NCBI GenBank assembly: GCA_017434045.1
Contig: JAFRGA010000078.1
Location: 1-58,478, forward strand
DNA: 58,478 bases
Origin: Eggerthellaceae bacterium
Lineage (GTDB): Bacteria > Actinomycetota > Coriobacteriia > Coriobacteriales > Eggerthellaceae
Direction: 5' to 3'
Below the pieces are notes generated by a model, which did not search any database, was not told the origin of the DNA, and saw only the letters and a list, made by a program, of their open reading frames with translations. Of this stretch, positions 1-58,478 are shown one piece after another. The position numbers were made by a program, and so were the translations under genes. Position 1 is the stretch's first letter; the number at the start of each line of letters is the position of its first letter.

Positions 1-132
1 AAGACCACCAAGACCGCACAGAGCCAGATTTTCACCTGTGGCGCTGCTAGCACGTTCGTCGACGCAAACGGTTCCGCCACCCTGTTCGGCAAGGCTGCTG
101 CCAAGCTGAAGAAGATCCGCTCCGCTCGCTAA
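1..132 (+). CDS. 43 codons of a 44-residue small peptide, copy 1 (5' end cut)
   Basis: The window begins at codon 2 of this gene, so the start codon is outside. The frame runs from base 1 to a TAA at 130-132. It encodes the same peptide as the gene at 190-324, differing at only two bases over 132 (one Asn-to-Thr and one Ala-to-Ser change). The peptide has one cysteine in a TCGAAS context, a Gly/Ala/Ser-rich middle and a strongly basic tail (KLKKIR.AR). I do not recognise the family. It has no obvious signal peptide and is not membrane-like. Near identity of the two copies argues for recent duplication or gene conversion, and more copies may lie upstream. Confidence 0.6.
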   Translation, partial: KTTKTAQSQIFTCGAASTFVDANGSATLFGKAAAKLKKIRSAR

Positions 133-155
133 ATAGCTACCTGTAAATGATAAGC

Positions 156-172
156 GCCTGCAAGGGGCAGGC
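156..172 (+). other. Small hairpin between the two peptide genes
   Basis: GCCTGC (156-161) pairs with GCAGGC (167-172) around a five-base loop. It sits just upstream of the ribosome-binding site AAAAGGAGG (175-183) of the second copy. It could stabilise or process a shared transcript; there is no T-tract, so it is not a convincing terminator. Confidence 0.35.
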
Positions 173-189
173 AGAAAAGGAGGCTGACA

Positions 190-324
190 ATGAAGACCAA
201 CAAGACCGCACAGAGCCAGATTTTCACCTGTGGCGCTGCTAGCACGTTCGTCGACGCAAACGGTTCCGCCACCCTGTTCGGCAAGGCTGCTGCCAAGCTG
301 AAGAAGATCCGCGCCGCTCGCTAA
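190..324 (+). CDS. 44-residue small basic peptide, copy 2
   Basis: ATG at 190 is preceded by a near-perfect Shine-Dalgarno sequence (AAAAGGAGG, 175-183) at good spacing, and the frame ends in TAA at 322-324. The near-identical duplicate upstream and the strong ribosome-binding site support a real, well-translated gene although it is very short. The product has a Thr/Lys-rich start, a single Cys at residue 14, a D-A-N-G turn and a C-terminal basic run. I cannot assign a function. Candidate roles are a nucleic-acid-binding peptide, a structural peptide, or a precursor of a modified peptide, but no maturation enzyme is visible nearby. A strong terminator at 432-487 closes the unit. Confidence 0.65.
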   Translation: MKTNKTAQSQIFTCGAASTFVDANGSATLFGKAAAKLKKIRAAR

Positions 325-725
325 AGGCATCTCTCCGAAGCGTTGCCAAAGGTTGCGAAAGCCGCAGACAGCTTAAAGCATCAAGCGCTGTAGCAAGAAC
401 TAAACGGCGACACTGAATGGGAGCCAAGCCAAGATGGCGGGGCTTTGCATGGAAAACCATGTAAAGCCCCGCCATCTGCTTTTTCTTAGAGGATGATGAC
501 AAGGCGATACCCTATGCACATCTTCTCAGCTGGTCGAGTCATTGAGGGAGAAATCCCCTTTCGACAGTCTCTAGCGCCTTGCAGGGGAAATCGCATAGAC
601 AAGGTTTTGGGCGTCGGCATCGCGCAAACCATCTCGCAACCTGGCGTACAATAGCAGAAACGATAAGGGGCTTCCCGGTCATTTGCGAACGATTACGTGG
701 TGCGAAAAGTTAGGTGCATTCTATT
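325..725. other. Gene-free stretch with terminator and possible promoter
   Basis: Apart from the terminator at 432-487, I see no gene here. A TACAAT hexamer at 647-652 could be the -10 element for the gene that starts near 726; no convincing -35 was found. Confidence 0.4.
432..487 (+). terminator. Strong intrinsic terminator after the small-peptide genes
   Basis: A 21-bp stem (432-452 with 457-477, one G-U pair) has an AAAA loop and is followed by CTTTTTCTT. It is the best terminator in this part of the window and ends the plus-strand peptide transcript. Confidence 0.85.
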
Positions 726-1181
726 ATGGAGCAGGCGCTGGAAGAGCTGAAAGGTTATGCCCGAAACGTCTTGGCGGCAATGTTTCCCGATGCCGTCGAG
801 GTCGAAGAGGCCACCCCGCTCATGAGCGTGCTGGAAACGCTGAGCCTTACCAGCAAGGACGGAGAGTCGGTCAAGCAGATCAATATCATGTACGACGACA
901 TCTCAAACGAGTATGCCTTGGTGGTACGCTCAACTGCCGATGTTCTCGCCGATGAGAACCTCGACTACGATGGGGTTGGAGAACTCGTCGGCTTTTTGGG
1001 GCCGAGAATATCGTTGTTGTTCGACCGCTGCGATGACATTTCCCAGATTGCAGTTGCGTGGGGGATGCTTTCCTCAATCGTTTCAAAACTCGCGCGAAAG
1101 CGCGTCAAAGAGCTCGGCGAGGACCCTGATGCCGTGCTGCAAGCCCTCGACCAATATTTCCTCATGCATCCCGATGCGTAG
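726..1181 (+). CDS. Hypothetical protein, 151 aa
   Basis: An acidic soluble protein without transmembrane segments or cysteine clusters. I do not recognise the family. ATG at 726 is preferred over the in-frame GTG at 714; neither has a strong Shine-Dalgarno sequence (TAGG at 711-714 is the best). The sequence reads as a mixed alpha/beta domain with a helical C-terminus (a 'VSKLARKRVKEL' amphipathic segment). It stands alone between a terminator and a palindromic repeat, so the neighbours do not suggest a role. Confidence 0.55.
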   Translation: MEQALEELKGYARNVLAAMFPDAVEVEEATPLMSVLETLSLTSKDGESVKQINIMYDDISNEYALVVRSTADVLADENLDYDGVGELVGFLGPRISLLFDRCDDISQIAVAWGMLSSIVSKLARKRVKELGEDPDAVLQALDQYFLMHPDA

Positions 1182-1192
1182 CCGATGTGAAT

Positions 1193-1324
1193 CAGTGTCG
1201 TTCAGTCAAGGGGAAGGCGGTGGGGGTGTTCGCTTGGCTTCGCCTAATCTATGTATGTATTTGAAGTTGGTGGCTGCAGAATCGCTCACACCCCCACCGC
1301 CTTCCCCTTGACTGAACGACACTG
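1193..1324. repeat. 37-bp perfect inverted repeat (MITE- or REP-like)
   Basis: Bases 1193-1229 are the exact reverse complement of 1288-1324, with a 58-bp centre. The arms hold the G/C-rich core AAGGGGAAGGCGGTGGGGG. The element lies just past the stop of the gene at 726-1181. It lacks a T-tract and is much longer than a terminator stem, so a dispersed non-autonomous repeat is more likely. No transposase is present. Confidence 0.75.
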
Positions 1325-1429
1325 GATGTGAGCAGAGAAACGCCCGAGCGTGCCCGAAGAGGTTCCACCGACAGCGTCCTTGACGGGCCCGCCGTCGTTC
1401 TTGCACACGCCGACCTGCAAGCCGTGCGA

Positions 1430-2002
1430 TCAGCGAATTCCCTTGATCGAATAGTCGTAGACGAGATGGGCGAGCTCGCGAGCGGAAACTCCACGCGGAT
1501 CGGACAGCCATCGCGAAATCATGAACAGCGTGCCGGCAAGGGCGTATTCCAAGAGCAGGTCTATTTCCGCCTCCGACCGCCCTGCGTCGACGCCGATAAC
1601 GTATTCCCGCCAAAGCGGTTTCAGGTTGTTCTTCAGCCTGAAGATGAAAGAAGGGTCGCCTTGTTCGCTCAGCAACACGCTGATGTAGGGCTTGTTCTGC
1701 TCGTAGTACAGCACCACGTCCTTGCAGGCGGCAATGCAGCTGAGTTTGCCGGAATCCTTCCTGAGACGCCTCATGCATGATTCGACGCAATCCGTCATTC
1801 CATCGAGCAGCGTATCCTCGATGCAGGCTAAAAGCTCGAATATATCGTGAAAATGAAGGTAGAACGTGCCCCTGTTGTATCCCGCAAGCTCGCATACCTG
1901 CCCGACCGTTATCTTCTCGATCGGTCGCTCGGCATACAGCCTCCAGAATGCTTGCTTGAGGTCAGCTTTTGTTTGAGCTGTTTTATCGGGTCTTCTCTTC
2001 AT
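1430..2002 (-). CDS. TetR/AcrR-family transcriptional regulator
   Basis: 190 aa. The N-terminus has the TetR helix-turn-helix: a helix around 'TKADLKQAFWRLY', then 'ITVGQVCELAGYNRGTFYLHF' (about residues 31-51), where the G-Y-N-R-G-T-F-Y-L-H-F recognition helix is typical. The rest is a divergent helical ligand-binding domain, like the TetR_C_7/DhaS-type group. No Shine-Dalgarno sequence is seen before the ATG at 2002. A TATCCT-like box lies only a few bases upstream on the minus strand, so the message may be leaderless. It is divergent from the amidohydrolase and may control it, which is an inference from position. Confidence 0.85.
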   Translation of the reverse strand: MKRRPDKTAQTKADLKQAFWRLYAERPIEKITVGQVCELAGYNRGTFYLHFHDIFELLACIEDTLLDGMTDCVESCMRRLRKDSGKLSCIAACKDVVLYYEQNKPYISVLLSEQGDPSFIFRLKNNLKPLWREYVIGVDAGRSEAEIDLLLEYALAGTLFMISRWLSDPRGVSARELAHLVYDYSIKGIR

Positions 2003-2145
2003 GCAATACAGGATAGCATGCGTTGTCTTGACGCGAGTTCATGAGCATCCGGCTTAAACCCCTTGTTGGACGGGTTCCGTCAGCTGGCGTCTGCGAAGCG
2101 CCCAAAGCTTCGCTACGATATGCGTTCGCACGGCGGGAACGTGGC

Positions 2146-2151
2146 TATAAT
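2146..2151 (+). promoter_or_regulatory. Candidate -10 box for the amidohydrolase gene
   Basis: A perfect TATAAT lies 35 bases upstream of the ATG at 2187; only a weak -35 candidate (TTCGCA, about 15 bp upstream) is present. It lies in the divergent region with the TetR gene. Confidence 0.45.
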
Positions 2152-2186
2152 GGTCACTTGGCAAGTAATCTGAAAAGGTGGGATGT

Positions 2187-3065
2187 ATGTTCGGCGAGTG
2201 CCATGCCCATGTTGCCATGAACGGCGTCAATTACGCTCAAGCCATGGCCCTTCATGTGAACGGGCCCGATGAGGCGCATATCCATGCCTTCTTCGAGTCG
2301 TATCGCACCCGGGGAATCGAGTTCATTCGAGATGGCGGCGACAAATACGACGTTTCGCGCAGGGCGGCCCAAATCGCGCCTGAGTACGGAATCGACTACC
2401 GCACCCCCATTTTCGCAATCCACAAGAAAGGGCACTACGGCTCTATCGTAGGGCGCGCATTCGAGACGATGCGAGACTATGCGCAGCTGGTCGAAGACGC
2501 AGACCGCGAAGGTGCAGACTTCATCAAGATCATGACGACGGGCCTCATGGACTTCAACGAGTTCGGCCGCATCACCCATGAGGACCTCGACGCCGCCGAA
2601 GTGCGCGAGATGGTTCACATAGCCCACGAGCGGGGATTCGCCGTCATGTCGCACACGAACGGCAAGCGCGCGGTGCTCGACGCCATCGAAGCAGGCGTGG
2701 ACAGCATCGAGCACGGCAACTACATCGATGACGAATACATTGCTGCTTTAGCAGAATCGCGAACGTGCTATGTGCCAACAGCGACGGTTGCCCGGAACCT
2801 CATCGGGAGCGGACGGTTCGACGATGCGATACTGACTCGCATATGGGAGGCTTCGCGCCATGCCATTGCCCGCGCTGTCGATGCAGGATGCCTCATAGCC
2901 CTGGGAAGCGACGCCGGCGCCGTCTTGGTGCCGCATGGTCAGGGAACGCTCGACGAGTACGCCTGCTTTGCCGACGCCATCCCCGACCGAACGTTGCGCG
3001 ACCGCAAACTAGAAGAAGGCGAAACTTTCATCCGCTCGACGTTTCGGAGAAACAACCATCGATGA
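2187..3065 (+). CDS. Compact amidohydrolase-superfamily protein
   Basis: 292 aa from ATG 2187, chosen over GTG 2178 because AAAAGGTGGG (2173-2182) fits as ribosome-binding site. The metal-site landmarks of the amidohydrolase (imidazolonepropionase/prolidase-like, COG1228) TIM barrel are in order: HAH near the N-terminus (E-C-H-A-H-V), FIKIMTTG (possible carbamylated Lys), MSHTNG, SIEHG and LGSDAG (final Asp). The usual N-terminal beta-sandwich (about 50 residues before HxH) and the C-terminal strands are absent, so the protein is about 100 residues shorter than the common form. It could be a trimmed family or a decayed copy; the complete set of metal ligands favours a working enzyme. It lies upstream of the transhydroxylase genes, so a ring- or amide-hydrolysing role in aromatic breakdown is possible. 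Confidence 0.75.
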   Translation: MFGECHAHVAMNGVNYAQAMALHVNGPDEAHIHAFFESYRTRGIEFIRDGGDKYDVSRRAAQIAPEYGIDYRTPIFAIHKKGHYGSIVGRAFETMRDYAQLVEDADREGADFIKIMTTGLMDFNEFGRITHEDLDAAEVREMVHIAHERGFAVMSHTNGKRAVLDAIEAGVDSIEHGNYIDDEYIAALAESRTCYVPTATVARNLIGSGRFDDAILTRIWEASRHAIARAVDAGCLIALGSDAGAVLVPHGQGTLDEYACFADAIPDRTLRDRKLEEGETFIRSTFRRNNHR

Positions 3066-3350
3066 TAGGTGCGATTTCGAGACCGCATCGACTTCATCGG
3101 CCGTCCCGACTACGATTCCAACCTGCTCATGGCCTGGGAAGACGCCGCCTGCGAATACAGCCGCCCGGCCTTGCGAAATGCGAGGCAACGACGTGATGCG
3201 TCTTTAGCCAGACGCTCAAGCGCGCGTTTGAGCTTGTGGGCAAGAATCTCCAATCGAATCGCGGCTTTTTCGTCAACTTTCGCATGGCGCACCCCGCGCA
3301 TTGCCTGTATCGTCTCCCCAGTATGGAAACGGCTAAAGAGAGGGGTTCCC

Positions 3351-5972
3351 ATGCCAAAACTTGGTTTTGGAGCCGACAAGACCACCTATGACAACATTGA
3401 CTGGGATGGTTTCGGCGTTGGCAGCAACGTGGCGACGGTTGACGTGAAGGACGGCAAGATCCTGCGCGTGCGCCGCTTCGACTACGGCGAGACGTACGAC
3501 CTGGAAAAGGACCTGAACCGTTACCGCCTGGAAAAGGACGGGCACGTTTTCGTGGAGCCGGCGAAGTCGCCCATCCCGCCGTTCTCGTTCGCGTACAAGC
3601 GCCATGCGTTTTCCAAGAACCGCATTCCGTACCCGCTGATCCGCGAGAATTTCGACCCTAAGGGCGAACGCCATCCGGAGCTACGCGGCAAGGACAAGTA
3701 CCGTCGCATCAGCTGGGACAAGGCAGCGCAGATTATCGCCGAGGAAATCCACCGCCAGTTCGAGGTGTACGGCCCAGGCAGCGTGCTCGTGCAGCAGGAC
3801 GGCCATGGCGAGACGAAGATCGTGCACCCATGCCACGGTTGCATGACGGGCCTCATGGACGAGTTGGGCGGCCTCGTTATGCAAGCACGCCAACCCGACT
3901 CGTGGGAAGGCTGGTACTGGGGCGCCAAACACGTGTGGGGCCAGGAGCCGCTCGGCCAGGGCAGGACGCAGAACCTGTTCTACGACCTGACCATGAACTG
4001 CAAGATGATGCTGTACTGGGGCTGCGACAACGAGACTACGACCTGGGGTTGGGTCGGCCAGATTCCGTCACTGCTCTCGTACTGGTTCACCGACATCGGC
4101 ATCGAGTCCATCGCCATCGCGCCCGACCTGAACTACTCGGCCGCAGTGCATGCCGACAAGTGGATTCCCGTTTTCCCCAACACCGACCTGGCACTCCAGA
4201 TGGCTATCGCGTACGTATGGATCACCGAGGACCTCTACGACAAGGAGTACGTCGAGTCTCATGTCGAGGGCTTCGACTGGCTCGTGTACGAGGTCATGGG
4301 CGGCGATGACGGCATTCCCAAGACGCCGAAATGGGCCGAGGAACGCTGCGGCGTGCCAGCGCGCCAGATCAAGGCGCTCGCGCGCAAGTGGGCGAAGGTT
4401 CCAACCTCAACCGGCCACTGCAATGGCGGAAGCTACATCCGCTCGGCGTACAGCCACGAGCCCGGTCGCATGGAAGTTTGCCTTTTGGGCATGCAGGGCC
4501 TTGGCAAGCCGGGACGCAACTACATGAAGTTCATCGAATGGAACATCTACGAGTGCCCCGATTTCAACCCGATGCCGCGCGACAAGGAGTGGATCAGCGG
4601 TTTCGCAGGTTACAACGCCAGCATGCTCGATTCGCAGAAGGCACGCTTCATCCCCAAGACCCTCATACCCGAGGGAATTCTCGCCACGGTCGATGACCCG
4701 GTGAAGTGGTACGGCCATGTCGTTTGCATGGAGCCGGCCGACGACCAAGTCCTCCCGTTCCAGTTCCCGTATCCAGGCGACCCGACGCTTCACATGATCT
4801 GGTCCGACACCCCTTGCTGGTCCACCTGCTGGAACTGCGGCAACGAGTACCTGAAGGCGCTCACCTCCCCCAACCTGGAGTTCGTGCTGGTGCAGCATCC
4901 GTGGTTCGAGAACGACTGCAAGTTCGCCGACATCGTGTTGCCCGTGTCCACCCGCTTCGAGGTCGAGGACATCGGCTACGACTCCTCGAGCGGTATGTGG
5001 AACACGATGGTGCATGCCGAGCAGTGCGTCGAGCCGTTCGGAGAATCCAAGAGCGACTGGTTCTGCGTGCAGGAAGTTGCGAAGCGACTGGAAGAGCTTT
5101 ACGGCAGCGAGGAGCGCTACGCCAACATCTTCGAGCGCTACACGCGCGGCCGCGATGTGGCCAAAAGCATCGAGATCACCTACAAGGGCAGCAAAGCCGA
5201 GCAGTTCCGCAGCTGGGAAGAGTTCATGGAGAAGGGCTACATTTCCGTGCCTCATGCTGAGGATTGGCAAGAAGACCACGCAGGTTTGTACGACTTCTAC
5301 ATCGACCCCGAAGGGCATCCGCTCGAGACGCCCACGGGCAAGCTCGAGTTCTACTCCACGCGCCTGGGAGAGCACTTCCCCGACGACATGGAGCGCCGCC
5401 CCTATCCGCATTACATCGCCGACACTGAGCGCTTCCACGAGTACCGCGAGTCCGAAAAGGCCAAGGAGTTCCCGTTCCTGCTGGTCAGCAACCATCCGCG
5501 CTTCCGCGTGCATGCCAACTTCGACGATAACGACTGGTTCCGCGAGATCGAGCCGTGCAAGGTGAAGGGACCAGACGGCTACGCCTACGAGACGGTATGG
5601 GTCAACCCGAAGGACGCCGAACGGCTGGGACTCGCCAACGGTGACGTCGTGCGCATCTACAACGACCGTGGCTGGGTGCTTGGCGGCGTATGGGTGACCG
5701 AGCGCATCATGCCCGAGGTCATCAGCCAGGACCACGGAGCGCGCATCGACACCATCGTGCCAGGCGAGTCCGACCGCGCGGGCGCCAATAACCTGATTGC
5801 GCCCAAGGAAACCACATCGGCCAACTGCGCTGGTGAAGTTACAAGCGGTTATCTGGTCAACATCGAGAAGGTCGACGTCTTCGAGCTCGCGAAGCAATAC
5901 CCCGAGGCATTCGGCCGCACGTTCGATCCCACGCAGGGTCCGGACATCACGAACTGGATCATCGAGGAATAG
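3351..5972 (+). CDS. Molybdopterin oxidoreductase, pyrogallol-phloroglucinol transhydroxylase large subunit-like
   Basis: 873 aa. ATG 3351 follows AAGAGAGGGG at good spacing; the frame is open further upstream but that part looks non-coding. It is a DMSO-reductase-family enzyme with no Tat signal and no N-terminal 4Fe-4S cysteine motif (first Cys at residue 161). This is as in the alpha subunit of Pelobacter acidigallici transhydroxylase, which has about 875 residues. A HGHGE segment (His152) and PDSWEGWYWG (Asp183-Ser184) match by position the transhydroxylase active-site His, Asp and Mo-ligating Ser. The family reaction moves a hydroxyl group between aromatic rings (pyrogallol to phloroglucinol) with no net electron transfer. 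The next gene encodes the matching small subunit. A catechol-dehydroxylase-type activity is an alternative. Confidence 0.82.
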   Translation: MPKLGFGADKTTYDNIDWDGFGVGSNVATVDVKDGKILRVRRFDYGETYDLEKDLNRYRLEKDGHVFVEPAKSPIPPFSFAYKRHAFSKNRIPYPLIRENFDPKGERHPELRGKDKYRRISWDKAAQIIAEEIHRQFEVYGPGSVLVQQDGHGETKIVHPCHGCMTGLMDELGGLVMQARQPDSWEGWYWGAKHVWGQEPLGQGRTQNLFYDLTMNCKMMLYWGCDNETTTWGWVGQIPSLLSYWFTDIGIESIAIAPDLNYSAAVHADKWIPVFPNTDLALQMAIAYVWITEDLYDKEYVESHVEGFDWLVYEVMGGDDGIPKTPKWAEERCGVPARQIKALARKWAKVPTSTGHCNGGSYIRSAYSHEPGRMEVCLLGMQGLGKPGRNYMKFIEWNIYECPDFNPMPRDKEWISGFAGYNASMLDSQKARFIPKTLIPEGILATVDDPVKWYGHVVCMEPADDQVLPFQFPYPGDPTLHMIWSDTPCWSTCWNCGNEYLKALTSPNLEFVLVQHPWFENDCKFADIVLPVSTRFEVEDIGYDSSSGMWNTMVHAEQCVEPFGESKSDWFCVQEVAKRLEELYGSEERYANIFERYTRGRDVAKSIEITYKGSKAEQFRSWEEFMEKGYISVPHAEDWQEDHAGLYDFYIDPEGHPLETPTGKLEFYSTRLGEHFPDDMERRPYPHYIADTERFHEYRESEKAKEFPFLLVSNHPRFRVHANFDDNDWFREIEPCKVKGPDGYAYETVWVNPKDAERLGLANGDVVRIYNDRGWVLGGVWVTERIMPEVISQDHGARIDTIVPGESDRAGANNLIAPKETTSANCAGEVTSGYLVNIEKVDVFELAKQYPEAFGRTFDPTQGPDITNWIIEE

Positions 5973-6014
5973 CCGAAAGGACCGTCCTTTTGGCTATTCG
6001 TGAAGGAGAGAGTA

Positions 6015-6824
6015 ATGGGAAAGGTTTTCATTATCGACCAGGCGCGGTGCAACGGATGCCACGGTTGCCAGATCGCGTGCAAAGACGAACACGTCGGCAA
6101 CGAGTGGCTGCCCTACCAGCTGCCGCAGCCCGATACGGGGCATTTCTGGATGAAGGTCGAGCAGACCACGCACGGTCAAGTACCGAAAGTGAACGTTGAA
6201 TACAAGCCCATCATGTGCCAGCAGTGCGATGCGTGCCCGCTGGTGGAAGCGTATCCGGAAGTCGTCGCGAAACGCGACGACGGGCTTGTCTGCATAGACC
6301 CGGTCAAGGCAAAGGGCCTGAAGGACCTGGTGGACCTGTGCCCGTTCGGCACGGTGTACTGGAACGCCGAGCTGGAAGTCCCGCAGAAATGCGACGGATG
6401 CGCGCACTTGGTCGACGGCGGTGAGATTCCGCACTGCGTCGACATGTGCGTGACGGAAGCGTTGAAGTTCGGCGAGGAAGAGGAGTTCACAGACCTCATC
6501 GCGCAGGCTACGCAGCTTGACGGAGCCGCCGAAACGGGAGCACGCGTGTTCTACCTGAATGCACCGGGCCTGTTTATCGGCGGTGAAATCTGGGACGAGG
6601 AAGCCGACGAGGTCCTTGAAGGCGTCAAGGTGACGCTCGCGGGCGACGACGGCAAACAGGTGGAAACGGCCACGAACGACTGGGGCGACTTCTGGTTCCG
6701 CAAACTTTCACCTGGCCGCTATACCGTGACCATCGACGCGCCCGGCTACGCGGCCACCGCCCCGATAAGCGTCGAGCTCGACAAGAGCTTGAATCTGGGC
6801 GACTTCCCCTTGAGGAAAGCGTAA
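6015..6824 (+). CDS. Iron-sulfur subunit of transhydroxylase-like enzyme, with C-terminal Ig-like domain
   Basis: 269 aa; ATG 6015 with AAGGAGAG just upstream. Cys12, 15, 18 and 22 form the first 4Fe-4S motif. Further cysteines at 68, 71, 74, 93, 109, 126, 129, 141 and 145 can complete three clusters. From about residue 185 the sequence changes to a Cna-B/carboxypeptidase-regulatory-like beta domain (LEGVKVTLAG, then WGDFWFRKLSPGRYTVTIDAPGY split over about 40 residues). This layout of ferredoxin part plus beta-barrel, and the length, match the beta subunit (about 275 aa) of pyrogallol transhydroxylase and set it apart from ordinary DmsB-type subunits. It starts 42 bases after the large subunit and is surely co-transcribed with it. 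Predicted cytoplasmic. Confidence 0.85.
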   Translation: MGKVFIIDQARCNGCHGCQIACKDEHVGNEWLPYQLPQPDTGHFWMKVEQTTHGQVPKVNVEYKPIMCQQCDACPLVEAYPEVVAKRDDGLVCIDPVKAKGLKDLVDLCPFGTVYWNAELEVPQKCDGCAHLVDGGEIPHCVDMCVTEALKFGEEEEFTDLIAQATQLDGAAETGARVFYLNAPGLFIGGEIWDEEADEVLEGVKVTLAGDDGKQVETATNDWGDFWFRKLSPGRYTVTIDAPGYAATAPISVELDKSLNLGDFPLRKA

Positions 6825-6844
6825 GGCAATAGCGTTTCGAATTT

Positions 6845-6880
6845 ACGGTGCCCTGGAAGGGGATCCTTCCAGGGCACCGT
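6845..6880 (+). terminator. Hairpin terminator after transhydroxylase genes
   Basis: Perfect 16-bp stem (6845-6860 with 6865-6880) and a four-base loop, 20 bases after the stop codon. The following CTCTT is a weak T-tract. Confidence 0.65.
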
Positions 6881-7126
6881 CTCTTGGATCCCGCCAGTAT
6901 ATCCGGCCAAACCGCTCCGAGCCGGCAAGGCGGCGCGGAAAACAGGGCTGGCCATCCCCCGCCTGCTGCGGCAAGTCAACCTGCAGCGGCACGTCCCTGT
7001 GGCCAACATTAACTGGGAAAGAAATACCAGCTGCAGGGGGGCGCCCTCGTTACTTCGATTCGTTGGCGCCGATAAGCGCAGCGCGCGACCCAAGGTATAA
7101 TGAGCTGGTGAGAGAAAGGAAGCGGT
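6881..7126. promoter_or_regulatory. Intergenic region with TATAAT upstream of aldo/keto reductase
   Basis: A TATAAT at 7096-7101 lies 26 bases before the ATG at 7127; no good -35 is seen. The rest of the stretch is GC-rich without a gene. Confidence 0.4.
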
Positions 7127-8248
7127 ATGGCGGGAAAGCTAGGGTTCGGGTTGATGCGACTTCCGCAAACCGACGCGAACAATCCGGCGGCGATCGACAT
7201 CGGCCAGCTGAAGGAAATGGTCGACTTGTTCCTCGAGGCTGGATTCACCTACTTCGACACCGCTTGGATGTACCAGGACTTCGCAAGCGAATGCGCCGTA
7301 AAGGAAGCGCTCGTCGAACGCCATCCGCGCGAGAGCTTCACGCTCGCAACGAAGCTGCACCCGGGGTTCTTCGACTCGCTCGAAGACCGCGACAAGATCT
7401 TCTACAAGCAGCTCGAGAAGACGGGTGCGGGCTTCTTCGACTACTACCTGCTTCACGGCGTCGACGACGAGAGCCGCGTGAAATTCGAAGAACTCGACTG
7501 TTTCTCCTGGATGCAAGCCAAGAAAGACGAGGGGCTCGTCAGACATGCGGGGTTTTCGTTCCACGGCTCGCCCCTGGTGCTCGGTCAGCTGCTCGACGCG
7601 CATCCTGAAACCGAGTTCGTGCAGCTGCAGCTCAACTATCTGGACTGGGAGAGCCCCTGGATCCAAAGCCGCGCGTGCTACGAGGTTTGCGCGCACCGCG
7701 GCGTGCCCGTCATCGTCATGGAGCCGGTGAAGGGCGGGTCGCTCGCAAAGGTGCCACCCGAGGTGGAAGCGCTGTTCAAAAACGCCGAGCCTGACATGTC
7801 GGTACCGAGCTGGGCCGTGCGCTTCGCCGCAACGCTCCCGGACGTCGCGCTCGTGCTCTCGGGCATGAGCGATGTGGCGCAGATGCGCGACAACATCTCG
7901 TACATGAGCGATTTCCAGCCACTTTCGCAAGCTGAGCAGGACCTGTGCTTCAAGGCGGCCGACCTCATCAACGCGCAGATAGCCGTGCCCTGCACCGGCT
8001 GCTCGTACTGCACCGGCTCATGTCCGCAAAACATCCCCATACCGCAGTACTTCTCACTATACAACGAGGTCATGCGCGAGGACATGGAGCACAAGGGCTG
8101 GACGGTATCGTTTGCGATGTATGACTCCCTGGCCAAGGAACACGGAAAGGCATCGGAGTGCATCGGCTGCGGATCGTGCGAGGCCATGTGCCCCCAGCAC
8201 CTCCCCATCAGCGAGCACCTGCGCGCCGTCGCGGAGTGCTTCGAGTAA
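7127..8248 (+). CDS. Aldo/keto reductase with C-terminal 4Fe-4S ferredoxin domain
   Basis: 373 aa; ATG 7127 after GAGAAAGGA. The N-terminal barrel shows GFGLMRLP, YFDTAWMYQ (catalytic Asp44 and Tyr49) and ATKLHPG (Lys76), the AKR catalytic set. The C-terminus carries two cysteine motifs, CTGCSYCTGSCP and CIGCGSCEAMCP, which identify the ferredoxin-containing AKR group (COG1453). Such proteins are thought to reduce a carbonyl or enone with electrons from iron-sulfur clusters or NAD(P)H. Its place after the transhydroxylase suggests a role in reducing aromatic or alicyclic intermediates, but the substrate cannot be told from sequence. Confidence 0.88.
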   Translation: MAGKLGFGLMRLPQTDANNPAAIDIGQLKEMVDLFLEAGFTYFDTAWMYQDFASECAVKEALVERHPRESFTLATKLHPGFFDSLEDRDKIFYKQLEKTGAGFFDYYLLHGVDDESRVKFEELDCFSWMQAKKDEGLVRHAGFSFHGSPLVLGQLLDAHPETEFVQLQLNYLDWESPWIQSRACYEVCAHRGVPVIVMEPVKGGSLAKVPPEVEALFKNAEPDMSVPSWAVRFAATLPDVALVLSGMSDVAQMRDNISYMSDFQPLSQAEQDLCFKAADLINAQIAVPCTGCSYCTGSCPQNIPIPQYFSLYNEVMREDMEHKGWTVSFAMYDSLAKEHGKASECIGCGSCEAMCPQHLPISEHLRAVAECFE

Positions 8249-8265
8249 ATACGGCACCGTCCAGT

Positions 8266-10020
8266 CTAGAGCAGCTGTCTTTCCTGATGCAGCCGGATGA
8301 CGGCATATCGCTCGTAATCGATGCCATGCGCAAAACCATCGGTCAGGAAGTAGATGCGAAACTCGGTGAGCAAGCTCGTCCGCATGATCAGGTCGTCGAG
8401 CTCGATTGAAAAGCGGCGCTCGATTTTCTCGATATGGTAAAGCACCGTGTTTCGATGCATGTGCAATTGCTTGCTCGCTGCCGTGGCGTTGCGTTCCAGG
8501 CAGAGGTACGTCCAGAGCAGGCGAATTATCTCGGTACCTGAAGCGCGGTCCTCTTCGGCCAGCACCTCCAGAATACTCGGCTTGATGCTCTCCGAGACGA
8601 GCTCGTTATCGTGCGTCGAGACAACGAGCAGGTAGTACGGCAGGATCGAGTCGAACGAATAGCAGTAGTGCTCGCGTTTCTTTCCCAGCAAGATGCATTC
8701 CGCATCGATGCACTCCGAGAAATTGATGGCGATGAGCGCTTGGTTGAACGCTGTTCGTATATATTCGATGTTCGTGAACGTTTTTGAAATGCCGATTCGA
8801 AGCCTACCGGAGAGCGGAATGTGGTTTTCGATATCGTGCGCGAATTCCTTGAGCGAAAACGACATGCCTATTTCGGACGTGGCGTAGCACAGGACGAGAA
8901 GTCGTCCGTTGTAGGCGAACGGATAGCAGGAACCTCCGTTCAGCGCAGCTGCCGCTTCGGTTATATGCGAGCGAATCGTCGGCGTATCATCGGCGCTCAA
9001 GTCGAAGCAGAGCAGGCAGAGCTGATGCGACTGGGGTATGGCTGTCAGCGACAGCTGTGTCGAGAGATAGCTGTCGTTCATGGGCACACCGTCGATGAGG
9101 TTGGTGAGCACGCGATGCCAGGGGGATTTCACCATGATGATATCCTCCCAGAACGTAGCGCATAAAGCGCTGAAACGCTCCGCGAACACGGCCAAAAGAT
9201 CGCATGCCGCGCGGGGATCAAGACCCTCGCAACACGCCATGACCAGATGGAAGAAGTATTCTCCGCTGAAATAGATGGGGAAATGGATGAGATCCGGCTC
9301 CCCGTCGTGACGGCGTTCATCCAAAATAGGCGTGCGGGCGTTCCGGTAACGCGGCAGGACATCGCGCTCGATATGGGAAATCATGTCGGGTGTATAGCAA
9401 CCTGTTCCGATGAGCTGTGCAAACGCATTCGTTGGCGGCTCGACTGAAGCAGTATGGGCAATGTTGTTGAAACCGGCGTCGGTGACAGCCATGAAGCATC
9501 CGAGCGCACGCGCGCCTTCCTCCAGCAATTCGGCCAGCGTGCCATGCGCAGATACGATGCGATCAAGGGCGCCCTCCCAAACCAACATGCTCGTGAACAG
9601 GTTTTGCAAGATCGCCGAAATGTAGATGAGCCGATCGTTGCTCTTGATGAGCACGATGCGGTTTCGGTTTTGGACAGCCCATGCAGGCACTTCGCCTGTA
9701 CGCGATACGACGAGCAGAAATGCGGAAGCGGATAATTCCAGCAGTGACTGCGCGCGGTCTTCGGTGCAGATATACAGGATGGAAGCGTCGAGCCCCTCGT
9801 CTATGAGCATCTGGACATCTTCATCGGTGACAATCGTCTTAAACCAGTAAAAACGCTTCGACGTCTTGGACGGAGCCTGCAATACATCGAAGCGGCTCAC
9901 GAAGGCAAGCACGATGCTTGTTGTGACCAGCGCGTTTCTTTTCCCCTGTAATTGGTATGGCCCCGAAATAGAAAGGATTCCCCCCGAACCGGCTCCCGAA
10001 AAAGCGCTCTCTTGAACCAT
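8266..10020 (-). CDS. PucR/CdaR-type transcriptional regulator
   Basis: 584 aa. The ATG at 10020 is preferred over the one at 10026 because GGGGGG lies at proper spacing upstream of it. The C-terminus holds the PucR helix-turn-helix (PF13556-like): LERNATAASKQLHMHRNTVL followed by YHIEKIERRF and an acidic 'IELDD' end. The long N-terminal part is a poorly conserved sensor region with a CdaR-like central domain. It contains no transmembrane segment. It lies just downstream of the aldehyde oxidoreductase gene on the same strand and converges with the aldo/keto reductase. The targets are unknown; the AOR or transhydroxylase genes are reasonable candidates. Confidence 0.8.
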   Translation of the reverse strand: MVQESAFSGAGSGGILSISGPYQLQGKRNALVTTSIVLAFVSRFDVLQAPSKTSKRFYWFKTIVTDEDVQMLIDEGLDASILYICTEDRAQSLLELSASAFLLVVSRTGEVPAWAVQNRNRIVLIKSNDRLIYISAILQNLFTSMLVWEGALDRIVSAHGTLAELLEEGARALGCFMAVTDAGFNNIAHTASVEPPTNAFAQLIGTGCYTPDMISHIERDVLPRYRNARTPILDERRHDGEPDLIHFPIYFSGEYFFHLVMACCEGLDPRAACDLLAVFAERFSALCATFWEDIIMVKSPWHRVLTNLIDGVPMNDSYLSTQLSLTAIPQSHQLCLLCFDLSADDTPTIRSHITEAAAALNGGSCYPFAYNGRLLVLCYATSEIGMSFSLKEFAHDIENHIPLSGRLRIGISKTFTNIEYIRTAFNQALIAINFSECIDAECILLGKKREHYCYSFDSILPYYLLVVSTHDNELVSESIKPSILEVLAEEDRASGTEIIRLLWTYLCLERNATAASKQLHMHRNTVLYHIEKIERRFSIELDDLIMRTSLLTEFRIYFLTDGFAHGIDYERYAVIRLHQERQLL

Positions 10021-10184
10021 AACCATCCCCCCATGAGCTATGACCCGCCGATTCGTGCGTTTGCACTAGGCAATTCGATTTTACCTACAAAAAAGTCATA
10101 CTTATCTTAACGCTTTTCATGATTGACATTCCTGATTTTGTAAGGTTTGTGCAGAAGCTTTTTGAAAAGCTGCGCTACAACGAA

Positions 10185-10214
10185 GCGGACCGCAGGAACT
10201 ACCCTGCGGCCCGC
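10185..10214 (-). terminator. Terminator after aldehyde oxidoreductase
   Basis: A 12-bp stem with one G-U pair on the minus strand (10185-10196 with 10203-10214), 25 bases past the stop codon. A T-rich stretch follows further downstream. Confidence 0.55.
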
Positions 10215-10238
10215 TCGGCTCCTCTGTGTTTCTAGCGT

Positions 10239-12470
10239 TTACGAGAACTTAAGCGCGGGCGGCGCACCTTCCAGCGGCATGCTTGCCTTCACGGGGTCTG
10301 GCTCGTAATCGGGCTCGAGTTTGCGATTCTCGGAGAACTTCACGAACGGCGGCTCGCCATAGTCACTCCAGCGCTCAGCCGGACGTTCGGGCAGAAGACC
10401 CAGCTTGCCCATTTCGTCAGCTACATCAGCCAGACCGTACTTCTCGTAGGTCTCGCGATACGGCCAGCCGGTCTCCAAATCGAAACCGCGCGCCTCGTAG
10501 ATGAGGTCGACCATCTCGTTGAACTGCTGCCAGTCAGCCACTTCGTTCCACGTATCGGGAATCTGCATGACGCGCCATTCCTGTTCAACCTCTTGCCTGC
10601 GCGTACGGCCGTAGTGGCGGATAAGGATCGCGCGGAACAGCAACTTGCTACGGAAGCCCGCATCGCGCAGCTCTTCCGGCGTCATGGGCGCGCCGGTCGC
10701 TGCCATGAACATCTCGGATTCCATCTCAGGCCACCAGGGGTCGGGGGATTGCCATTCGCAGCTCATGACCGAGTCCTTGATCTCAGCGTTGTTCTGAACG
10801 GCGATGATAGCGTCAATCAGGTGCGGGGAGTGATACGGATCGGCAATGGCTTCGGCGTGGTAGTCGAACTTCGCATGGAAGTGCTCGACAGTCTGCGCGT
10901 CGCGCGTGTTCATCATGTTGTTGATGCAGGCAGCCAGCCACGTGGGTTTTTCAACCGAGCCCTCATAGCCGCGACCCTGCCAATGCATCGAAGAACCCCA
11001 AGCTGCCTCGAGGCTTACAGGCAGGTCAGTGCGCTTGCCACCGAGCATCGTTGAATAGCGACCGTGGTAGATCGTCTCGCTGAACTTGTCATAGCCAAGC
11101 TCGCGGATGGCGCGATGCATGCCCTCGGCGAACATATTGCCGTACTCACCGCGGCGATACACCAGGTTGCTGATGAATTCCTTCATGAACTCGGCGTCTG
11201 CGACATCGATTTCATGCTCGCAACCCAAGTTGCCCATACCTTCGAACAGGCCTTCGGTCTTGCACATCGAAAGCCAGGTCATCATCCAGACGACAACTTC
11301 CCACTTGTCGATGCCGTACTCGTTGCACAGGTCATTGACGATGGTGCCGCGCTCGTAGTCGGGCCCCCAGAAGTCCAGCTTGTCAGGTAGGACCACTTGC
11401 GCCTGTTCCTCGAAGTGCGGATCGCTGAAGTCCGGTACCGGGAAGTCGCGTCCGAGCAACTTGCACGGAGCGCAGTAATTCTGCTCCGTCGGCCAGAACA
11501 TGCCGACGGGTGCCGGGATGTCGGTGGTGTAGTTGAACGTGCAGATGCTCACGCACTTCTCGGTGTGATTCACGAGATCATCGCCAAATGCCGAAACGCC
11601 ATCCATAAGCAGCGCGTTGCAGTGTTGGTTGCACCCGGGGCTACAGGACATATTGCCACGATCGTATTTCACCGGGAACTCGGCGCCAGGCGTACCGATG
11701 GCGTCGAGGTGCAACACGGGGGAGGGCTTCATGCCGGGGTTGTTCATATTCCAGCGCAGGAAGTCGAGTTTCTCCAAATCTGCCGGGGCGATGACGCCTG
11801 TGCCGTGCACCGTGATGGCCTTAAGCTTCTTGGCACCCCACACCGCGCCGAAGCCACCCTTGGCAAGCACGCTGTCATTGCCGGTGGTCAGCGTCGCAAA
11901 ACGCACGAGGTTTTCACCCGCCGGACCAATGACGATCGACTTGAACTCATGGGCGTGCTTCTCCTCGAGTGCAGCTTGCGCCTCATGCACGCGCATGCCC
12001 CACATGTCGTCGGCCGGTAAAATTTCAATTTTGTCGTCGTCGATGCAGATATAAACCGGCGTCTCGGACTTGCCCTCGATGATGAAGCCATCGTAACCGG
12101 CATATTTCAGTTCGGTAGCAAACCAACCGCCTATGTTGCCCCATGCGAACATGTTCGGCGCGTTGCTCGCGCCAACCGACACGGCTGCGGAACGGCCGCC
12201 CGCCGGAATGCCGGTACCCGTCGTGGGGCCGGTCATGTAGATGAATTTGTTGGCCTCGTCGTAGGGACCCGTACCCGTGGGAACCTCATCCCAGAAGATG
12301 CGGTTGCAAATCATACGTCCACCCACGTACTTGGGCACGTACTGGTACGTGTCGACATCGCTCACCTCGCCAGTAGTCAGGTTGATGCGAGCGATATGGC
12401 CGCTATAGCCATACAAACCCTGTGTGTTGGCTGGATTCTCCAGGATATCTTCAATCGAGTAGTTAGGCAT
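10239..12470 (-). CDS. Tungsten-type aldehyde:ferredoxin oxidoreductase
   Basis: 743 aa from ATG 12470, which has AGGAGG seven bases upstream; the upstream in-frame codon at 12494 lacks this. The N-terminal AOR domain is clear: LTTGEVSDVD, KYVGGR, TGPTTGTGIPAGGRSAAVS, ELKYAGYDGFIIEGKS, GPAGENLVRFA and LAKGGFGAVWGAKKLKAI. The cluster-ligating cysteines CSPGCNQHC (residues 286-294) are followed by CAPC near 343. Family members oxidise aldehydes to acids, or reduce acids with low-potential ferredoxin, and bind a bis-pterin W (or Mo) and one 4Fe-4S. It is longer than the classic 600-650 residues because of an extended C-terminus. It overlaps the preceding ferredoxin gene by 8 bases. Substrate unknown; an aromatic aldehyde or acid would fit the locus. 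Confidence 0.88.
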   Translation of the reverse strand: MPNYSIEDILENPANTQGLYGYSGHIARINLTTGEVSDVDTYQYVPKYVGGRMICNRIFWDEVPTGTGPYDEANKFIYMTGPTTGTGIPAGGRSAAVSVGASNAPNMFAWGNIGGWFATELKYAGYDGFIIEGKSETPVYICIDDDKIEILPADDMWGMRVHEAQAALEEKHAHEFKSIVIGPAGENLVRFATLTTGNDSVLAKGGFGAVWGAKKLKAITVHGTGVIAPADLEKLDFLRWNMNNPGMKPSPVLHLDAIGTPGAEFPVKYDRGNMSCSPGCNQHCNALLMDGVSAFGDDLVNHTEKCVSICTFNYTTDIPAPVGMFWPTEQNYCAPCKLLGRDFPVPDFSDPHFEEQAQVVLPDKLDFWGPDYERGTIVNDLCNEYGIDKWEVVVWMMTWLSMCKTEGLFEGMGNLGCEHEIDVADAEFMKEFISNLVYRRGEYGNMFAEGMHRAIRELGYDKFSETIYHGRYSTMLGGKRTDLPVSLEAAWGSSMHWQGRGYEGSVEKPTWLAACINNMMNTRDAQTVEHFHAKFDYHAEAIADPYHSPHLIDAIIAVQNNAEIKDSVMSCEWQSPDPWWPEMESEMFMAATGAPMTPEELRDAGFRSKLLFRAILIRHYGRTRRQEVEQEWRVMQIPDTWNEVADWQQFNEMVDLIYEARGFDLETGWPYRETYEKYGLADVADEMGKLGLLPERPAERWSDYGEPPFVKFSENRKLEPDYEPDPVKASMPLEGAPPALKFS

Positions 12471-12987
12471 TGGCGACCTCCTGTTCCTGCGCATAGGCGG
12501 GCATGACGCCTTCTGGGAGCATAACCGAATCGTCAGAAAGCCCCAGGCAGCGTACGATGCAGTACTTCACGCACTGCGGGCCTTCGGGGTTCTCGCGACA
12601 CAGGTCGCACTTCACGGCTTTCCACAGCTTGCGGCTCTTGTTTTTGCGAATCTGGATACGCGAAGGCGTGAACTTGCATGCCTTGGCGCATTTTCCACAG
12701 CCGATGCAGTCGTCCTCCACGATGTAGACGATGTTGGTATCAGGGTCTATGCGCATTGCGGCGTCTTTCTTCGGGCACGCCTCGTAGCATGGATGGTCAT
12801 CGCATTGCTGGCATGCCAACACCTCATGCATGAGAGAGCGCGTTCCCAAATTGATGCGAATGCGCGCGTTGCCCGGCCCCGTGAAGCCGTCATGCGTCAG
12901 GCCGCACATGATCGAGCAGGTCTCGCATCCTGCGCACAAAGAGTACTCGGGCGAGTATTGCACGATATGGTTTCCGTAGCCTTCCAA
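12463..12987 (-). CDS. Four-cluster 4Fe-4S ferredoxin partner of AOR
   Basis: 174 aa, starting at a TTG (12985-12987) with AGGAGAGG just upstream; no in-frame ATG would keep the first cluster. Sixteen cysteines fall into four groups: 18/21/24/28, 59/62/67/71, 94/97/100/104 and 127/130/139/143, the DmsB/HycB-type pattern for four 4Fe-4S clusters. The stop overlaps the AOR start by 8 bases, so translation is probably coupled. It likely carries electrons between the AOR and a cellular donor or acceptor. No membrane anchor is encoded nearby, so the complex should be cytoplasmic. Confidence 0.88.
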   Translation of the reverse strand: MEGYGNHIVQYSPEYSLCAGCETCSIMCGLTHDGFTGPGNARIRINLGTRSLMHEVLACQQCDDHPCYEACPKKDAAMRIDPDTNIVYIVEDDCIGCGKCAKACKFTPSRIQIRKNKSRKLWKAVKCDLCRENPEGPQCVKYCIVRCLGLSDDSVMLPEGVMPAYAQEQEVANA

Positions 12988-13206
12988 ACTACCTCTCCTC
13001 TCCCCTTTAGTCTCACACTACGTGTATTTTCCGATTTGCAAGCAAATGCGTCCATTGATTTATGCTGGGAAATACGTCGCTGCGTTTCGTAATTTGTGTC
13101 GAAAGAAGAAGCGCTAGGGCGAATGCGGCAAGGGGCAAAACGCGCCAAAGCAGAATACGTTGTCCTGTTGACCTTGCATAGTCCACGGGCTCGTACTGAA
13201 ACAGGA

Positions 13207-13230
13207 GCGGCAGGGCGTGAGCCCTGCCGC
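13207..13230 (-). terminator. Terminator after methyltransferase 1
   Basis: Perfect 10-bp stem (13207-13216 with 13221-13230) and a four-base loop, about 30 bases past the methyltransferase stop. It separates that gene from the ferredoxin-AOR operon. Confidence 0.65.
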
Positions 13231-13261
13231 GAATAGTTCCCGAAGTTCGAGAGTATGCGTA

Positions 13262-14314
13262 TTAGCCGAACAGCACCTGCAGGTCGAGGCGAGCATCCTC
13301 GAGCTCTTGCTGCGTGAAGCCGAACTTCTCGCTGTTGTACTGGTCAATGTACTTGCACAGCTCAACATAGGTGCCCGAGAAGGTGGAGCCAGGGCCGCCC
13401 TGGGTAATGCAGGGGATGTAGCTCTGGAACTCGTAGCCGTCGAGGTGCTCGTACACCACGCGCTCGACGTCGGCGGGCGTCCATCCGGCGAAGTCAACAT
13501 CCTTGTTGTCGATGTTGCCCATGAAGGCGATCTGGCCCTTGTACTTCTCCAGCAGGCCCTTGACGTCATTCGATTCCATGGTGCCCTGCCACACATCGAT
13601 GCCCATCTCGATCATGTAAGGCACGAGATTGGCCGAGTAGCTGTCGTTGTGATGGAAGACGAACTCGACGCCGTGGCTCTTGTAATAGCCGTAAATCTGC
13701 TTGTAGGGCTCGACGAAGCACTCGGCAAACAACTCGGGAGGCAAGAACGAGTTGGTCTCAGTGCCCCAATCGTCATGATGGAAAACCGCTTCGGGATGCA
13801 GATGATCGCAGATGCCCTCGGCGATTCTCAGCTCGAATTCGGTGATGTACTTGATCATGTCCTTCATGTAATCGGTATCGGTGAGATAGTAGACCAGGGC
13901 ATCGTCGATGGCGCACAGGTAGTGCGTCATTTCGAACAGGCCCGTTACGTACAACGGCGCCGCATAAGCCTTGCCCGTGCTCGTGACCTCATCGTACTGC
14001 TGCTGGAAAACCTCCCATTCGGCTTCGGGGAAGTCCGTTGGCGGCGCCTTCACGTACTTCTCCCATTCCTCGATGTCCTTGCACACGATTTTGTCGGGCG
14101 TGTGCACAGGAAACGCTCCCGGGGTATGCGCGGGGAAGTCCATCGTGACGCCCCAGGCGTTGACCTTGCCCTTGTCGCCCGGCGCTAGAAGTGCGCCCGA
14201 GTGCATGATCCACGGATGCATCATGAGGTAGATGCCTTCGTAGTTGTTGACATAGCGGTCCGGTTTGCCCCCGTCGATGATGGTTTGACGTAGGTTTTCC
14301 TTGGCGGTAAGCAT
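13262..14314 (-). CDS. UroD-family corrinoid methyltransferase 1 (MtvB-like O-demethylase component)
   Basis: 350 aa; ATG 14314 with AAAGGGGAGGAAC upstream. It belongs to the uroporphyrinogen-decarboxylase-like methyltransferases (MtaA/CmuA/MtvB). HHDDWG lies at residues 179-184, HHNDSYSANL at 221-230, then MIEMGIDVWQG and FMGNIDN. Members such as Moorella MtvB transfer a methyl group from an aryl methyl ether to Co(I) of a corrinoid protein. The zinc motif HxCxnC of MtaA is not kept; the His-x-Cys position reads His-x-Asp. It closely resembles the genes at 18005 and 29993. It is divergent from a PucR regulator with a 255-bp shared control region, which suggests substrate-specific induction. 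No corrinoid protein is adjacent, so it must use the one at 35338-35970 or one elsewhere. Confidence 0.82.
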   Translation of the reverse strand: MLTAKENLRQTIIDGGKPDRYVNNYEGIYLMMHPWIMHSGALLAPGDKGKVNAWGVTMDFPAHTPGAFPVHTPDKIVCKDIEEWEKYVKAPPTDFPEAEWEVFQQQYDEVTSTGKAYAAPLYVTGLFEMTHYLCAIDDALVYYLTDTDYMKDMIKYITEFELRIAEGICDHLHPEAVFHHDDWGTETNSFLPPELFAECFVEPYKQIYGYYKSHGVEFVFHHNDSYSANLVPYMIEMGIDVWQGTMESNDVKGLLEKYKGQIAFMGNIDNKDVDFAGWTPADVERVVYEHLDGYEFQSYIPCITQGGPGSTFSGTYVELCKYIDQYNSEKFGFTQQELEDARLDLQVLFG

Positions 14315-14499
14315 GGTGTTCCTCCCCTTTGGTCGTTTCCGTAAAGCTGCATGGTCTATTTGTCCAGACGCTGATACTACAGGCGCCTCTGGATCCCGGA
14401 TATTAGAGAATGCACTCTGAAAAGGACTTAATGGCTATATATAAACAGACTTTTCTATGATTAGAGCACTCAAAAACATCGGTTATGAGCAAGGTGGCG

Positions 14500-14512
14500 C
14501 TACAATTTGTAG
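14500..14512. promoter_or_regulatory. Inverted repeat overlapping a TACAAT box
   Basis: CTACAA-T-TTGTAG spans 14500-14512 and contains TACAAT (14501-14506), a likely -10 for the regulator gene at 14570. A palindrome on the promoter is where an operator would act, perhaps for autoregulation. Confidence 0.4.
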
Positions 14513-14569
14513 TGGTATTAGGACGAGAAGTGCAAACGCAGTGACCCACGCCGCCGGAGGACATTCGCC

Positions 14570-16183
14570 ATGAAACTAGACGGCAATGCAGTGCTCTATC
14601 AGTTGAAACGGGAATTCGAAGATGTTACCTGCAGTACGCCTTTGCGGTCGCTGATGGTTGACTACCCCGTGCTCTACGACGAGACGATCGACATGAGTGG
14701 TCATGTTGTGCTGCTGTCAGGTCATGAGCGGCCCCGCTACCATGAACACATGAACCAGGTACTCTGCGTATGCCTCGACGACAAGCTGGCCCGAGAAGCC
14801 GAGGAAAAAGGGCTGTGCGTAATCCGGGTGCATGACGCCGTCTCGTTTCAGCACCTGTACAATCGCATGCAGTCCGTGTTCGTGGCAAACGAACGGCTTG
14901 AAGCCCAGCTTCGCGCCTATGTCGATACCTACGCCGGCTACCAGCCCCTCCTGGATGCCTGCGCGCAGGCAATGGGGCCAGCCTGCGTGCTTATAGACGA
15001 TCAGTACCGCACCGTTTGCTATTCCAGGACTTCAGACGAAGGTGGAGATGCCGTCATAGACCCGCGGCGCAAGAAGGGCGGCGACACCTTTGACTCCGCC
15101 GTTCTCGAGGAGAGCGCCATCGACCTGTTCATGGCATCGCAAAAGTACCGGTACATGCGCACGAGACGCAGGGTCTTCTCCATGCCGGGAACCGATAACG
15201 TTTTCTTCAGGAACATTTTTCACGAGGACAACCTTGTGGGCATGCTCGCCATGAAGCACCGCGGCGAATCGGTAAGCGCCCGTTACGTTCGCTTCCTGCT
15301 CAATTACCTGGCTCCCTTCGTGGAGGGCATGTACGCGCATATCGGCTCGCTCGATCCCCTAACCGCCCGCCCCACGCGCATCCGCGCTGCGTTGAAAACC
15401 GTGCTCAGGGGTGCGTTGGAAAACACGCCCCTGCTTACCAGCCTGCTTATTGGAGAAGGAAACGATATACACGACAGCTACATGATCATGCGCATCGAGC
15501 GAAGCTTCACGAATGAAGGATCCGAAGCCTTGAGCTATTTCGCGCAACGCTTCGAGCGCTCGCTGCCACACGCATACTGCGCAGAAGACGACGGCAACCT
15601 CTATGCGCTCGTGAACGTCGGCGCCGCCCTTTCCGAAGAGGGGCCCCTTTCGGCAACGGCACGGGAATTCATGGCGAAGATTCCCGCCATATTACGCGAT
15701 AAACTGGTAAAAGCCGGGGCAAGCAGACCGTTTTACGATATGAATCAGCTGCCGACAGCACGCGTCCAAGCCGATGCAGCACTTGAGCAAGGTGAGGAAA
15801 CGGATCCCTTCAGCTGGTACTATCGGTTCGATGACTATGCGCTGGATTGGCTTTTGCGGCACGGCTGCTCCAATGTCAGCCCCGAGCGCATCTGTCATGA
15901 GGCCATCGTCAAGCTCGAACGCTACGACGAAGCGCACGGAACGAGCCTTCTCGATACGCTGGCAGCGTTCATGAGCTGCCGTTACAATGCCACCCTTGCC
16001 GCTCAGAGGCTGTTTGTTGCCCGATCGACCCTCATAAACCGCCTCGAACGCGTAGTCGAGCTGACTGGGTTGAACCTTGACAGCTTGGAAGAGCGTACGT
16101 ACCTTGGTGCTTCGCTCATCCTCATGGACCACTTGAGGCAACCTTCAGCAAACGCCGCTTCCGTGTTTGCCGCAAGGTCGTGA
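14570..16183 (+). CDS. PucR/CdaR-type transcriptional regulator
   Basis: 537 aa; ATG 14570 with GGAGG 11 bases upstream. The C-terminal helix-turn-helix reads CRYNATLAAQRLFVARSTLI, then NRLERVVELTGLNLD, the PucR pattern also seen at 8266 and 33573. The N-terminal two thirds are a variable sensor region with no membrane helix. It is transcribed divergently from methyltransferase 1 and is followed by an MFS transporter and methyltransferase 2, so it is the best candidate regulator of this demethylation module. Confidence 0.82.
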   Translation: MKLDGNAVLYQLKREFEDVTCSTPLRSLMVDYPVLYDETIDMSGHVVLLSGHERPRYHEHMNQVLCVCLDDKLAREAEEKGLCVIRVHDAVSFQHLYNRMQSVFVANERLEAQLRAYVDTYAGYQPLLDACAQAMGPACVLIDDQYRTVCYSRTSDEGGDAVIDPRRKKGGDTFDSAVLEESAIDLFMASQKYRYMRTRRRVFSMPGTDNVFFRNIFHEDNLVGMLAMKHRGESVSARYVRFLLNYLAPFVEGMYAHIGSLDPLTARPTRIRAALKTVLRGALENTPLLTSLLIGEGNDIHDSYMIMRIERSFTNEGSEALSYFAQRFERSLPHAYCAEDDGNLYALVNVGAALSEEGPLSATAREFMAKIPAILRDKLVKAGASRPFYDMNQLPTARVQADAALEQGEETDPFSWYYRFDDYALDWLLRHGCSNVSPERICHEAIVKLERYDEAHGTSLLDTLAAFMSCRYNATLAAQRLFVARSTLINRLERVVELTGLNLDSLEERTYLGASLILMDHLRQPSANAASVFAARS

Positions 16184-16298
16184 TGCGTCACAACGCCATT
16201 GTCATTTTTGTTAATTCTTCGGGATTTCCCTGTAGGGTTGCCCATAGGAACGACCCCTTCTAAATCGTGATAATTGCAAGGGTGTGTATTGGGGCTTC

Positions 16299-16375
16299 AT
16301 CTGTGTGGGGTGCACAGATCAGGCTTCAATACAAGGTTGTCCCGCGATGCGCGGATAGGGCCCGCGTATCCGCGC
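16299..16375 (+). promoter_or_regulatory. Structured 5' leader of MFS transporter gene
   Basis: Two hairpins precede the gene: ATCTGTG/CACAGAT (16299-16305 with 16313-16319) and a 9-bp stem GCGCGGATA/TATCCGCGC (16349-16357 with 16367-16375). A very strong ribosome-binding site (AAAGGAGGAGG, 16391-16401) follows. I recognise no known riboswitch class and find no cobalamin B12-box. Confidence 0.4.
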
Positions 16376-16407
16376 AACTGCATACGTATAAAAGGAGGAG
16401 GTTGTAA

Positions 16408-17736
16408 ATGGAGGAGAAACTCTATCCAAGACGATGGGCGATCTTGGCAGCGTTGTTCCTGTGCCTGGTCACGCTGCAGTTCTCGTTCATCGTGCCGGGC
16501 GGTGCAGCCCTGGCCGTCATGATGCGCTACGGCATCGACGGCACGCTGTTCAGCATGATCATGTCGGTACCGTACTTCGCCGGCATCGTCTTCGGCATTT
16601 TCCTGGGCACCCTGGCCGACCGCATCGGCGTGTCGAAGGTCATGGTCGTCAGCTACATCATCGCGCTCATCGGCGTTGTTTGGCGCGCCCTGTCGGGCAC
16701 GAGCTTCATCATGTGCTTCCTGGCTTCGTTGGTCATGGGCGTTGCCACAGCCGCCCTTAACGCCAACAGCGCCAAGGTCATCCGCGCGTGGTTCCCGGGC
16801 AAATCCGCCAACGTCGCGTTCGGCGTATACGTCTGCGGCGCTTCGCTCGGCGCTGCCATCGCGCTTCAGGTCGGCGCTCGCCTGACCGCGGGCGATGTTA
16901 TGTTCAGCCCCGAAGGCATCCCGATGGGCCTGGCAGAAGGCGCTGCGGGCGTGCAGACCTGCTGGTGGATTTCCGCCATCCTGTTCGTCGTCTCCATCGT
17001 ATGCTGGTTCCTACTCTACCGTGAGCATCCCGATGGAATCGCCGTCGAAGAGCCGATCATGCAGCATATGGGCTACGCCCTCAAGAAGAAGAGCGTCTGG
17101 GGCATCAGCCTGTTCGCCTTCGTCTTCATGGGCGCTACCGTCATCGGCACCTCTTTCATGGTCGCTGCCATCCAGACCGTGTACGGCGCCGACGCCACCA
17201 CCGCCGCGAACATCTCCACGGTAAACACCGTCGTCGTCTGCATCGGCTGCATCGTCCTGCCGGCATTCGTCGCCCGCTTCAAGCATTCCCGCCCGATCTT
17301 CTGGGTCATGCTCATCGGTTCCGGCGCTTTCTACGCTGCCGCCATGTTCATCCCGTACATGGGCGGTCTCGGCCCTGCTGCCATGTTCGCCCTGGGCGCC
17401 ATCTTCTTCGCCCCGATGATGGCCATGGTCAAGACGCTTCCCGCTCTGCTCCCGGATGTCGAGCCGAAGTACCTGGGCGCCGTCGGCGGCTTCCAGTCCG
17501 TGCTCCAGAACGCCGGCATGTTCCTGGTTTCGTCCTACATCGTGGCCCCCATCTGCGGCATGATGTATCCGGCTGTCAACGGCGTCTCGCCTGCCGGTTA
17601 CTACCAGGCGATCTTCGTCGGCCTGCTCATCTGCTGCATCGTCTCCGGCTTCATCATGTACCTGTTCCCGAACTTGCGCTGCAACGTCGAGGATATGCTC
17701 AAGGACAAGGCCGAAGCTGCTGCCAAGGGTGAATAG
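16408..17736 (+). CDS. MFS transporter 1
   Basis: 442 aa with about 12 hydrophobic helices. Landmarks are the loop 2-3 motif GTLADRIGVSKV and a proline-rich cytoplasmic region before helix 7 (YREHPDGIAVEEP). It belongs to the major facilitator superfamily, near the CynX/NimT or oxalate/formate-type group; the substrate is unknown. Flanked by a PucR regulator and methyltransferase 2 on the same strand, it probably imports a methoxylated aromatic or exports the demethylated product. Start chosen from AAAGGAGGAGG seven bases upstream. Confidence 0.85.
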   Translation: MEEKLYPRRWAILAALFLCLVTLQFSFIVPGGAALAVMMRYGIDGTLFSMIMSVPYFAGIVFGIFLGTLADRIGVSKVMVVSYIIALIGVVWRALSGTSFIMCFLASLVMGVATAALNANSAKVIRAWFPGKSANVAFGVYVCGASLGAAIALQVGARLTAGDVMFSPEGIPMGLAEGAAGVQTCWWISAILFVVSIVCWFLLYREHPDGIAVEEPIMQHMGYALKKKSVWGISLFAFVFMGATVIGTSFMVAAIQTVYGADATTAANISTVNTVVVCIGCIVLPAFVARFKHSRPIFWVMLIGSGAFYAAAMFIPYMGGLGPAAMFALGAIFFAPMMAMVKTLPALLPDVEPKYLGAVGGFQSVLQNAGMFLVSSYIVAPICGMMYPAVNGVSPAGYYQAIFVGLLICCIVSGFIMYLFPNLRCNVEDMLKDKAEAAAKGE

Positions 17737-17778
17737 CGATTCATCTGTCAAGCCTGAAGCTTCAAGATCGAGCACCCC

Positions 17779-17810
17779 AAGCCCCCGCCCTGCGCGGGGG
17801 CTTCTCTTTT
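17779..17810 (+). terminator. Intrinsic terminator after MFS 1
   Basis: AAGCCCCCGC (17779-17788... ) pairs with GCGGGGGCTT around a short loop and is followed by CTCTTTT (to 17810). Confidence 0.8.
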
Positions 17811-17944
17811 GCGCGGATGCCGAAAACGACCCTGATGCTTCTTATGGGCACGGGTTAAAAAAAGCTTATGAGCGCTGGCGATTGCGCCAAAAACAGGCTC
17901 TTATCTTGTAGGAATACACATCGCGCTGCCACATGGCTCTTCCG

Positions 17945-17979
17945 TACAATCTCGCTATCGTAGTCATCGTTCGATAGCG
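17945..17979 (+). promoter_or_regulatory. -10 box and operator-like inverted repeat for methyltransferase 2
   Basis: TACAAT (17945-17950) is followed by CGCTATCG (17953-17960) and its exact reverse complement CGATAGCG (17972-17979), 11 bases apart. The repeat lies at the likely transcription start, suitable for a repressor or a leader hairpin. Confidence 0.5.
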
Positions 17980-18004
17980 CGCCAACAGAGAGGGAAGGAA
18001 CAAG

Positions 18005-19051
18005 ATGCTCACAGCAAAAGAAAACCTCCGAGAGACCCTGAAGCCTGATGGACACCCCGATCGTTTCGTCAACTCCTACGAGTTCATGAAAGTCGCTTTC
18101 GGGCCCAACATCCTTGGCAACCCCATGCCCACGTACGGTCAGCTCGACGTCGTGAATTCCTGGGGCGTCACTTACAGCTATCCCGAGGGAACACCGGGCC
18201 CCTTCCCGCTCGACACCCCCGACAAGGTCCTCATCGACGACATCGAGGATTGGAAGGAAATCCTCAAAGCACCGCCGACCGATTACCCGGATGCGCTGTG
18301 GGAGGTCAGCCAGGGCATGATGGACGCCATCGACGGCGACAAGGCCTTCAAGGCCTGCTTCGTGGCACCCGGCCTGTTCGAGCAGGTTCACGCCTTCATG
18401 GGCATCACCGAGGCGCTCATGGCTTACATGACCAACGAAGACGAGATGGCCGATATGCTGAAGTACCTGACCGAGTGGGAACTTCAGGTCGCCGAGCAGC
18501 TGTGCAGCCATCTGCATCCCGACGCCATCCTGCACCACGACGACTGGGGAAGCGAGCAGAACTCCTTCCTGCGCCCCGAGATGTTCGACGAGTACTTCAC
18601 CGAGCACTACAAGCAGATCTACCAGTACTACCACGAGCACGGTGTCGAGGTCATCGTGCACCACTCCGACTCGTATTGCGCCAACCTCATCGACTACATG
18701 CTGGAGATGGGCATCGACATCTGGCAGGGCTGCATGCGCTCCAACGATGTCCCCGCCCTCGTCGAAAAGTACAAGGGCCAGCCGATCACCTTTATGGGTA
18801 ACATCGACAACAAGCAGGTCGACTTCGACGGCTGGACCGTCGAGGACTGCGAGAAAGCAGCGCTCTCGGCGCTAGAGGGCATGGAACCGCATCAGTACAT
18901 CCCCTCCATCACGCAGGGCGGTCCCGGCAGCGTGTACCCGGGCACCTACATGGAGCTCATCAAGGCCGTCGACGCGTACAACGCCAAGACTTTCGGCCAC
19001 AGCATCGAGGACATCCAGGCTGCACGCGACGAACTGCAGATCCTGTTCTAG
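18005..19051 (+). CDS. UroD-family corrinoid methyltransferase 2 (MtvB-like)
   Basis: 348 aa; ATG 18005 after AGGGAAGGAA. Same family as the gene at 13262, with an almost identical N-terminus (MLTAKENLR). HHDDWG lies at 177-182, HHSDSYCANL at 219-228, then MLEMGIDIWQG and FMGNIDNKQVDFDGW. The predicted reaction is methyl transfer from a methoxylated compound to a corrinoid protein. The MtaA-type zinc Cys is replaced (His-x-Asp). It has its own promoter region after a terminator and shares a bidirectional terminator with the convergent MFS 2 gene. Methyltransferases 1 and 2 look like paralogues that diverged in substrate rather than chemistry. Confidence 0.82.
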   Translation: MLTAKENLRETLKPDGHPDRFVNSYEFMKVAFGPNILGNPMPTYGQLDVVNSWGVTYSYPEGTPGPFPLDTPDKVLIDDIEDWKEILKAPPTDYPDALWEVSQGMMDAIDGDKAFKACFVAPGLFEQVHAFMGITEALMAYMTNEDEMADMLKYLTEWELQVAEQLCSHLHPDAILHHDDWGSEQNSFLRPEMFDEYFTEHYKQIYQYYHEHGVEVIVHHSDSYCANLIDYMLEMGIDIWQGCMRSNDVPALVEKYKGQPITFMGNIDNKQVDFDGWTVEDCEKAALSALEGMEPHQYIPSITQGGPGSVYPGTYMELIKAVDAYNAKTFGHSIEDIQAARDELQILF

Positions 19052-19075
19052 GTTTTACAGGAAATCGCATTTCGC

Positions 19076-19101
19076 AGCGGGGAGGGTTCACCCTCCCCGC
19101 T
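19076..19101. terminator. Bidirectional terminator between convergent genes
   Basis: Perfect 11-bp stem with a TTCA loop (19076-19086 with 19091-19101). It follows methyltransferase 2 on the plus strand and overlaps the stop codon of MFS 2 on the minus strand. Confidence 0.75.
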
Positions 19102-20299
19102 ATTCATTTTCGCCGAATTTGGGCAGGAGCAGACAGCAGGCCGCCATCACCAGGCACAGCGCACCAGCCGCAGCGTAGAACGCGATGAAGTTTCCGCCGA
19201 ACAGCGGAGTCAGGATGTAGGTGGGCACGATGACGGCGCCTGCAAGCTGCATGCTCGCCGCAACGCCGCCCGCGCTGCCCGCGTATTTCTGGCCGATTTC
19301 AGGCAATTGGACCACGAACGAGAGCAGGGCGGGCATAATGCCGCTCACGCAGCATCCGGTCAGGAAGAGCGCCGCGTACATGACGATGCCGTCGGGCAAC
19401 TGCCAGGCAAACGCCGTGCCGACCCCTGCAAGCACCGAAGCCGCAGCGAGCGCCTTACGGGAATCGCGGAATCGCGCCACGATGATGGGAATGGCGATGG
19501 ATCCGACGAGGTTGCCAATCGTCACGATGGAGGTTATGGCTCCAGCTGCCCCTTCGTCTAGGCCTCTGACGGAGACGAGCGCCTGGGGCATGAACGTCAT
19601 GATGCTCATGACCGCCGCCATGTTCATGGCAAGGCCCAAACCGATAATCCAGATATTTCGGCTTTTCACAGCTGTTTTCAAGCATTCCAGCAGAGGCGGG
19701 GGCTTTGGCTCGTCGCGCTTCGGGGACGAAGACGCGTCTTTGGGCGATTCCCGAAAGCCGACCCACCACAATGCAGTGGCAACTGCCGCAACGACGGCTG
19801 TGAAGGCGAACATCGACCTCGTCGAGGAAAACAGCATGCCAGTGGACATGCCCACCGCCATCGAAAGCGTCGACCCCGAGATTCCCACGCCAACGGCAAT
19901 GCCGACGTTCTTTCCCGAAAACCAGTTTCCCATGATTTTCGGCATGTTGGAATTGAGGAACGTCGCAGTGACCCCGGCAAACACCATGCAGAGGAACACC
20001 GTGAGGTAATCTTGAGCAAACACCCTGATCACAAGCGCAGCAAGCGTAATGAGCGCGCCGATGCCGATCGTCATTCTCGCACCGAACTTATCGCAGAGCA
20101 GTCCTGCAACGGGACTGACGACCATACCGGTAATCATGGCAGCCGAAAACAGAGCCGAAAACTGCACGGCGTTCATGCCGAACTCGTCCATGATGCGAAA
20201 CGATATGGGCGAAAGCTGATACTGCGCAAAATTGGGAACGAATATGAGCACGACCACGCACACGACGACGAGTACGGCCTGCCACGAACGATTCTCCAT
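19100..20299 (-). CDS. MFS transporter 2
   Basis: 399 aa from ATG 20299 (GAGGAG eight bases upstream; the GTG at 20314 is less likely). About 12 transmembrane helices. The loop motif GLLCDKFGARM matches the G-x-x-x-D-R/K-x-G-R motif of MFS proteins. The cytoplasmic middle loop is charged and proline-rich (SPKRDEPKPPP). It sits convergent to methyltransferase 2 and just downstream of a small zinc-ribbon gene and the dehydroxylase-like operon. The substrate is unknown; an aromatic acid is the natural guess. Confidence 0.85.
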   Translation of the reverse strand: MENRSWQAVLVVVCVVVLIFVPNFAQYQLSPISFRIMDEFGMNAVQFSALFSAAMITGMVVSPVAGLLCDKFGARMTIGIGALITLAALVIRVFAQDYLTVFLCMVFAGVTATFLNSNMPKIMGNWFSGKNVGIAVGVGISGSTLSMAVGMSTGMLFSSTRSMFAFTAVVAAVATALWWVGFRESPKDASSSPKRDEPKPPPLLECLKTAVKSRNIWIIGLGLAMNMAAVMSIMTFMPQALVSVRGLDEGAAGAITSIVTIGNLVGSIAIPIIVARFRDSRKALAAASVLAGVGTAFAWQLPDGIVMYAALFLTGCCVSGIMPALLSFVVQLPEIGQKYAGSAGGVAASMQLAGAVIVPTYILTPLFGGNFIAFYAAAGALCLVMAACCLLLPKFGENE

Positions 20300-20359
20300 A
20301 TAGTCGCTCCTCACTCAGCCAGACAGGAGAAATTGCAATTGCTCTTTGGTTTCACGGTG

Positions 20360-20365
20360 ATTGTA
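20360..20365 (-). promoter_or_regulatory. Candidate -10 box for MFS 2
   Basis: TACAAT on the minus strand, 60 bases upstream of the ATG at 20299; the -35 is weak. Confidence 0.35.
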
Positions 20366-20403
20366 TGAAAGCGCGCAAGCGCCAAGGGAAACGCCGGTGG
20401 TTT

Positions 20404-20613
20404 CTAATGCGCATCCGCGGCATCCGATATGCGGTTACCCACCAAATTGGTAACTCCCGGACGCAGCTCGAGCGAACCACCGCACTTTTCGCATACCTCG
20501 CTCCCGAACGGATTATCATGACCGCATGCAGGACACAGCGGCACCAAGATGGGCTTGGGCAAACGCCCCTTGCAGCGTCCGCAATTGATGCATGCATATC
20601 CGCAGGTTGGCAT
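20404..20613 (-). CDS. Small zinc-ribbon/cysteine-rich protein
   Basis: 69 aa; ATG 20613 with GGAAGGAA upstream. Cysteines come in four groups: C4/C8, C11/C14, the knuckle CPACG and the knuckle CEKCGG. The last two form a classic zinc ribbon; the first two could bind a second metal. No transmembrane segment. The protein at 26426 has the same type of zinc ribbon, so the locus holds two. Function unknown; such proteins often act as metal carriers or protein-protein adaptors. Confidence 0.65.
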   Translation of the reverse strand: MPTCGYACINCGRCKGRLPKPILVPLCPACGHDNPFGSEVCEKCGGSLELRPGVTNLVGNRISDAADAH

Positions 20614-20707
20614 GGCAGCGCGTTCCTTCCACCGAACAAGATCCCCTCGGAGAGCTTACCCTGCCTCAAAGCGCGGAAGCAAGCCCTTCGAGAAAACCTT
20701 GGATAAA

Positions 20708-20732
20708 AGGGAGGGCCCAAAAGGCCCTCCCT
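20708..20732 (-). terminator. Terminator after ferredoxin-molybdoenzyme operon
   Basis: Perfect 10-bp stem around CAAAA (20708-20717 with 20723-20732), followed on the minus strand by TTTT; it lies 25 bases past the ferredoxin stop. Confidence 0.8.
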
Positions 20733-20756
20733 ACGAACTCAGCCTATCGTCGGCGT

Positions 20757-21095
20757 TTAGCGCACGAAGATGGCGATGTCGGACTTGTTGGCCGCTTCGG
20801 CCTTGGCGGCGAGCTCTTCCACCGGCCCGTAGACCATGGCGCCGTTCTGGCAGTGGTGCACGCAGTTGGGAAGCTTGCCCGCATCCACGCGCGCTGCGCA
20901 CAGGTCGCACAGGTGGGTGGGCATGGGCAGGTAGTTGTACTCCCACTTGCCGTCAGAGCACTCGCGCGGACCGTCCTGCAGAAGGACGATGCCGAAGTCG
21001 TTCGGTTCGAAGCCGTGCTCCATCTTGCAGGCAGTCACGCAAACCTTGCAACCCGAGCAGTACTCGTAGTCGATGAACAGACCGTACCTAGTCAT
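20757..21095 (-). CDS. Small two-cluster ferredoxin subunit of molybdoenzyme
   Basis: 112 aa. Cys13/16/19/23 (CSGCKVCVTAC) and Cys63/66/78/82 (CDLC...C..HC) make a standard arrangement for two 4Fe-4S clusters. It follows the large molybdopterin subunit by 31 bases, so it is very probably its electron-transfer partner. It is much shorter than DmsB-type (four-cluster) subunits and lacks the beta domain of the transhydroxylase small subunit, so the two molybdoenzymes here are of different subtypes. ATG 21095 with a GAGAGGAAAG ribosome-binding site. Confidence 0.85.
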   Translation of the reverse strand: MTRYGLFIDYEYCSGCKVCVTACKMEHGFEPNDFGIVLLQDGPRECSDGKWEYNYLPMPTHLCDLCAARVDAGKLPNCVHHCQNGAMVYGPVEELAAKAEAANKSDIAIFVR

Positions 21096-21126
21096 GATAT
21101 CTTTCCTCTCTCTTCCCTCGGGTCAC

Positions 21127-23766
21127 TTACGCCTGCTCACGCTTGTGCAGCGGGACGTATTCCTCGTGCTCGTGCGTCGCCCAGTACTCTTCGATGTCGA
21201 AGAAGCCCTCGGGCTCGTAGTCGGGCGTCCAGCCGTCGTAGAAGCTCGGCTTGTCAGACAGGTGCGTCGGACCATGCGTGTAACCGGTCGTGCAGACCTG
21301 GTAAGTGGGCTGGTCCTCGGGCGTGTCGTTCTCAGGCGTGACTTTGTAGACGGTCGCCATCGAGCACTTGATCGGAGCGCCGTATCCGTTGGTGCCGTTC
21401 TCGCACTGCGGGATGAGGTTGTTCGGATTGCAATCGAACACGCCGAACAGGCTCGGCTCTTCGGGAGCGCGCTCGGGGAACCACCAGCCATGCTCGGTGG
21501 AGATGACGCGCGGGTCGAGCGTCGGATTCAGGCGGGCGCGCTGCTTCATGCGGCCCATCTGGTTCTCGATCCAGACCCAGTCGCCATCGATGATGCCGTA
21601 CTTGGCTGCAGCATCGGGATGGATGTCGAACATGGGGTCGGGATGCAGCTGACGCGAGATGGTCTCGGGCTGGCGCCATTCGGAATGGAAGAACTCGAAG
21701 GAGCGCTTGCCGGTGGTGAGCACGAACGGATACTTCTCGACGAGCTCGGGAGTGCGATACGGCGATGTGGGCGGCTCTTCGTAGTAGGGCAGCGGATCGT
21801 CGCCGAAGCTCGCGAACAGCGTGCAGTACAGCTCGTAGCGGCCAGTCGGCGTCATGAAGCCGGGCATTCCGTCGGGACGCAGGCGTCCAAGCTCGAACTT
21901 GCGATAGTTGAACTTGTGATACCACATGCCGGCATATTTCTCTTCGACGCGTTCCATCGTCATCTGCGTGCCGTCGTTGTCCAGAACGCCGTCGCGCTCG
22001 AGACGCCAATTCATGTAGGAGCGGTCGTCAACGACGTACTCGGGCCACTTCTCGGGAGCGATCTTGTGACCGAGGCCGATCATGATCTCCTCGTCGGACT
22101 TGCACTCTTCGTAGCTGCCGCACTTGGTCAGCGTGCGCAGCGGATCGAACCACACGCGGATGCAGTCACGCTCGTGCGACATGGCGCAAGGCAGCACCAG
22201 GTCGGCGAAAGCGACGCACGTCGGGGTGATGAACAGGTCTTCCACGACGACGAAATCGATGGTCTTGAGAGCGCGGTACAGACGCGGGGCGTCCTGGCCC
22301 ATGTTGGCGATGGGGTTGGCGGACTCGATCCAGAGCATCTTCACCGGATGCGGCTGCTCGGTCTCGATGGCCTGCAGGATGGAGTCGGCCTGAGAGGAGG
22401 CGGTGAAGCCGTACTTCTTCAGCGGATAGCGGTCCACGCCGAGGCGGTTGGCCACATACGGCGTGCCCTCGAGCTCCCAGATGCCGGAGTTGTAGCCGAA
22501 CTCCAGACCGGCGGCCTGGTCGATGAGGACGTTGCCGCCCGGGACGTCGATGTTGCCGGTGATGCCGACGAGGCAGGCGATGGCATGTGCCGTGATGACG
22601 CCGATCTTCGCCATGTCGACGGACAGGCCCCACTGCACGGTGGCCGGCTTTGCCTTGGCGTACATGCGGGCGGCCTCGATGATCTGCTCCTCGGGAACCC
22701 AGGTGATCTCGGCGACCTTGGAGGGCGAATACTCCTGGACACGCTCGGCGAGCTGCGGGAATCCGTAGGTCCAGTAATCGACGAACTGCGCGTCGTAGAG
22801 GCCCTCGTTGATGATGACGTTCATCATGCCCAGGGCGAGCGCCGCATCGGTGCCGGGGCGCAGGCGCAGCCACATGTCGGAGCGGGAGGCGATCCAGGTG
22901 AGCTGCGGGTCGACCGTGATGAGCTTCGTGCCGCGCTTCATGGATTCGATGATCCAGTGGCCGAGGAACGCGTCGGCGTTGTTGATCATCGGGTTCGTGC
23001 CCCAGATGATCGCAACTTCGGGGTTGACGAACTCAGGATCGTCCTCGTAGCGCTTGGCGCGGAACTGGCTGAAGTCAGCCACCCACTGGTTGCCCATGAT
23101 GACGTAGCACAGGGCCGTGCGCGGCAGCATGCAGGAGTCGCCGGACAGGAAGCACAGCGTGAGGTCGGCACCGCCGAAGTTGGCATACTGGTTGTGAGCG
23201 ATGGCCTGGGAGACGTTGCGGCCCGTGCCGATCATGGAAACGATGCACTCGGGGCCGAAGTTTTCCTGGATATCCTTGACCTTCTCGACGATGATGTCGT
23301 AGGCCTCGTCCCAGCTGATGCGCTGCCACTTGCCCTCGCCGCGCTCGCCGACGCGCTTGACCGGCCACTTCAGGCGACGCTCGTTGTTCGTCATCTGGGG
23401 GAGTTCCAGGCAGCGCATGCACAGGCGGCCTGCCGTCATGGGTGAATTGGGATCGCCCTCGGTCTTGACGAGCTTGCCATCCTCGTCGGTGTAGAAGATG
23501 ATCTGGCAACCGGAGTGGCAGCCAGGGCCCGACCACATCGTGGTGCGGGTGGCGGTGAGATCGCCTTCCTTCCACTGGACTTTGTCGGGGTACAAATCCA
23601 TGTTGTAGGTGTTGTTGTAGGGCATGCCGTAGGCGATGCCCTTCTCGCGGATGCGCTGGCCAATTTGCTCCTCATCGGCTGCCAGCTCGGCACCGGCAAG
23701 ATTTGCGGTCTTACCATCTGACAGGACTTCTTCGGTCTCGATGGCATCGATCTTCTCGTCGCTCAT
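21127..23766 (-). CDS. Molybdopterin oxidoreductase, catechol-dehydroxylase-like catalytic subunit
   Basis: 879 aa; ATG 23766 after AGGAAAGGGG. A DMSO-reductase-family protein without a Tat signal, so cytoplasmic. Cys83, Cys87, Cys116 and Cys119 lie where the N-terminal 4Fe-4S site is expected, though the spacing C-x3-C-x28-C-x2-C differs from the standard, with Gly at the usual first Cys. Pterin-binding landmarks follow: GTGRNVSQ, WGTNPMINNAD, KLITVDPQ and LRPGTDAALALGMM. Cytoplasmic members linked to MFS transporters are known in Gordonibacter and relatives as catechol dehydroxylases; this gene has MFS 3 directly upstream. A reductive dehydroxylation of a catechol is likely but not proven by sequence. 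Older annotation would call it a generic molybdopterin oxidoreductase. Confidence 0.8.
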   Translation of the reverse strand: MSDEKIDAIETEEVLSDGKTANLAGAELAADEEQIGQRIREKGIAYGMPYNNTYNMDLYPDKVQWKEGDLTATRTTMWSGPGCHSGCQIIFYTDEDGKLVKTEGDPNSPMTAGRLCMRCLELPQMTNNERRLKWPVKRVGERGEGKWQRISWDEAYDIIVEKVKDIQENFGPECIVSMIGTGRNVSQAIAHNQYANFGGADLTLCFLSGDSCMLPRTALCYVIMGNQWVADFSQFRAKRYEDDPEFVNPEVAIIWGTNPMINNADAFLGHWIIESMKRGTKLITVDPQLTWIASRSDMWLRLRPGTDAALALGMMNVIINEGLYDAQFVDYWTYGFPQLAERVQEYSPSKVAEITWVPEEQIIEAARMYAKAKPATVQWGLSVDMAKIGVITAHAIACLVGITGNIDVPGGNVLIDQAAGLEFGYNSGIWELEGTPYVANRLGVDRYPLKKYGFTASSQADSILQAIETEQPHPVKMLWIESANPIANMGQDAPRLYRALKTIDFVVVEDLFITPTCVAFADLVLPCAMSHERDCIRVWFDPLRTLTKCGSYEECKSDEEIMIGLGHKIAPEKWPEYVVDDRSYMNWRLERDGVLDNDGTQMTMERVEEKYAGMWYHKFNYRKFELGRLRPDGMPGFMTPTGRYELYCTLFASFGDDPLPYYEEPPTSPYRTPELVEKYPFVLTTGKRSFEFFHSEWRQPETISRQLHPDPMFDIHPDAAAKYGIIDGDWVWIENQMGRMKQRARLNPTLDPRVISTEHGWWFPERAPEEPSLFGVFDCNPNNLIPQCENGTNGYGAPIKCSMATVYKVTPENDTPEDQPTYQVCTTGYTHGPTHLSDKPSFYDGWTPDYEPEGFFDIEEYWATHEHEEYVPLHKREQA

Positions 23767-24028
23767 GCCGTCCCCTTTCCTCTCTCGATCACTCGTACTT
23801 CAATCGGAGGCACTTCTCCCCAGCCTCCCTCTTGTAAGCGATTGTAGGAAGGGCGCGCTGGCGATTCCATTGACAGGCCGTACAATAAACGGCTCGAAAA
23901 CAGGAGGATTGGCGAATTGGACAATTGCGAACAGGGAGGGGCGGCAAGAAGGCTGGGATGTAAAAGGGACTTGGCCTATTGCTGATGCATGCTAGAACTT
24001 CCCCAGCCCTCTCGTAACGACGATTCGG

Positions 24029-25288
24029 CTACTCACCGCGGGCGCGGCGGGCCAATTCGCCCTTTTCGCCAAGCTCGGGTAGCAGAATTCCACCGCACAG
24101 CGCCATAACGGCGAAGAACACGAGCAACGTGATGAACACGCCAAAGTAATTGTCGCCAAGCGCCACGGCCGCAATAGTGGGAAGCACGAACATGCACAGG
24201 CCCATAGCCGTGTTGTTCATGCCTCCGGCAATGCCGATGTTTTCGGAACCGAAGTCCCCCGTCAGCGGTACAAGCGAGATACGCGCCATGTTCACCGACA
24301 CCGTGCAGGCACCGAACAGCGCCGCGATTGCCGCAAGCACGAAGGTCTGGGGACCGACGGGCAAAAGGTACTGAGCCAGGAGCGCCACGCCGGACACGAT
24401 TGGAAAGACCGTATACACCCGGTTGTAACGCCCCGCCTTCGATACGATGAAGCCGGTCACGATGGCGCCGATGACCAAGCAGATGTTGAACACGACGCCG
24501 ATGAGGCTCGTAAGCGCAGGGTCCATGCCCTTGCCGATGAACACGTTCATCACGTAGCTGTTATACAGAAGCGGCGCACCTGCGGCCAACCCTCCGCAAA
24601 TCATGACGAGCCACATGTTCTTGCTCTTCAGAACCGCGCCGACGCTCACCTGGGGCGCGCCTTCGCCTACAACCGGCACGGCACCCTGGCCATCACCTTC
24701 CCGTGGCGCCTGCGTTTGTTCGGGCATGATGGCCGTAAACAGCCACAACACGGCCACGAGCACGTAGCCGCCTGCACAGAACGCGAGCGCGGCGGTTGTC
24801 GTCGAGAAGAGACCCGCTACAGCAAACGCAGCCGTAATGCCGATACCGGCAGCAGCCCCGAAAATACCCATTGCCGTGCCCATTTCAGAGCGATCGAACC
24901 ACGCACCGAGCATTTTCGCGGGCAGAACCTGGGTCGGAAGGAAGAACGTGCCAGCCAAGAACGTGATGATGAACAGCTCGATGTAGCTGCTGGCAAATAC
25001 GCGCCAAATCTGACATGCCGCTGCCAAGAACAACAGCACCGCGCCGATGTAGCGAATCGACTTAGGCCCTTTTTTGTCGAAGAAATTGCCCAAGAAGATG
25101 CTGAACAAGGCACCGGGCAGCACGCCGATTCCAGAAATGGCGGTCAGCTGGGCTTGATCCATGTTGAACTGAACCATGACGTCGACAGAGCGCGCCGAGA
25201 ACACCAAATTCGAGAAATTCAGCATCGCTGTTCCGAACACCATGAGGAACAGGACGACCCATTTGAAACTCGACCCCTGCTTGGCCAT
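24029..25288 (-). CDS. MFS transporter 3
   Basis: 419 aa from ATG 25288, which has GGAAAGG at good spacing; an in-frame ATG two codons upstream (25294) is close to it. About 12 helices. The loop motif FLGNFFDKKGPKSI replaces the usual D-R-x-G-R. The long central loop is rich in Gln, Pro and Gly (EQTQAPREGDGQGA). It lies 262 bases upstream of the molybdoenzyme on the same strand and after an SDR gene. The transporter-dehydroxylase pairing is a known pattern for catechol dehydroxylase loci, so import of the catechol substrate is the likely job. Confidence 0.85.
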   Translation of the reverse strand: MAKQGSSFKWVVLFLMVFGTAMLNFSNLVFSARSVDVMVQFNMDQAQLTAISGIGVLPGALFSIFLGNFFDKKGPKSIRYIGAVLLFLAAACQIWRVFASSYIELFIITFLAGTFFLPTQVLPAKMLGAWFDRSEMGTAMGIFGAAAGIGITAAFAVAGLFSTTTAALAFCAGGYVLVAVLWLFTAIMPEQTQAPREGDGQGAVPVVGEGAPQVSVGAVLKSKNMWLVMICGGLAAGAPLLYNSYVMNVFIGKGMDPALTSLIGVVFNICLVIGAIVTGFIVSKAGRYNRVYTVFPIVSGVALLAQYLLPVGPQTFVLAAIAALFGACTVSVNMARISLVPLTGDFGSENIGIAGGMNNTAMGLCMFVLPTIAAVALGDNYFGVFITLLVFFAVMALCGGILLPELGEKGELARRARGE

Positions 25289-25443
25289 CGACATGCCTTT
25301 CCATCCAAAGTGGCGGCCCGCCAAAGCGCGCCGCCACCACTGCATTTAGTATTGTGAAAACACTGGGCAGCCTTCTTGCAGCTTAATCCCAACTACCGGA
25401 GCAACTGCAACGTATGCCAGCGTTTTCCGCGCCAAAACCTCTA

Positions 25444-26211
25444 CTACGCATCAAGCGCGACGTTGCTGATGTGCACGCCGCCGTCGATGACGAACTCCGA
25501 AGCCGTAACCCAAGACGACTCGTCAGAGGCAAGGTAGGTTGCCGCATAGGCGATGTCATCCGGAACGCCGATACGCCCAAGAGGACAAATCCCAGCTGCA
25601 AAATCCTCAGGATGGGCAGCAACCTCCGCCGGCGTCATAGCCGTGAGCACAGGACCGGGCTCGATAACGTTGATGCGAATGCCCTTCTTGGCATATTCGC
25701 ACGCCACGTTCTTGGACAGATTGGCGACTGCGGCCTTCGTGCAACCGTAGAAGTACGAGTAGAGCTCGGGCCAGAACGCGGAGATGGAAGCGATGTTGAT
25801 GATGCTGCCTCCGCCGATGGCCTCCATATCGGGAATGAAAGCCTGCATCGTCCAGATATAGGCACGTAGGTTGGTTTCCATGACAAAGTTGAAATCATCG
25901 TCGTTCTGCTCGAGGAAGGGCTTGTGAACGAGCACGCCAGCGCTATTCAGCAGCACGTTGACCTTGCCCATCTTCTCGATGGCGAAATCGTGCAAGGCCT
26001 GTACGTCCTCCTTCTTCCGCATGTCGCCGGCGATGAAATAGGCAGTGCCTCCGGCTTCGGTGATCTTGGCAACCAGCGCATCGCCCTTCTCTTGGTTGCG
26101 ACCCGTGCAAACGACCTGCGCGCCTTCTTTGGCGAACATTATCGCAGATGCCTCGCCTAGACCAGACGTCGCCCCCGTGATGACTGCACACTTACCTTCG
26201 AGCCTTGCCAT
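25444..26211 (-). CDS. Short-chain dehydrogenase/reductase (SDR)
   Basis: 255 aa; ATG 26211 after AGGAAAGGGG. Classical SDR features are present: TGATSGLG (nucleotide binding, residues 13-20), NSAGV (in place of NNAG), INIASIS with the catalytic Ser, YGCTK (catalytic Tyr and Lys) and PGPVLTAM. An NAD(P)-dependent alcohol or carbonyl oxidoreductase of COG1028. It precedes MFS 3 and the dehydroxylase-like enzyme on the same strand, so it may act on side chains or ring carbonyls of the same compounds. The substrate cannot be told. Confidence 0.9.
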   Translation of the reverse strand: MARLEGKCAVITGATSGLGEASAIMFAKEGAQVVCTGRNQEKGDALVAKITEAGGTAYFIAGDMRKKEDVQALHDFAIEKMGKVNVLLNSAGVLVHKPFLEQNDDDFNFVMETNLRAYIWTMQAFIPDMEAIGGGSIINIASISAFWPELYSYFYGCTKAAVANLSKNVACEYAKKGIRINVIEPGPVLTAMTPAEVAAHPEDFAAGICPLGRIGVPDDIAYAATYLASDESSWVTASEFVIDGGVHISNVALDA

Positions 26212-26311
26212 GAATGCCCCTTTCCTCAGCTTGACGTCTTGACGCCATACTTTGCCTCACGATACATGAGAAAGCATAATTGCCTCCCGCAATTCTTTTC
26301 ATGGAAAAGCT

Positions 26312-26337
26312 TCCAAATAATCCAGTTCTTATTTGGA
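26312..26337. promoter_or_regulatory. Inverted repeat in divergent promoter region
   Basis: TCCAAATAA (26312-26320) and its exact reverse complement TTATTTGGA (26329-26337) are eight bases apart. It lies between the SDR gene and the zinc-ribbon repeat gene, upstream of a TACAAT (26372-26377) that may be the -10 of the latter. Operator-like. Confidence 0.45.
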
Positions 26338-26425
26338 GAAAGTCGGTACTCACTTGCAAATCTTCATCCCATACAATGCTTTCATCGGAGCAGAGGGACC
26401 GATTTAGATCATCTTGGAGGAAATC

Positions 26426-26734
26426 ATGTGCTTTAGACCATCAGGAATATCACTGCCGATAAAATGCCCACAGTGCGGGACGCTCAACGATCCCGATGCA
26501 ACCAAGTGCGTGAAGTGCGGGCTGTCGGTTGAAGACGTTACCCTGCCGGGCATGGCCAGTGCACCTGGAATGCCCAGCGCCCCCGGCATGCCAAGCGCCC
26601 CCGGCATGCCAAGCGCTCCAGGCATGCCCAGCGCGCCCGGGATGCCCAGTGCTCCTGGTAGGCCAAGCGCCCCCGGCATGCCAAGCGCCCCCGGCATGCC
26701 AAGCGCTCCAGGACAGCCTGGCGGCAATTCGTAA
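26426..26734 (+). CDS. Zinc-ribbon protein with C-terminal APGMPS hexapeptide repeats
   Basis: 102 aa; ATG 26426 with TTGGAGG before it. The first 45 residues hold a zinc ribbon (CPQCG, 13 residues, CVKCG). From about residue 46 nine hexapeptides follow, seven reading APGMPS, one APGRPS and the last APGQPG, giving a Pro/Gly-rich, probably extended and disordered tail. The DNA repeat unit is 18 bp. No signal peptide or membrane helix. The zinc ribbon resembles that at 20404-20613. Function unknown; an adaptor or metal-binding protein with a flexible tail is possible. Repeat number may vary between strains. Confidence 0.7.
   Translation: MCFRPSGISLPIKCPQCGTLNDPDATKCVKCGLSVEDVTLPGMASAPGMPSAPGMPSAPGMPSAPGMPSAPGMPSAPGRPSAPGMPSAPGMPSAPGQPGGNS
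26561..26722 (+). repeat. 18-bp tandem repeat (nine units) inside the zinc-ribbon gene
   Basis: Nine units of GCC-CCC-GGC-ATG-CCA-AGC or close variants run from 26561 to 26722, each coding one APGMPS-type hexapeptide. All units keep the frame. Confidence 0.85.
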
Positions 26735-26784
26735 GCCCTTTACGCCTGTCAGCGAACCTGGCAGGCGCCTCACCATTGCAAAAA

Positions 26785-26808
26785 GCAGCCGCGCCCATGC
26801 GCGGCTGC
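26785..26808 (-). terminator. Terminator after trigger-factor-like gene
   Basis: Perfect 10-bp stem with a four-base loop (26785-26794 with 26799-26808). On the minus strand it is followed by TTTTT; on the plus strand it also follows the zinc-ribbon gene, so it may serve both. Confidence 0.8.
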
Positions 26809-26892
26809 TTCATCGTCGGGGCAATTCAGCGCCTCCACGTATCGAACGGCCTCTTTCCCGTTACCGACGCTCTCGAACGGCAACTGGCCATT

Positions 26893-28200
26893 CTATTCTT
26901 CTGCCACTAGAGCATGCGCGACGAGGTAGTCGTTCGCCTTCAATCGGCGCGCGCCCTCGTATGCCAAGTACATCCTGCCAGAATCCTCCATTTTACGGCG
27001 CATCTCGGCAGCAGCTCCCATAGGGGCCGACGCCTTGAAAAACTCGTCGAGGTCCGCCTCCCCCACCTCGAGGCCCAAGTGCCGGGCCAGCGCATCGAGC
27101 GCTATGCTCTGCGCCAGGCGCTCGCGAACCTGCAGGATCATGCGAACGGAGTATTGTTGCTCGTTTGCACCTTGCTCGCGCATATATTCCTCGCGAGTCA
27201 AACCCAACTCGGCTGCTTCCCGATCGAATTGCGCTTGGATTTCGTCTCGCATTGCCTCGTAAGCCACGTCGGGGATTGGCCCGCTGAAACGCTTCGCCAA
27301 CTCTGAGGCGGCGATGTAATTCAAATAGTGGCGATACTCGTCTTCGAGCTGGACGTCGACCTGCTTGCGAATCAGCGATTTCAATTCGTCTACAGTCTCG
27401 CATGCTGATACGTTAGCCGCAACCCATTCATCGGACAGCGTGGGCGTAACCTTGCGAAGCAGCGATTTGACCTTGGCGACAGCGTGATACGTTTTCATGA
27501 TGGGGTTGTCGTCGGCGTCGAAATCGGCAATGCCCTCGAAATCAAATACCTTCTCCTCGCCGGGAGCCATGCCGATGATATTGCGTTCGAAATCTTCCGG
27601 CATGGTGCCAATGCCCGTTGTATACGTCCGCTCGTCAAAGCACAGCCCTTCCACCTCATCACCTTGAAGGGTCACGTGCAAAGCCAGCGAGAGCGCATCC
27701 CCCATTTCGATTGGCCTCGCCTCCCCGCACGCCTCATAGCGCGCCTGGGCTTCCAACAAACGTGCCAGCTGCGCATCCACCATCTCATCAGATGATTGCC
27801 GAGCTGGAGCCACGATATGAACCGGATCGTACGACGACAATTCGGCCTGCGGCAGTTTCGCCCACCGCGCCGTATAGTGGAACGGCTCTCCGCTTACAAG
27901 ATCGCCATGGAACGTGAACAAGGGCGACCCGACCGTCACGACGTCATCAGCTTCCGAGCGGGCGAACGGATACGACATGTTCATGACCACGTTCGTCAAT
28001 AACTCTGCCACGGTCTTTGGCGACAGAACGCGTTCGCATGCTTCCTTCAGCGTCTCCCCCGCTGCCGTTTGCACGCCGCGTTGGGCGGCGATGATCTCGT
28101 AGCCCTGCTGTAAGAACACGTCAACCGCCTGCTTCTTGACCTCTACATCCAGCACGAGCTCTTCAGCGGTATCAAAACGTTTCTCGACTCTCACATCCAT
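26893..28200 (-). CDS. Trigger-factor-like chaperone/peptidyl-prolyl isomerase
   Basis: 435 aa from ATG 28200 (AAGGAGG upstream; the ORF extends to 28230). It has the three-part plan of trigger factor: an N-terminal domain, a central FKBP-like PPIase domain (about residues 145-240, with ARPIEMGDALSLALHV and FERNIIGMAPGEEKVFDF) and a long helical C-terminal chaperone domain (PTLSDEWVAANV onward). The ribosome-docking G-F-R-x-G-x-x-P signature is not evident, so this may be a divergent paralogue rather than the housekeeping Tig. It has its own promoter (28236-28263) and is divergent from an FKBP gene. A link to folding of the locus enzymes is only a guess. Confidence 0.75.
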   Translation of the reverse strand: MDVRVEKRFDTAEELVLDVEVKKQAVDVFLQQGYEIIAAQRGVQTAAGETLKEACERVLSPKTVAELLTNVVMNMSYPFARSEADDVVTVGSPLFTFHGDLVSGEPFHYTARWAKLPQAELSSYDPVHIVAPARQSSDEMVDAQLARLLEAQARYEACGEARPIEMGDALSLALHVTLQGDEVEGLCFDERTYTTGIGTMPEDFERNIIGMAPGEEKVFDFEGIADFDADDNPIMKTYHAVAKVKSLLRKVTPTLSDEWVAANVSACETVDELKSLIRKQVDVQLEDEYRHYLNYIAASELAKRFSGPIPDVAYEAMRDEIQAQFDREAAELGLTREEYMREQGANEQQYSVRMILQVRERLAQSIALDALARHLGLEVGEADLDEFFKASAPMGAAAEMRRKMEDSGRMYLAYEGARRLKANDYLVAHALVAEE

Positions 28201-28235
28201 AAGGGCCTCCTTGCAAGCAGCTGCTATCACATTCC

Positions 28236-28263
28236 ATTATGTCCACGAAACAAGAACCTGCAA
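28236..28263 (-). promoter_or_regulatory. Promoter of trigger-factor-like gene
   Basis: On the minus strand TTGCAG (28258-28263) and CATAAT (28236-28241) are 16 bases apart, about 35 bases upstream of the ATG at 28200. Confidence 0.5.
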
Positions 28264-28424
28264 ACTAGTAACATCCTACAAAAACAAGCCCCAATTGTTG
28301 GCAGCTTGACATCGTCGACGCTCTTCGGCAGCTTTTGGAGCTATGCTATCCTGTCCCCAATGACAGCCACGGCCTCTTGCACAAGATGCCCGAGCACGGC
28401 ACGCTGATTGGGGGTTGCACGCAC

Positions 28425-29024
28425 ATGATAGGACCAAACGTTAACGTGCGCGTTTCATTTGTCGGAAAGCTCGACGATGGAACCGTGTTCGACAGCAGCG
28501 AGATGAACGGGCCTTTGGAATTCATGACCGATTGCGGGCAAGTCATCAAGGGGCTCGATAAAGTAGTGCAGACGATGGACGTAGGGGAAACCCGCACCGT
28601 CACCATTCCAGCTTCCGATGCTTACGGAGAATGGGACGAGCGCAACGTGCAACAGCGCGAGCTGCGCTACATCCCCAACGCCGAGGCTCTGCCCGTGGGA
28701 CAGATCATCAATTTCTTCGGCCCCGTCGGGCAGAAGGTTCCTGCAAAGGTTCTGCGCGTCGACGATACGTACGCGTACCTGGACTTCAATCACCGGCTAT
28801 CCGGCAAGGACCTCACGTACGAGTTGACCGTCACCGAAATACTGCCGCGCAAAACGCGCAGGACTCCCCTGAACGCGTATGGCGGCATGGCGCGAACAGC
28901 TGACACGCGACCCGTCCGCGAGCAACCCGTCTTCAATAATTTCTTGGACAACCTGGGCCTTACCGGGGCCGATGTCATGCGCAAGGGCGACGAGGCGCTT
29001 CCCAACGACTCAGACGGGATCTGA
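28425..29024 (+). CDS. FKBP/SlyD-type peptidyl-prolyl isomerase
   Basis: 199 aa from ATG 28425 (GGGGG about ten bases upstream; ATG 28386 is an alternative). The FKBP fold is evident: NVRVSFVGKLDDGTVFDSSE, then LEFMTDCGQVIKGLDKVVQTMDVGE, then an inserted flap region (VPAKVLRVDDTYAYLDFNHRL split over about 40 residues) as in SlyD. It ends in a longer C-terminal tail without the His-rich metal-binding end of E. coli SlyD. Predicted cytoplasmic isomerase and chaperone. It lies divergent from the trigger-factor-like gene, so two folding factors sit together inside the catabolic island. Confidence 0.8.
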   Translation: MIGPNVNVRVSFVGKLDDGTVFDSSEMNGPLEFMTDCGQVIKGLDKVVQTMDVGETRTVTIPASDAYGEWDERNVQQRELRYIPNAEALPVGQIINFFGPVGQKVPAKVLRVDDTYAYLDFNHRLSGKDLTYELTVTEILPRKTRRTPLNAYGGMARTADTRPVREQPVFNNFLDNLGLTGADVMRKGDEALPNDSDGI

Positions 29025-29145
29025 GCCTCAGGGCAAACAACTCCTACCAATCCTTGACGATGCCGTACTCCTCGAGAAGAAGCCGCGTGATTTCGTCCTC
29101 GTCCTCGATTTCGGTAATCGTCGCCTCCCCATCCGCGAACACGGT

Positions 29146-29835
29146 CTAGGTGTTGTTTCGGAGGTTCAAGGCGCCGTTAGCGGTCTTCACGTTGACCATG
29201 CGGTTCTGTTTGAACACCGATTGGGGATTTGCAGCCTGGAAGAACGACAACGGCACGAAATCCTCCTCGCCCACGGCCATAGCGCATATGCGGAGCACGA
29301 TGCGCTCCTCCTCTTTCGTGCCCCGATACCCGAGCTCCCACCAGCTGTGTCCTGCGCGGTGCATCGTGAACGTCTGACCACCCTCGGCACGCATGGCGCC
29401 ATCCTCGATAAGAGGCGCGAACGCAGGCTGGGGACCGCCGAAACCGACATCGGCATAGTAGCGCTTGCCGTTAATGGCAACGATGTTGGCGCGGTGCGAG
29501 ATGAGGGGATGCGGTACGGGACGCAGCAACACGCGGGCCATGCAGGGACGCGCCGAAAAGCCAAGCGCCTTCAGCAGCGAGCAGAACAGGCCGTTCAGCT
29601 CAAAGCAATAGCCACCGCGCCTACGCGTCACGATCTTGTCAAACAAGTCTCCGACGCCCAGGGAGGGCACGAGGCTCCGTTCGCATATATCGAGGTTGTC
29701 GAATGGCACGTGGCTCTGATGTGCGACGATGAGCTCGTCGAGGAACTCCAAAGAAGGCTCTTTGACCTGCGTTATGCCAATCCTTCTCAAATATGCGTCT
29801 ACATCGGGCAAAGGCTCGTACAGTTCTTCGCTCAT
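29146..29835 (-). CDS. Arylamine N-acetyltransferase, cut short by an in-frame TAG
   Basis: 229 aa. The catalytic triad is intact: Cys in RRGGYCFELNG, His in ISHRANIV and Asp in YYADVGFGG. The family acetylates arylamines or hydrazines with acetyl-CoA. The frame stops at TAG 29146-29148, yet the same frame continues for 33 sensible codons (TVFADGEATITEIE..., ending in EEYGIVKDW) to a second TAG at 29044-29046. The full reading would give 263 codons including the TAG position, a normal NAT length. The missing part is the end of domain III. This is either a nonsense mutation, a sequencing error, or readthrough. The gene lies inside the aromatic island, convergent to the FKBP gene. Confidence 0.8.
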   Translation of the reverse strand: MSEELYEPLPDVDAYLRRIGITQVKEPSLEFLDELIVAHQSHVPFDNLDICERSLVPSLGVGDLFDKIVTRRRGGYCFELNGLFCSLLKALGFSARPCMARVLLRPVPHPLISHRANIVAINGKRYYADVGFGGPQPAFAPLIEDGAMRAEGGQTFTMHRAGHSWWELGYRGTKEEERIVLRICAMAVGEEDFVPLSFFQAANPQSVFKQNRMVNVKTANGALNLRNNT

Positions 29836-29915
29836 GGCACGTTCCTTCTGGTCTCAGGATCCAATACGGCAAGCCGGCAGTCCTAATCGGGAATCGAGGG
29901 CGGTTCGGCGTAAAT

Positions 29916-29950
29916 GCGAAAGGCCGCCTTGGAGAAGGGCGGCCTTTCGC
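29916..29950. terminator. Hairpin terminator after methyltransferase 3
   Basis: Perfect 13-bp stem (29916-29928 with 29938-29950), 43 bases past the stop of methyltransferase 3, in front of the NAT gene. T-tracts are weak on both sides. Confidence 0.65.
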
Positions 29951-29992
29951 TTCAAATAGAACGGGAGGAGCAAGGAGGAGCCCCTCTGTTTT

Positions 29993-31015
29993 CTACAGGT
30001 TATGCTCGGCCCAGTAGATCTTCGAATACTTCTCGATCTCCTCGCTCGTGGCGTCGTAGACACCCGGGAAGGTGGAGATGGGAAGGCCCTGAGACAGGCA
30101 CGGGATGAAGTACAGGGGGCCGTTCTCGTCGCAGGTGCGCTTGACCTGCTCGACGATCTCTTCACGCTCCCAGCCCGGATGGTCGACCGATGCGGAGTCG
30201 ATGCCGCCCATGAAGGTGATATCCTTGCCGTACTTCTCGATGCACTCGGGGATGTTGTTGGTGTTCATGACACCCTGCCACACGTCGATGCCCATCTCGA
30301 TCATGGTCGGCACGATGGTCTCGCCGTAGGAGTCGGAGTGATGTGCGACGAGCTCGGCGCCACGGCTCTTCCAATAACCGTAGATCTCCTTATAGGAGTC
30401 CTCGAAGAACTCGGCGAACATGTCGGGCGCCACGAACGTGGAAATCTGGGTACCCCAGTCGTCGTGATGGAAGACTCCGTCGGGATGCAGGTGGTCGCAG
30501 ATGACCTCGGCCAGCTTCAGCTCCCACTCGGTGAGGTACTTGATGAGTTCCTTGAGCTCGTCGGGGCATTCGTAGAAAGCCAACAGGACGTTGGAAATCT
30601 CGCACAGGTAGTGCGCGTTCTCGAACACGCCGGGAGCCACGAACGCCATGGCGAACTGTTCCTTGCGGTCGATCTTATCCCAAGCTTCCTGGTCTTTTTC
30701 CCACTCGGCTTCGGGGATGCTGTAGGGATCGGGAGCGGTGACGTAGTCCTGCCACTCCTCGATGTCCTTGCACACTATCAGTTCGGGGGTGTGCACGGGG
30801 AAGGCGCCGGGCTGGCCCTCGGCCCACGACACGGTGACGCCCCAGTTGTTGACCTTGTTGATCTCGCCGGGCTTGGGATTGTTGCGCCAGCGGTAGCTGG
30901 CGAGGTTCCTGAACGGGATGTTGAAGGCCTCGTACTGCTGGACGAAGCGCTCGGGCTTGCCGCCCTTCATGACCTCGATGAGGTTCTCACGCGGAGTGAG
31001 CTTGTAATCGCTCAT
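29993..31015 (-). CDS. UroD-family corrinoid methyltransferase 3 (MtvB-like)
   Basis: 340 aa; ATG 31015 after AAAGGA. The same fold and motifs as the other two: HHDDWG at 183-188, HHSDSY at 225-230, MIEMGIDVWQG and FMGGIDSASVDHPGW. It is the most divergent of the three at the N-terminus and around residues 30-55, where the substrate probably binds. It is the last gene of a three-gene run with a GPH-family transporter and a small membrane protein, transcribed away from a PucR regulator. The likely role is demethylation of a methoxylated compound imported by that transporter, with transfer to the corrinoid protein at 35338. Confidence 0.82.
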   Translation of the reverse strand: MSDYKLTPRENLIEVMKGGKPERFVQQYEAFNIPFRNLASYRWRNNPKPGEINKVNNWGVTVSWAEGQPGAFPVHTPELIVCKDIEEWQDYVTAPDPYSIPEAEWEKDQEAWDKIDRKEQFAMAFVAPGVFENAHYLCEISNVLLAFYECPDELKELIKYLTEWELKLAEVICDHLHPDGVFHHDDWGTQISTFVAPDMFAEFFEDSYKEIYGYWKSRGAELVAHHSDSYGETIVPTMIEMGIDVWQGVMNTNNIPECIEKYGKDITFMGGIDSASVDHPGWEREEIVEQVKRTCDENGPLYFIPCLSQGLPISTFPGVYDATSEEIEKYSKIYWAEHNL

Positions 31016-31126
31016 TTACAATCCTTTCTTGTGAAGCTCTTTCATAAAGCGCCTCGCCACGCCCTTCACGCGGACGGACTCGGTGCAGCCTATATACATG
31101 CTTTTCTTGCAGCGGGGATTTGCAAC

Positions 31127-31675
31127 CTACTTGCCCTGCGTCTTGCGCTGGTTCTCGAGCCCCTCCTTCAGGATAGGTTCGATCTTCCTGAGGTAGTTGT
31201 CGAAGTCGTAATGGTCGCGTCCCTTGAGAGGAAGTTCGGCAACTTGGTACAGCACCTTGAGCGCTTTCTCGTACCTCTTGTTGTCCTGAAGGATGTCAAT
31301 GATCTTCTCGGCGAAGTGCATGCGCGTGTAGTTGCTGTGGTCACCTTCCCACCACTCGTCGAAATCGCGCATCAATCGCTTGACGTCCTTCTTCTGCCGA
31401 TAGCTCTCCAGGATGGGCATGCATGTCTCGTGCTCGTCCTGAACGTCCGCCTTGTTCTTGGGATTACTCCTGACCGTGTGCACGGTGAATAGAATCCCGA
31501 TAATCAAGATGGGGAACAGCAGGATGAGAAGCTGGTCTGGCTTGAAGGTCCTGATCAACAGGACGCAGATGACGATCGCCACGATGAGGATGCCGGTCCT
31601 AAGGCCGACCTCAAGCGGCGACTTCTTCTGCCGGCTCGCTCGCGCCTGCGCGAACGCGTCCATTATTCCTGCCAT
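31127..31675 (-). CDS. Small membrane protein of unknown function
   Basis: 182 aa from ATG 31675 (GGAAGG seven bases upstream). A short basic N-terminus is followed by two adjacent hydrophobic helices (about residues 25-62: TGILIVAIVICVLLI and LLILLFPILIIGILFTV). The rest is a soluble, charged, helical cytoplasmic part with a TPR-like feel (KIIDILQDNKRYEKALKVLY). I do not recognise the family. It sits between the GPH transporter and methyltransferase 3 on the same strand and may help anchor or regulate either. Confidence 0.65.
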   Translation of the reverse strand: MAGIMDAFAQARASRQKKSPLEVGLRTGILIVAIVICVLLIRTFKPDQLLILLFPILIIGILFTVHTVRSNPKNKADVQDEHETCMPILESYRQKKDVKRLMRDFDEWWEGDHSNYTRMHFAEKIIDILQDNKRYEKALKVLYQVAELPLKGRDHYDFDNYLRKIEPILKEGLENQRKTQGK

Positions 31676-31758
31676 GTGCGCACCTTCCATTACCTGCTTT
31701 GTCCAAGTCGAGTAAAGTCGTGCAAGCCCTAATACTATAGCATGCGGTTAGGCGAAAT

Positions 31759-31789
31759 GGTGCACAGCCCGCTAAACGGGCCGTGCACC
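31759..31789 (-). terminator. Hairpin after GPH transporter
   Basis: 13-bp stem with one G-U pair on the minus strand (31759-31771 with 31777-31789), 12 bases past the transporter stop. With no U-run it may be only partly effective, allowing some read-through into the membrane protein and methyltransferase 3. Confidence 0.6.
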
Positions 31790-31801
31790 GTCAATCAGAT
31801 G

Positions 31802-33295
31802 CTACTGAGCATCCTTCTCGGTTGCCTGGCGCTCAGCAATTTCCTTCTGAGCCTGAGCCAGAACGTCATTGTTGATCCTGTAACCGAAAATGAGGATCAG
31901 CATGGAGATGACGCACAGGATTGCGGGAAGCACGAACCAGCCGTTAACGATGCCCTCCTGCAGCGCAGGCGTGGACTGGTCGGCGGTCATGCCAGCGACG
32001 AAGCCAGCAGCGGCAAGGATGGAGGGGATGACGACGCCACGTGCGAAGAAGCCGATCTTGAGGGGCAGAACCTGCAGGCCGGAAATCCAACCAGCGGAGT
32101 TCTTCCCGGTCTTCCACTCGGAGTAGACGACGCAGTCGCCGTACATCGCGGGGATGACTGCGTAGATGAGGCCGTAACCAGCCTGAGCGATGGTCATGCA
32201 GACCACGACGACCATCATCTGCTGGTAGCTGACACGCGCGATGAGCAGCATCGCGATCATGACGATAAAGGCCGCGATAACTGCCTTCTTCGAGCCCTTG
32301 AGCGCCTTGGCGACAGGACCGCCGAGGTAGGCGCCCACGACGGTACCGACGTTGGTCGCGAAGATGTAGTTGGCAAGCATGGCCGGATCGAACGCGACAT
32401 AGGTGAAGTAGTAAACCGCAGTGCCGCCGACGACGAAGTTGAAGATCCACTTCGCGACGTCGCCGAGCATCAGGAAGATGACGTTCGGGTTCTGGGCGAT
32501 GGAACGGCCGAGGTCGCCAGCGCTGTTGTTGGTCTTGTCTTCCTTCTTGGCAGACTTCCAGTTTGCGAGCTCTTCCTTGGTGTACTCCTTCTCGTAACCC
32601 TTGGTGATGAAGAAGTGCACGTTGTACAGAGCAGCCATGCAGCAGCCGAAGACGAAAGCCGCGAACGCGTAGTTAGCCGGCGCTGCAGCAGGGTCGGTGT
32701 TCTGGTTGCCGAGAATCATCGCGCCGAGCAGGGCAACGGGCGGGAAGATGTAGGCGAACAGAATCTTCGATGCGTTCGACCACATGCCGCGGGTCGATGC
32801 GAGATGCGCACGGTCTTCGGGCGTCTGGCCCACAACCGCGATCATCGAGACGTTCGCAACATACGGGAAGTCCCAGCAGCAGTGCGAAGCAACGTAGAAG
32901 ACTGTGATAAGCGCGGCGGTGACGACCGGATTATCAGAGAACTTCACGTAGTCGAGTGCGAACAGGATCGGAACGACCCAAGGCATGATGAACAGGAAGG
33001 AGCGGTAACGGCCCCACTTCATAGGCTTGATCGTATTGATGATCGCGCCCCAGAGCCAACCGACGATTGCGTCGATGACGGAACCAACCGTCGACACGAC
33101 GCCGGCGAGCACCGGGTCGAGCATCGCGCAGTTGGTGAGGAAGAACACGAAGTAGTAGTTCTCCACAGAGTTCATAATGTTGAAACCGAAGTCACCAACG
33201 CCGTAGAAGAACCTTAGCGCTGGCGATAGCGGCTTGTAGTCGGGAGGCAGGGCGAGTTCTTCCTGCGCCTCGACCTTTTTGGTCTCGTCACTCAT
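31802..33295 (-). CDS. GPH-family cation symporter (glycoside/glucuronide type)
   Basis: 497 aa from ATG 33295 (GAAAGGGG upstream; the open frame extends to 33424 but that region is the promoter). Features of the glycoside-pentoside-hexuronide family (MelB/UidB-like): FFYGVGDFGFNIMNSVENYY near the N-terminus, DAIVGWLWGAIINTIKPMKWGRYRSFL (family motif P-x-x-x-G-R-x-R-x, split), about 12 helices, and MYGDCVVYSEWKTGKNSAG late in the protein. Such symporters carry sugars, glycosides or glucuronides. Here the partner is an O-demethylase, so a methoxylated phenolic glycoside, glucuronide or methylated sugar is a possible substrate. Confidence 0.85.
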   Translation of the reverse strand: MSDETKKVEAQEELALPPDYKPLSPALRFFYGVGDFGFNIMNSVENYYFVFFLTNCAMLDPVLAGVVSTVGSVIDAIVGWLWGAIINTIKPMKWGRYRSFLFIMPWVVPILFALDYVKFSDNPVVTAALITVFYVASHCCWDFPYVANVSMIAVVGQTPEDRAHLASTRGMWSNASKILFAYIFPPVALLGAMILGNQNTDPAAAPANYAFAAFVFGCCMAALYNVHFFITKGYEKEYTKEELANWKSAKKEDKTNNSAGDLGRSIAQNPNVIFLMLGDVAKWIFNFVVGGTAVYYFTYVAFDPAMLANYIFATNVGTVVGAYLGGPVAKALKGSKKAVIAAFIVMIAMLLIARVSYQQMMVVVVCMTIAQAGYGLIYAVIPAMYGDCVVYSEWKTGKNSAGWISGLQVLPLKIGFFARGVVIPSILAAAGFVAGMTADQSTPALQEGIVNGWFVLPAILCVISMLILIFGYRINNDVLAQAQKEIAERQATEKDAQ

Positions 33296-33398
33296 TGTTT
33301 CCCCTTTCTTTGACTTTGACCTCCTGGTGTCACCTGCGCAAAAGGATAAGAAATACACATTCATTTCACAAGTGCATTTAATGATATAATTTGAACAA

Positions 33399-33424
33399 TT
33401 GATTGTGCACCGATGCACAATCAA
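33399..33424. promoter_or_regulatory. Perfect 11-bp inverted repeat between GPH transporter and PucR regulator
   Basis: TTGATTGTGCA (33399-33409) is followed after CCGA by its exact reverse complement (33414-33424). It lies in an AT-rich divergent region next to a TATAAT (33385-33390). This is the best operator candidate in the window, probably for the PucR protein at 33573. Confidence 0.6.
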
Positions 33425-33572
33425 TGAGAATTTAATCGGAATACATGGGGTGATATCAAACTATAACTAGAAAAGGGTTGTTTTTTCTCGAGCAACCATC
33501 GCGTTTCACCCTACTCGTTTTGGAAGCTCAACTGGCAAATTCATCAGCTTAAACGGCAAAGGATAGGCACTT

Positions 33573-35096
33573 ATGAAGCTCTCCCTCCGCTATTTTTATA
33601 CAAAGGTCCTCGCGTTCGACATGGGGGCGACCATTGCCGACGAATACGTGGCCCCGCTTAATATCCAATGGATCGGGGTTGCCTCCACGCGCTTCGCAAG
33701 CCATGCGGGATTCCTCTATTTCGTTTCTTCCGAATCGGAGGTGCCCTCACCTCCGCTTGATCCGCAAGGCATGTTCGGATGCGTTGTCGCAAGCGAGATC
33801 GCCGATCAATGCAAGGGAATCCCGCGCATCATCGTATCGGACTCATGTGACCTCGACATGCTGTTCGACAGGCTCGTTAACGAAGTCGAGCGCTATCGAA
33901 ACTGGCATGACCGCATTAACGGCCTGCTCATTTCCGACGCCACCTACCAAGATCTCGTCGATGCCACTGCAGAGTTCGTGCCGAGGCCCATGTATATCGC
34001 CGATGGTAGCTGGCGCATGATTTCACGCGTTGACTTCGAAATGAACGAGATAAGCGCAACATGGCATTACCAGTCGCTTCATGACGGGCTGTATCCTCAC
34101 CACATCGTCGATGCGCTCAACCGCACAGGTGACTATCACCGCATCACGAACCTGCCGCACGCCTCGTTGATCGACTCCGAAGTGTACACGATGCGCATTC
34201 TGGCAAAACCCATTCGGTACCAAGGTAAGCTCGTGGGCTATTACTTCATGATCGACACGTGGGGCGATCTCGGGCCTTGCGAAGTCGAGATTGCCGAGGA
34301 ATTCGGAACGATGATCGCCCCCCTCATGGCCTCCCGAGATGCGCAGCAGGGATACATAGCCGGCTTTCAAGACAACTTCATCTTCCACATCCTTGACGGA
34401 TTGCTGACAAGCAAGCGCGATATCGCTCAACAACTCATGGCCGACCGTCATTGGAACGTGGAATCTGATTACAGAATCGCCACCGTTCGCTTCGCGCCAA
34501 ACGAATTCGAGAACCACTTGCTCCACATGCGCACCATGGGCATGCTCATGGGCAATTTCGAGAGCCATGCCTATTCCTACCGCGATACGGCGATTGCAAT
34601 CTTCCACAATACCGAGAAGGACCTGGACGACCTCATGGAGCACATGTGGAAGTGCAGCCAATCGCTTGGACGGATCATCGTGCTGAGCGGCCGGTTCAAC
34701 GACTTCTCCCAATTGAGGCAGAACTACGAGCAAAACATCTACGTACACGAAAGCGCGGAATCCTCGATGCAGCTCGAACCGCGCGTTATATCGTGCGACA
34801 GCGCGTTTCCCCGCTTGCTCGCCGAGCACTGCCGCAATGCCCTGCCGAGCTGCTATGCAGCCGATGTGCTCCACTCATACGATATCGCCCACAACACGAC
34901 GTATTGCAAAACGTTGCTTGCGTACCTGATACACGAACGGAATGCCGTCGCCACCGCCGATGCCCTCTTCGTGCACCGCAACACCCTCCGTAACCACCTG
35001 AATAAAATCGCCGAGATCACAGACGCGAACTTCGACGATGCCGATGAGCGTTTCCATTTGCTCATCTCGCTCAACACGTTGCTCAATGCCCAATAG
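33573..35096 (+). CDS. PucR/CdaR-type transcriptional regulator
   Basis: 507 aa; ATG 33573 with AAAGGATAGG before it. The C-terminal helix-turn-helix reads ERNAVATADALFVHRNTLRN followed by HLNKIAEITDANFDD. The N-terminal sensor domain contains aromatic-rich stretches and no membrane helix. It is divergent from the GPH transporter-methyltransferase 3 unit and shares with it a 277-bp control region holding a perfect palindrome, so it very probably controls that unit. Confidence 0.82.
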   Translation: MKLSLRYFYTKVLAFDMGATIADEYVAPLNIQWIGVASTRFASHAGFLYFVSSESEVPSPPLDPQGMFGCVVASEIADQCKGIPRIIVSDSCDLDMLFDRLVNEVERYRNWHDRINGLLISDATYQDLVDATAEFVPRPMYIADGSWRMISRVDFEMNEISATWHYQSLHDGLYPHHIVDALNRTGDYHRITNLPHASLIDSEVYTMRILAKPIRYQGKLVGYYFMIDTWGDLGPCEVEIAEEFGTMIAPLMASRDAQQGYIAGFQDNFIFHILDGLLTSKRDIAQQLMADRHWNVESDYRIATVRFAPNEFENHLLHMRTMGMLMGNFESHAYSYRDTAIAIFHNTEKDLDDLMEHMWKCSQSLGRIIVLSGRFNDFSQLRQNYEQNIYVHESAESSMQLEPRVISCDSAFPRLLAEHCRNALPSCYAADVLHSYDIAHNTTYCKTLLAYLIHERNAVATADALFVHRNTLRNHLNKIAEITDANFDDADERFHLLISLNTLLNAQ

Positions 35097-35192
35097 CATT
35101 CCACGAAAAACCGGGAAGCCCCGTTAGGGTTGAGCCTCGGTCTCGACGCTGCCCGCTTCAACCGGGAACCGTCGCAGATGCTCGTATAAGAA

Positions 35193-35227
35193 AAGCGATC
35201 GAAAGGAGCTGTCCCCTTCGATCGCTT
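35193..35227 (+). terminator. Hairpin after PucR regulator
   Basis: AAGCGATCGAA (35193-35203) pairs with TTCGATCGCTT (35217-35227). About 100 bases past the regulator stop, between convergent genes. Its inner part (AAGGAGCTGTCCCCTT) resembles the palindrome at 49090. Confidence 0.5.
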
Positions 35228-35283
35228 ACGGGTGATTCCGAGTGCTGGGGTCTGCACCCAACGATCTGGCAATCTCTTAAAAA

Positions 35284-35315
35284 ACGGGCCGCCCGGCTTT
35301 CACCGGACGGCCCGT
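35284..35315 (-). terminator. Strong terminator after corrinoid protein gene
   Basis: 13-bp stem with one wobble pair on the minus strand (35284-35296 with 35303-35315), followed on that strand by TTTTTT. Confidence 0.85.
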
Positions 35316-35337
35316 CGATAACGCTTCGTCGTATTTG

Positions 35338-35970
35338 TTATGCGAGGAGCTCAGCGGCCTTCTCGGCAGCAGCGCCAGCGTCGGGCGTGTAAGCGTCGGC
35401 GCCAATCTCGTCAGCGAATTCCTGGGTAACAGGAGCGCCACCGATCATGATCTTGACCTGGTCGCGGAGACCAGCTTCGTTGATGGCCTTGACCGTAGCA
35501 TCCAGGGCGGGCATGGTGGTGGTCAGAAGAGCGGACAGCGCCACGAGCTTGCACTCGGGATGGTTGCTCAGGTGCTCGACGAAAGCCTCGGGAGCAACGT
35601 CGACGCCCAGGTCGGTAACCTCAACGCCCTTGCCCTCGATCATCATGCGAACGAGGTTCTTGCCGATGTCATGCATGTCGCCTGCAACGGTGCCGATGAC
35701 GCAGTAGCCGAGCGGCTCGGTGCCGCCAGCGGCCATAGCCGGCTTCAGAACGTCGGTGCCAGCGGTCATAGCGCGAGCTGCAACCAGCATCTCGGGAACG
35801 AAGCACTCACCCTTGGTGAAGCGCTCGCCGATGATGCCCATGGCTTCGATCATGGCGTCGAGGATTTCCTGGGGATCCATACCCTCATCCAGAGCCTGCT
35901 GTACGAGCGGACCGGTTTCCTTCCTCTTGCCCTTGATTGTCTTTTCGCGAAGATCGTCAAGAATAGCCAT
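35338..35970 (-). CDS. Methyl-carrying corrinoid protein (MtvC/MtaC-like)
   Basis: 210 aa; ATG 35970 after AAAGGGGAG. It has a helical N-terminal cap (about residues 1-85) and a B12-binding Rossmann domain. The cobalt-ligating motif is GDMHDIGKNLV with His100 (D98-x-H-x-x-G103). SALLTTTM (146-153) and GGAPV (177-181) complete the cobalamin site. It carries the methyl group between the UroD-type methyltransferases and the methyltetrahydrofolate methyltransferase. It is the only corrinoid protein in the window, while three methyltransferases are present. It has its own promoter and a strong terminator, so it is expressed as a single gene, as expected for a shared component. Confidence 0.92.
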   Translation of the reverse strand: MAILDDLREKTIKGKRKETGPLVQQALDEGMDPQEILDAMIEAMGIIGERFTKGECFVPEMLVAARAMTAGTDVLKPAMAAGGTEPLGYCVIGTVAGDMHDIGKNLVRMMIEGKGVEVTDLGVDVAPEAFVEHLSNHPECKLVALSALLTTTMPALDATVKAINEAGLRDQVKIMIGGAPVTQEFADEIGADAYTPDAGAAAEKAAELLA

Positions 35971-36026
35971 GATGCTCCCCTTTCTTAAGTCTTATCACAC
36001 GAGCCGCATGGAATTGCTACGGTCAT

Positions 36027-36055
36027 AAAATATCTTTATCGCCCGTTGTAGTCAA
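36027..36055 (-). promoter_or_regulatory. Promoter of corrinoid protein gene
   Basis: On the minus strand TTGACT (36050-36055) and TATTTT (36027-36032) are separated by exactly 17 bases, about 57 bases upstream of the ATG. The whole 149-bp gap is AT-rich compared with its surroundings. Confidence 0.65.
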
Positions 36056-36119
36056 GAAATAATTAGCCTTTTACCTAGCTTCATAAATTTTTCTTATTAC
36101 ATTGTCGGATTGCACTAGG

Positions 36120-38132
36120 CTATTCAACGACAGCTTTAACGACCCATTCCTTGAGAAGCTCCCATACCCCTGTGGCGCTGTATACGGTTCGCCCTTCGCT
36201 GATATCACACTTCAATTCGCCGACAGCTCCTCGACGACGCGCTTCCTCCACAGCCTGCGCGCGAGCTTCGGCCCGTGCCGCCTCCAGCGCTTCATCGACT
36301 TTCTCGTACACGACCGCGTTCTTCAGACCGCGAACCTGGTATCCCTGGATAACCCCATCGGAACCGCGGAGCGGGTAAATTGTCACCTGCTGCTCGACGG
36401 TCACCTTCGATGCCGCTGCGCCAACCGCATTCGCCACTTCCGCGTTCTCGGGAACCGCACAGGGCGCGCCAATCGCTTCTGCAACTTCGTCGAGGAACAC
36501 ATGGGTGGGCGCTCCCACACCGACCAAGGTGGCATCGCTCTTGAACCTGACCTGAAACGCGCTGCGCTCCACATCGTGACGTTGCTTCCACGTCTTGTCG
36601 ACGATGGCACGCATCTGATCATCCAACGCCGTCTTTCCCTGAGGCCAGAACTCGTCCTGCGTAAACGCGCCGACTATCTGCCCATATAGCCGATGCTCTG
36701 CCAGTTCGTATATCTCATCTGCAAACCGCAGGATCTCGGCCTCATCCTTCGAGGCGTCAACCCCTCGATACGTTTTCAGCAAGCACTGGGCTCCCAAGCG
36801 GGATGCCTCCGTGTCGAACGCATCGAAGTCGCCCCTCAAATGCATGGCATCGGTCGGCGTCATGCCACAACGCATGACTATGCCCTGGTCTTCGAGGGGT
36901 TCCGTCTTGAGACCGGTGATGGCCGCCCTATCGTCGTAGAGCGACAGCGGTCCTTTCCGAAGAAGCTCGATGAGCGCCTGCTGCGGATCCGAGAAGCGGC
37001 TGACATCACCGGGGTCCCTCAGCAAGTACAGGACCTCGTAACGGGAATGGAAATCCACACAGGCATGCGCGTAGTAGTATTTCAGGAATCGCTTGATCTG
37101 CGGCCATCGCGCCGCACCGATGCACAGGGGCGTGACGCGGCGAGTCCCGAGCTCGACCCGGCTGTTCTTGGTGTAGCGGACAACCGTGTCGCCCCCGAGG
37201 GCAATGGTGTCTATGTAGACGCCCGGAACCTGGGTCTTCCATCCGCCTATGAAAATGCCATCCGTTCGATTGGGGCGGTTCCCGTGCACGATCGAGATGT
37301 CGGACGTCGTGCCCCCGATGTCGACGATCAAGCTCTCGGGCGCCCCAGCCAGGACTTGCGCCCCGGTGACAGACGCCGCCGGACCCGACAGGATCGTTTC
37401 GACCGGCCGCATCCGCGCAAGCTCTTCCGACATGAGCGTTCCGTCACTTCTGACAATAGAGATGGGGACATCGAGCCCCCGGCTCGAGAAGGATGCGTCG
37501 ATGGCGTCGAGGAAATCTCCGATGACGGGGACGAGCCTCGCATTGAGCAGGGCGGTAGCGCCACGCCCGATAACGTTGGGCTCGACGGCGACGGTCGTGG
37601 CCTCGACGACTATCTTTCCAAAGCGTTCACGCAGGAATTCTGCACCGCTTTTCTCAACTATGGCCCCGTTGTTCAAGGCATAGATGCTTGCGATTCCAAA
37701 CGAGTCGGCTCCGTCGAAAAACGGCTTGTTGTTGCGGTACAGCTCCTCCCAATCGGGGATGACCACGTCGCTACCATCGTACGACCCCTTAAATGGCAGG
37801 GTCAGCACATCTGAGTAGGGGATGCCGAACGTCCCAAAGGCATCTATGCGGTGAAGGACTTCGTCGGTGGAGCCAATGAGTATGAGCTTGGCCCGGCCGC
37901 CCTTTCCCTCAACACATGCGTTGGTGGCAAGCGTCGTGGATATGGCGGCATGCTCCACCCGCGCGAGCTGCTCTTTCGGAAGGGCGTCAATTGCCGAGCC
38001 GATTCCGCGGGTCAAATCGCCTTTCGTCGTGAGCGATTTCGCTTTTGCCAAGACCTTCGGCCTCTCGCCGGCCATGTCGACGATAACCGCATCGGTGTAC
38101 GTGCCGCCGGTGTCGATGCCGATTCGTATCAT
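36120..38132 (-). CDS. Hydantoinase/oxoprolinase-type ATPase (HyuA family) in corrinoid-activation operon
   Basis: 670 aa; ATG 38132 with AGGGGCGC upstream. ASKHA-fold features are present: IDTGGTYTDAV (7-17), STTLATNACVEGKGG, NVIGRGATALLNARL, SGPAASVTGAQ and VDIGGTTSDISI. The hydantoinase/oxoprolinase family couples ATP hydrolysis to ring opening. In corrinoid methyltransferase loci such genes often sit beside RACo-type activators, and an ATP-dependent activation role is possible. It is the third gene of a run with the RACo-like and DUF2284 genes (gaps 43 and 48 bases). A real N-cyclic-amide substrate cannot be excluded; no HyuB partner gene is adjacent, which argues against a classic hydantoinase. 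Confidence 0.8.
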   Translation of the reverse strand: MIRIGIDTGGTYTDAVIVDMAGERPKVLAKAKSLTTKGDLTRGIGSAIDALPKEQLARVEHAAISTTLATNACVEGKGGRAKLILIGSTDEVLHRIDAFGTFGIPYSDVLTLPFKGSYDGSDVVIPDWEELYRNNKPFFDGADSFGIASIYALNNGAIVEKSGAEFLRERFGKIVVEATTVAVEPNVIGRGATALLNARLVPVIGDFLDAIDASFSSRGLDVPISIVRSDGTLMSEELARMRPVETILSGPAASVTGAQVLAGAPESLIVDIGGTTSDISIVHGNRPNRTDGIFIGGWKTQVPGVYIDTIALGGDTVVRYTKNSRVELGTRRVTPLCIGAARWPQIKRFLKYYYAHACVDFHSRYEVLYLLRDPGDVSRFSDPQQALIELLRKGPLSLYDDRAAITGLKTEPLEDQGIVMRCGMTPTDAMHLRGDFDAFDTEASRLGAQCLLKTYRGVDASKDEAEILRFADEIYELAEHRLYGQIVGAFTQDEFWPQGKTALDDQMRAIVDKTWKQRHDVERSAFQVRFKSDATLVGVGAPTHVFLDEVAEAIGAPCAVPENAEVANAVGAAASKVTVEQQVTIYPLRGSDGVIQGYQVRGLKNAVVYEKVDEALEAARAEARAQAVEEARRRGAVGELKCDISEGRTVYSATGVWELLKEWVVKAVVE

Positions 38133-38180
38133 GTCAGCGCCCCTTGTCGGAAACGAGATGGCAGTGCTGAGGCCATCTGC

Positions 38181-38726
38181 CTATTGCCCATCGTTGTAGA
38201 GCACGCAACTGGAAAAAGCGATGGTGTTCTTCCCGTGATTATACGGGATGCCCGCTTTCGTGCAGGTCTCGGCCACGTACAGGCCGGCAGCCTCCATCGA
38301 TACGAGCCGCTTGTCGGGAAAGCGGCATGGCGCGTCGGGATAGGTGCATGACTTGCATATCCGGCAATGACCCGCTGAAAGCGTCATGACATCTTTGCTG
38401 AGCCCAGCTTCGTCGAGGGCCTCGATGAGGGCGTAAAAACGGTTCCTCTGCGTCTCGCCGGCCTCCAGAAGCGTTTCCGCGTCGAACTCGTCCTCCATGT
38501 ATCCAACCGTCTGAACAACCGTACAATGATCGTACTCGTGCATCTGCCGTTCGAAATCGTAGATATCGCCACAGGCGGGAGGACACGCCCAATTGGTGTT
38601 GTAAATATGGCACTTGTCAGCTGCGCAAGCGTCACGCACCTCCTCGCGGACAACCAACTCGCGGGCCGAGCATGTGCCTGTGAAATCAAAACCCTGCTGC
38701 TCGATGAGCTGCTCTACCTTTCCCAT
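38181..38726 (-). CDS. DUF2284-type cysteine-rich metal-binding protein
   Basis: 181 aa; ATG 38726 after GAGGAAGGG. Cysteines include C19, C34, C39 and a WACPPACG knuckle (48/52). Later come a HCRICKSCTYPDAPC cluster (about 120-134), ETCTKAG and a C-terminal SSCVLY. This is the pattern of the DUF2284 predicted metal-binding family, often found with corrinoid methyltransferases. Its place between the RACo-like gene and the HyuA-like gene suggests a role in iron-sulfur or cobalt redox activation. The exact function is unknown. Confidence 0.82.
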   Translation of the reverse strand: MGKVEQLIEQQGFDFTGTCSARELVVREEVRDACAADKCHIYNTNWACPPACGDIYDFERQMHEYDHCTVVQTVGYMEDEFDAETLLEAGETQRNRFYALIEALDEAGLSKDVMTLSAGHCRICKSCTYPDAPCRFPDKRLVSMEAAGLYVAETCTKAGIPYNHGKNTIAFSSCVLYNDGQ

Positions 38727-38769
38727 GAAACCCTTCCTCCACTCGCTGCTTTAAAAGTGCCACCTGCCT

Positions 38770-40281
38770 TTAATCGACCTCGAACTCCATCATCGTGATG
38801 TAGTGCTGGTTGAAGGGCATGGATGTGGAGAGCTCGATGTAATCGCATTTTTCGACGATCTCCGCTTCGCGCTCGTGGGCAGCCGACGAGAGCAGCAGCG
38901 CCGTGGCGCCCTCGCCTGAAGTGTTTCCCACGCTTTCGGCGCAAGGCAGCAGCTCGGCGGGGAACAACCCTATCTTCGCAGCCGACTCGAGGTTCAAAAA
39001 CGCCCCGAAGCCGCCGGCTATCTGGAGGGATTCGATGCTCGACACGTCGATGTCCGCAGCTTCGGCCATGGTCAGAATGCCAGCGCATACTGCGGCTTTC
39101 GCAAGTTGCAGCATACGCACGTCGGCTTGCGTGATGTAGATGGACTTGTCTTCGGTCAGATAGAACACGTTCCTGTCGTCCTCATCGACTCCCGCATATG
39201 ATGCCAAGGGTTCTTCCAAGTCCTCGGCGCCATGCAAGCGACCCCGCTCGTCGACCACGCCGAGACTCACCATGAGCGCGATGGCGTCGATGATGCCCGT
39301 TCCGCAAACGCCGATAGGGGCAACATCGCCGATGACGTTCAACTTTACCTGACCGTCTTCGAACCAGACCTTTGATATGGCACCGGGAGATGCGGGCATG
39401 CCGAAATGGATGTTCGCGCCTTCGAAAACGGGGCCGGCAGCAGTGGCACAGCAGATGATGCGGCCATCATGCGCAAGCGCCATCTCGCCGTTGGTGCCCA
39501 AGTCCAAGAACAGGCGCGTACCGCCTTTGTCGAGATAGCACGACAGCATGCCGGCGACGATATCGCCGCCAACATAGCCCGCAATGCAACGGGTGTAGTA
39601 ACAAGGACCGATTCCCTCGATATCATGCACATCGCCGAACAGCGAAAGCGGGGTGAACGGGCTTCCGCCGATCGTATCGGGGGGCAGCCCTGCGGCGATG
39701 TGCTGCATGACGGTATTGCCGGCAATGGTCGCCTGCTTGACCTCGTCTTCGGGCACATGGGCAGTTGCGCAAAGCTTCGCCTTCATCTCGCGGAGGGCAT
39801 CCATTATGACGCTCGTCATCAAATCGAGCTTTCCATCCACGCTCGCGGAAATACGGCTGATGACGTCGCTGCCGAATGCGATCTGCGGGTTCGGCCTGCC
39901 CACTGTTGCGAGGCGCTCTCCTGTTGCGAGATCGTGCAAGTGGGCGACAACCGTCGTCGTGCCGATGTCGATGGCCATGCCATAACCCGAAGCTCCCTCG
40001 TTGAGGGGGAATTCCTGAGCCGCACCGCTTTGAAGCACTTCCATGGCACCAGCGCGCTCGACGACGACCTCCATGCCGTCGGCGACAGGGGTCGTACAGG
40101 CCAACCGATAGTTCAAGCCCTCTTCGTCGCGTACGAGAACCTGGCAGCGGCCGCACTTCCCCACGCCGCCACACGTTGCGCGAATGTCCACACGCTCGCG
40201 CTGCAGCACGTCGAGCACCGTCTGGCCTTCTTGCGCTTCAACCTCGAGACGCCGTCCCGCATCGTCTATGTAGAGCTTCAT
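38770..40281 (-). CDS. RACo-like reductive activator of corrinoid protein
   Basis: 503 aa. The N-terminus is a 2Fe-2S ferredoxin (C37-x5-C43-x2-C46-x15-C62). From residue 102 a DUF4445/ASKHA ATPase domain follows (MAIDIGTTTVVAHLHDL, ATIAGNTVMQHIAAGL, LFLDLGTNGEMAL, GVCGTGIIDAIA, IAGGFGAFLNLE). RACo proteins use ATP to drive electrons to inactive Co(II)-corrinoid protein, restoring Co(I). It is shorter than RACo of Carboxydothermus (about 640 aa), lacking most of the linker region. It heads a run with DUF2284 and HyuA-like genes and is separated from the upstream methyltransferase by a terminator. Confidence 0.9.
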   Translation of the reverse strand: MKLYIDDAGRRLEVEAQEGQTVLDVLQRERVDIRATCGGVGKCGRCQVLVRDEEGLNYRLACTTPVADGMEVVVERAGAMEVLQSGAAQEFPLNEGASGYGMAIDIGTTTVVAHLHDLATGERLATVGRPNPQIAFGSDVISRISASVDGKLDLMTSVIMDALREMKAKLCATAHVPEDEVKQATIAGNTVMQHIAAGLPPDTIGGSPFTPLSLFGDVHDIEGIGPCYYTRCIAGYVGGDIVAGMLSCYLDKGGTRLFLDLGTNGEMALAHDGRIICCATAAGPVFEGANIHFGMPASPGAISKVWFEDGQVKLNVIGDVAPIGVCGTGIIDAIALMVSLGVVDERGRLHGAEDLEEPLASYAGVDEDDRNVFYLTEDKSIYITQADVRMLQLAKAAVCAGILTMAEAADIDVSSIESLQIAGGFGAFLNLESAAKIGLFPAELLPCAESVGNTSGEGATALLLSSAAHEREAEIVEKCDYIELSTSMPFNQHYITMMEFEVD

Positions 40282-40326
40282 AGGTGGTTACCTCTCTTTC
40301 CGAGTCGACAGGCTCAGGATACAAAA

Positions 40327-40354
40327 AAAGCGGCGAGCTTACGCCCGCCGCTTT
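40327..40354 (-). terminator. Terminator between MtvA-like gene and RACo-like gene
   Basis: 12-bp stem with a wobble pair (40327-40338 with 40343-40354), followed on the minus strand by a run of T. It lies in the 84-bp gap between two genes of one pathway, so it may attenuate rather than fully stop transcription. Confidence 0.8.
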
Positions 40355-40365
40355 GAAAAAAGCCG

Positions 40366-41175
40366 TTAGTCGCGGTCAATGGGACCGAACAGGTTGTCGC
40401 GATACGCTTCGATGTACTCGAGGCAGAAATCGTCTTCCCCGAGAAGGGCGGCGGTGGCGTGCATGACACCGTTCATGTCGCGGTTCGTCGGGTCCATGAT
40501 GGCGGAGTCCATGCCGGCCTGCATAGCAAGAACCAGGAACGGCATGTTGATGTGCTTGCGGCTGGGAAGGCCGAACGAGATGTTGGACAGGCCCGAGGTG
40601 ATGTGAATGGTCGGGTACTTCTCCTTGATGGCCTTGACGCATGCATTGAAGGTGATGAGGCTTTCCTCGTTGGCGCCCAGCGTCTCGACCAGCGGATCGA
40701 TGTACAGACGATCGGGGGTAATGCCATATTCCGTGGCCTTTGCCATGATCTTCTCGAATACGGCGATGCGACCCTCAGCAGTAGGCGGAATGCCGGAGTC
40801 GTCGGACAGCAGGGCAACGCAGCCCCACTTGGTGTCGGCGATGACCGGGAACACGATGTCCATCTTGTTGCCCTCGCCGGAAACAGAGTTGATCAAGCCT
40901 ACGCGGTCGCCGCAGAACTTCATGGCGTCGACGCACACCTGGGGATCGGGGCTGTCGATGGCGATGGGCAGGTCGGATTCCTCCATGATCAGGCCAATGA
41001 GCCATTCCTGAGTCTCGAGTTCGCCCTCGTTGACCGATGCGCAGCAGTCGATGTACGTTGCGCCGGCTTCAGTCTGGGTGCGGGCCAGCATGCGGATGTA
41101 CTCTTCGTCGCGCTCAGCGATGGCCTTGCCAGTCTTGGGAATGGAGCCGTTGATCTTCTCACCGATGACAATCAC
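40366..41175 (-). CDS. Methyltetrahydrofolate:corrinoid methyltransferase (MtvA/AcsE-like)
   Basis: 269 aa from GTG 41175, chosen because AAGGAGG lies six bases upstream; the ATG at 41205 would put that site inside the gene. A pterin-binding (DHPS-like) TIM barrel: VIGEKINGS at the start, EAGATYIDCCAS, LPIAIDSPDP, LINSVSGEG, YIDPLVETLG and HITSGLSNISFGLP. The enzyme takes the methyl group from the methylated corrinoid protein and passes it to tetrahydrofolate, feeding C1 metabolism. It lies upstream of the activator operon and about 5 kb from its corrinoid partner. Confidence 0.9.
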   Translation of the reverse strand: MIVIGEKINGSIPKTGKAIAERDEEYIRMLARTQTEAGATYIDCCASVNEGELETQEWLIGLIMEESDLPIAIDSPDPQVCVDAMKFCGDRVGLINSVSGEGNKMDIVFPVIADTKWGCVALLSDDSGIPPTAEGRIAVFEKIMAKATEYGITPDRLYIDPLVETLGANEESLITFNACVKAIKEKYPTIHITSGLSNISFGLPSRKHINMPFLVLAMQAGMDSAIMDPTNRDMNGVMHATAALLGEDDFCLEYIEAYRDNLFGPIDRD

Positions 41176-41537
41176 GTTGTGCCTCCTTGCTAGATGACGG
41201 AACATAACTCAGCATCGGTTATTGTATCAGCAACTTCAGGAGACTAACTGCACTTTATTTGCGGACTTTTCGCAAGGTTGGCAATTCTCGGCGAATTGCA
41301 CAGCAATGCTCCTGCTGGGCCTGACTGCGCATGTTTTCGCTGATTGCGCTTTTCTAGCGGTCCCCATCTGCGCAGCTGCGGCGATGAGCTCGTTATTGGA
41401 CAGCCTCTCTTGCGTTGGAAGCGGAGCCGCATTTCTCCCCATAACGCTTGGGTGCAATTTCCCGAGCGCTGAATGCACCTCTGCATTTCATATACAATTG
41501 CATTGCAGCAATATCGACTTTGAGGTCGGAGGACGAA
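41176..41537. promoter_or_regulatory. Divergent intergenic region with two TACAAT boxes
   Basis: No gene is seen. TACAAT on the minus strand (41221-41226), preceded by TG to make an extended -10 (TGATACAAT), lies about 46 bases before the GTG at 41175. TACAAT on the plus strand (41493-41498) lies 40 bases before the ATG at 41538. The middle is a GC-mixed spacer without clear features. Confidence 0.5.
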
Positions 41538-41822
41538 ATGGTGCCCGAAGGAATCGAAAAGAACTACTTCTTCCAGCACACGGAATGCGATTACTTCCCG
41601 TGCCATGAAGGCATCCCGAAGGAGCGGTTCAACTGCATGCTGTGCTACTGCCCGCTGTATACACTCGGCGAAGACTGCGGCGGCAACTACACGTACACGT
41701 CCAAAGGCGCGAAAAACTGCAAAGCATGCAACATCCCCCATAACGGGGACAGCGGCGTGCGCCTCGTACGCAGCCGCTTCGCTGATTTGCGCAAACTGGC
41801 CGCCAAGAAACAGCCGTCCTAA
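41538..41822 (+). CDS. Cysteine-rich small-domain protein (PF04071-like)
   Basis: 94 aa; ATG 41538 with GGAGGACGAA before it. The spacing of NYFFQHTECDYFPCHEG, FNCMLCYCPLY, DCGGNYTY and NCKACNIPHN matches the 'cysteine-rich small domain' family. Such proteins probably bind zinc or an iron-sulfur cluster, and the family often occurs near cobalamin-related genes. That would fit the neighbouring corrinoid genes. The exact function is unknown. Confidence 0.85.
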   Translation: MVPEGIEKNYFFQHTECDYFPCHEGIPKERFNCMLCYCPLYTLGEDCGGNYTYTSKGAKNCKACNIPHNGDSGVRLVRSRFADLRKLAAKKQPS

Positions 41823-41975
41823 TCGATCTATTGCGCTTGCACGGCTCGCTCGGCGGGATGGCAGCAGGCGCGAGCCGGCTCTATACGGCCTGCGCCTCAT
41901 CACAGCGGATTCGGCGCAGGCCATGAGCTAGTTCGCGTTCTCTTTCCCACCGCCCGCCGCAAGGCGGCACGTTTG

Positions 41976-43433
41976 CTATTTCTTCAGTTCTGCAATCAGG
42001 AGGCTGCGGAGGACCTGCGTATCGCATTTGCCCTTGAGCTGTTTCATGCAAGCGCCGAACAGCGGGTTCAAAGCCTTTTCGCGACCATCCCGATATGCTT
42101 GAGCGGTTTCCGGATCGGCGGCGATGACGGCGGCCACCACGGCTTCCAGAGCCCCGGTGTCCGACGAGTTCACGAGCCCTTCGGCCTCGGCGAAGGCGGC
42201 CATGTCCTCCGGGACGCTCTCGCCCCGGGAATCCAAGTCGAACAGGGCTTCCAACAGGCGCTTGCCGTTGGCGCTGCTTACCTTCCCATCGTTCACCAAG
42301 CCGATGAGCTGCCCTAGCGCCCTACCCGGTACTGGCAAGTCTTCGGAAGTCAGGCCCCGCTTGTTGAGAATGCCCGTGCAGTTGGTGATGATCCAGTTGG
42401 CGGCCTCCTTGGGCGCGGCTCCAACGGCCATGGCCCCTTCGAAGCAGTCGCAGAAAGCACGGCTCTGGGCGAGGATGCCTGCATCGTAGTCGGAAAGGCC
42501 CACTTGCGCCACATAACGCTCCAGCTTCACCTCTGGAAGCTCGGGCAAGCTCGCGCGAATCTGGTCGTACCACTCGTCGTCGATAACCACGGGCATGATG
42601 TTGGGATCCGGGAAATACCGGTAATCGCCCGCGGTTTCCTTGTTCCGCATTGCGAAAGACTTCCCCGCATCGTCGTCCCAGCCTCGAGTTTCCTGAACCA
42701 GTTCCTCGGTGCCGTTCTCGATGGCGTCGATGTGGCGGGCGGTCTCGTATTCGATAGCCCGCCTGATAGCCGCAATCGAGGCCATGTTCTTCATCTCCGT
42801 GCGCACGCCCAGCACGGTGCTTCCCGCAGGACGCACCGACAGGTTCACGTCGGCGCGCATGGTGCCCTTCTCCATGCGGGCGCCCGATACCTTTGCAAAC
42901 CTCAGCAGGCTCCGAAGACGCTCCAGGTATGCCACCACCTCATCTGCGCTGCGCAAATCCGGCTGGCTCACGATCTCGATCAGGGGCACGCTGGTGCGGT
43001 TGAAATCCACCAGCGTGGTATAGGTCAAGTTGTCGTGGACCAACTTGCCTGCGTCTTCTTCCATGTGAATCTGCTTGACGCGGATATCCTTGGGGCCATC
43101 CTCCGTCTGGATGGTCACGTAACCGTTCACCGCGATGGGGGCAAACCACTGGGTGGTCTGATAGGAAGCTGGCAGATCGGGATAGTAATAGCTTTTCTTA
43201 TCGAACGTGGTGGTTCGGTTGATGTGGCAGTTAAGCATCATCCCCGCGGTCATGCCAAGGTTGATGACCTGGCGGTTTGCAACGGGGAGCATACCCGGCA
43301 TACCGCAGCAGGCGGGGCATACGTGGGTGTTGGGCTCGGCATCGCTGCCGTTTGTGCAGGAGCAGAAGATCTTGGACTTGGTGGCCAGCTCCACATGGAC
43401 CTCAAGACCGATGACGGTTTCGAAAGCGGTCAT
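41976..43433 (-). CDS. gatB: Aspartyl/glutamyl-tRNA amidotransferase subunit B
   Basis: 485 aa from ATG 43433 (GAAAGGAGG upstream). The GatB signature regions are intact: GLEVHVELATKSKIFC, CPACCGMPGMLPVAN, YYYPDLPASYQTTQW, IHMEEDAGKL, VDFNRTSVPLIEIVSQPD and DYRYFPDPN, with the C-terminal YqeY-like tail. It is the kinase and transamidase subunit that turns Glu-tRNA(Gln) or Asp-tRNA(Asn) into the amide form. It starts two bases after the gatA stop in the order gatC-gatA-gatB. GatB looks functional, unlike its GatA neighbour. Confidence 0.95.
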   Translation of the reverse strand: MTAFETVIGLEVHVELATKSKIFCSCTNGSDAEPNTHVCPACCGMPGMLPVANRQVINLGMTAGMMLNCHINRTTTFDKKSYYYPDLPASYQTTQWFAPIAVNGYVTIQTEDGPKDIRVKQIHMEEDAGKLVHDNLTYTTLVDFNRTSVPLIEIVSQPDLRSADEVVAYLERLRSLLRFAKVSGARMEKGTMRADVNLSVRPAGSTVLGVRTEMKNMASIAAIRRAIEYETARHIDAIENGTEELVQETRGWDDDAGKSFAMRNKETAGDYRYFPDPNIMPVVIDDEWYDQIRASLPELPEVKLERYVAQVGLSDYDAGILAQSRAFCDCFEGAMAVGAAPKEAANWIITNCTGILNKRGLTSEDLPVPGRALGQLIGLVNDGKVSSANGKRLLEALFDLDSRGESVPEDMAAFAEAEGLVNSSDTGALEAVVAAVIAADPETAQAYRDGREKALNPLFGACMKQLKGKCDTQVLRSLLIAELKK

Positions 43434-43435
43434 GC

Positions 43436-44737
43436 TTAGGCCTCCTTTCCGGCGCAATCGGCAGGCAAGATGTTGGCGAGGCGCAGCAAGGCGACATCCG
43501 AGAATGCCGACCCTATCAGCTGCACGCCGCCCGCGGTAACCGCAGGCAGGCCGGTAATGGCGGCGGGGGCGGTGAAGCGGTTCTCTTCGAAAGCCAGGTA
43601 TGGATTCGCCTCCACATCGGCAAGGCTGTAGGCGCGTTTGGCGCAAGCGGGAAGAAGGATCGCGGTCTGGCCGGCGGTATTGCCAGCCGAGGCTCCCCGC
43701 GCGAACTCGTTTGAAAAAGCCTCCGATACGAGGCGGCGGATGCGCAGCGATTTGTCGTAACAGCGCTCGTAGTTGCCCGTGGCAAGCACTTCGGACCCGT
43801 ACAGGATAGCGGCCTTGGTAAGGTAGCCAAAGGCCTCTGTGCGTGATTTGGTGTAAAGCTCGTCAATGGTCTGGTATTTCTCGGTATGGTAGCCGTATTT
43901 CATACCCTCGAAGCGATTCACGTTGTTGCAGAGCTCCGCGCACATGAGGATATTCCAAGCCAGGTTGGCCACCGCGAAGAGCGCGTCGGTTTCCGAAGCC
44001 ATATCCGTGATGTCGACGCCCTCCGAGCTTAAGGCCTGAATGGCGGCCTCCATGAGCTGCTTGGTGTCCGCATCGGCGGCGTCCATCAAGCCGCGAGCCA
44101 CTTTCACGTGGGTGATAGGTGCGGCAAACGCCTCGCCAGCTCCAGCAGCTTCCGCAAACCCGGCCGCGGTCACCCGAACGCATTCGCGTGCGGGAAGAGA
44201 CGTGCCGTCCGCATCGTCGTGGCCGGCCAGCACGTCCAGCACTTGCTGCACATCTTCCGTCGAGCGGGCGGTGATGTCGACGGTTTCACCGGAGCAGGCT
44301 ACCGCCACGGTGCCGAACCGGGACACGCAACCATAGGTGGGCTTCAAGTGAACCTGTCCGGCAAGCGCCGCCGAACGAGCCTGTGCGCCGTTCACTTCGA
44401 GCCCCACCACGGCATCTACGCTTGAATCCATGAGCAGCTTGGCGGTAGCGGTGGCGAGATGCCCATCTGCATCGACCACAGGACCGAAATAGGATGATTC
44501 GCCCAGGAAATCGAAGCCGAATTCTCCGATGTTCGCCTTTCCGGCGATGTCGTAGCCAGCCTCGCGCAGACGCTCGACAACCCGGGCCTCGAACAGGCTC
44601 TTGAAGCCGGCCAGCATCTTCGACCCGGCAGAGGTGGCCGCATCCTGGGTCAGAATCAAATCGTCAAGGCCGATAACGGGTCGACCTGCGGTTCTATTAC
44701 AAGGGTTTTCTGTAATGAACAGGGTGTTTTCGCTCAT
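43436..44737 (-). CDS. gatA: GatA-like subunit lacking the amidase catalytic residues
   Basis: 433 aa from ATG 44737 (AAGGAGG upstream), against about 485 for normal GatA. The alignment to GatA is clear from residue 20 on (ATSAGSKMLAGF, VVERLREAGYDIAGKANIGEF, HLKPTYGCVSRFG, MKYGYHTEKYQTIDELYTKSR). The three Ser-Ser-Lys triad regions are changed. The Lys of I-K-D-N is now G-L-D-D, GGSSGGSA is replaced by an ATATAK-type stretch, and DTGGSIRQPA is replaced by EVNGAQARSAA. About 50 N-terminal residues are missing. The frame is intact, so this is a conserved-looking pseudo-amidase rather than a broken gene. It should not release ammonia from glutamine, yet gatB and gatC beside it look normal. Confidence 0.85.
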   Translation of the reverse strand: MSENTLFITENPCNRTAGRPVIGLDDLILTQDAATSAGSKMLAGFKSLFEARVVERLREAGYDIAGKANIGEFGFDFLGESSYFGPVVDADGHLATATAKLLMDSSVDAVVGLEVNGAQARSAALAGQVHLKPTYGCVSRFGTVAVACSGETVDITARSTEDVQQVLDVLAGHDDADGTSLPARECVRVTAAGFAEAAGAGEAFAAPITHVKVARGLMDAADADTKQLMEAAIQALSSEGVDITDMASETDALFAVANLAWNILMCAELCNNVNRFEGMKYGYHTEKYQTIDELYTKSRTEAFGYLTKAAILYGSEVLATGNYERCYDKSLRIRRLVSEAFSNEFARGASAGNTAGQTAILLPACAKRAYSLADVEANPYLAFEENRFTAPAAITGLPAVTAGGVQLIGSAFSDVALLRLANILPADCAGKEA

Positions 44738-44747
44738 GACGCCCTCC

Positions 44748-45029
44748 TTACTGCAAGACGCGAGGCACTTGCCAGTACCCGTCCATGGACTCCGGCGCCT
44801 GCGCCAGCAGGTCCTCGCGCGAGAACGGCTGCGCAGGGACATCCTCCCGCAACACGTTCACCATGGGCCGTACATGGACCATGCGCTCGACGTTCGCGGT
44901 GTCAACTTGGGCCAATGATTCCCAATCTGTTTCTCGGGCGGCGAAGAAGGCCAGCATCTCATCTTGTTCTTCGGGGGTCAGGGCCAGCTGGTTCAAGCGT
45001 TCCAGGCCCAAAAGCGCATCTCGGTCCAC
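44748..45029 (-). CDS. gatC: Aspartyl/glutamyl-tRNA amidotransferase subunit C
   Basis: 93 aa from GTG 45029, which has AAAGGAG at good spacing; the open frame extends upstream to 45092 but passes through the promoter. The small helical GatC pattern is present: LLGLERLNQLALTPEEQDEM and a VRPMVNVLREDVPAQPFSREDLLAQAPE region that wraps GatA in known structures. First gene of gatCAB, 11 bases ahead of gatA. Confidence 0.88.
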   Translation of the reverse strand: MDRDALLGLERLNQLALTPEEQDEMLAFFAARETDWESLAQVDTANVERMVHVRPMVNVLREDVPAQPFSREDLLAQAPESMDGYWQVPRVLQ

Positions 45030-45069
45030 TATCACTCCTTTACGCGTAACTTCGAATCCGTATGGTCGT

Positions 45070-45075
45070 ATTGTA
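45070..45075 (-). promoter_or_regulatory. Candidate -10 box of gatCAB
   Basis: TACAAT on the minus strand, 40 bases upstream of the GTG of gatC and just after the terminator of aspS. The -35 region overlaps that terminator and is not clear. Confidence 0.45.
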
Positions 45076-45080
45076 GCGAA

Positions 45081-45117
45081 AGAGCCCGGCAATGGGGCAT
45101 CCTCATCGCCGGGCTCT
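45081..45117. terminator. Hairpin between aspS and gatC
   Basis: AGAGCCCGGC (45081-45090) pairs with GCCGGGCTCT (45108-45117) around a 17-base loop, 27 bases past the aspS stop. Confidence 0.6.
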
Positions 45118-45143
45118 CTTTATCACGTTCTACAACTGCGCGC

Positions 45144-46937
45144 TTACAGCGGGCACAGGCTGACTTCCTTCAGCTGACGTTCCGTGACCTCGGACGGCGC
45201 ACCGGTCATCGGGTCAGATGCCGAGCTGGTCTTCGGGAACGCGATGACGTCGCGGATGGAGTCCTTGCCGGCAAGCAGCATGACCAAGCGGTCAAGGCCG
45301 AGCGCGATGCCGCCGTGCGGGGGCGCGCCCAGCTCGAGCGCGTGGATCAGATGGCCGAACTTCTCGTCGATCTGCTCGTCGGTCAGGCCGCAGCGGCGCA
45401 GCACGCGGCGCTGCAGCTCGGGCGTATGGATACGGATGGTGCCACCGCCAGCCTCGAAGCCGTCCATGACCAGGTCGTACGAGTAGCTTCCGCACTCGAG
45501 CGGCGCGTCTTCGATCTTGTCCTGGTCCTCTTCGCGAATCATCGTGAACGGATGATGCTCGGCAGCGTACTTCTTCTCGTCCTCGTCGTACCTGAACATC
45601 GGGAAGTTGACCACCCACAGAAGCGCGTGGCCCTCACGCGGGATGTTGAGCGCATCGGCCATGCGCAGACGCAGCGCACCGAGCACGGTGTTGGCGATTT
45701 CAGGCTTATCGGCTGCGAACAGCAAGAGGTCGCCGGCTTCCACGCCCATGGCCTCCTTCAGGCGTGCATACACGTCGTCCTCGAAGAACTTGATGATGGG
45801 GCTTTTGCCTTTGAGTTCCGCATCTTCGCTGGTAAACGCGATCCAGGCCATGCCCTTCGCGCCGTTCTCGGCAGCCAGGTCGCCCAGCTTCTCCACTTCG
45901 CCACGGCTCCAGTTGCCCGCGCCCTTGCAGTTGATGGCCTTCACCACCCCGCCGTTTTCGACCGCCTTGGCGAACACGGCGAAACCGCAACCACGCACGA
46001 TATCGGTAAGATCCACGAGTTCCATGCCGAAGCGGACGTCGGGACGGTCGCAACCGAAGCGGTCCATGGCCTCGGCATACTGCATGCGCTGTAGCGGGAA
46101 GGGATGCTCGACACCTACGGCCTCGAGCGTCTCGCGCATGACGTCTTCCATCATGTCGATGACGTCATCGCCCTGCACGAACGACATCTCGATGTCGACT
46201 TGCGTGAATTCAGGTTGACGGTCGGCGCGCAAGTCCTCGTCGCGGAAGCAACGGGCGATTTGGTAATAGCGCTCGACGCCACCGACCATGAGCATCTGCT
46301 TGAACTGCTGCGGGCTTTGCGGCAGAGCGTAGAACTTACCCGGGTTCGGGCGAGACGGGACGATGTAGTCGCGCGCGCCCTCGGGAGTGGAGTTCGCAAG
46401 GATGGGCGTCTCTATTTCCAGGAAGTCACGCTTGTTGAGCGCGGAGCGCATGGCGGTGACCACCTGATGGCGCAATTTGAGGTTCGCGAGCATCTCGGGA
46501 CGGCGAATGTCGAGATAACGCCACTTCATGCGCGTGGTCTCGTCCGTCTCGATGCCGTCCTCGATGCTGAAAGGCGGCGTGACGGACTTGTTCAGCACTT
46601 CGATCGCACTTGCCAAAACCTCGATTTCGCCGGTGATCATGTTGGGGTTGACGGCCTCGGGACCGCGCTCGCGCACCTTGCCGGTTACTTTGAGCACGTC
46701 CTCGCGGCTGAAGTGCTCGGCCACGGCGAACTCTTCAGGCGTCACGCAATCGGGGTCGACGACCACCTGCGTGTATCCCGCGCGATCGCGCAGGTCAACG
46801 AAGATCAGCCCGCCATGATCGCGGTTGTGCCAAGCCCAGCCGGTAAGCGTTACCTCGCGGCCGCAATCGCCCATGCGCAGCTCGCCACAGGTGGCAGTGT
46901 GCATGCAATACTCGTTCTTGTAATCGATTTCCGTCAT
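45144..46937 (-). CDS. aspS: Aspartyl-tRNA synthetase
   Basis: 597 aa from ATG 46937 (GAGGAG upstream). A class II synthetase of bacterial type. It has an OB-fold anticodon domain ([25 protein letters not shown]), motif 2 ([22 protein letters not shown]), the GAD insertion domain in the middle, and motif 3 ([15 protein letters not shown]). It charges tRNA(Asp). Whether it also charges tRNA(Asn), and so feeds GatCAB, cannot be read with confidence. TACAAT on the minus strand at 47027-47032 may be its -10. Confidence 0.95.
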
Positions 46938-47026
46938 CAGTTCCCAGCTCCTCGTACAGTGCCTTCTCCATGCGCGCCAGCCGCACATAGCCGCGCTCCG
47001 CCCACGTATTCAAATAAAACTTGATT

Positions 47027-47032
47027 ATTGTA
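47027..47032 (-). promoter_or_regulatory. Candidate -10 box of aspS
   Basis: TACAAT on the minus strand, about 90 bases upstream of the aspS ATG. Confidence 0.4.
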
Positions 47033-47179
47033 ACGCGGACCGCCACGTGAAACACGCAACCGCCAAGGTCTTCACATTATTTGTCACTCACACAGGCACT
47101 TCGCCCGCTTAGAAGGCACGACGGCTGCAACGAAGGAACAGTTTTGCCTGACTTCAGCTGCGCTTCCCTGCACTCTTTC

Positions 47180-48397
47180 CTAGAATGCGCTCAGGTAGAT
47201 GGCGCGCGCATCATCCATGGTCAGCTTCTTGAAGGCGCCGAACACCTCGCCCTTGCTGATGCGCAGCGTCTCGATGAGCGAATCCACGTCGTCGGGAGAA
47301 AGGCCGAAGTCTCCAAGCGTCTTGGGCATGCCGAGGCTCTGGAAGAACGCCTGCAACTTGTCGATTGCCGCAAGCACGGTTTGCTCGACAGCCTCCTCTT
47401 GCGATGCGCTCCCGTCGTAAGCCGGCTCGATGCCAAAAACGTCCGAAGCGAACAAGAGGAAGCGGCTCGGGTCCTCGCGCCATACGTAGCGCATCCAGGC
47501 CGGCATGATGACGGCAAGGCCGGCGCCATGCGTGATCTGCGGGTGATGAGCCGATAGCTCGTGTTCGAGGCCGTGACTCTCCCAGCCGCCTGCACGAGCC
47601 GTGGGATTGAGCGAACGGCCGCATCCCGCAAGGTCGTTGTGGGCAAGCATGCCCGTCCACATGATGGTTGCACGAGCTTCGTAATCGTCAGGTTTCTCGA
47701 GCGCCCGAGGACCTGCCTCGAGCAATGCCCGGATAAGCCCTGCGGCGATGTTGTCGGTCACCGGCACAGGACCCACGCCGCTGAAATACCGTTCGCAAAC
47801 ATGCGCGATCATATCGGTGACGCCAGCCGCCGTCTGGTATGCCGGCAGCGTGAACGTGACCGTCGGGTCCATGATGGCCAGCTTCGGACGGAACACGTCA
47901 CCCGAAACGCCAAGCTTCAGGTTCTCTGCATCGTTGCTGATCACACACGATCCCGATGCCTCTGAACCGGCGGCGGGGATTGTCAGCACCGCTGCTATGG
48001 GCAGGCATTTCCCAATGGGCTGCTTCTTCGCGAAGAAATCCCACACATCGCCCTCGTAGGGAACCCCGAAGCCCGTCGCCTTCGCGGCGTCGATGACCGA
48101 CCCGCCTCCCACGGCGACCAGGCCTTCCACCTTTTCGGCGCGTGCGAGGGATATGGCCTCGCGCACCCAGTTGACCTCGGGATTGGGGCGCACGCCCCCC
48201 TTCTCGACGAAAGCGATGCCCGCTTGTTCGAGCGATGCCCTCACCTTGTCGAGCAAGCCGGAACGCTCAACCGAACCTCGGCCGAACACGAGCAGGACCT
48301 TTCCGAATCCCATGTCGGCCATCTGGGGTCCAAGCTTGTCGACGACGCCTTGGCCGAACACGAATTTTGTGGGCGAATAGTAGGTGAAGTCTTTCAT
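47180..48397 (-). CDS. Iron-containing alcohol dehydrogenase (butanol dehydrogenase/YqhD-like)
   Basis: 405 aa from ATG 48397 (GGAGA seven bases upstream). A group III metal-dependent ADH: YYSPTKFVFGQGVVDKLG start, LLVFGRGSVERSG, GLVAVGGGSVIDAAKATGFG (dinucleotide binding), then metal ligands in VTDMIAHVCERYF, HGLEHELSAHHPQITHGAGLAV. It reduces aldehydes or oxidises alcohols with NAD(P)H. It stands alone, unrelated in function to its translation-gene neighbours; a fermentative or aldehyde-detoxifying role is likely. Confidence 0.92.
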   Translation of the reverse strand: MKDFTYYSPTKFVFGQGVVDKLGPQMADMGFGKVLLVFGRGSVERSGLLDKVRASLEQAGIAFVEKGGVRPNPEVNWVREAISLARAEKVEGLVAVGGGSVIDAAKATGFGVPYEGDVWDFFAKKQPIGKCLPIAAVLTIPAAGSEASGSCVISNDAENLKLGVSGDVFRPKLAIMDPTVTFTLPAYQTAAGVTDMIAHVCERYFSGVGPVPVTDNIAAGLIRALLEAGPRALEKPDDYEARATIMWTGMLAHNDLAGCGRSLNPTARAGGWESHGLEHELSAHHPQITHGAGLAVIMPAWMRYVWREDPSRFLLFASDVFGIEPAYDGSASQEEAVEQTVLAAIDKLQAFFQSLGMPKTLGDFGLSPDDVDSLIETLRISKGEVFGAFKKLTMDDARAIYLSAF

Positions 48398-48471
48398 GAG
48401 GGTATCTCCAATCCTGACCAAACTCACGTTGTTCCTAGCGCCATTTTCGCAAATTGCGACGTTGAAAGAAA

Positions 48472-49038
48472 CTACCGGTTGAAATCTTGCTGCGTGCGCT
48501 CGAGGCCGAAATCGATGAGCGACAGCGTCGCCTGCGCGGCGCGGTCGATTGCATAAGCGAAATCCTCGGCCGCCTCCTTTTTCGGAACGCTCAGCACGAA
48601 ATCGGCAACGTCCATGCGGCCAGGCGGCCTTCCGATTCCGCAACGGACGCGATACCAGTCGCGTGTGCCGAGCTTATCGCAGAGGGAGCGCAGCCCGTTG
48701 TGGCCGGCATGCCCGCCGCCGAACTTCACGCGCACGGTACCCGAGTCGATATCGAGCTCGTCATGGATGACGATCATGTGATCGGGTTCGATCCCGTAAG
48801 CGTCGAGCAGTTTCTTGACGGGCCCGCCCGACACGTTCATGAAGCTTTGCGGTTTTGCCAAGACGATATCGTTGTCGTGGTAAGCTCCCTTGGCCGTGAG
48901 CGCGCCGCATTCTGTTTTCCAGTAGCGCGCCCCAATCTCGCCGCCTATCAGGTCAACGGTTCGAAAACCGGCGTTGTGCCTGGTCTCTGCATATTCTTCG
49001 CCTGGGTTTCCCAATCCGACGATCAAATACTGGCTCAT
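48472..49038 (-). CDS. pth: Peptidyl-tRNA hydrolase
   Basis: 188 aa. The signature GLGNPGEEYAETRHNAGF lies at the N-terminus with the catalytic His in TRHNAG. KPQSFMNVSGGPV and GGGHAGHNGLRS follow in the right order. It recycles peptidyl-tRNA from stalled translation. It belongs to the common order glmU-prs-pth. Start ATG 49038 after GAGAGGACT. Confidence 0.95.
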   Translation of the reverse strand: MSQYLIVGLGNPGEEYAETRHNAGFRTVDLIGGEIGARYWKTECGALTAKGAYHDNDIVLAKPQSFMNVSGGPVKKLLDAYGIEPDHMIVIHDELDIDSGTVRVKFGGGHAGHNGLRSLCDKLGTRDWYRVRCGIGRPPGRMDVADFVLSVPKKEAAEDFAYAIDRAAQATLSLIDFGLERTQQDFNR

Positions 49039-49089
49039 TCCGAGTCCTCTCGTTGCGCATGGCCGATCAAGAATGCGCGCTCTAGAAAA

Positions 49090-49152
49090 GCATTAAAGGG
49101 GACAGTCCCCTTTAATGCGATTTTTCATTAATGGGGACAATCCCCTTTAATG
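49090..49152. repeat. Palindromic repeat pair between prs and pth
   Basis: GCATTAAAGGGGAC (49090-49103), one A, then its exact reverse complement (49105-49118). A second, degenerate copy spans 49126-49152 (CATTAATGGGGA.../...TCCCCTTTAATG). The T-run at 49120-49125 could make the first copy a plus-strand terminator, but both flanking genes are on the minus strand. Confidence 0.65.
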
Positions 49153-49160
49153 CTGCGTTT

Positions 49161-50126
49161 TTACTCGAACAACTGCGCGACAGAGCCGTTCGAGTACACG
49201 CACTCGATGGTCTTCCCCACGAGCGGCGCAATCGAGAGCACCTTGATCTTTCCCGTTTGTCGCTCGAGCGGCACAGGCACGGCATCCGTGACGACGACCT
49301 CCTCGATGTTCGAATTCTCGATTCGATCATAGGCCGGGCCGCTGAACAGGCCATGTGTTGCGCAAACGTAGACTTTCTCAGCACCGCGGGCGAGCAGCGT
49401 ATCGGCTGCCGCACACAGTGTGCCCCCGGTGTCGATCATGTCGTCGTTGATGATGCAGATTTTGCCGGTCACATCGCCGATCAGAGCTGTGATCTCAGAT
49501 TGATTATGGCGAGGACGATCCTTGTGCATGATGGCGATGTCGCTGTCCAGCATCAGCTGGAAGCGCTTCGCGGCCTTAGCGCGCCCGACATCGGGCGAGA
49601 CGACGCAGAGCTTCTCAGGATCAAAACCCTTGGCCTTGTAATAGTCCACGAACAGGGACATGGCCGTCATGTGGTTGACGGGCAAGTTGAAGAAGCCCTG
49701 GATTGCATCTTGATGCAAATCGATGGCGATAATGCGGTTGGCACCGGCCGACGTGATGAGGTCGGCTACCAGGCGTGCCGTGATAGGCTCGCGCGGAGCC
49801 GCCTTGCGCTCCTGACGAGCATAGCCGTAATGTGAGATGACTGCGCATACCGAACGCGCTGACGCGCGCTTTGCGGCATCGATCATGATGAGCAGTTCCA
49901 TGAGCGCATCGTTGACATCGTAACCCGAACCCGCGCTGACAGATTGGACGATGAAGACGTCGGCGCCACGGACGCTTTCGCCGTAGCGGGCGTAAATCTC
50001 GCCGTTGGCGAACTTCTCGAGCTTCACATTTCCCAACGAGAGGCCCAATTCCTTGGCGATACCATCCGCCAGCGAAGGATTCACCGACCCCGAAAACACC
50101 GCCATGGTCTTCTGCATCTGAGTCAT
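49161..50126 (-). CDS. prs: Ribose-phosphate pyrophosphokinase (PRPP synthetase)
   Basis: 321 aa; ATG 50126 with AAGGAGGG upstream. Class I features: FSGSVNPSLADGIAKELG start, FANGEIYARYGESVRGADVFIVQS, ISHYGYARQERK (catalytic His/Lys region), VVSPDVGRAKAAKRF and the PRPP loop INDDMIDTGGTL. It makes PRPP from ribose 5-phosphate and ATP for nucleotide, His and Trp synthesis. It follows glmU in the usual order. Confidence 0.95.
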   Translation of the reverse strand: MTQMQKTMAVFSGSVNPSLADGIAKELGLSLGNVKLEKFANGEIYARYGESVRGADVFIVQSVSAGSGYDVNDALMELLIMIDAAKRASARSVCAVISHYGYARQERKAAPREPITARLVADLITSAGANRIIAIDLHQDAIQGFFNLPVNHMTAMSLFVDYYKAKGFDPEKLCVVSPDVGRAKAAKRFQLMLDSDIAIMHKDRPRHNQSEITALIGDVTGKICIINDDMIDTGGTLCAAADTLLARGAEKVYVCATHGLFSGPAYDRIENSNIEEVVVTDAVPVPLERQTGKIKVLSIAPLVGKTIECVYSNGSVAQLFE

Positions 50127-50242
50127 GTACCCTCCTTGTACTCAGTTTTGCCTTGCACCTATTAAACCATGTCTGAATAATGGGCGATGCTGCACTTTAC
50201 CCAAAATTAAAGAATTCGCAGCTCATTCGCTAAGTGAACAGC

Positions 50243-51262
50243 TTATTGTTGCAGATGCGTACCTGGTTGCAGGTGGGCGCTCGGACCGCACGATACGCCA
50301 TCGTCAACCCGTGCCTGCTCGGCAATCGTCTCGTCGATGATGCAGCCTTGCCCGACTACGGTATCCGTCAGACGGGAATTGGGGCCGATGACGCTATCCT
50401 CCCCCACCTCGGTCATACCGAAGAGGAACACTTGGGGCAGCAGCTCCACATCACGCGCGATCTTCACTTCGGGTCCAATCCATACCTGGTCTGGGTCGAG
50501 CATAGTCACACCTGCCGCCATGTGCGTCTCGTTGATGCGGTGCTGGGCTATCTTCGTCGCCTGCGCTAGCTGGATTCGAGAGTTGATGCCGAGGCACTCC
50601 GAGTTATCCTCCGCCTCCAATGCCAGCACGGAACGGCCAGCTTTCCGGCAGATTTCGAGAACGTCGGTCAAGTAGTACTCGCCTTGAGCATTATCCGAAC
50701 TGACCTGGTTCAACGCCTCGAATAAGGCCTTGGAGTCGAAGCAGTAGAACCCCGAGTTGCACTCGCCTACTGCAGCCTCTTCGGGGGAAGCGTCCTTCTG
50801 CTCGACGATGCGCTCCACCTGCCCAGTTGAATCCCTGATGATACGACCGTAGCCAAACGGATTTTCGGGACGCATGGTGAGCACGACAACCGCAGCGTCG
50901 TTACGTTCCCGCAAATCTGCAAGCGCGCTCATCGTCTGAGCCGTGATAAGCGGGCAGTCTCCCGAAAGCACCAGAAGAGAGCCGTCGAAATCGGCGAACT
51001 CCTGCGCGCATGACATCACGGCGTCTGCGGTTCCCCGCTGCTCAGCCTGGATGACGACGGCGGTCTGCTCCTGGACGAGCGGCTCCACTTGCTCGCGCAT
51101 GTGGCCCACGACGGTGGCCAATTTGTCGATACCAGCTTCACGGGCTGCATCTATGACCCAATTGACGAGGGGTTTTCCCAACATCAAGTGCGCTACCTTA
51201 GGTTTTTTCGATTTCATCCGCGTACCAGCTCCGGCTGCAAGTATTATCGCTGCGGTCTGCAT
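50243..51262 (-). CDS. glmU: Truncated GlmU: N-acetylglucosamine-1-phosphate uridyltransferase domain only
   Basis: 339 aa from ATG 51262 (GAGGGGG upstream), against about 455 for a full GlmU. The N-terminal pyrophosphorylase domain is complete: LAAGAGTRMKS (8-18), AEQRGTADAV, LSGDCPL (Asp102), NPFGYGRII and GECNSGFYCF. The left-handed beta-helix begins (MLDPDQVWIGPEVKIARDV) but the frame ends soon after GPSAHLQPGT, where E. coli GlmU has residues near 328-337. The acetyltransferase active site (E. coli His363 region) and about 115 residues are absent, and only 116 bases separate the stop from prs, so no remnant fits there. Glucosamine-1-phosphate acetylation would need another enzyme. Confidence 0.85.
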   Translation of the reverse strand: MQTAAIILAAGAGTRMKSKKPKVAHLMLGKPLVNWVIDAAREAGIDKLATVVGHMREQVEPLVQEQTAVVIQAEQRGTADAVMSCAQEFADFDGSLLVLSGDCPLITAQTMSALADLRERNDAAVVVLTMRPENPFGYGRIIRDSTGQVERIVEQKDASPEEAAVGECNSGFYCFDSKALFEALNQVSSDNAQGEYYLTDVLEICRKAGRSVLALEAEDNSECLGINSRIQLAQATKIAQHRINETHMAAGVTMLDPDQVWIGPEVKIARDVELLPQVFLFGMTEVGEDSVIGPNSRLTDTVVGQGCIIDETIAEQARVDDGVSCGPSAHLQPGTHLQQ

Positions 51263-51359
51263 AGGACCCCCTCGCTCGTCCGTTTTGTCCAACAGGACAA
51301 GTATACCAACATGCAAGTGCATCACAGCATCTATGCACCATGTCCACCCACAAGAAGCG

Positions 51360-51387
51360 GGGAAGCCCGGCATTTGCCGGGCTTCCC
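51360..51387 (-). terminator. Terminator after acpP
   Basis: Perfect 13-bp stem with a TT loop (51360-51372 with 51375-51387), just past the acpP stop and before glmU. Confidence 0.7.
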
Positions 51388-51410
51388 GTCGACTTAGCTA
51401 TTTCCAAATG

Positions 51411-51629
51411 CTAGAGCGATTCGATATGCTTCACGACATCCCCAAGGTTTTGAAGGCCCTCGGGTTCGCCGAAGTCTATGTCGAGTTTCTCTTCAAGGTC
51501 GCAGATCAATTGCACCAAATCGAGCGAGTCGATGTTCAGCGAATCGAAGGTGGATTCCTCGGTGATGAGGTTTCTATCGATATCGAGGTTCTCGACCAAA
51601 ATGTCTTTGATGGTGTCAATGGTCGCCAT
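51411..51629 (-). CDS. acpP: Acyl carrier protein
   Basis: 72 aa; ATG 51629 after GGAGG. Acidic four-helix protein with the phosphopantetheine site in NIDSLDLVQL (Ser of D-S-L). It carries acyl chains in fatty acid synthesis. It lies 27 bases after the hibernation factor gene and is probably co-transcribed with it. Confidence 0.92.
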   Translation of the reverse strand: MATIDTIKDILVENLDIDRNLITEESTFDSLNIDSLDLVQLICDLEEKLDIDFGEPEGLQNLGDVVKHIESL

Positions 51630-51656
51630 GGTGCCTCCTTGGCAGGTACGATACGG

Positions 51657-52244
51657 TTACTGAATTTGCTTGAGCATGCCGTAGCCGCCGTCGGCGCGGC
51701 GGTACAGGACGCACACCGCGGAGGAATCGCGGTCGGTGTAGACGAAGAAATCGTGGCCGAGCAGGTCAATCTGGATAAGCGCCTGTTCCTCGGTCATCGG
51801 CTCGAACTCAATCTCCTTCACGCGGACGATCTCCTCGTCGCCGGACAGGTCTGCCATGAGGGCATCCAAATCGAGGTCGCCGGAGCCTTCGCCCATTTCG
51901 CGGATGGAACCGACTTCGCCATGGGCTCCCGCACGCACTTTCCGGTCGACGACGCGGGTCTTGAACTTGCGGAGCTGGCGGAGCACTTTAGCAGCAGCTA
52001 CATCAATGGCTGCGAACATGTCCTGCTCTTCTTCCTCGACGCGGATGACGTTGCCGCGGGCGCGAATGGTGACCTCGCACTTGCAGGGCAGGGCTATGGA
52101 AGGGTTCTTTTTCACGCTCAGGACTACTTCGGCATCGAGCGGGTCGATGTCCATGACCTTCATAGAGTTGCCAATCTTCTCTTCGGCGTATTGACGAAGG
52201 GCATCCGATACGGTCATTTTGCGTCCGACTACTGTGATTGCCAT
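51657..52244 (-). CDS. hpf: Ribosome hibernation-promoting factor, long form
   Basis: 195 aa from ATG 52244 (AGAGG upstream). An N-terminal S30AE domain (about residues 1-105: VTIRARGNVIRVEEEEQDMF, AIDVAAAKVLRQLRKFK) is joined by an acidic linker to the C-terminal dimerisation domain (IVRVKEIEFEPMTEEQALIQ, then LLGHDFFVYTDRD). The long form makes 100S ribosome dimers in resting cells. Confidence 0.93.
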   Translation of the reverse strand: MAITVVGRKMTVSDALRQYAEEKIGNSMKVMDIDPLDAEVVLSVKKNPSIALPCKCEVTIRARGNVIRVEEEEQDMFAAIDVAAAKVLRQLRKFKTRVVDRKVRAGAHGEVGSIREMGEGSGDLDLDALMADLSGDEEIVRVKEIEFEPMTEEQALIQIDLLGHDFFVYTDRDSSAVCVLYRRADGGYGMLKQIQ

Positions 52245-52781
52245 GAGTACCTCTTCTGTCGTGGGCGAATAAAAAACAGCCTGTTCATGGGCGACCAAGA
52301 ATTACGGCCTCTCCTCTCTCAAGCTGGCAGAAACAGAATAGCGCAAAACGCAACGCTTTGCTGGCAAAAGATTGAATCGCCTTCAAAGCCATTTGCTCCC
52401 CCTCGCGCATGACCGTACGCTTGCGTCAGTTCTGCCCGCCCGGCCCGCATTCGGCCCGCGGGCCTACCCGTCAGGCCGGGTGGGCTGACCTGCCATAAAG
52501 CTACAAAGTCCCTCTGCCGGGTCGTCCGATCGGAGGGGCGAGCCGCTTCCGAAGGCGGGCAGCGAGGTTGCGTGTGGATTGGGGACATTACCGCCGGAGG
52601 GCTGTAGGCGAACCCCTCCGGTCGGACGACCCGGCAGGCGGGCAGCGATGCTGCGTGCGAGGTGGGAAATTACCGCCGGAGGGCTGTAGGCGAGCCCCTT
52701 CGGCCGGACGATCTAGCAGAGGATGCTGTAGGCGAACCCCTTCGGGCGGACGGCCTGCTCAAGTGGATTACGAGCGCTACG
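52245..52781. other. 537-bp gene-free stretch with GC-rich repeats
   Basis: No gene is seen between hpf and folC. The first half is GC-rich with self-complementary patches near 52430-52500 (CCCGCCCGGCCCGC, GGCCGGGTGGGC). The second half is the imperfect 82-bp repeat listed separately. Confidence 0.5.
52509..52768. repeat. Imperfect tandem repeat, period about 82 bp
   Basis: TTACCGCCGGAGGGCTGTAGGC occurs at 52588 and 52670 (period 82). Partial units lie on both sides: a GTCCGATCGGAGG/GCGGGCAGCGAGGTTGCGTG piece before, and GATGCTGTAGGCGAACCCC at about 52722. Units hold short inverted repeats (CCGGAGG...CCTCCGG), so each could fold. Confidence 0.6.
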
Positions 52782-54083
52782 TTACGCTTCCAGGACGCCT
52801 TTCAGCAGCGAGACGGAGTACAAGCTGCCCCAGGCGCACACGACCCCATCGCTTCCGGCAAGGTCTTTCGCCAGCATCATAGCGGCACCGAAATCGGGGG
52901 CGACGCGGATGTCGGGGTCGAGTCCAAGCGCAGCCGCCTCCTCGGAGACCGCTTGCGCCAAATCATCGCCCGAAAGCGCGCGGAGGACGTTAGGCGAGGT
53001 CACGCAAACCCATGCAGCCCCCAACGGCGCCACGCTGCGTATCATCGTGCGGTAGTCCTTGTCGGCAAGCACGCTCATCAGGAACACGATGCGCCTGCCT
53101 GCAAACGCGTCATTCAAGCTCTCGGCCAAGACGGCAGCACCTTGCGGGTTGTGTCCGCCATCCACCACCACTGCCGGCGGCCCAACCGACACGACTTCGA
53201 AACGCGCAGGCCAGACGGTGCTGGAAATGCCCTTCACCACATCTTCGTCCGTTATCTTCCAGCCACGGTCACGGAGCCCTTCGATCGCCTCGAGCGCGAG
53301 GGCGGCGTTCGAAGGTTGATAGCTCCCGAGCAATCGCGTCTTGTATTCGACACCCTTGTAGCTGAACGGCCTCAATGCGCCCTCGATGGGGCGTATTTCG
53401 AGCTGATTGAAATCGGGCGTCGTCACATCCGTTCCAGCCGCCTTCGCAGCCGCCTCGATCGCGAGCATGGCGCCCTCGTCGTCTTGAGGCCACGAGACGA
53501 CCTTCGCACCTGGCTTGATGATGCCCGCCTTCTCGGCGGCAATGGCCGCCATGGTGTCGCCGAGGAGTTCCGTATGGTCGAGCCCGATGCGCACTATGAC
53601 GCACGCCTCGGGGTTCTCGATGATGTTCGTGGAATCCAGACGGCCGCCCAAACCCACCTCGGCCACGACGATATCGCAGCCGCTCCGCGCGAAGTGCTCG
53701 AAGGCAACGGCTGTCATGAGCTCGAACTCGGTGGGATGCTCGCCCGTCTCGGCAGCCATGGCCTCGGCGTGCTCGCGCACGTCCATCGTCACATCACGCA
53801 GGTCGTCGAGCGAGATGTTCTCGCCGTTCACGCGAATCCGCTCCTCGAACGTGATGATATAGGGGCTGGTGAACAAGCCGGTCTTGTAGCCCGCTTCGCG
53901 CAACACCGACTCGATGAACGCACATGTCGACCCTTTCCCGTTCGTGCCTGCCACGTGCACGAACTTCAAACGGTCTTGCGGACGCCCGAGGCGCTCGAGC
54001 AGCTCTTGCGTGCGCTCCAGGCCATAACGCGACTGCTGCCAACGCGGCTCGTTGATATAAGCGATAGGATCAAACTCGTTCAT
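52782..54083 (-). CDS. folC: Folylpolyglutamate/dihydrofolate synthase
   Basis: 433 aa. Mur-ligase-type ATPase: VHVAGTNGKGSTCAFI (P-loop), GLFTSPYIITFEERIRVNG, EVGLGGRLDSTNI, GLDHTELLGDT, then a C-terminal domain with VVDGGHNPQGA. It adds glutamates to folates and helps keep the tetrahydrofolate pool that would accept methyl groups from the demethylation island. ATG 54083; last gene of alr-udg-folC. Confidence 0.93.
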   Translation of the reverse strand: MNEFDPIAYINEPRWQQSRYGLERTQELLERLGRPQDRLKFVHVAGTNGKGSTCAFIESVLREAGYKTGLFTSPYIITFEERIRVNGENISLDDLRDVTMDVREHAEAMAAETGEHPTEFELMTAVAFEHFARSGCDIVVAEVGLGGRLDSTNIIENPEACVIVRIGLDHTELLGDTMAAIAAEKAGIIKPGAKVVSWPQDDEGAMLAIEAAAKAAGTDVTTPDFNQLEIRPIEGALRPFSYKGVEYKTRLLGSYQPSNAALALEAIEGLRDRGWKITDEDVVKGISSTVWPARFEVVSVGPPAVVVDGGHNPQGAAVLAESLNDAFAGRRIVFLMSVLADKDYRTMIRSVAPLGAAWVCVTSPNVLRALSGDDLAQAVSEEAAALGLDPDIRVAPDFGAAMMLAKDLAGSDGVVCAWGSLYSVSLLKGVLEA

Positions 54084-54135
54084 GAGGAATCACTCCTTAT
54101 GTATGCTCGGGCTTTGCTCTTCGGCGCATCGCGGC

Positions 54136-54696
54136 TTACTGTTTGAGCAGCTCGCCCAACGTGGCGAAATCGTTTTCGAGGGCAGCCCATTTCGTCCGAT
54201 CGTAAATGGCTGCGGCGGGATGGTAAATGGGAAACACCTTGAAGCGCCCCGCCTGTTGCAGGGTCCCATGCAGGCGGGTTATCCCGACTTCGGTTTTGAG
54301 CACGAATTTCGTGGCGAAGTTCCCCAAGGTCACGATGAACTCCGGGTTAATCGTACGCGTCTGCTCGCGCAGGAAGGGCGTGCATACCTCGATCTCCTCG
54401 GGGCGCGGATCGCGGTTTCCCGGCGGCCTGCATTTCAGGACGTTCGCGATGAACACGTCCTCGCGCTTCAAACCCGCGATCTCGAGCAATTGGTTGAGAT
54501 TCTGCCCAGCAGCGCCTACAAACGGCACACCCTGCAAATCCTCGTTCTTCCCAGGAGCTTCACCGATGAAAAGCACGCGTGCATCGGGATTCCCGTCCCC
54601 GAACACCGTCTGCGTGCGCCCGTCCGCCAACGGGCACCTCCGGCATGTGGCGACCTGCGCCCTCAGCTCCTCAAGCGGAATATGCGGTTTCGGCAT
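54136..54696 (-). CDS. Uracil-DNA glycosylase, family 4 (4Fe-4S)
   Basis: 186 aa. GEAPGKNEDLQGVPFVGAAG (motif 1, here split in reading) and IYHPAA (motif 2 region) are typical of thermophile-type family 4 UDG. Cys18, Cys21 and two later Cys (LKCRPPGNRDP and EVCTPF) bind the iron-sulfur cluster. It removes uracil from DNA. The gap to folC is 52 bases; start ATG 54696. Confidence 0.9.
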   Translation of the reverse strand: MPKPHIPLEELRAQVATCRRCPLADGRTQTVFGDGNPDARVLFIGEAPGKNEDLQGVPFVGAAGQNLNQLLEIAGLKREDVFIANVLKCRPPGNRDPRPEEIEVCTPFLREQTRTINPEFIVTLGNFATKFVLKTEVGITRLHGTLQQAGRFKVFPIYHPAAAIYDRTKWAALENDFATLGELLKQ

Positions 54697-54760
54697 TGCT
54701 CATCTCCCCTGATTCCATGATTTCCAACTTGATGCGGCGCACATGAGCGGCAACTCGACC

Positions 54761-56098
54761 CTACACGAACACGCGGGGCAGCTGCTGTGAGAAACCGCAT
54801 GCGATCTCGTAGTTCACGGTGCTGAGCTTCTCGGCCATCTCGTCGATGGTGATCTCGGCGATTCCCTGGCTTCCCACGACGAGGACCTCGTCACCCGGCT
54901 GCGGGTCTATCAGCTCACGCACGGCGGAACGGCGCATATCGACCTCGAACATGCACTGGTCCATGCAGATGGCGCCCACCTGCCGGACATAACGGCCGCC
55001 GATGATGAAGTCGGTGTTGCCGGACAGGCCCCGGCGCAACCCGTTTGCGTATCCGATGGGGATCGTGCAGATCTTCACCGATCCAGGGCTGCGGTAATGC
55101 AAGCCGTATGAGACGCCTTCGCTCACGCCTAACGGCCGGGCGTCGCAGATGCGCGCATGCACGCTCATGGCGGGCATCAACTCGACGATGTTGCGCGTCT
55201 CGGGACAAGGATGCAAGCCGTAGAGGGCTATGCCCATGCGCACCATGTCGAAATGAACGCTTGGATACCTGAACGCCGCAGCTGAATTGGCGGCATGGAC
55301 CACCCCGGGATCGAACCCCGCCGCATTGATGCTCTCGAGCGCGTCGATGAACCTCTTGGTCTGAATTTGCAAGTCGAGCGTTTCCGCGCAGTCCGCCGTT
55401 GCGTAGTGGGTGTACACCCCTTCCAGCTCAAGCGCGCGGTGGAAGCTCACCTGATGGAGAAACTCGACCACATCATCGTAGCGCACCCCGATACGGTTCA
55501 TGCCCGTATTGACCGCGAGATGGTACGGGGCCGTCATGCCGTGAAGGTCGGCGACCTCTCCGTAGGAAACCGCGAAATCGGGCTCGTAAACCGATGGGAT
55601 GATGTTGTACCCCAAAAGTTGCGGAATGCTCGTCTTGGCGGGTTGCGACAAAACGAGTATGGGAGCGGTTATCCCCGCCTTGCGGAGCGCGACGGCTTCA
55701 AGCACATTGGACACCGCCAGACGGTCGGCCCCCGCCCCTATGGCCGCTTTGGAGACTTCAACTGCACCATGGCCATAGGCGTCGGCCTTCACCACGGCCA
55801 TGAGCCGGCAACGAGGCTGGAGAAAGCGCCTGGACTGCGCGACATTGTAGCGGATTGCCGAAAGGTCGATTTGCGTCCAGGCCATCCGGCTTTCGTGGGG
55901 CCTTCCATCCTCGAGCTCGACTGGCTGGAACGGCAGTCTCTCTTTCCTGCCGCTCGACGCAGCCTCCCGGGCGTAATGCAGCGGCGCAGCCTGGCCTCCC
56001 GCGGCCGCAGCTCGCCTACGGCGAGACGCCTCGCCCGCCGACTCGAATCCGTCGGGACGGTTCGCGAAACCCGTGAATCCATTGGGCAGGTTTTCCAT
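54761..56098 (-). CDS. alr: Alanine racemase with N-terminal extension
   Basis: 445 aa from ATG 56098 (GAAGGGAAA upstream). The racemase proper starts around residue 71 (MAWTQIDLSAIRYNVAQ), with the PLP lysine in AVVKADAYGHG and the catalytic Tyr region GVSYGLHYRSPG. It makes D-alanine for the cell wall. The first 70 residues are a low-complexity Arg/Ala/Gly-rich extension not found in usual Alr (about 375 aa); translation might instead start at the internal ATG. The reading frame is continuous. Confidence 0.9.
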   Translation of the reverse strand: MENLPNGFTGFANRPDGFESAGEASRRRRAAAAGGQAAPLHYAREAASSGRKERLPFQPVELEDGRPHESRMAWTQIDLSAIRYNVAQSRRFLQPRCRLMAVVKADAYGHGAVEVSKAAIGAGADRLAVSNVLEAVALRKAGITAPILVLSQPAKTSIPQLLGYNIIPSVYEPDFAVSYGEVADLHGMTAPYHLAVNTGMNRIGVRYDDVVEFLHQVSFHRALELEGVYTHYATADCAETLDLQIQTKRFIDALESINAAGFDPGVVHAANSAAAFRYPSVHFDMVRMGIALYGLHPCPETRNIVELMPAMSVHARICDARPLGVSEGVSYGLHYRSPGSVKICTIPIGYANGLRRGLSGNTDFIIGGRYVRQVGAICMDQCMFEVDMRRSAVRELIDPQPGDEVLVVGSQGIAEITIDEMAEKLSTVNYEIACGFSQQLPRVFV

Positions 56099-56265
56099 GC
56101 TGCATTTCCCTTCGATTAGCAGATGAGAAGAGCATACAGCGGATTTGCCCGAAATCCCACGGTGGCGGCAAGAATTCTCAGGTATAAAACGCAACATGAA
56201 GCATTGCGATCACCGTCCTGGAGACGGCTGATCGCCCCAAGGGGGGGTGATCGCATCAGAATAGC

Positions 56266-56291
56266 AAGGGGCCGCCCGCGGGCGGCCCCTT
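56266..56291 (-). terminator. Terminator after rplQ
   Basis: A 26-bp perfect palindrome (56266-56291), 22 bases past the rplQ stop. It closes the rpsD-rpoA-rplQ transcript. Confidence 0.7.
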
Positions 56292-56313
56292 GAACCGATG
56301 ATGCGAAAATCCG

Positions 56314-56856
56314 CTATTCGGCCTTTTCCTCAGCCTTCTCAGCTTCCTCGGCGGCCTCTTCGACGACCTCGGCAACCTCTTCGGCTTCCTCGACAGCCTC
56401 GACCTCGATGATCTCCTCGGCCTTCTCTTCAGCCTTCGCCTGGACCTTCTCGGCCTTCTTCGGCTCGGCGACCTTCTTGGCCTTCTTCTTCACCGGCTCG
56501 GTGCACAGCTCCATGATAACCATGGGAGCGCCGTCACCCTTGCGGGGGCCGAGCTTCATGATGCGGGTGTAACCACCGTTGCGGTCGGCGAACATGCCCT
56601 GCTCGACCTTCTCGAAAATCTCGCGGACGAGCTCTTTGTCGCCACCCAGACGGGCGATGGCCAGACGACGCGAATGCAGGTCGCCCTTCTTGGCCCAAGT
56701 GATGATGCGGTCGACCTCGGGACGAATCTCCTTTGCGCGAGACTCGATCGTCTTGATGCGGTCGTTGTACAGCAGCGCAGCGGTCAGCGAACGCTTCATC
56801 GCCTTGGTGTGCGAGAAGTCGGTGCCGAGCTTGCGGCCCTTGTAGTTGTGTCTCAT
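56314..56856 (-). CDS. rplQ: Ribosomal protein L17 with long acidic tail
   Basis: 180 aa. The first 120 residues are standard bL17 (MRHNYKGRKLGTDFSHTKAM, RIMKLGPRKGDGAPMV). A Lys-rich stretch (KKKAKKVAEPKKAEK) and then about 45 residues of almost only Glu, Ala and Val follow. Acidic L17 tails occur in some actinobacteria, and here it roughly adds half the normal length. It starts 12 bases after rpoA. Confidence 0.95.
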   Translation of the reverse strand: MRHNYKGRKLGTDFSHTKAMKRSLTAALLYNDRIKTIESRAKEIRPEVDRIITWAKKGDLHSRRLAIARLGGDKELVREIFEKVEQGMFADRNGGYTRIMKLGPRKGDGAPMVIMELCTEPVKKKAKKVAEPKKAEKVQAKAEEKAEEIIEVEAVEEAEEVAEVVEEAAEEAEKAEEKAE

Positions 56857-56868
56857 AGTTCCAAGCTC

Positions 56869-57819
56869 CTATAGTTTCAAATTGAGGCCCATCGATATAA
56901 GCTTGTCTTTAACCTCTTCGATGGACTTTGCACCAAAGTTCCTGATGTTGAGCAGGTCGTTCTCGGAGAACTCGACCAGCTGTCGAACCGAATGGATACC
57001 TGCGCGCTTCAGGCAGTTGTACGAACGGACCGAGAGGTCGAGGTCTTCGATCTGCTTGTCGAGCTCTGCGTTCGTCTCCTGGCCTTCCGGAGCGAAAATA
57101 GAGACGACTTCGACTTCCTCTTCGCCTTCGACTTCGGCCAACGCCATAAACGCACCCATGTACTGGTTGATGATGTTAACGGCGGCGAGAACAGCGTCCG
57201 CCGGCGTTATGGAGCCGTCGGTTTCGACTTCGAGCACCAGTTTGTCGTAGTCGGTGCGCTGGCCGACGCGCGTGTTGGTAACGTTCATCGTGCAACGGCG
57301 AACCGGGGAGAACAGCGAATCGACATGAATGATGCCAATCGGGTCTTCAGTGCGCTTGTTGCGGTCGGCATCGACGTAGCCGCGGCCGACGCCGATGCGG
57401 ATCGACATCTCCAACTGCCCGCCGTCTGCCACTGTTGCGATGACGTGCTCGGGGTTGATGAGCGTGAACTCGGTGGGGACCTGAAGATCGGCGCCGGTGA
57501 CCACGCACGGGCCCTCGGCGGACACGTGGGCAACTGCCTCTTCGATATCAGAGGAAAGCGCCTGGAACACCAAACCCTTGACGTTCAACACGATATCGGT
57601 AATATCCTCGATCACGCCCTCGGCCGTGGTGAACTCGTGCTGTACGCCCTCGATTTGGATGGCGGTCGCCTTCGCGCCGTCAAGGGACGAGAGCAGAACG
57701 CGGCGCAGCGAGTTGCCTAGCGTGTTGCCGTAACCACGCTCAAGCGGCTCCACGATGAAACGCGCGACGGTATCGTTCACTTCTTCCGTTGTAACTGTCG
57801 GCCTCATGAACTCTGTCAT
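56869..57819 (-). CDS. rpoA: RNA polymerase alpha subunit
   Basis: 316 aa; ATG 57819 with AAGGAGG upstream. N-terminal dimerisation domain (FIVEPLERGYGNTLGNSLRR, VLLSSL) and C-terminal DNA-binding domain (LDLSVRSYNCLKRAGIHSVR, NFGAKSIEEVKDKL). It assembles the polymerase core. Middle gene of rpsD-rpoA-rplQ. Confidence 0.97.
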   Translation of the reverse strand: MTEFMRPTVTTEEVNDTVARFIVEPLERGYGNTLGNSLRRVLLSSLDGAKATAIQIEGVQHEFTTAEGVIEDITDIVLNVKGLVFQALSSDIEEAVAHVSAEGPCVVTGADLQVPTEFTLINPEHVIATVADGGQLEMSIRIGVGRGYVDADRNKRTEDPIGIIHVDSLFSPVRRCTMNVTNTRVGQRTDYDKLVLEVETDGSITPADAVLAAVNIINQYMGAFMALAEVEGEEEVEVVSIFAPEGQETNAELDKQIEDLDLSVRSYNCLKRAGIHSVRQLVEFSENDLLNIRNFGAKSIEEVKDKLISMGLNLKL

Positions 57820-57850
57820 GTGTGGTAAGCCTCCTTAACTTCGGGCGCGA

Positions 57851-58444
57851 TTACTTCGAGTAGAGTTCGACGATCAGCTGCTCGTTAATGTCGAGGTCGA
57901 TCTGATCGCGAGTGGGAAGCGAGAGCACACTGCCCTGCAGCTTCTCGATGTCGACTTCCAGCCAAGCCGGAACCGACACGCGCTCGTTGGAAACCAGGGC
58001 GCTCTTGATGACGAGCAGCTCCTTGGCCTTCGGGGCGACGGCGACGAGGTCGCCGGGGCGCACGCGGTAGGACGGGATGTCCACACGCTTGCCGTTGACG
58101 GTGATGTGGCCATGGGTGACCGTCTGACGCGCTTCCTTGCGCGTGCGAGCGAAGCCCAGGCGGAACACGACGTTGTCCAAACGCGATTCGAGGATGGCCA
58201 TCAGGTTCTCGCCCGTGACGCCTTCCTGAGCCAGCGCATGCTTGTAGTAGCGGCGGAACTGCTTCTCCAGCACGCCGTAGATGAACTTGGCCTTCTGCTT
58301 CTCGCGCAGCTGCATGCCGTACTCGCTCTCCTTGCGACGGCGTGCGGGCTGACGCTTAGATTCCTTGGTGGTATAGCCCAGCACCACTGGATCAATGCCC
58401 AGCTGGCGGCAGCGCTTCAGAACCGGAGTCCTGTCAATTGCCAT
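57851..58444 (-). CDS. rpsD: Ribosomal protein S4
   Basis: 197 aa; ATG 58444, near the window edge. S4 landmarks: a Lys/Arg-rich N-terminus, RLDNVVFRLGFARTRKEARQ and VTHGHITVNGKRVDIPSYRV (S4 RNA-binding domain). It binds 16S rRNA and starts 30S assembly. It lies 31 bases before rpoA. The N-terminal zinc-type cysteines are reduced to one. Confidence 0.96.
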   Translation of the reverse strand: MAIDRTPVLKRCRQLGIDPVVLGYTTKESKRQPARRRKESEYGMQLREKQKAKFIYGVLEKQFRRYYKHALAQEGVTGENLMAILESRLDNVVFRLGFARTRKEARQTVTHGHITVNGKRVDIPSYRVRPGDLVAVAPKAKELLVIKSALVSNERVSVPAWLEVDIEKLQGSVLSLPTRDQIDLDINEQLIVELYSK

Positions 58445-58478
58445 AATCTGAATCCTCCTGTATACGAGCTAGACGCGA

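Follow-up and report, generated by a model that had tools for sequence, protein, structure and literature searches.

A probable shared corrinoid carrier for three predicted O-demethylase modules in an Eggerthellaceae bacterium

We conclude, with a probability of about 0.6, that this stretch of DNA encodes a corrinoid-dependent O-demethylation system in which interchangeable substrate modules would feed one shared core, the methyl groups would pass to an oxidative sink, and a LysR-type layer of control would link carrier and sink. The window analysed spans positions 1 to 58,478 of contig JAFRGA010000078.1, from an Eggerthellaceae metagenome-assembled genome (GCA_017434045.1) that is 76.7% complete. 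Three MtvB-type methyltransferases and a single five-gene core, comprising mtvA, a RACo activator, a DUF2284 gene, a hydantoinase-like gene and mtvC, lie together on this contig. The initial annotation had placed three MtvB-like methyltransferases (the heads), a corrinoid protein, a methyl-THF enzyme and an activator here, and Pfam and NCBIfam profiles found all of them at the same positions.

Substrate heads and their modules

The three heads, MT1 (13262..14314, minus strand), MT2 (18005..19051, plus) and MT3 (29993..31015, minus), all score above the cut-off for PF01208, the UROD-superfamily profile. A search of the Protein Data Bank with the MT3 sequence gave no match, and we compared folds instead: the AlphaFold2 model of MT3 (pLDDT 94) has a UROD/MtaA-like fold and matches UROD and a methyltransferase of Methanosarcina mazei. 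As previously described from the sequence, two PucR regulators and transporters lie near the heads. MT1 is divergent from a PucR-type regulator (14570..16183, plus; PF13556, HTH_30); MT2 is paired with an MFS transporter (16408..17736, plus; PF07690); and the MT3 module includes a GPH-type cation symporter of the sugar-symporter family, MFS_2 (31802..33424, minus, start codon uncertain; PF13347, TIGR00792). The second PucR-type regulator (33573..35096, plus; PF13556) separates the MT3 module from the core. These neighbours suggest that each head would be controlled or fed locally by its regulator, its transporter or both. A limited literature search found no report of PucR control of O-demethylases.

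The modules travel between relatives as blocks while the order of the core stays conserved. MT1 and its PucR gene are kept together in three relatives (G009, G012 and G006), MT2 and its MFS transporter in G009, and the GPH symporter is syntenic with MT3 in relatives; the second PucR gene is kept beside mtvC in five (G009, G012, G013, G014 and G007). The heads themselves are 44-48% identical to one another (MT1 and MT3 48%, MT2 and MT3 44%), and their orthologues in the genus are much closer, at 77-87% for MT1 and 72-95% for MT3. In the family tree, MT1/MT2 and MT3 occupy separate parts, interspersed with sequences from Bacillota, implying that the heads are old, diverged enzymes. Local tandem duplication is thereby ruled out as the origin of MT3 relative to MT1/MT2, because Bacillota sequences fall between them. 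For MT1 and MT2 such a duplication may still apply, since the two group together with support, along with a sequence from a relative in a different family.

A zinc site of the form E-x14-E-x20-H was considered as a trait of Mtv/Odm-type methyltransferases. Of 129 aligned family members, 20 have it, and MT1-3 do not. Because Moorella MtvB and CdmB lack zinc (PMC13222342), and the motif is not conserved in the family, we dropped it as a defining trait of O-demethylase methyltransferases.

The predicted shared core and its transcription

All five core genes lie on the minus strand. MtvA, the methyl-corrinoid:THF methyltransferase (MT-II; 40366..41205), matches PF00809 and, with a score of 320 bits, exceeds the cut-off of 259 for NCBIfam PRK07535. 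The RACo-type reductive activator follows (38770..40281; PF14574, PF17651, Fer2), then the DUF2284 metal-binding protein (38181..38726; PF10050), the hydantoinase/oxoprolinase-like ASKHA protein (36120..38132; PF01968, PF05378) and MtvC (35338..35970), the predicted single shared corrinoid methyl carrier. MtvC combines a cap domain (PF02607) with a Rossmann domain (PF02310), and in alignment its DMHDIG, SALL and GG correspond to the DxHxxG...SxL...GG signature of corrinoid proteins. The order mtvA-RACo-DUF2284-Hyd-mtvC is conserved among relatives; in G008 the core examined has no hydantoinase-like gene. The initial annotation did not list the DUF2284 and hydantoinase-like genes, or the molybdenum enzymes encoded elsewhere in the window (3069-6824; 21127-23766).

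The initial annotation had also proposed that the shared parts have their own promoters and terminators. Raw totals from a promoter and terminator scan of the region were at chance level, and we therefore relied only on signals conserved across genomes. The mtvC promoter, TTGACT-N17-TATTTT (36027..36055, minus), was found by sequence scan and is kept as TTGAC-N17-TATTTT, 82-86 nt before mtvC, in 7/7 genomes. A GC-rich terminator with a 12-bp stem separates mtvA from RACo (40327..40354, minus) and is conserved in six genomes, and inspection of the sequence downstream of mtvC shows a terminator-like stem followed by a T run (35285..35314, minus). Separate transcription units for the shared parts are thus borne out.

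One probable carrier for several heads

The proposal of "many heads, one core" holds across the genus: exactly one mtvC accompanies one to three mtvB genes in each of the 12 genus genomes that carry both, including G009 (96% complete), with three heads and one MtvC. Elsewhere in the Coriobacteriales the ratio of mtvB to mtvC reaches 6:1 and 8:1, and across relatives there are 57 mtvB and 30 mtvC genes, 7 of them within 3 kb. These counts mark a single mtvC per genome as a trait of the lineage. All three MtvB genes in the assembly are on the island contig, and a search of the rest of this 76.7% complete assembly revealed no further copy.

We therefore favour one carrier for all three heads over a system in which each head has a cognate carrier, MtvC serving one only (MT3, for example) and the others using corrinoid proteins elsewhere in the genome, such as the one named C21 below, or carriers on missing contigs. 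Such pairing is the rule in most Acetobacterium systems, and in a genome that is 77% complete a cognate carrier could be missing. Four other corrinoid domains are indeed present in the assembly, each beside a different system: C21, with 48% identity to MtvC and a dyad box of its own upstream, adjoins a BCCT (betaine-type) transporter; C61, 38% identical to MtvC, belongs to a cluster of the mlp type; C68 forms one portion of a LysR regulator; and C36 lies within a radical-SAM-like protein. C21 could serve a head. Yet none of the four is beside any MtvB, and the single MtvC recurs in all 12 genomes with both genes, several of them more than 90% complete. Cognate pairing is therefore unlikely.

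Predicted substrates and C1 sink

Several features point to methoxylated aromatics as the probable substrates of the heads, which are 54-60% identical to proteins from aryl-ether-using acetogens (Acetobacterium, Blautia). The window also carries enzymes resembling catechol dehydroxylases, a group related to acetylene hydratase (PMC7028382). The closest solved relative of the bis-MGD molybdopterin enzyme at 21127..23766 (minus) is likewise acetylene hydratase (best PDB sequence match 2e7z, E=2e-82). At 3069..6824 (plus) are large and Fe-S subunits similar to pyrogallol hydroxytransferase (3069-5972 and 6000-6824; PDB 4v4c, E=9e-118; Fer4_11 and CarboxypepD_reg), which probably act in downstream metabolism, and in relatives such genes adjoin MtvB (loci L140 and L148). 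That the heads instead use other methyl donors, such as haloalkanes or non-aromatic ethers, is a thought raised by the chloromethane enzyme CdmB (PMC13222342), a UROD-superfamily relative; set against the identity to acetogen proteins and the neighbouring dehydroxylase-like and pyrogallol-hydroxytransferase-like genes, it seems quite improbable.

The suggestion that several methoxy substrates drain into a common C1 sink needs refining. CdhC, sought as the marker of CODH/ACS with one Pfam profile whose positive controls were methanogens only, was detected in 0/15 genus genomes. FTHFS is present in 13/15 and MTHFR in 11/15, the latter with a MetV-type DUF5981 domain, as in the MetV-MetF type. 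With CODH/ACS undetected and both MetV-MetF and FTHFS present, the methyl groups are probably oxidized to formate/CO2 rather than used for acetogenesis.

Taken together, these predictions describe a pathway in which MT1, MT2 and MT3 would each move a methyl group from a methoxylated aromatic to the Co(I) of MtvC, from which MtvA would transfer it to tetrahydrofolate. RACo would re-reduce the carrier, with the DUF2284 and hydantoinase-like proteins as putative accessories. The MetV-MetF-type reductase and FTHFS would then oxidize methyl-THF to formate, gaining ATP, and reduction of the leftover catechols by the nearby molybdenum enzymes may provide an electron sink.

A dyad box and a LysR-corrinoid fusion

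A dyad, ATAAA-N5-TTTAT, with the T-N11-A geometry of a LysR operator, lies over the -10 region of mtvC (36025..36039), and a degenerate second copy is found at 36083-36097. The mtvC promoter carries the exact dyad in 11/12 genomes, and five genomes have it 29 nt ahead of the MetVF gene; at metVF, G002 and G008 lack it, and G004 and G001 have a degenerate form. Across 433 kb we counted 17 exact dyads, where local shuffles gave 0.15; these 433 kb are pieces chosen around C1 genes rather than a random sample. Weak dyads with two mismatches also precede mtvA in the window and in G007, and an exact one in G013; we did not rely on these.

Next to the MetVF gene is C68, a fusion protein that joins a LysR regulator to an MtvC-like corrinoid domain. 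The fusion occurs in 10/15 genomes. In seven its gene and metVF are divergently oriented, and in some of these the two are as much as 2.6 kb apart. Its N-terminal part matches BenM and its C-terminal domain MttC/MtmC; HTH_1 is above the cut-off, and LysR_substrate, at 20.7, is below its cut-off of 28. The corrinoid-ligating His is invariant, and the SxL motif is altered to SV[NS]. We found no report of LysR-corrinoid fusions in a limited literature search.

The shared dyad suggests a second layer of control joining carrier and sink, and the fusion is the likely protein to bind it. A serious competing view, which we hold to be somewhat less probable than its opposite, is that the dyad is merely a lineage-specific form of the -10 promoter element, or the site of another regulator, and that the fusion acts elsewhere. 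The box does overlap the mtvC -10 element, and part of its conservation may come from promoter function; moreover, it persists in G013 and G011, genomes 70-77% complete in which no fusion was found, and is missing before metVF in G002 despite the fusion there. Against this view stand the palindromic T-N11-A geometry, the presence at mtvC in seven genomes (G000, G009, G012, G014, G007, G004 and G011) of a further copy some 58-60 nt upstream of the one at -10, and the lack of any copy within one mismatch upstream of the heads, RACo and FTHFS. In addition G008, which is the most complete of the mtvC genomes in which no fusion was detected, lacks the box at both mtvC and metVF.

The fusion is a candidate methyl-flux sensor, whose MtvC-like domain would respond to the load of methyl groups or to the state of the corrinoid. 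More tentatively still, and with the odds in our judgement against it, the regulator may read flux directly, the heads (or MtvA) methylating or demethylating its corrinoid as they do that of MtvC, so that mtvC and metVF-fhs levels are set to the summed load of the heads. Feedback would then run through a protein that mimics the carrier of the pathway itself, and the host would be a methyl-oxidizing, non-acetogenic, formate-forming gut bacterium.

Relation to known systems

The island outlines, at the level of sequence, how many methoxylated plant compounds, and possibly drugs, might be handled with one vitamin B12 carrier. It places predicted O-demethylation in a lineage without detectable acetyl-CoA synthase, and because its genes adjoin enzymes of catechol-dehydroxylating types, a single cell may carry out both demethylation and dehydroxylation.

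Type 1 mlp gene clusters, proposed for S- and Se-methyl compounds, also group UROD-fold methyltransferases around a single corrinoid protein and a single activator (PMC10418091). The C61 cluster of this genome resembles one of these, but its carrier is the one only 38% identical to MtvC. The acetogen three-component O-demethylases, MtvBCA of Moorella thermoacetica and Odm/Vdm of Acetobacterium dehalogenans, share with the island a UROD-superfamily methyltransferase I, a corrinoid protein, a methyltransferase II and an ATP-dependent activator, and differ in that CODH/ACS was not detected in the genus studied here. Acetobacterium MtvB homologues are 54-57% identical to our heads. Acetobacterium is nevertheless organized otherwise, with 45 mtvB and 51 mtvC genes, 33/45 within 3 kb and mostly adjacent, whereas the island has one carrier in a separate transcription unit.

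The contrast drawn by the initial annotation with classical one-to-one operons stands where Acetobacterium is concerned; as a claim of novelty it does not. Two gut Lachnospiraceae of another phylum, Blautia parvula and Acetitomaculum ruminis, have six and four mtvB genes, respectively, per single MtvC, and the Blautia heads are likewise accompanied by PucR and GPH-type transporters. The one-carrier design thus recurs in two phyla, making the island a variant and not a new kind, although the Lachnospiraceae genes are scattered over the chromosome and the island's are together. The LysR-corrinoid fusion was not found in the Blautia and Acetitomaculum loci examined.

That fusion is a candidate for a new kind of regulator. 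CarH is a MerR-type, light-sensing B12-binding regulator. Regulators of the CarH type join a DNA-binding to a B12-binding domain, as the fusion does; the fusion, however, is of the LysR type, with a corrinoid domain that more closely resembles the methyltransferase carriers.

The predicted O-demethylase island and its transcription units

Every island gene named in the initial annotation was found in its place. The contig, C78, belongs to an assembly of 2.22 Mb in 103 contigs (76.7% complete). Among named relatives, the methyltransferase MT3 has its closest matches (82-95% identity) in uncultured Eggerthellaceae/Coriobacteriaceae MAGs, many of which come from ruminant gut, so the host was correctly called an actinobacterium.

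The three MtvB-type methyltransferases, or heads, MT1, MT2 and MT3, are 44-48% identical in pairwise comparison, and no fourth was found in this 76.7% complete assembly. MT3 has a confidently predicted fold (pLDDT 94, pTM 0.91), a UROD/MtaA-type barrel as judged by fold comparison of the model. In a 70-row MtvB tree, built by a quick method with SH-aLRT support only, MT3 clustered with Coriobacteriia sequences; MT1 and MT2, mutually closer than either is to MT3, fell in a different supported clade with Lachnospiraceae and Oscillospiraceae. These separate positions rule out an origin of MT3 by local duplication of MT1 or MT2. Among relatives the head modules shift as blocks: MT1 with the PucR gene at 14570, MT2 with the MFS transporter at 16408, and MT3 with a GPH transporter. 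An arylamine N-acetyltransferase gene (29146-29835) adjoins MT3, and a homologue likewise lies beside an MtvB in Blautia parvula (L151). An aldehyde ferredoxin oxidoreductase and its 4Fe-4S partner (10239-12987), accompanied by a PucR-type gene (8266), form a block that is conserved in the genus-level relative G009, there adjoining the MT2 module. Divergent genes for trigger factor and an FKBP-type isomerase (26893-29024) lie within the island, apparently unrelated to it.

The five core genes follow one another on the minus strand: mtvA (41205-40366), the RACo activator (40281-38770), DUF2284 (38726-38181), a hydantoinase-like gene (38132-36120) and mtvC (35970-35338), which encodes the corrinoid methyl carrier. 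This order is kept in G009, G006, G013, G014 and G007; G008 has no hydantoinase-like gene between DUF2284 and mtvC. Raw counts of promoters and terminators were at chance level. The signals singled out by conservation look real: a terminator 3' of mtvA, conserved in six genomes, and a promoter, TTGAC-N17-TATTTT, 82-86 nt upstream of mtvC in 7/7 genomes. These two signals make it very likely that mtvC is transcribed separately, which bears out the earlier proposal that the shared parts have separate promoters and terminators.

A LysR-corrinoid regulator and its candidate box

The initial annotation had asked whether other corrinoid proteins exist in this genome. Besides MtvC there are four corrinoid domains, on contigs C21, C61, C68 and C36, and no MtvB was seen adjoining any of them. 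The C21 protein is 48% identical to MtvC and has a BCCT transporter adjacent. The C61 protein (38% identity) lies in a cluster (L019:5735-14045) with UROD proteins, a second RACo and a 2-hydroxyglutaryl-CoA-dehydratase-like protein; with its UROD proteins and second activator it resembles the type 1 mlp clusters of PMC10418091. The C36 domain is, by inspection, inside a radical-SAM-like protein. MttB-family methyltransferases are encoded on C68 (L026:2636-3931) and C71 (L024:1-5346), the latter gene being truncated by the contig start and accompanied by a hydantoinase-like protein and an MT-II.

The C68 domain is the C-terminal portion of a LysR regulator of 518 residues (L026:5553-7109), whose gene adjoins metVF and fhs. 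This fusion joins a LysR HTH and a weakly matching LysR substrate domain to a full-length MtvC-like corrinoid domain that is 43% identical to MtvC. It is present in 10/15 genus genomes, the orthologues being 62-79% identical, with HDIGKN invariant around the corrinoid-ligating histidine. In the predicted model, with a mean pLDDT of only 65 and most of the corrinoid domain above 75, the N-terminal portion matches BenM and the C-terminal portion matches MttC, MtmC and the D. hafniense carrier.

The dyad ATAAA-N5-TTTAT follows the T-N11-A pattern known from LysR sites. An exact copy occurs at the mtvC promoter in 11/12 genomes, and a second (at most one mismatch) lies farther upstream in seven; the copies in the window are at 36025-36039 and 36083-36097. 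An exact box lies 29 nt upstream of metVF in five genomes. Before metVF, the G007 copy has a single mismatch, those of G004 and G001 have two each, and G002 and G008 lack the box. Outside the window, this genome has copies at the metVF and C21 corrinoid-gene promoters (L026:7664 and L020:2234, respectively) and, without a clear target gene, at L020:5281. Allowing one mismatch, no box was seen at any head examined, nor at RACo or FTHFS. A sample of 433 kb from this genome and others of the genus, taken as pieces chosen around C1 genes, had 17 exact boxes versus 0.15 in local shuffles; the other loci analysed (~1.4 Mb) had six, three of which were the same mtvC promoters counted a second time. 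In G008 (94% complete) the fusion was not detected, and the box is absent at both mtvC and metVF.

These sequence patterns suggest two layers of control. PucR proteins would switch the heads one by one, and a regulator that itself resembles the carrier would set carrier (mtvC) and sink (metVF) together. Binding of the fusion to the box, like the direction of control and the signal sensed, is something that we infer. The regulator and its box are the most novel element of the system, and are directly testable.

Predicted methyl sink and aromatic products

CdhC was not found in any of the 15 genus genomes, six of which reach 90% completeness or more and have little contamination; FTHFS is present in 13 and MTHFR in 11. 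The C68 reductase bears the DUF5981 (MetV-type) domain expected of catabolic MetVF. We infer a route in which the methyl group would be oxidized to formate, with ATP from FTHFS; a natural case of this would be of interest. A short contig of G075, from another family of the order, carries an MtvB (L142:231-1247) and a MetVF homologue (3235-4779), a pair that would link O-demethylation with methyl oxidation.

The island also encodes an acetylene-hydratase-like Mo enzyme, of the type named catechol dehydroxylases in PMC7028382, and a pyrogallol-hydroxytransferase-like pair. A large subunit of the latter kind adjoins MtvB genes in G075 and G070 (L140, L148), which come from two other families of the same order, and this adjacency supports a putative pathway from methoxyaromatics to catechol or pyrogallol and on to further reduction or transhydroxylation.

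One carrier gene for many heads

O-demethylases are a known kind of system, and the earlier reading of this island, many heads on one core, has gained partial support and been extended. Proteins were counted as MtvC from 60% identity upward (the next group reaches at most 52%). By this definition the 12 genus genomes with both genes have one MtvC each and 24 MtvB altogether; G004 is 9% contaminated, and a pair of its MtvB rows appears to be a single gene counted twice. Coriobacteriia relatives total 57 MtvB and 30 MtvC, 7 MtvB lying within 3 kb of an MtvC, and the ratio reaches 8:1 in G075 and 6:1 in G070. Fusion of MtvB and MtvC in a single open frame, with an acidic linker containing alanine and proline, in G024 (L131:6026-7789) and G086 (L132:400-2124) is an independent sign that heads and carriers of this kind function jointly.

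Acetobacterium differs: the six genomes compared have 45 MtvB and 51 MtvC, and 33 of the 45 MtvB are adjacent to an MtvC. Blautia parvula (6:1) and Acetitomaculum ruminis (4:1), like the genus studied here, have many heads per carrier, and Eubacterium callanderi is likewise reported to have six O-demethylase systems, one of them with two MT-Is (PMC12915777). By these gene counts the design is recurrent rather than unique.
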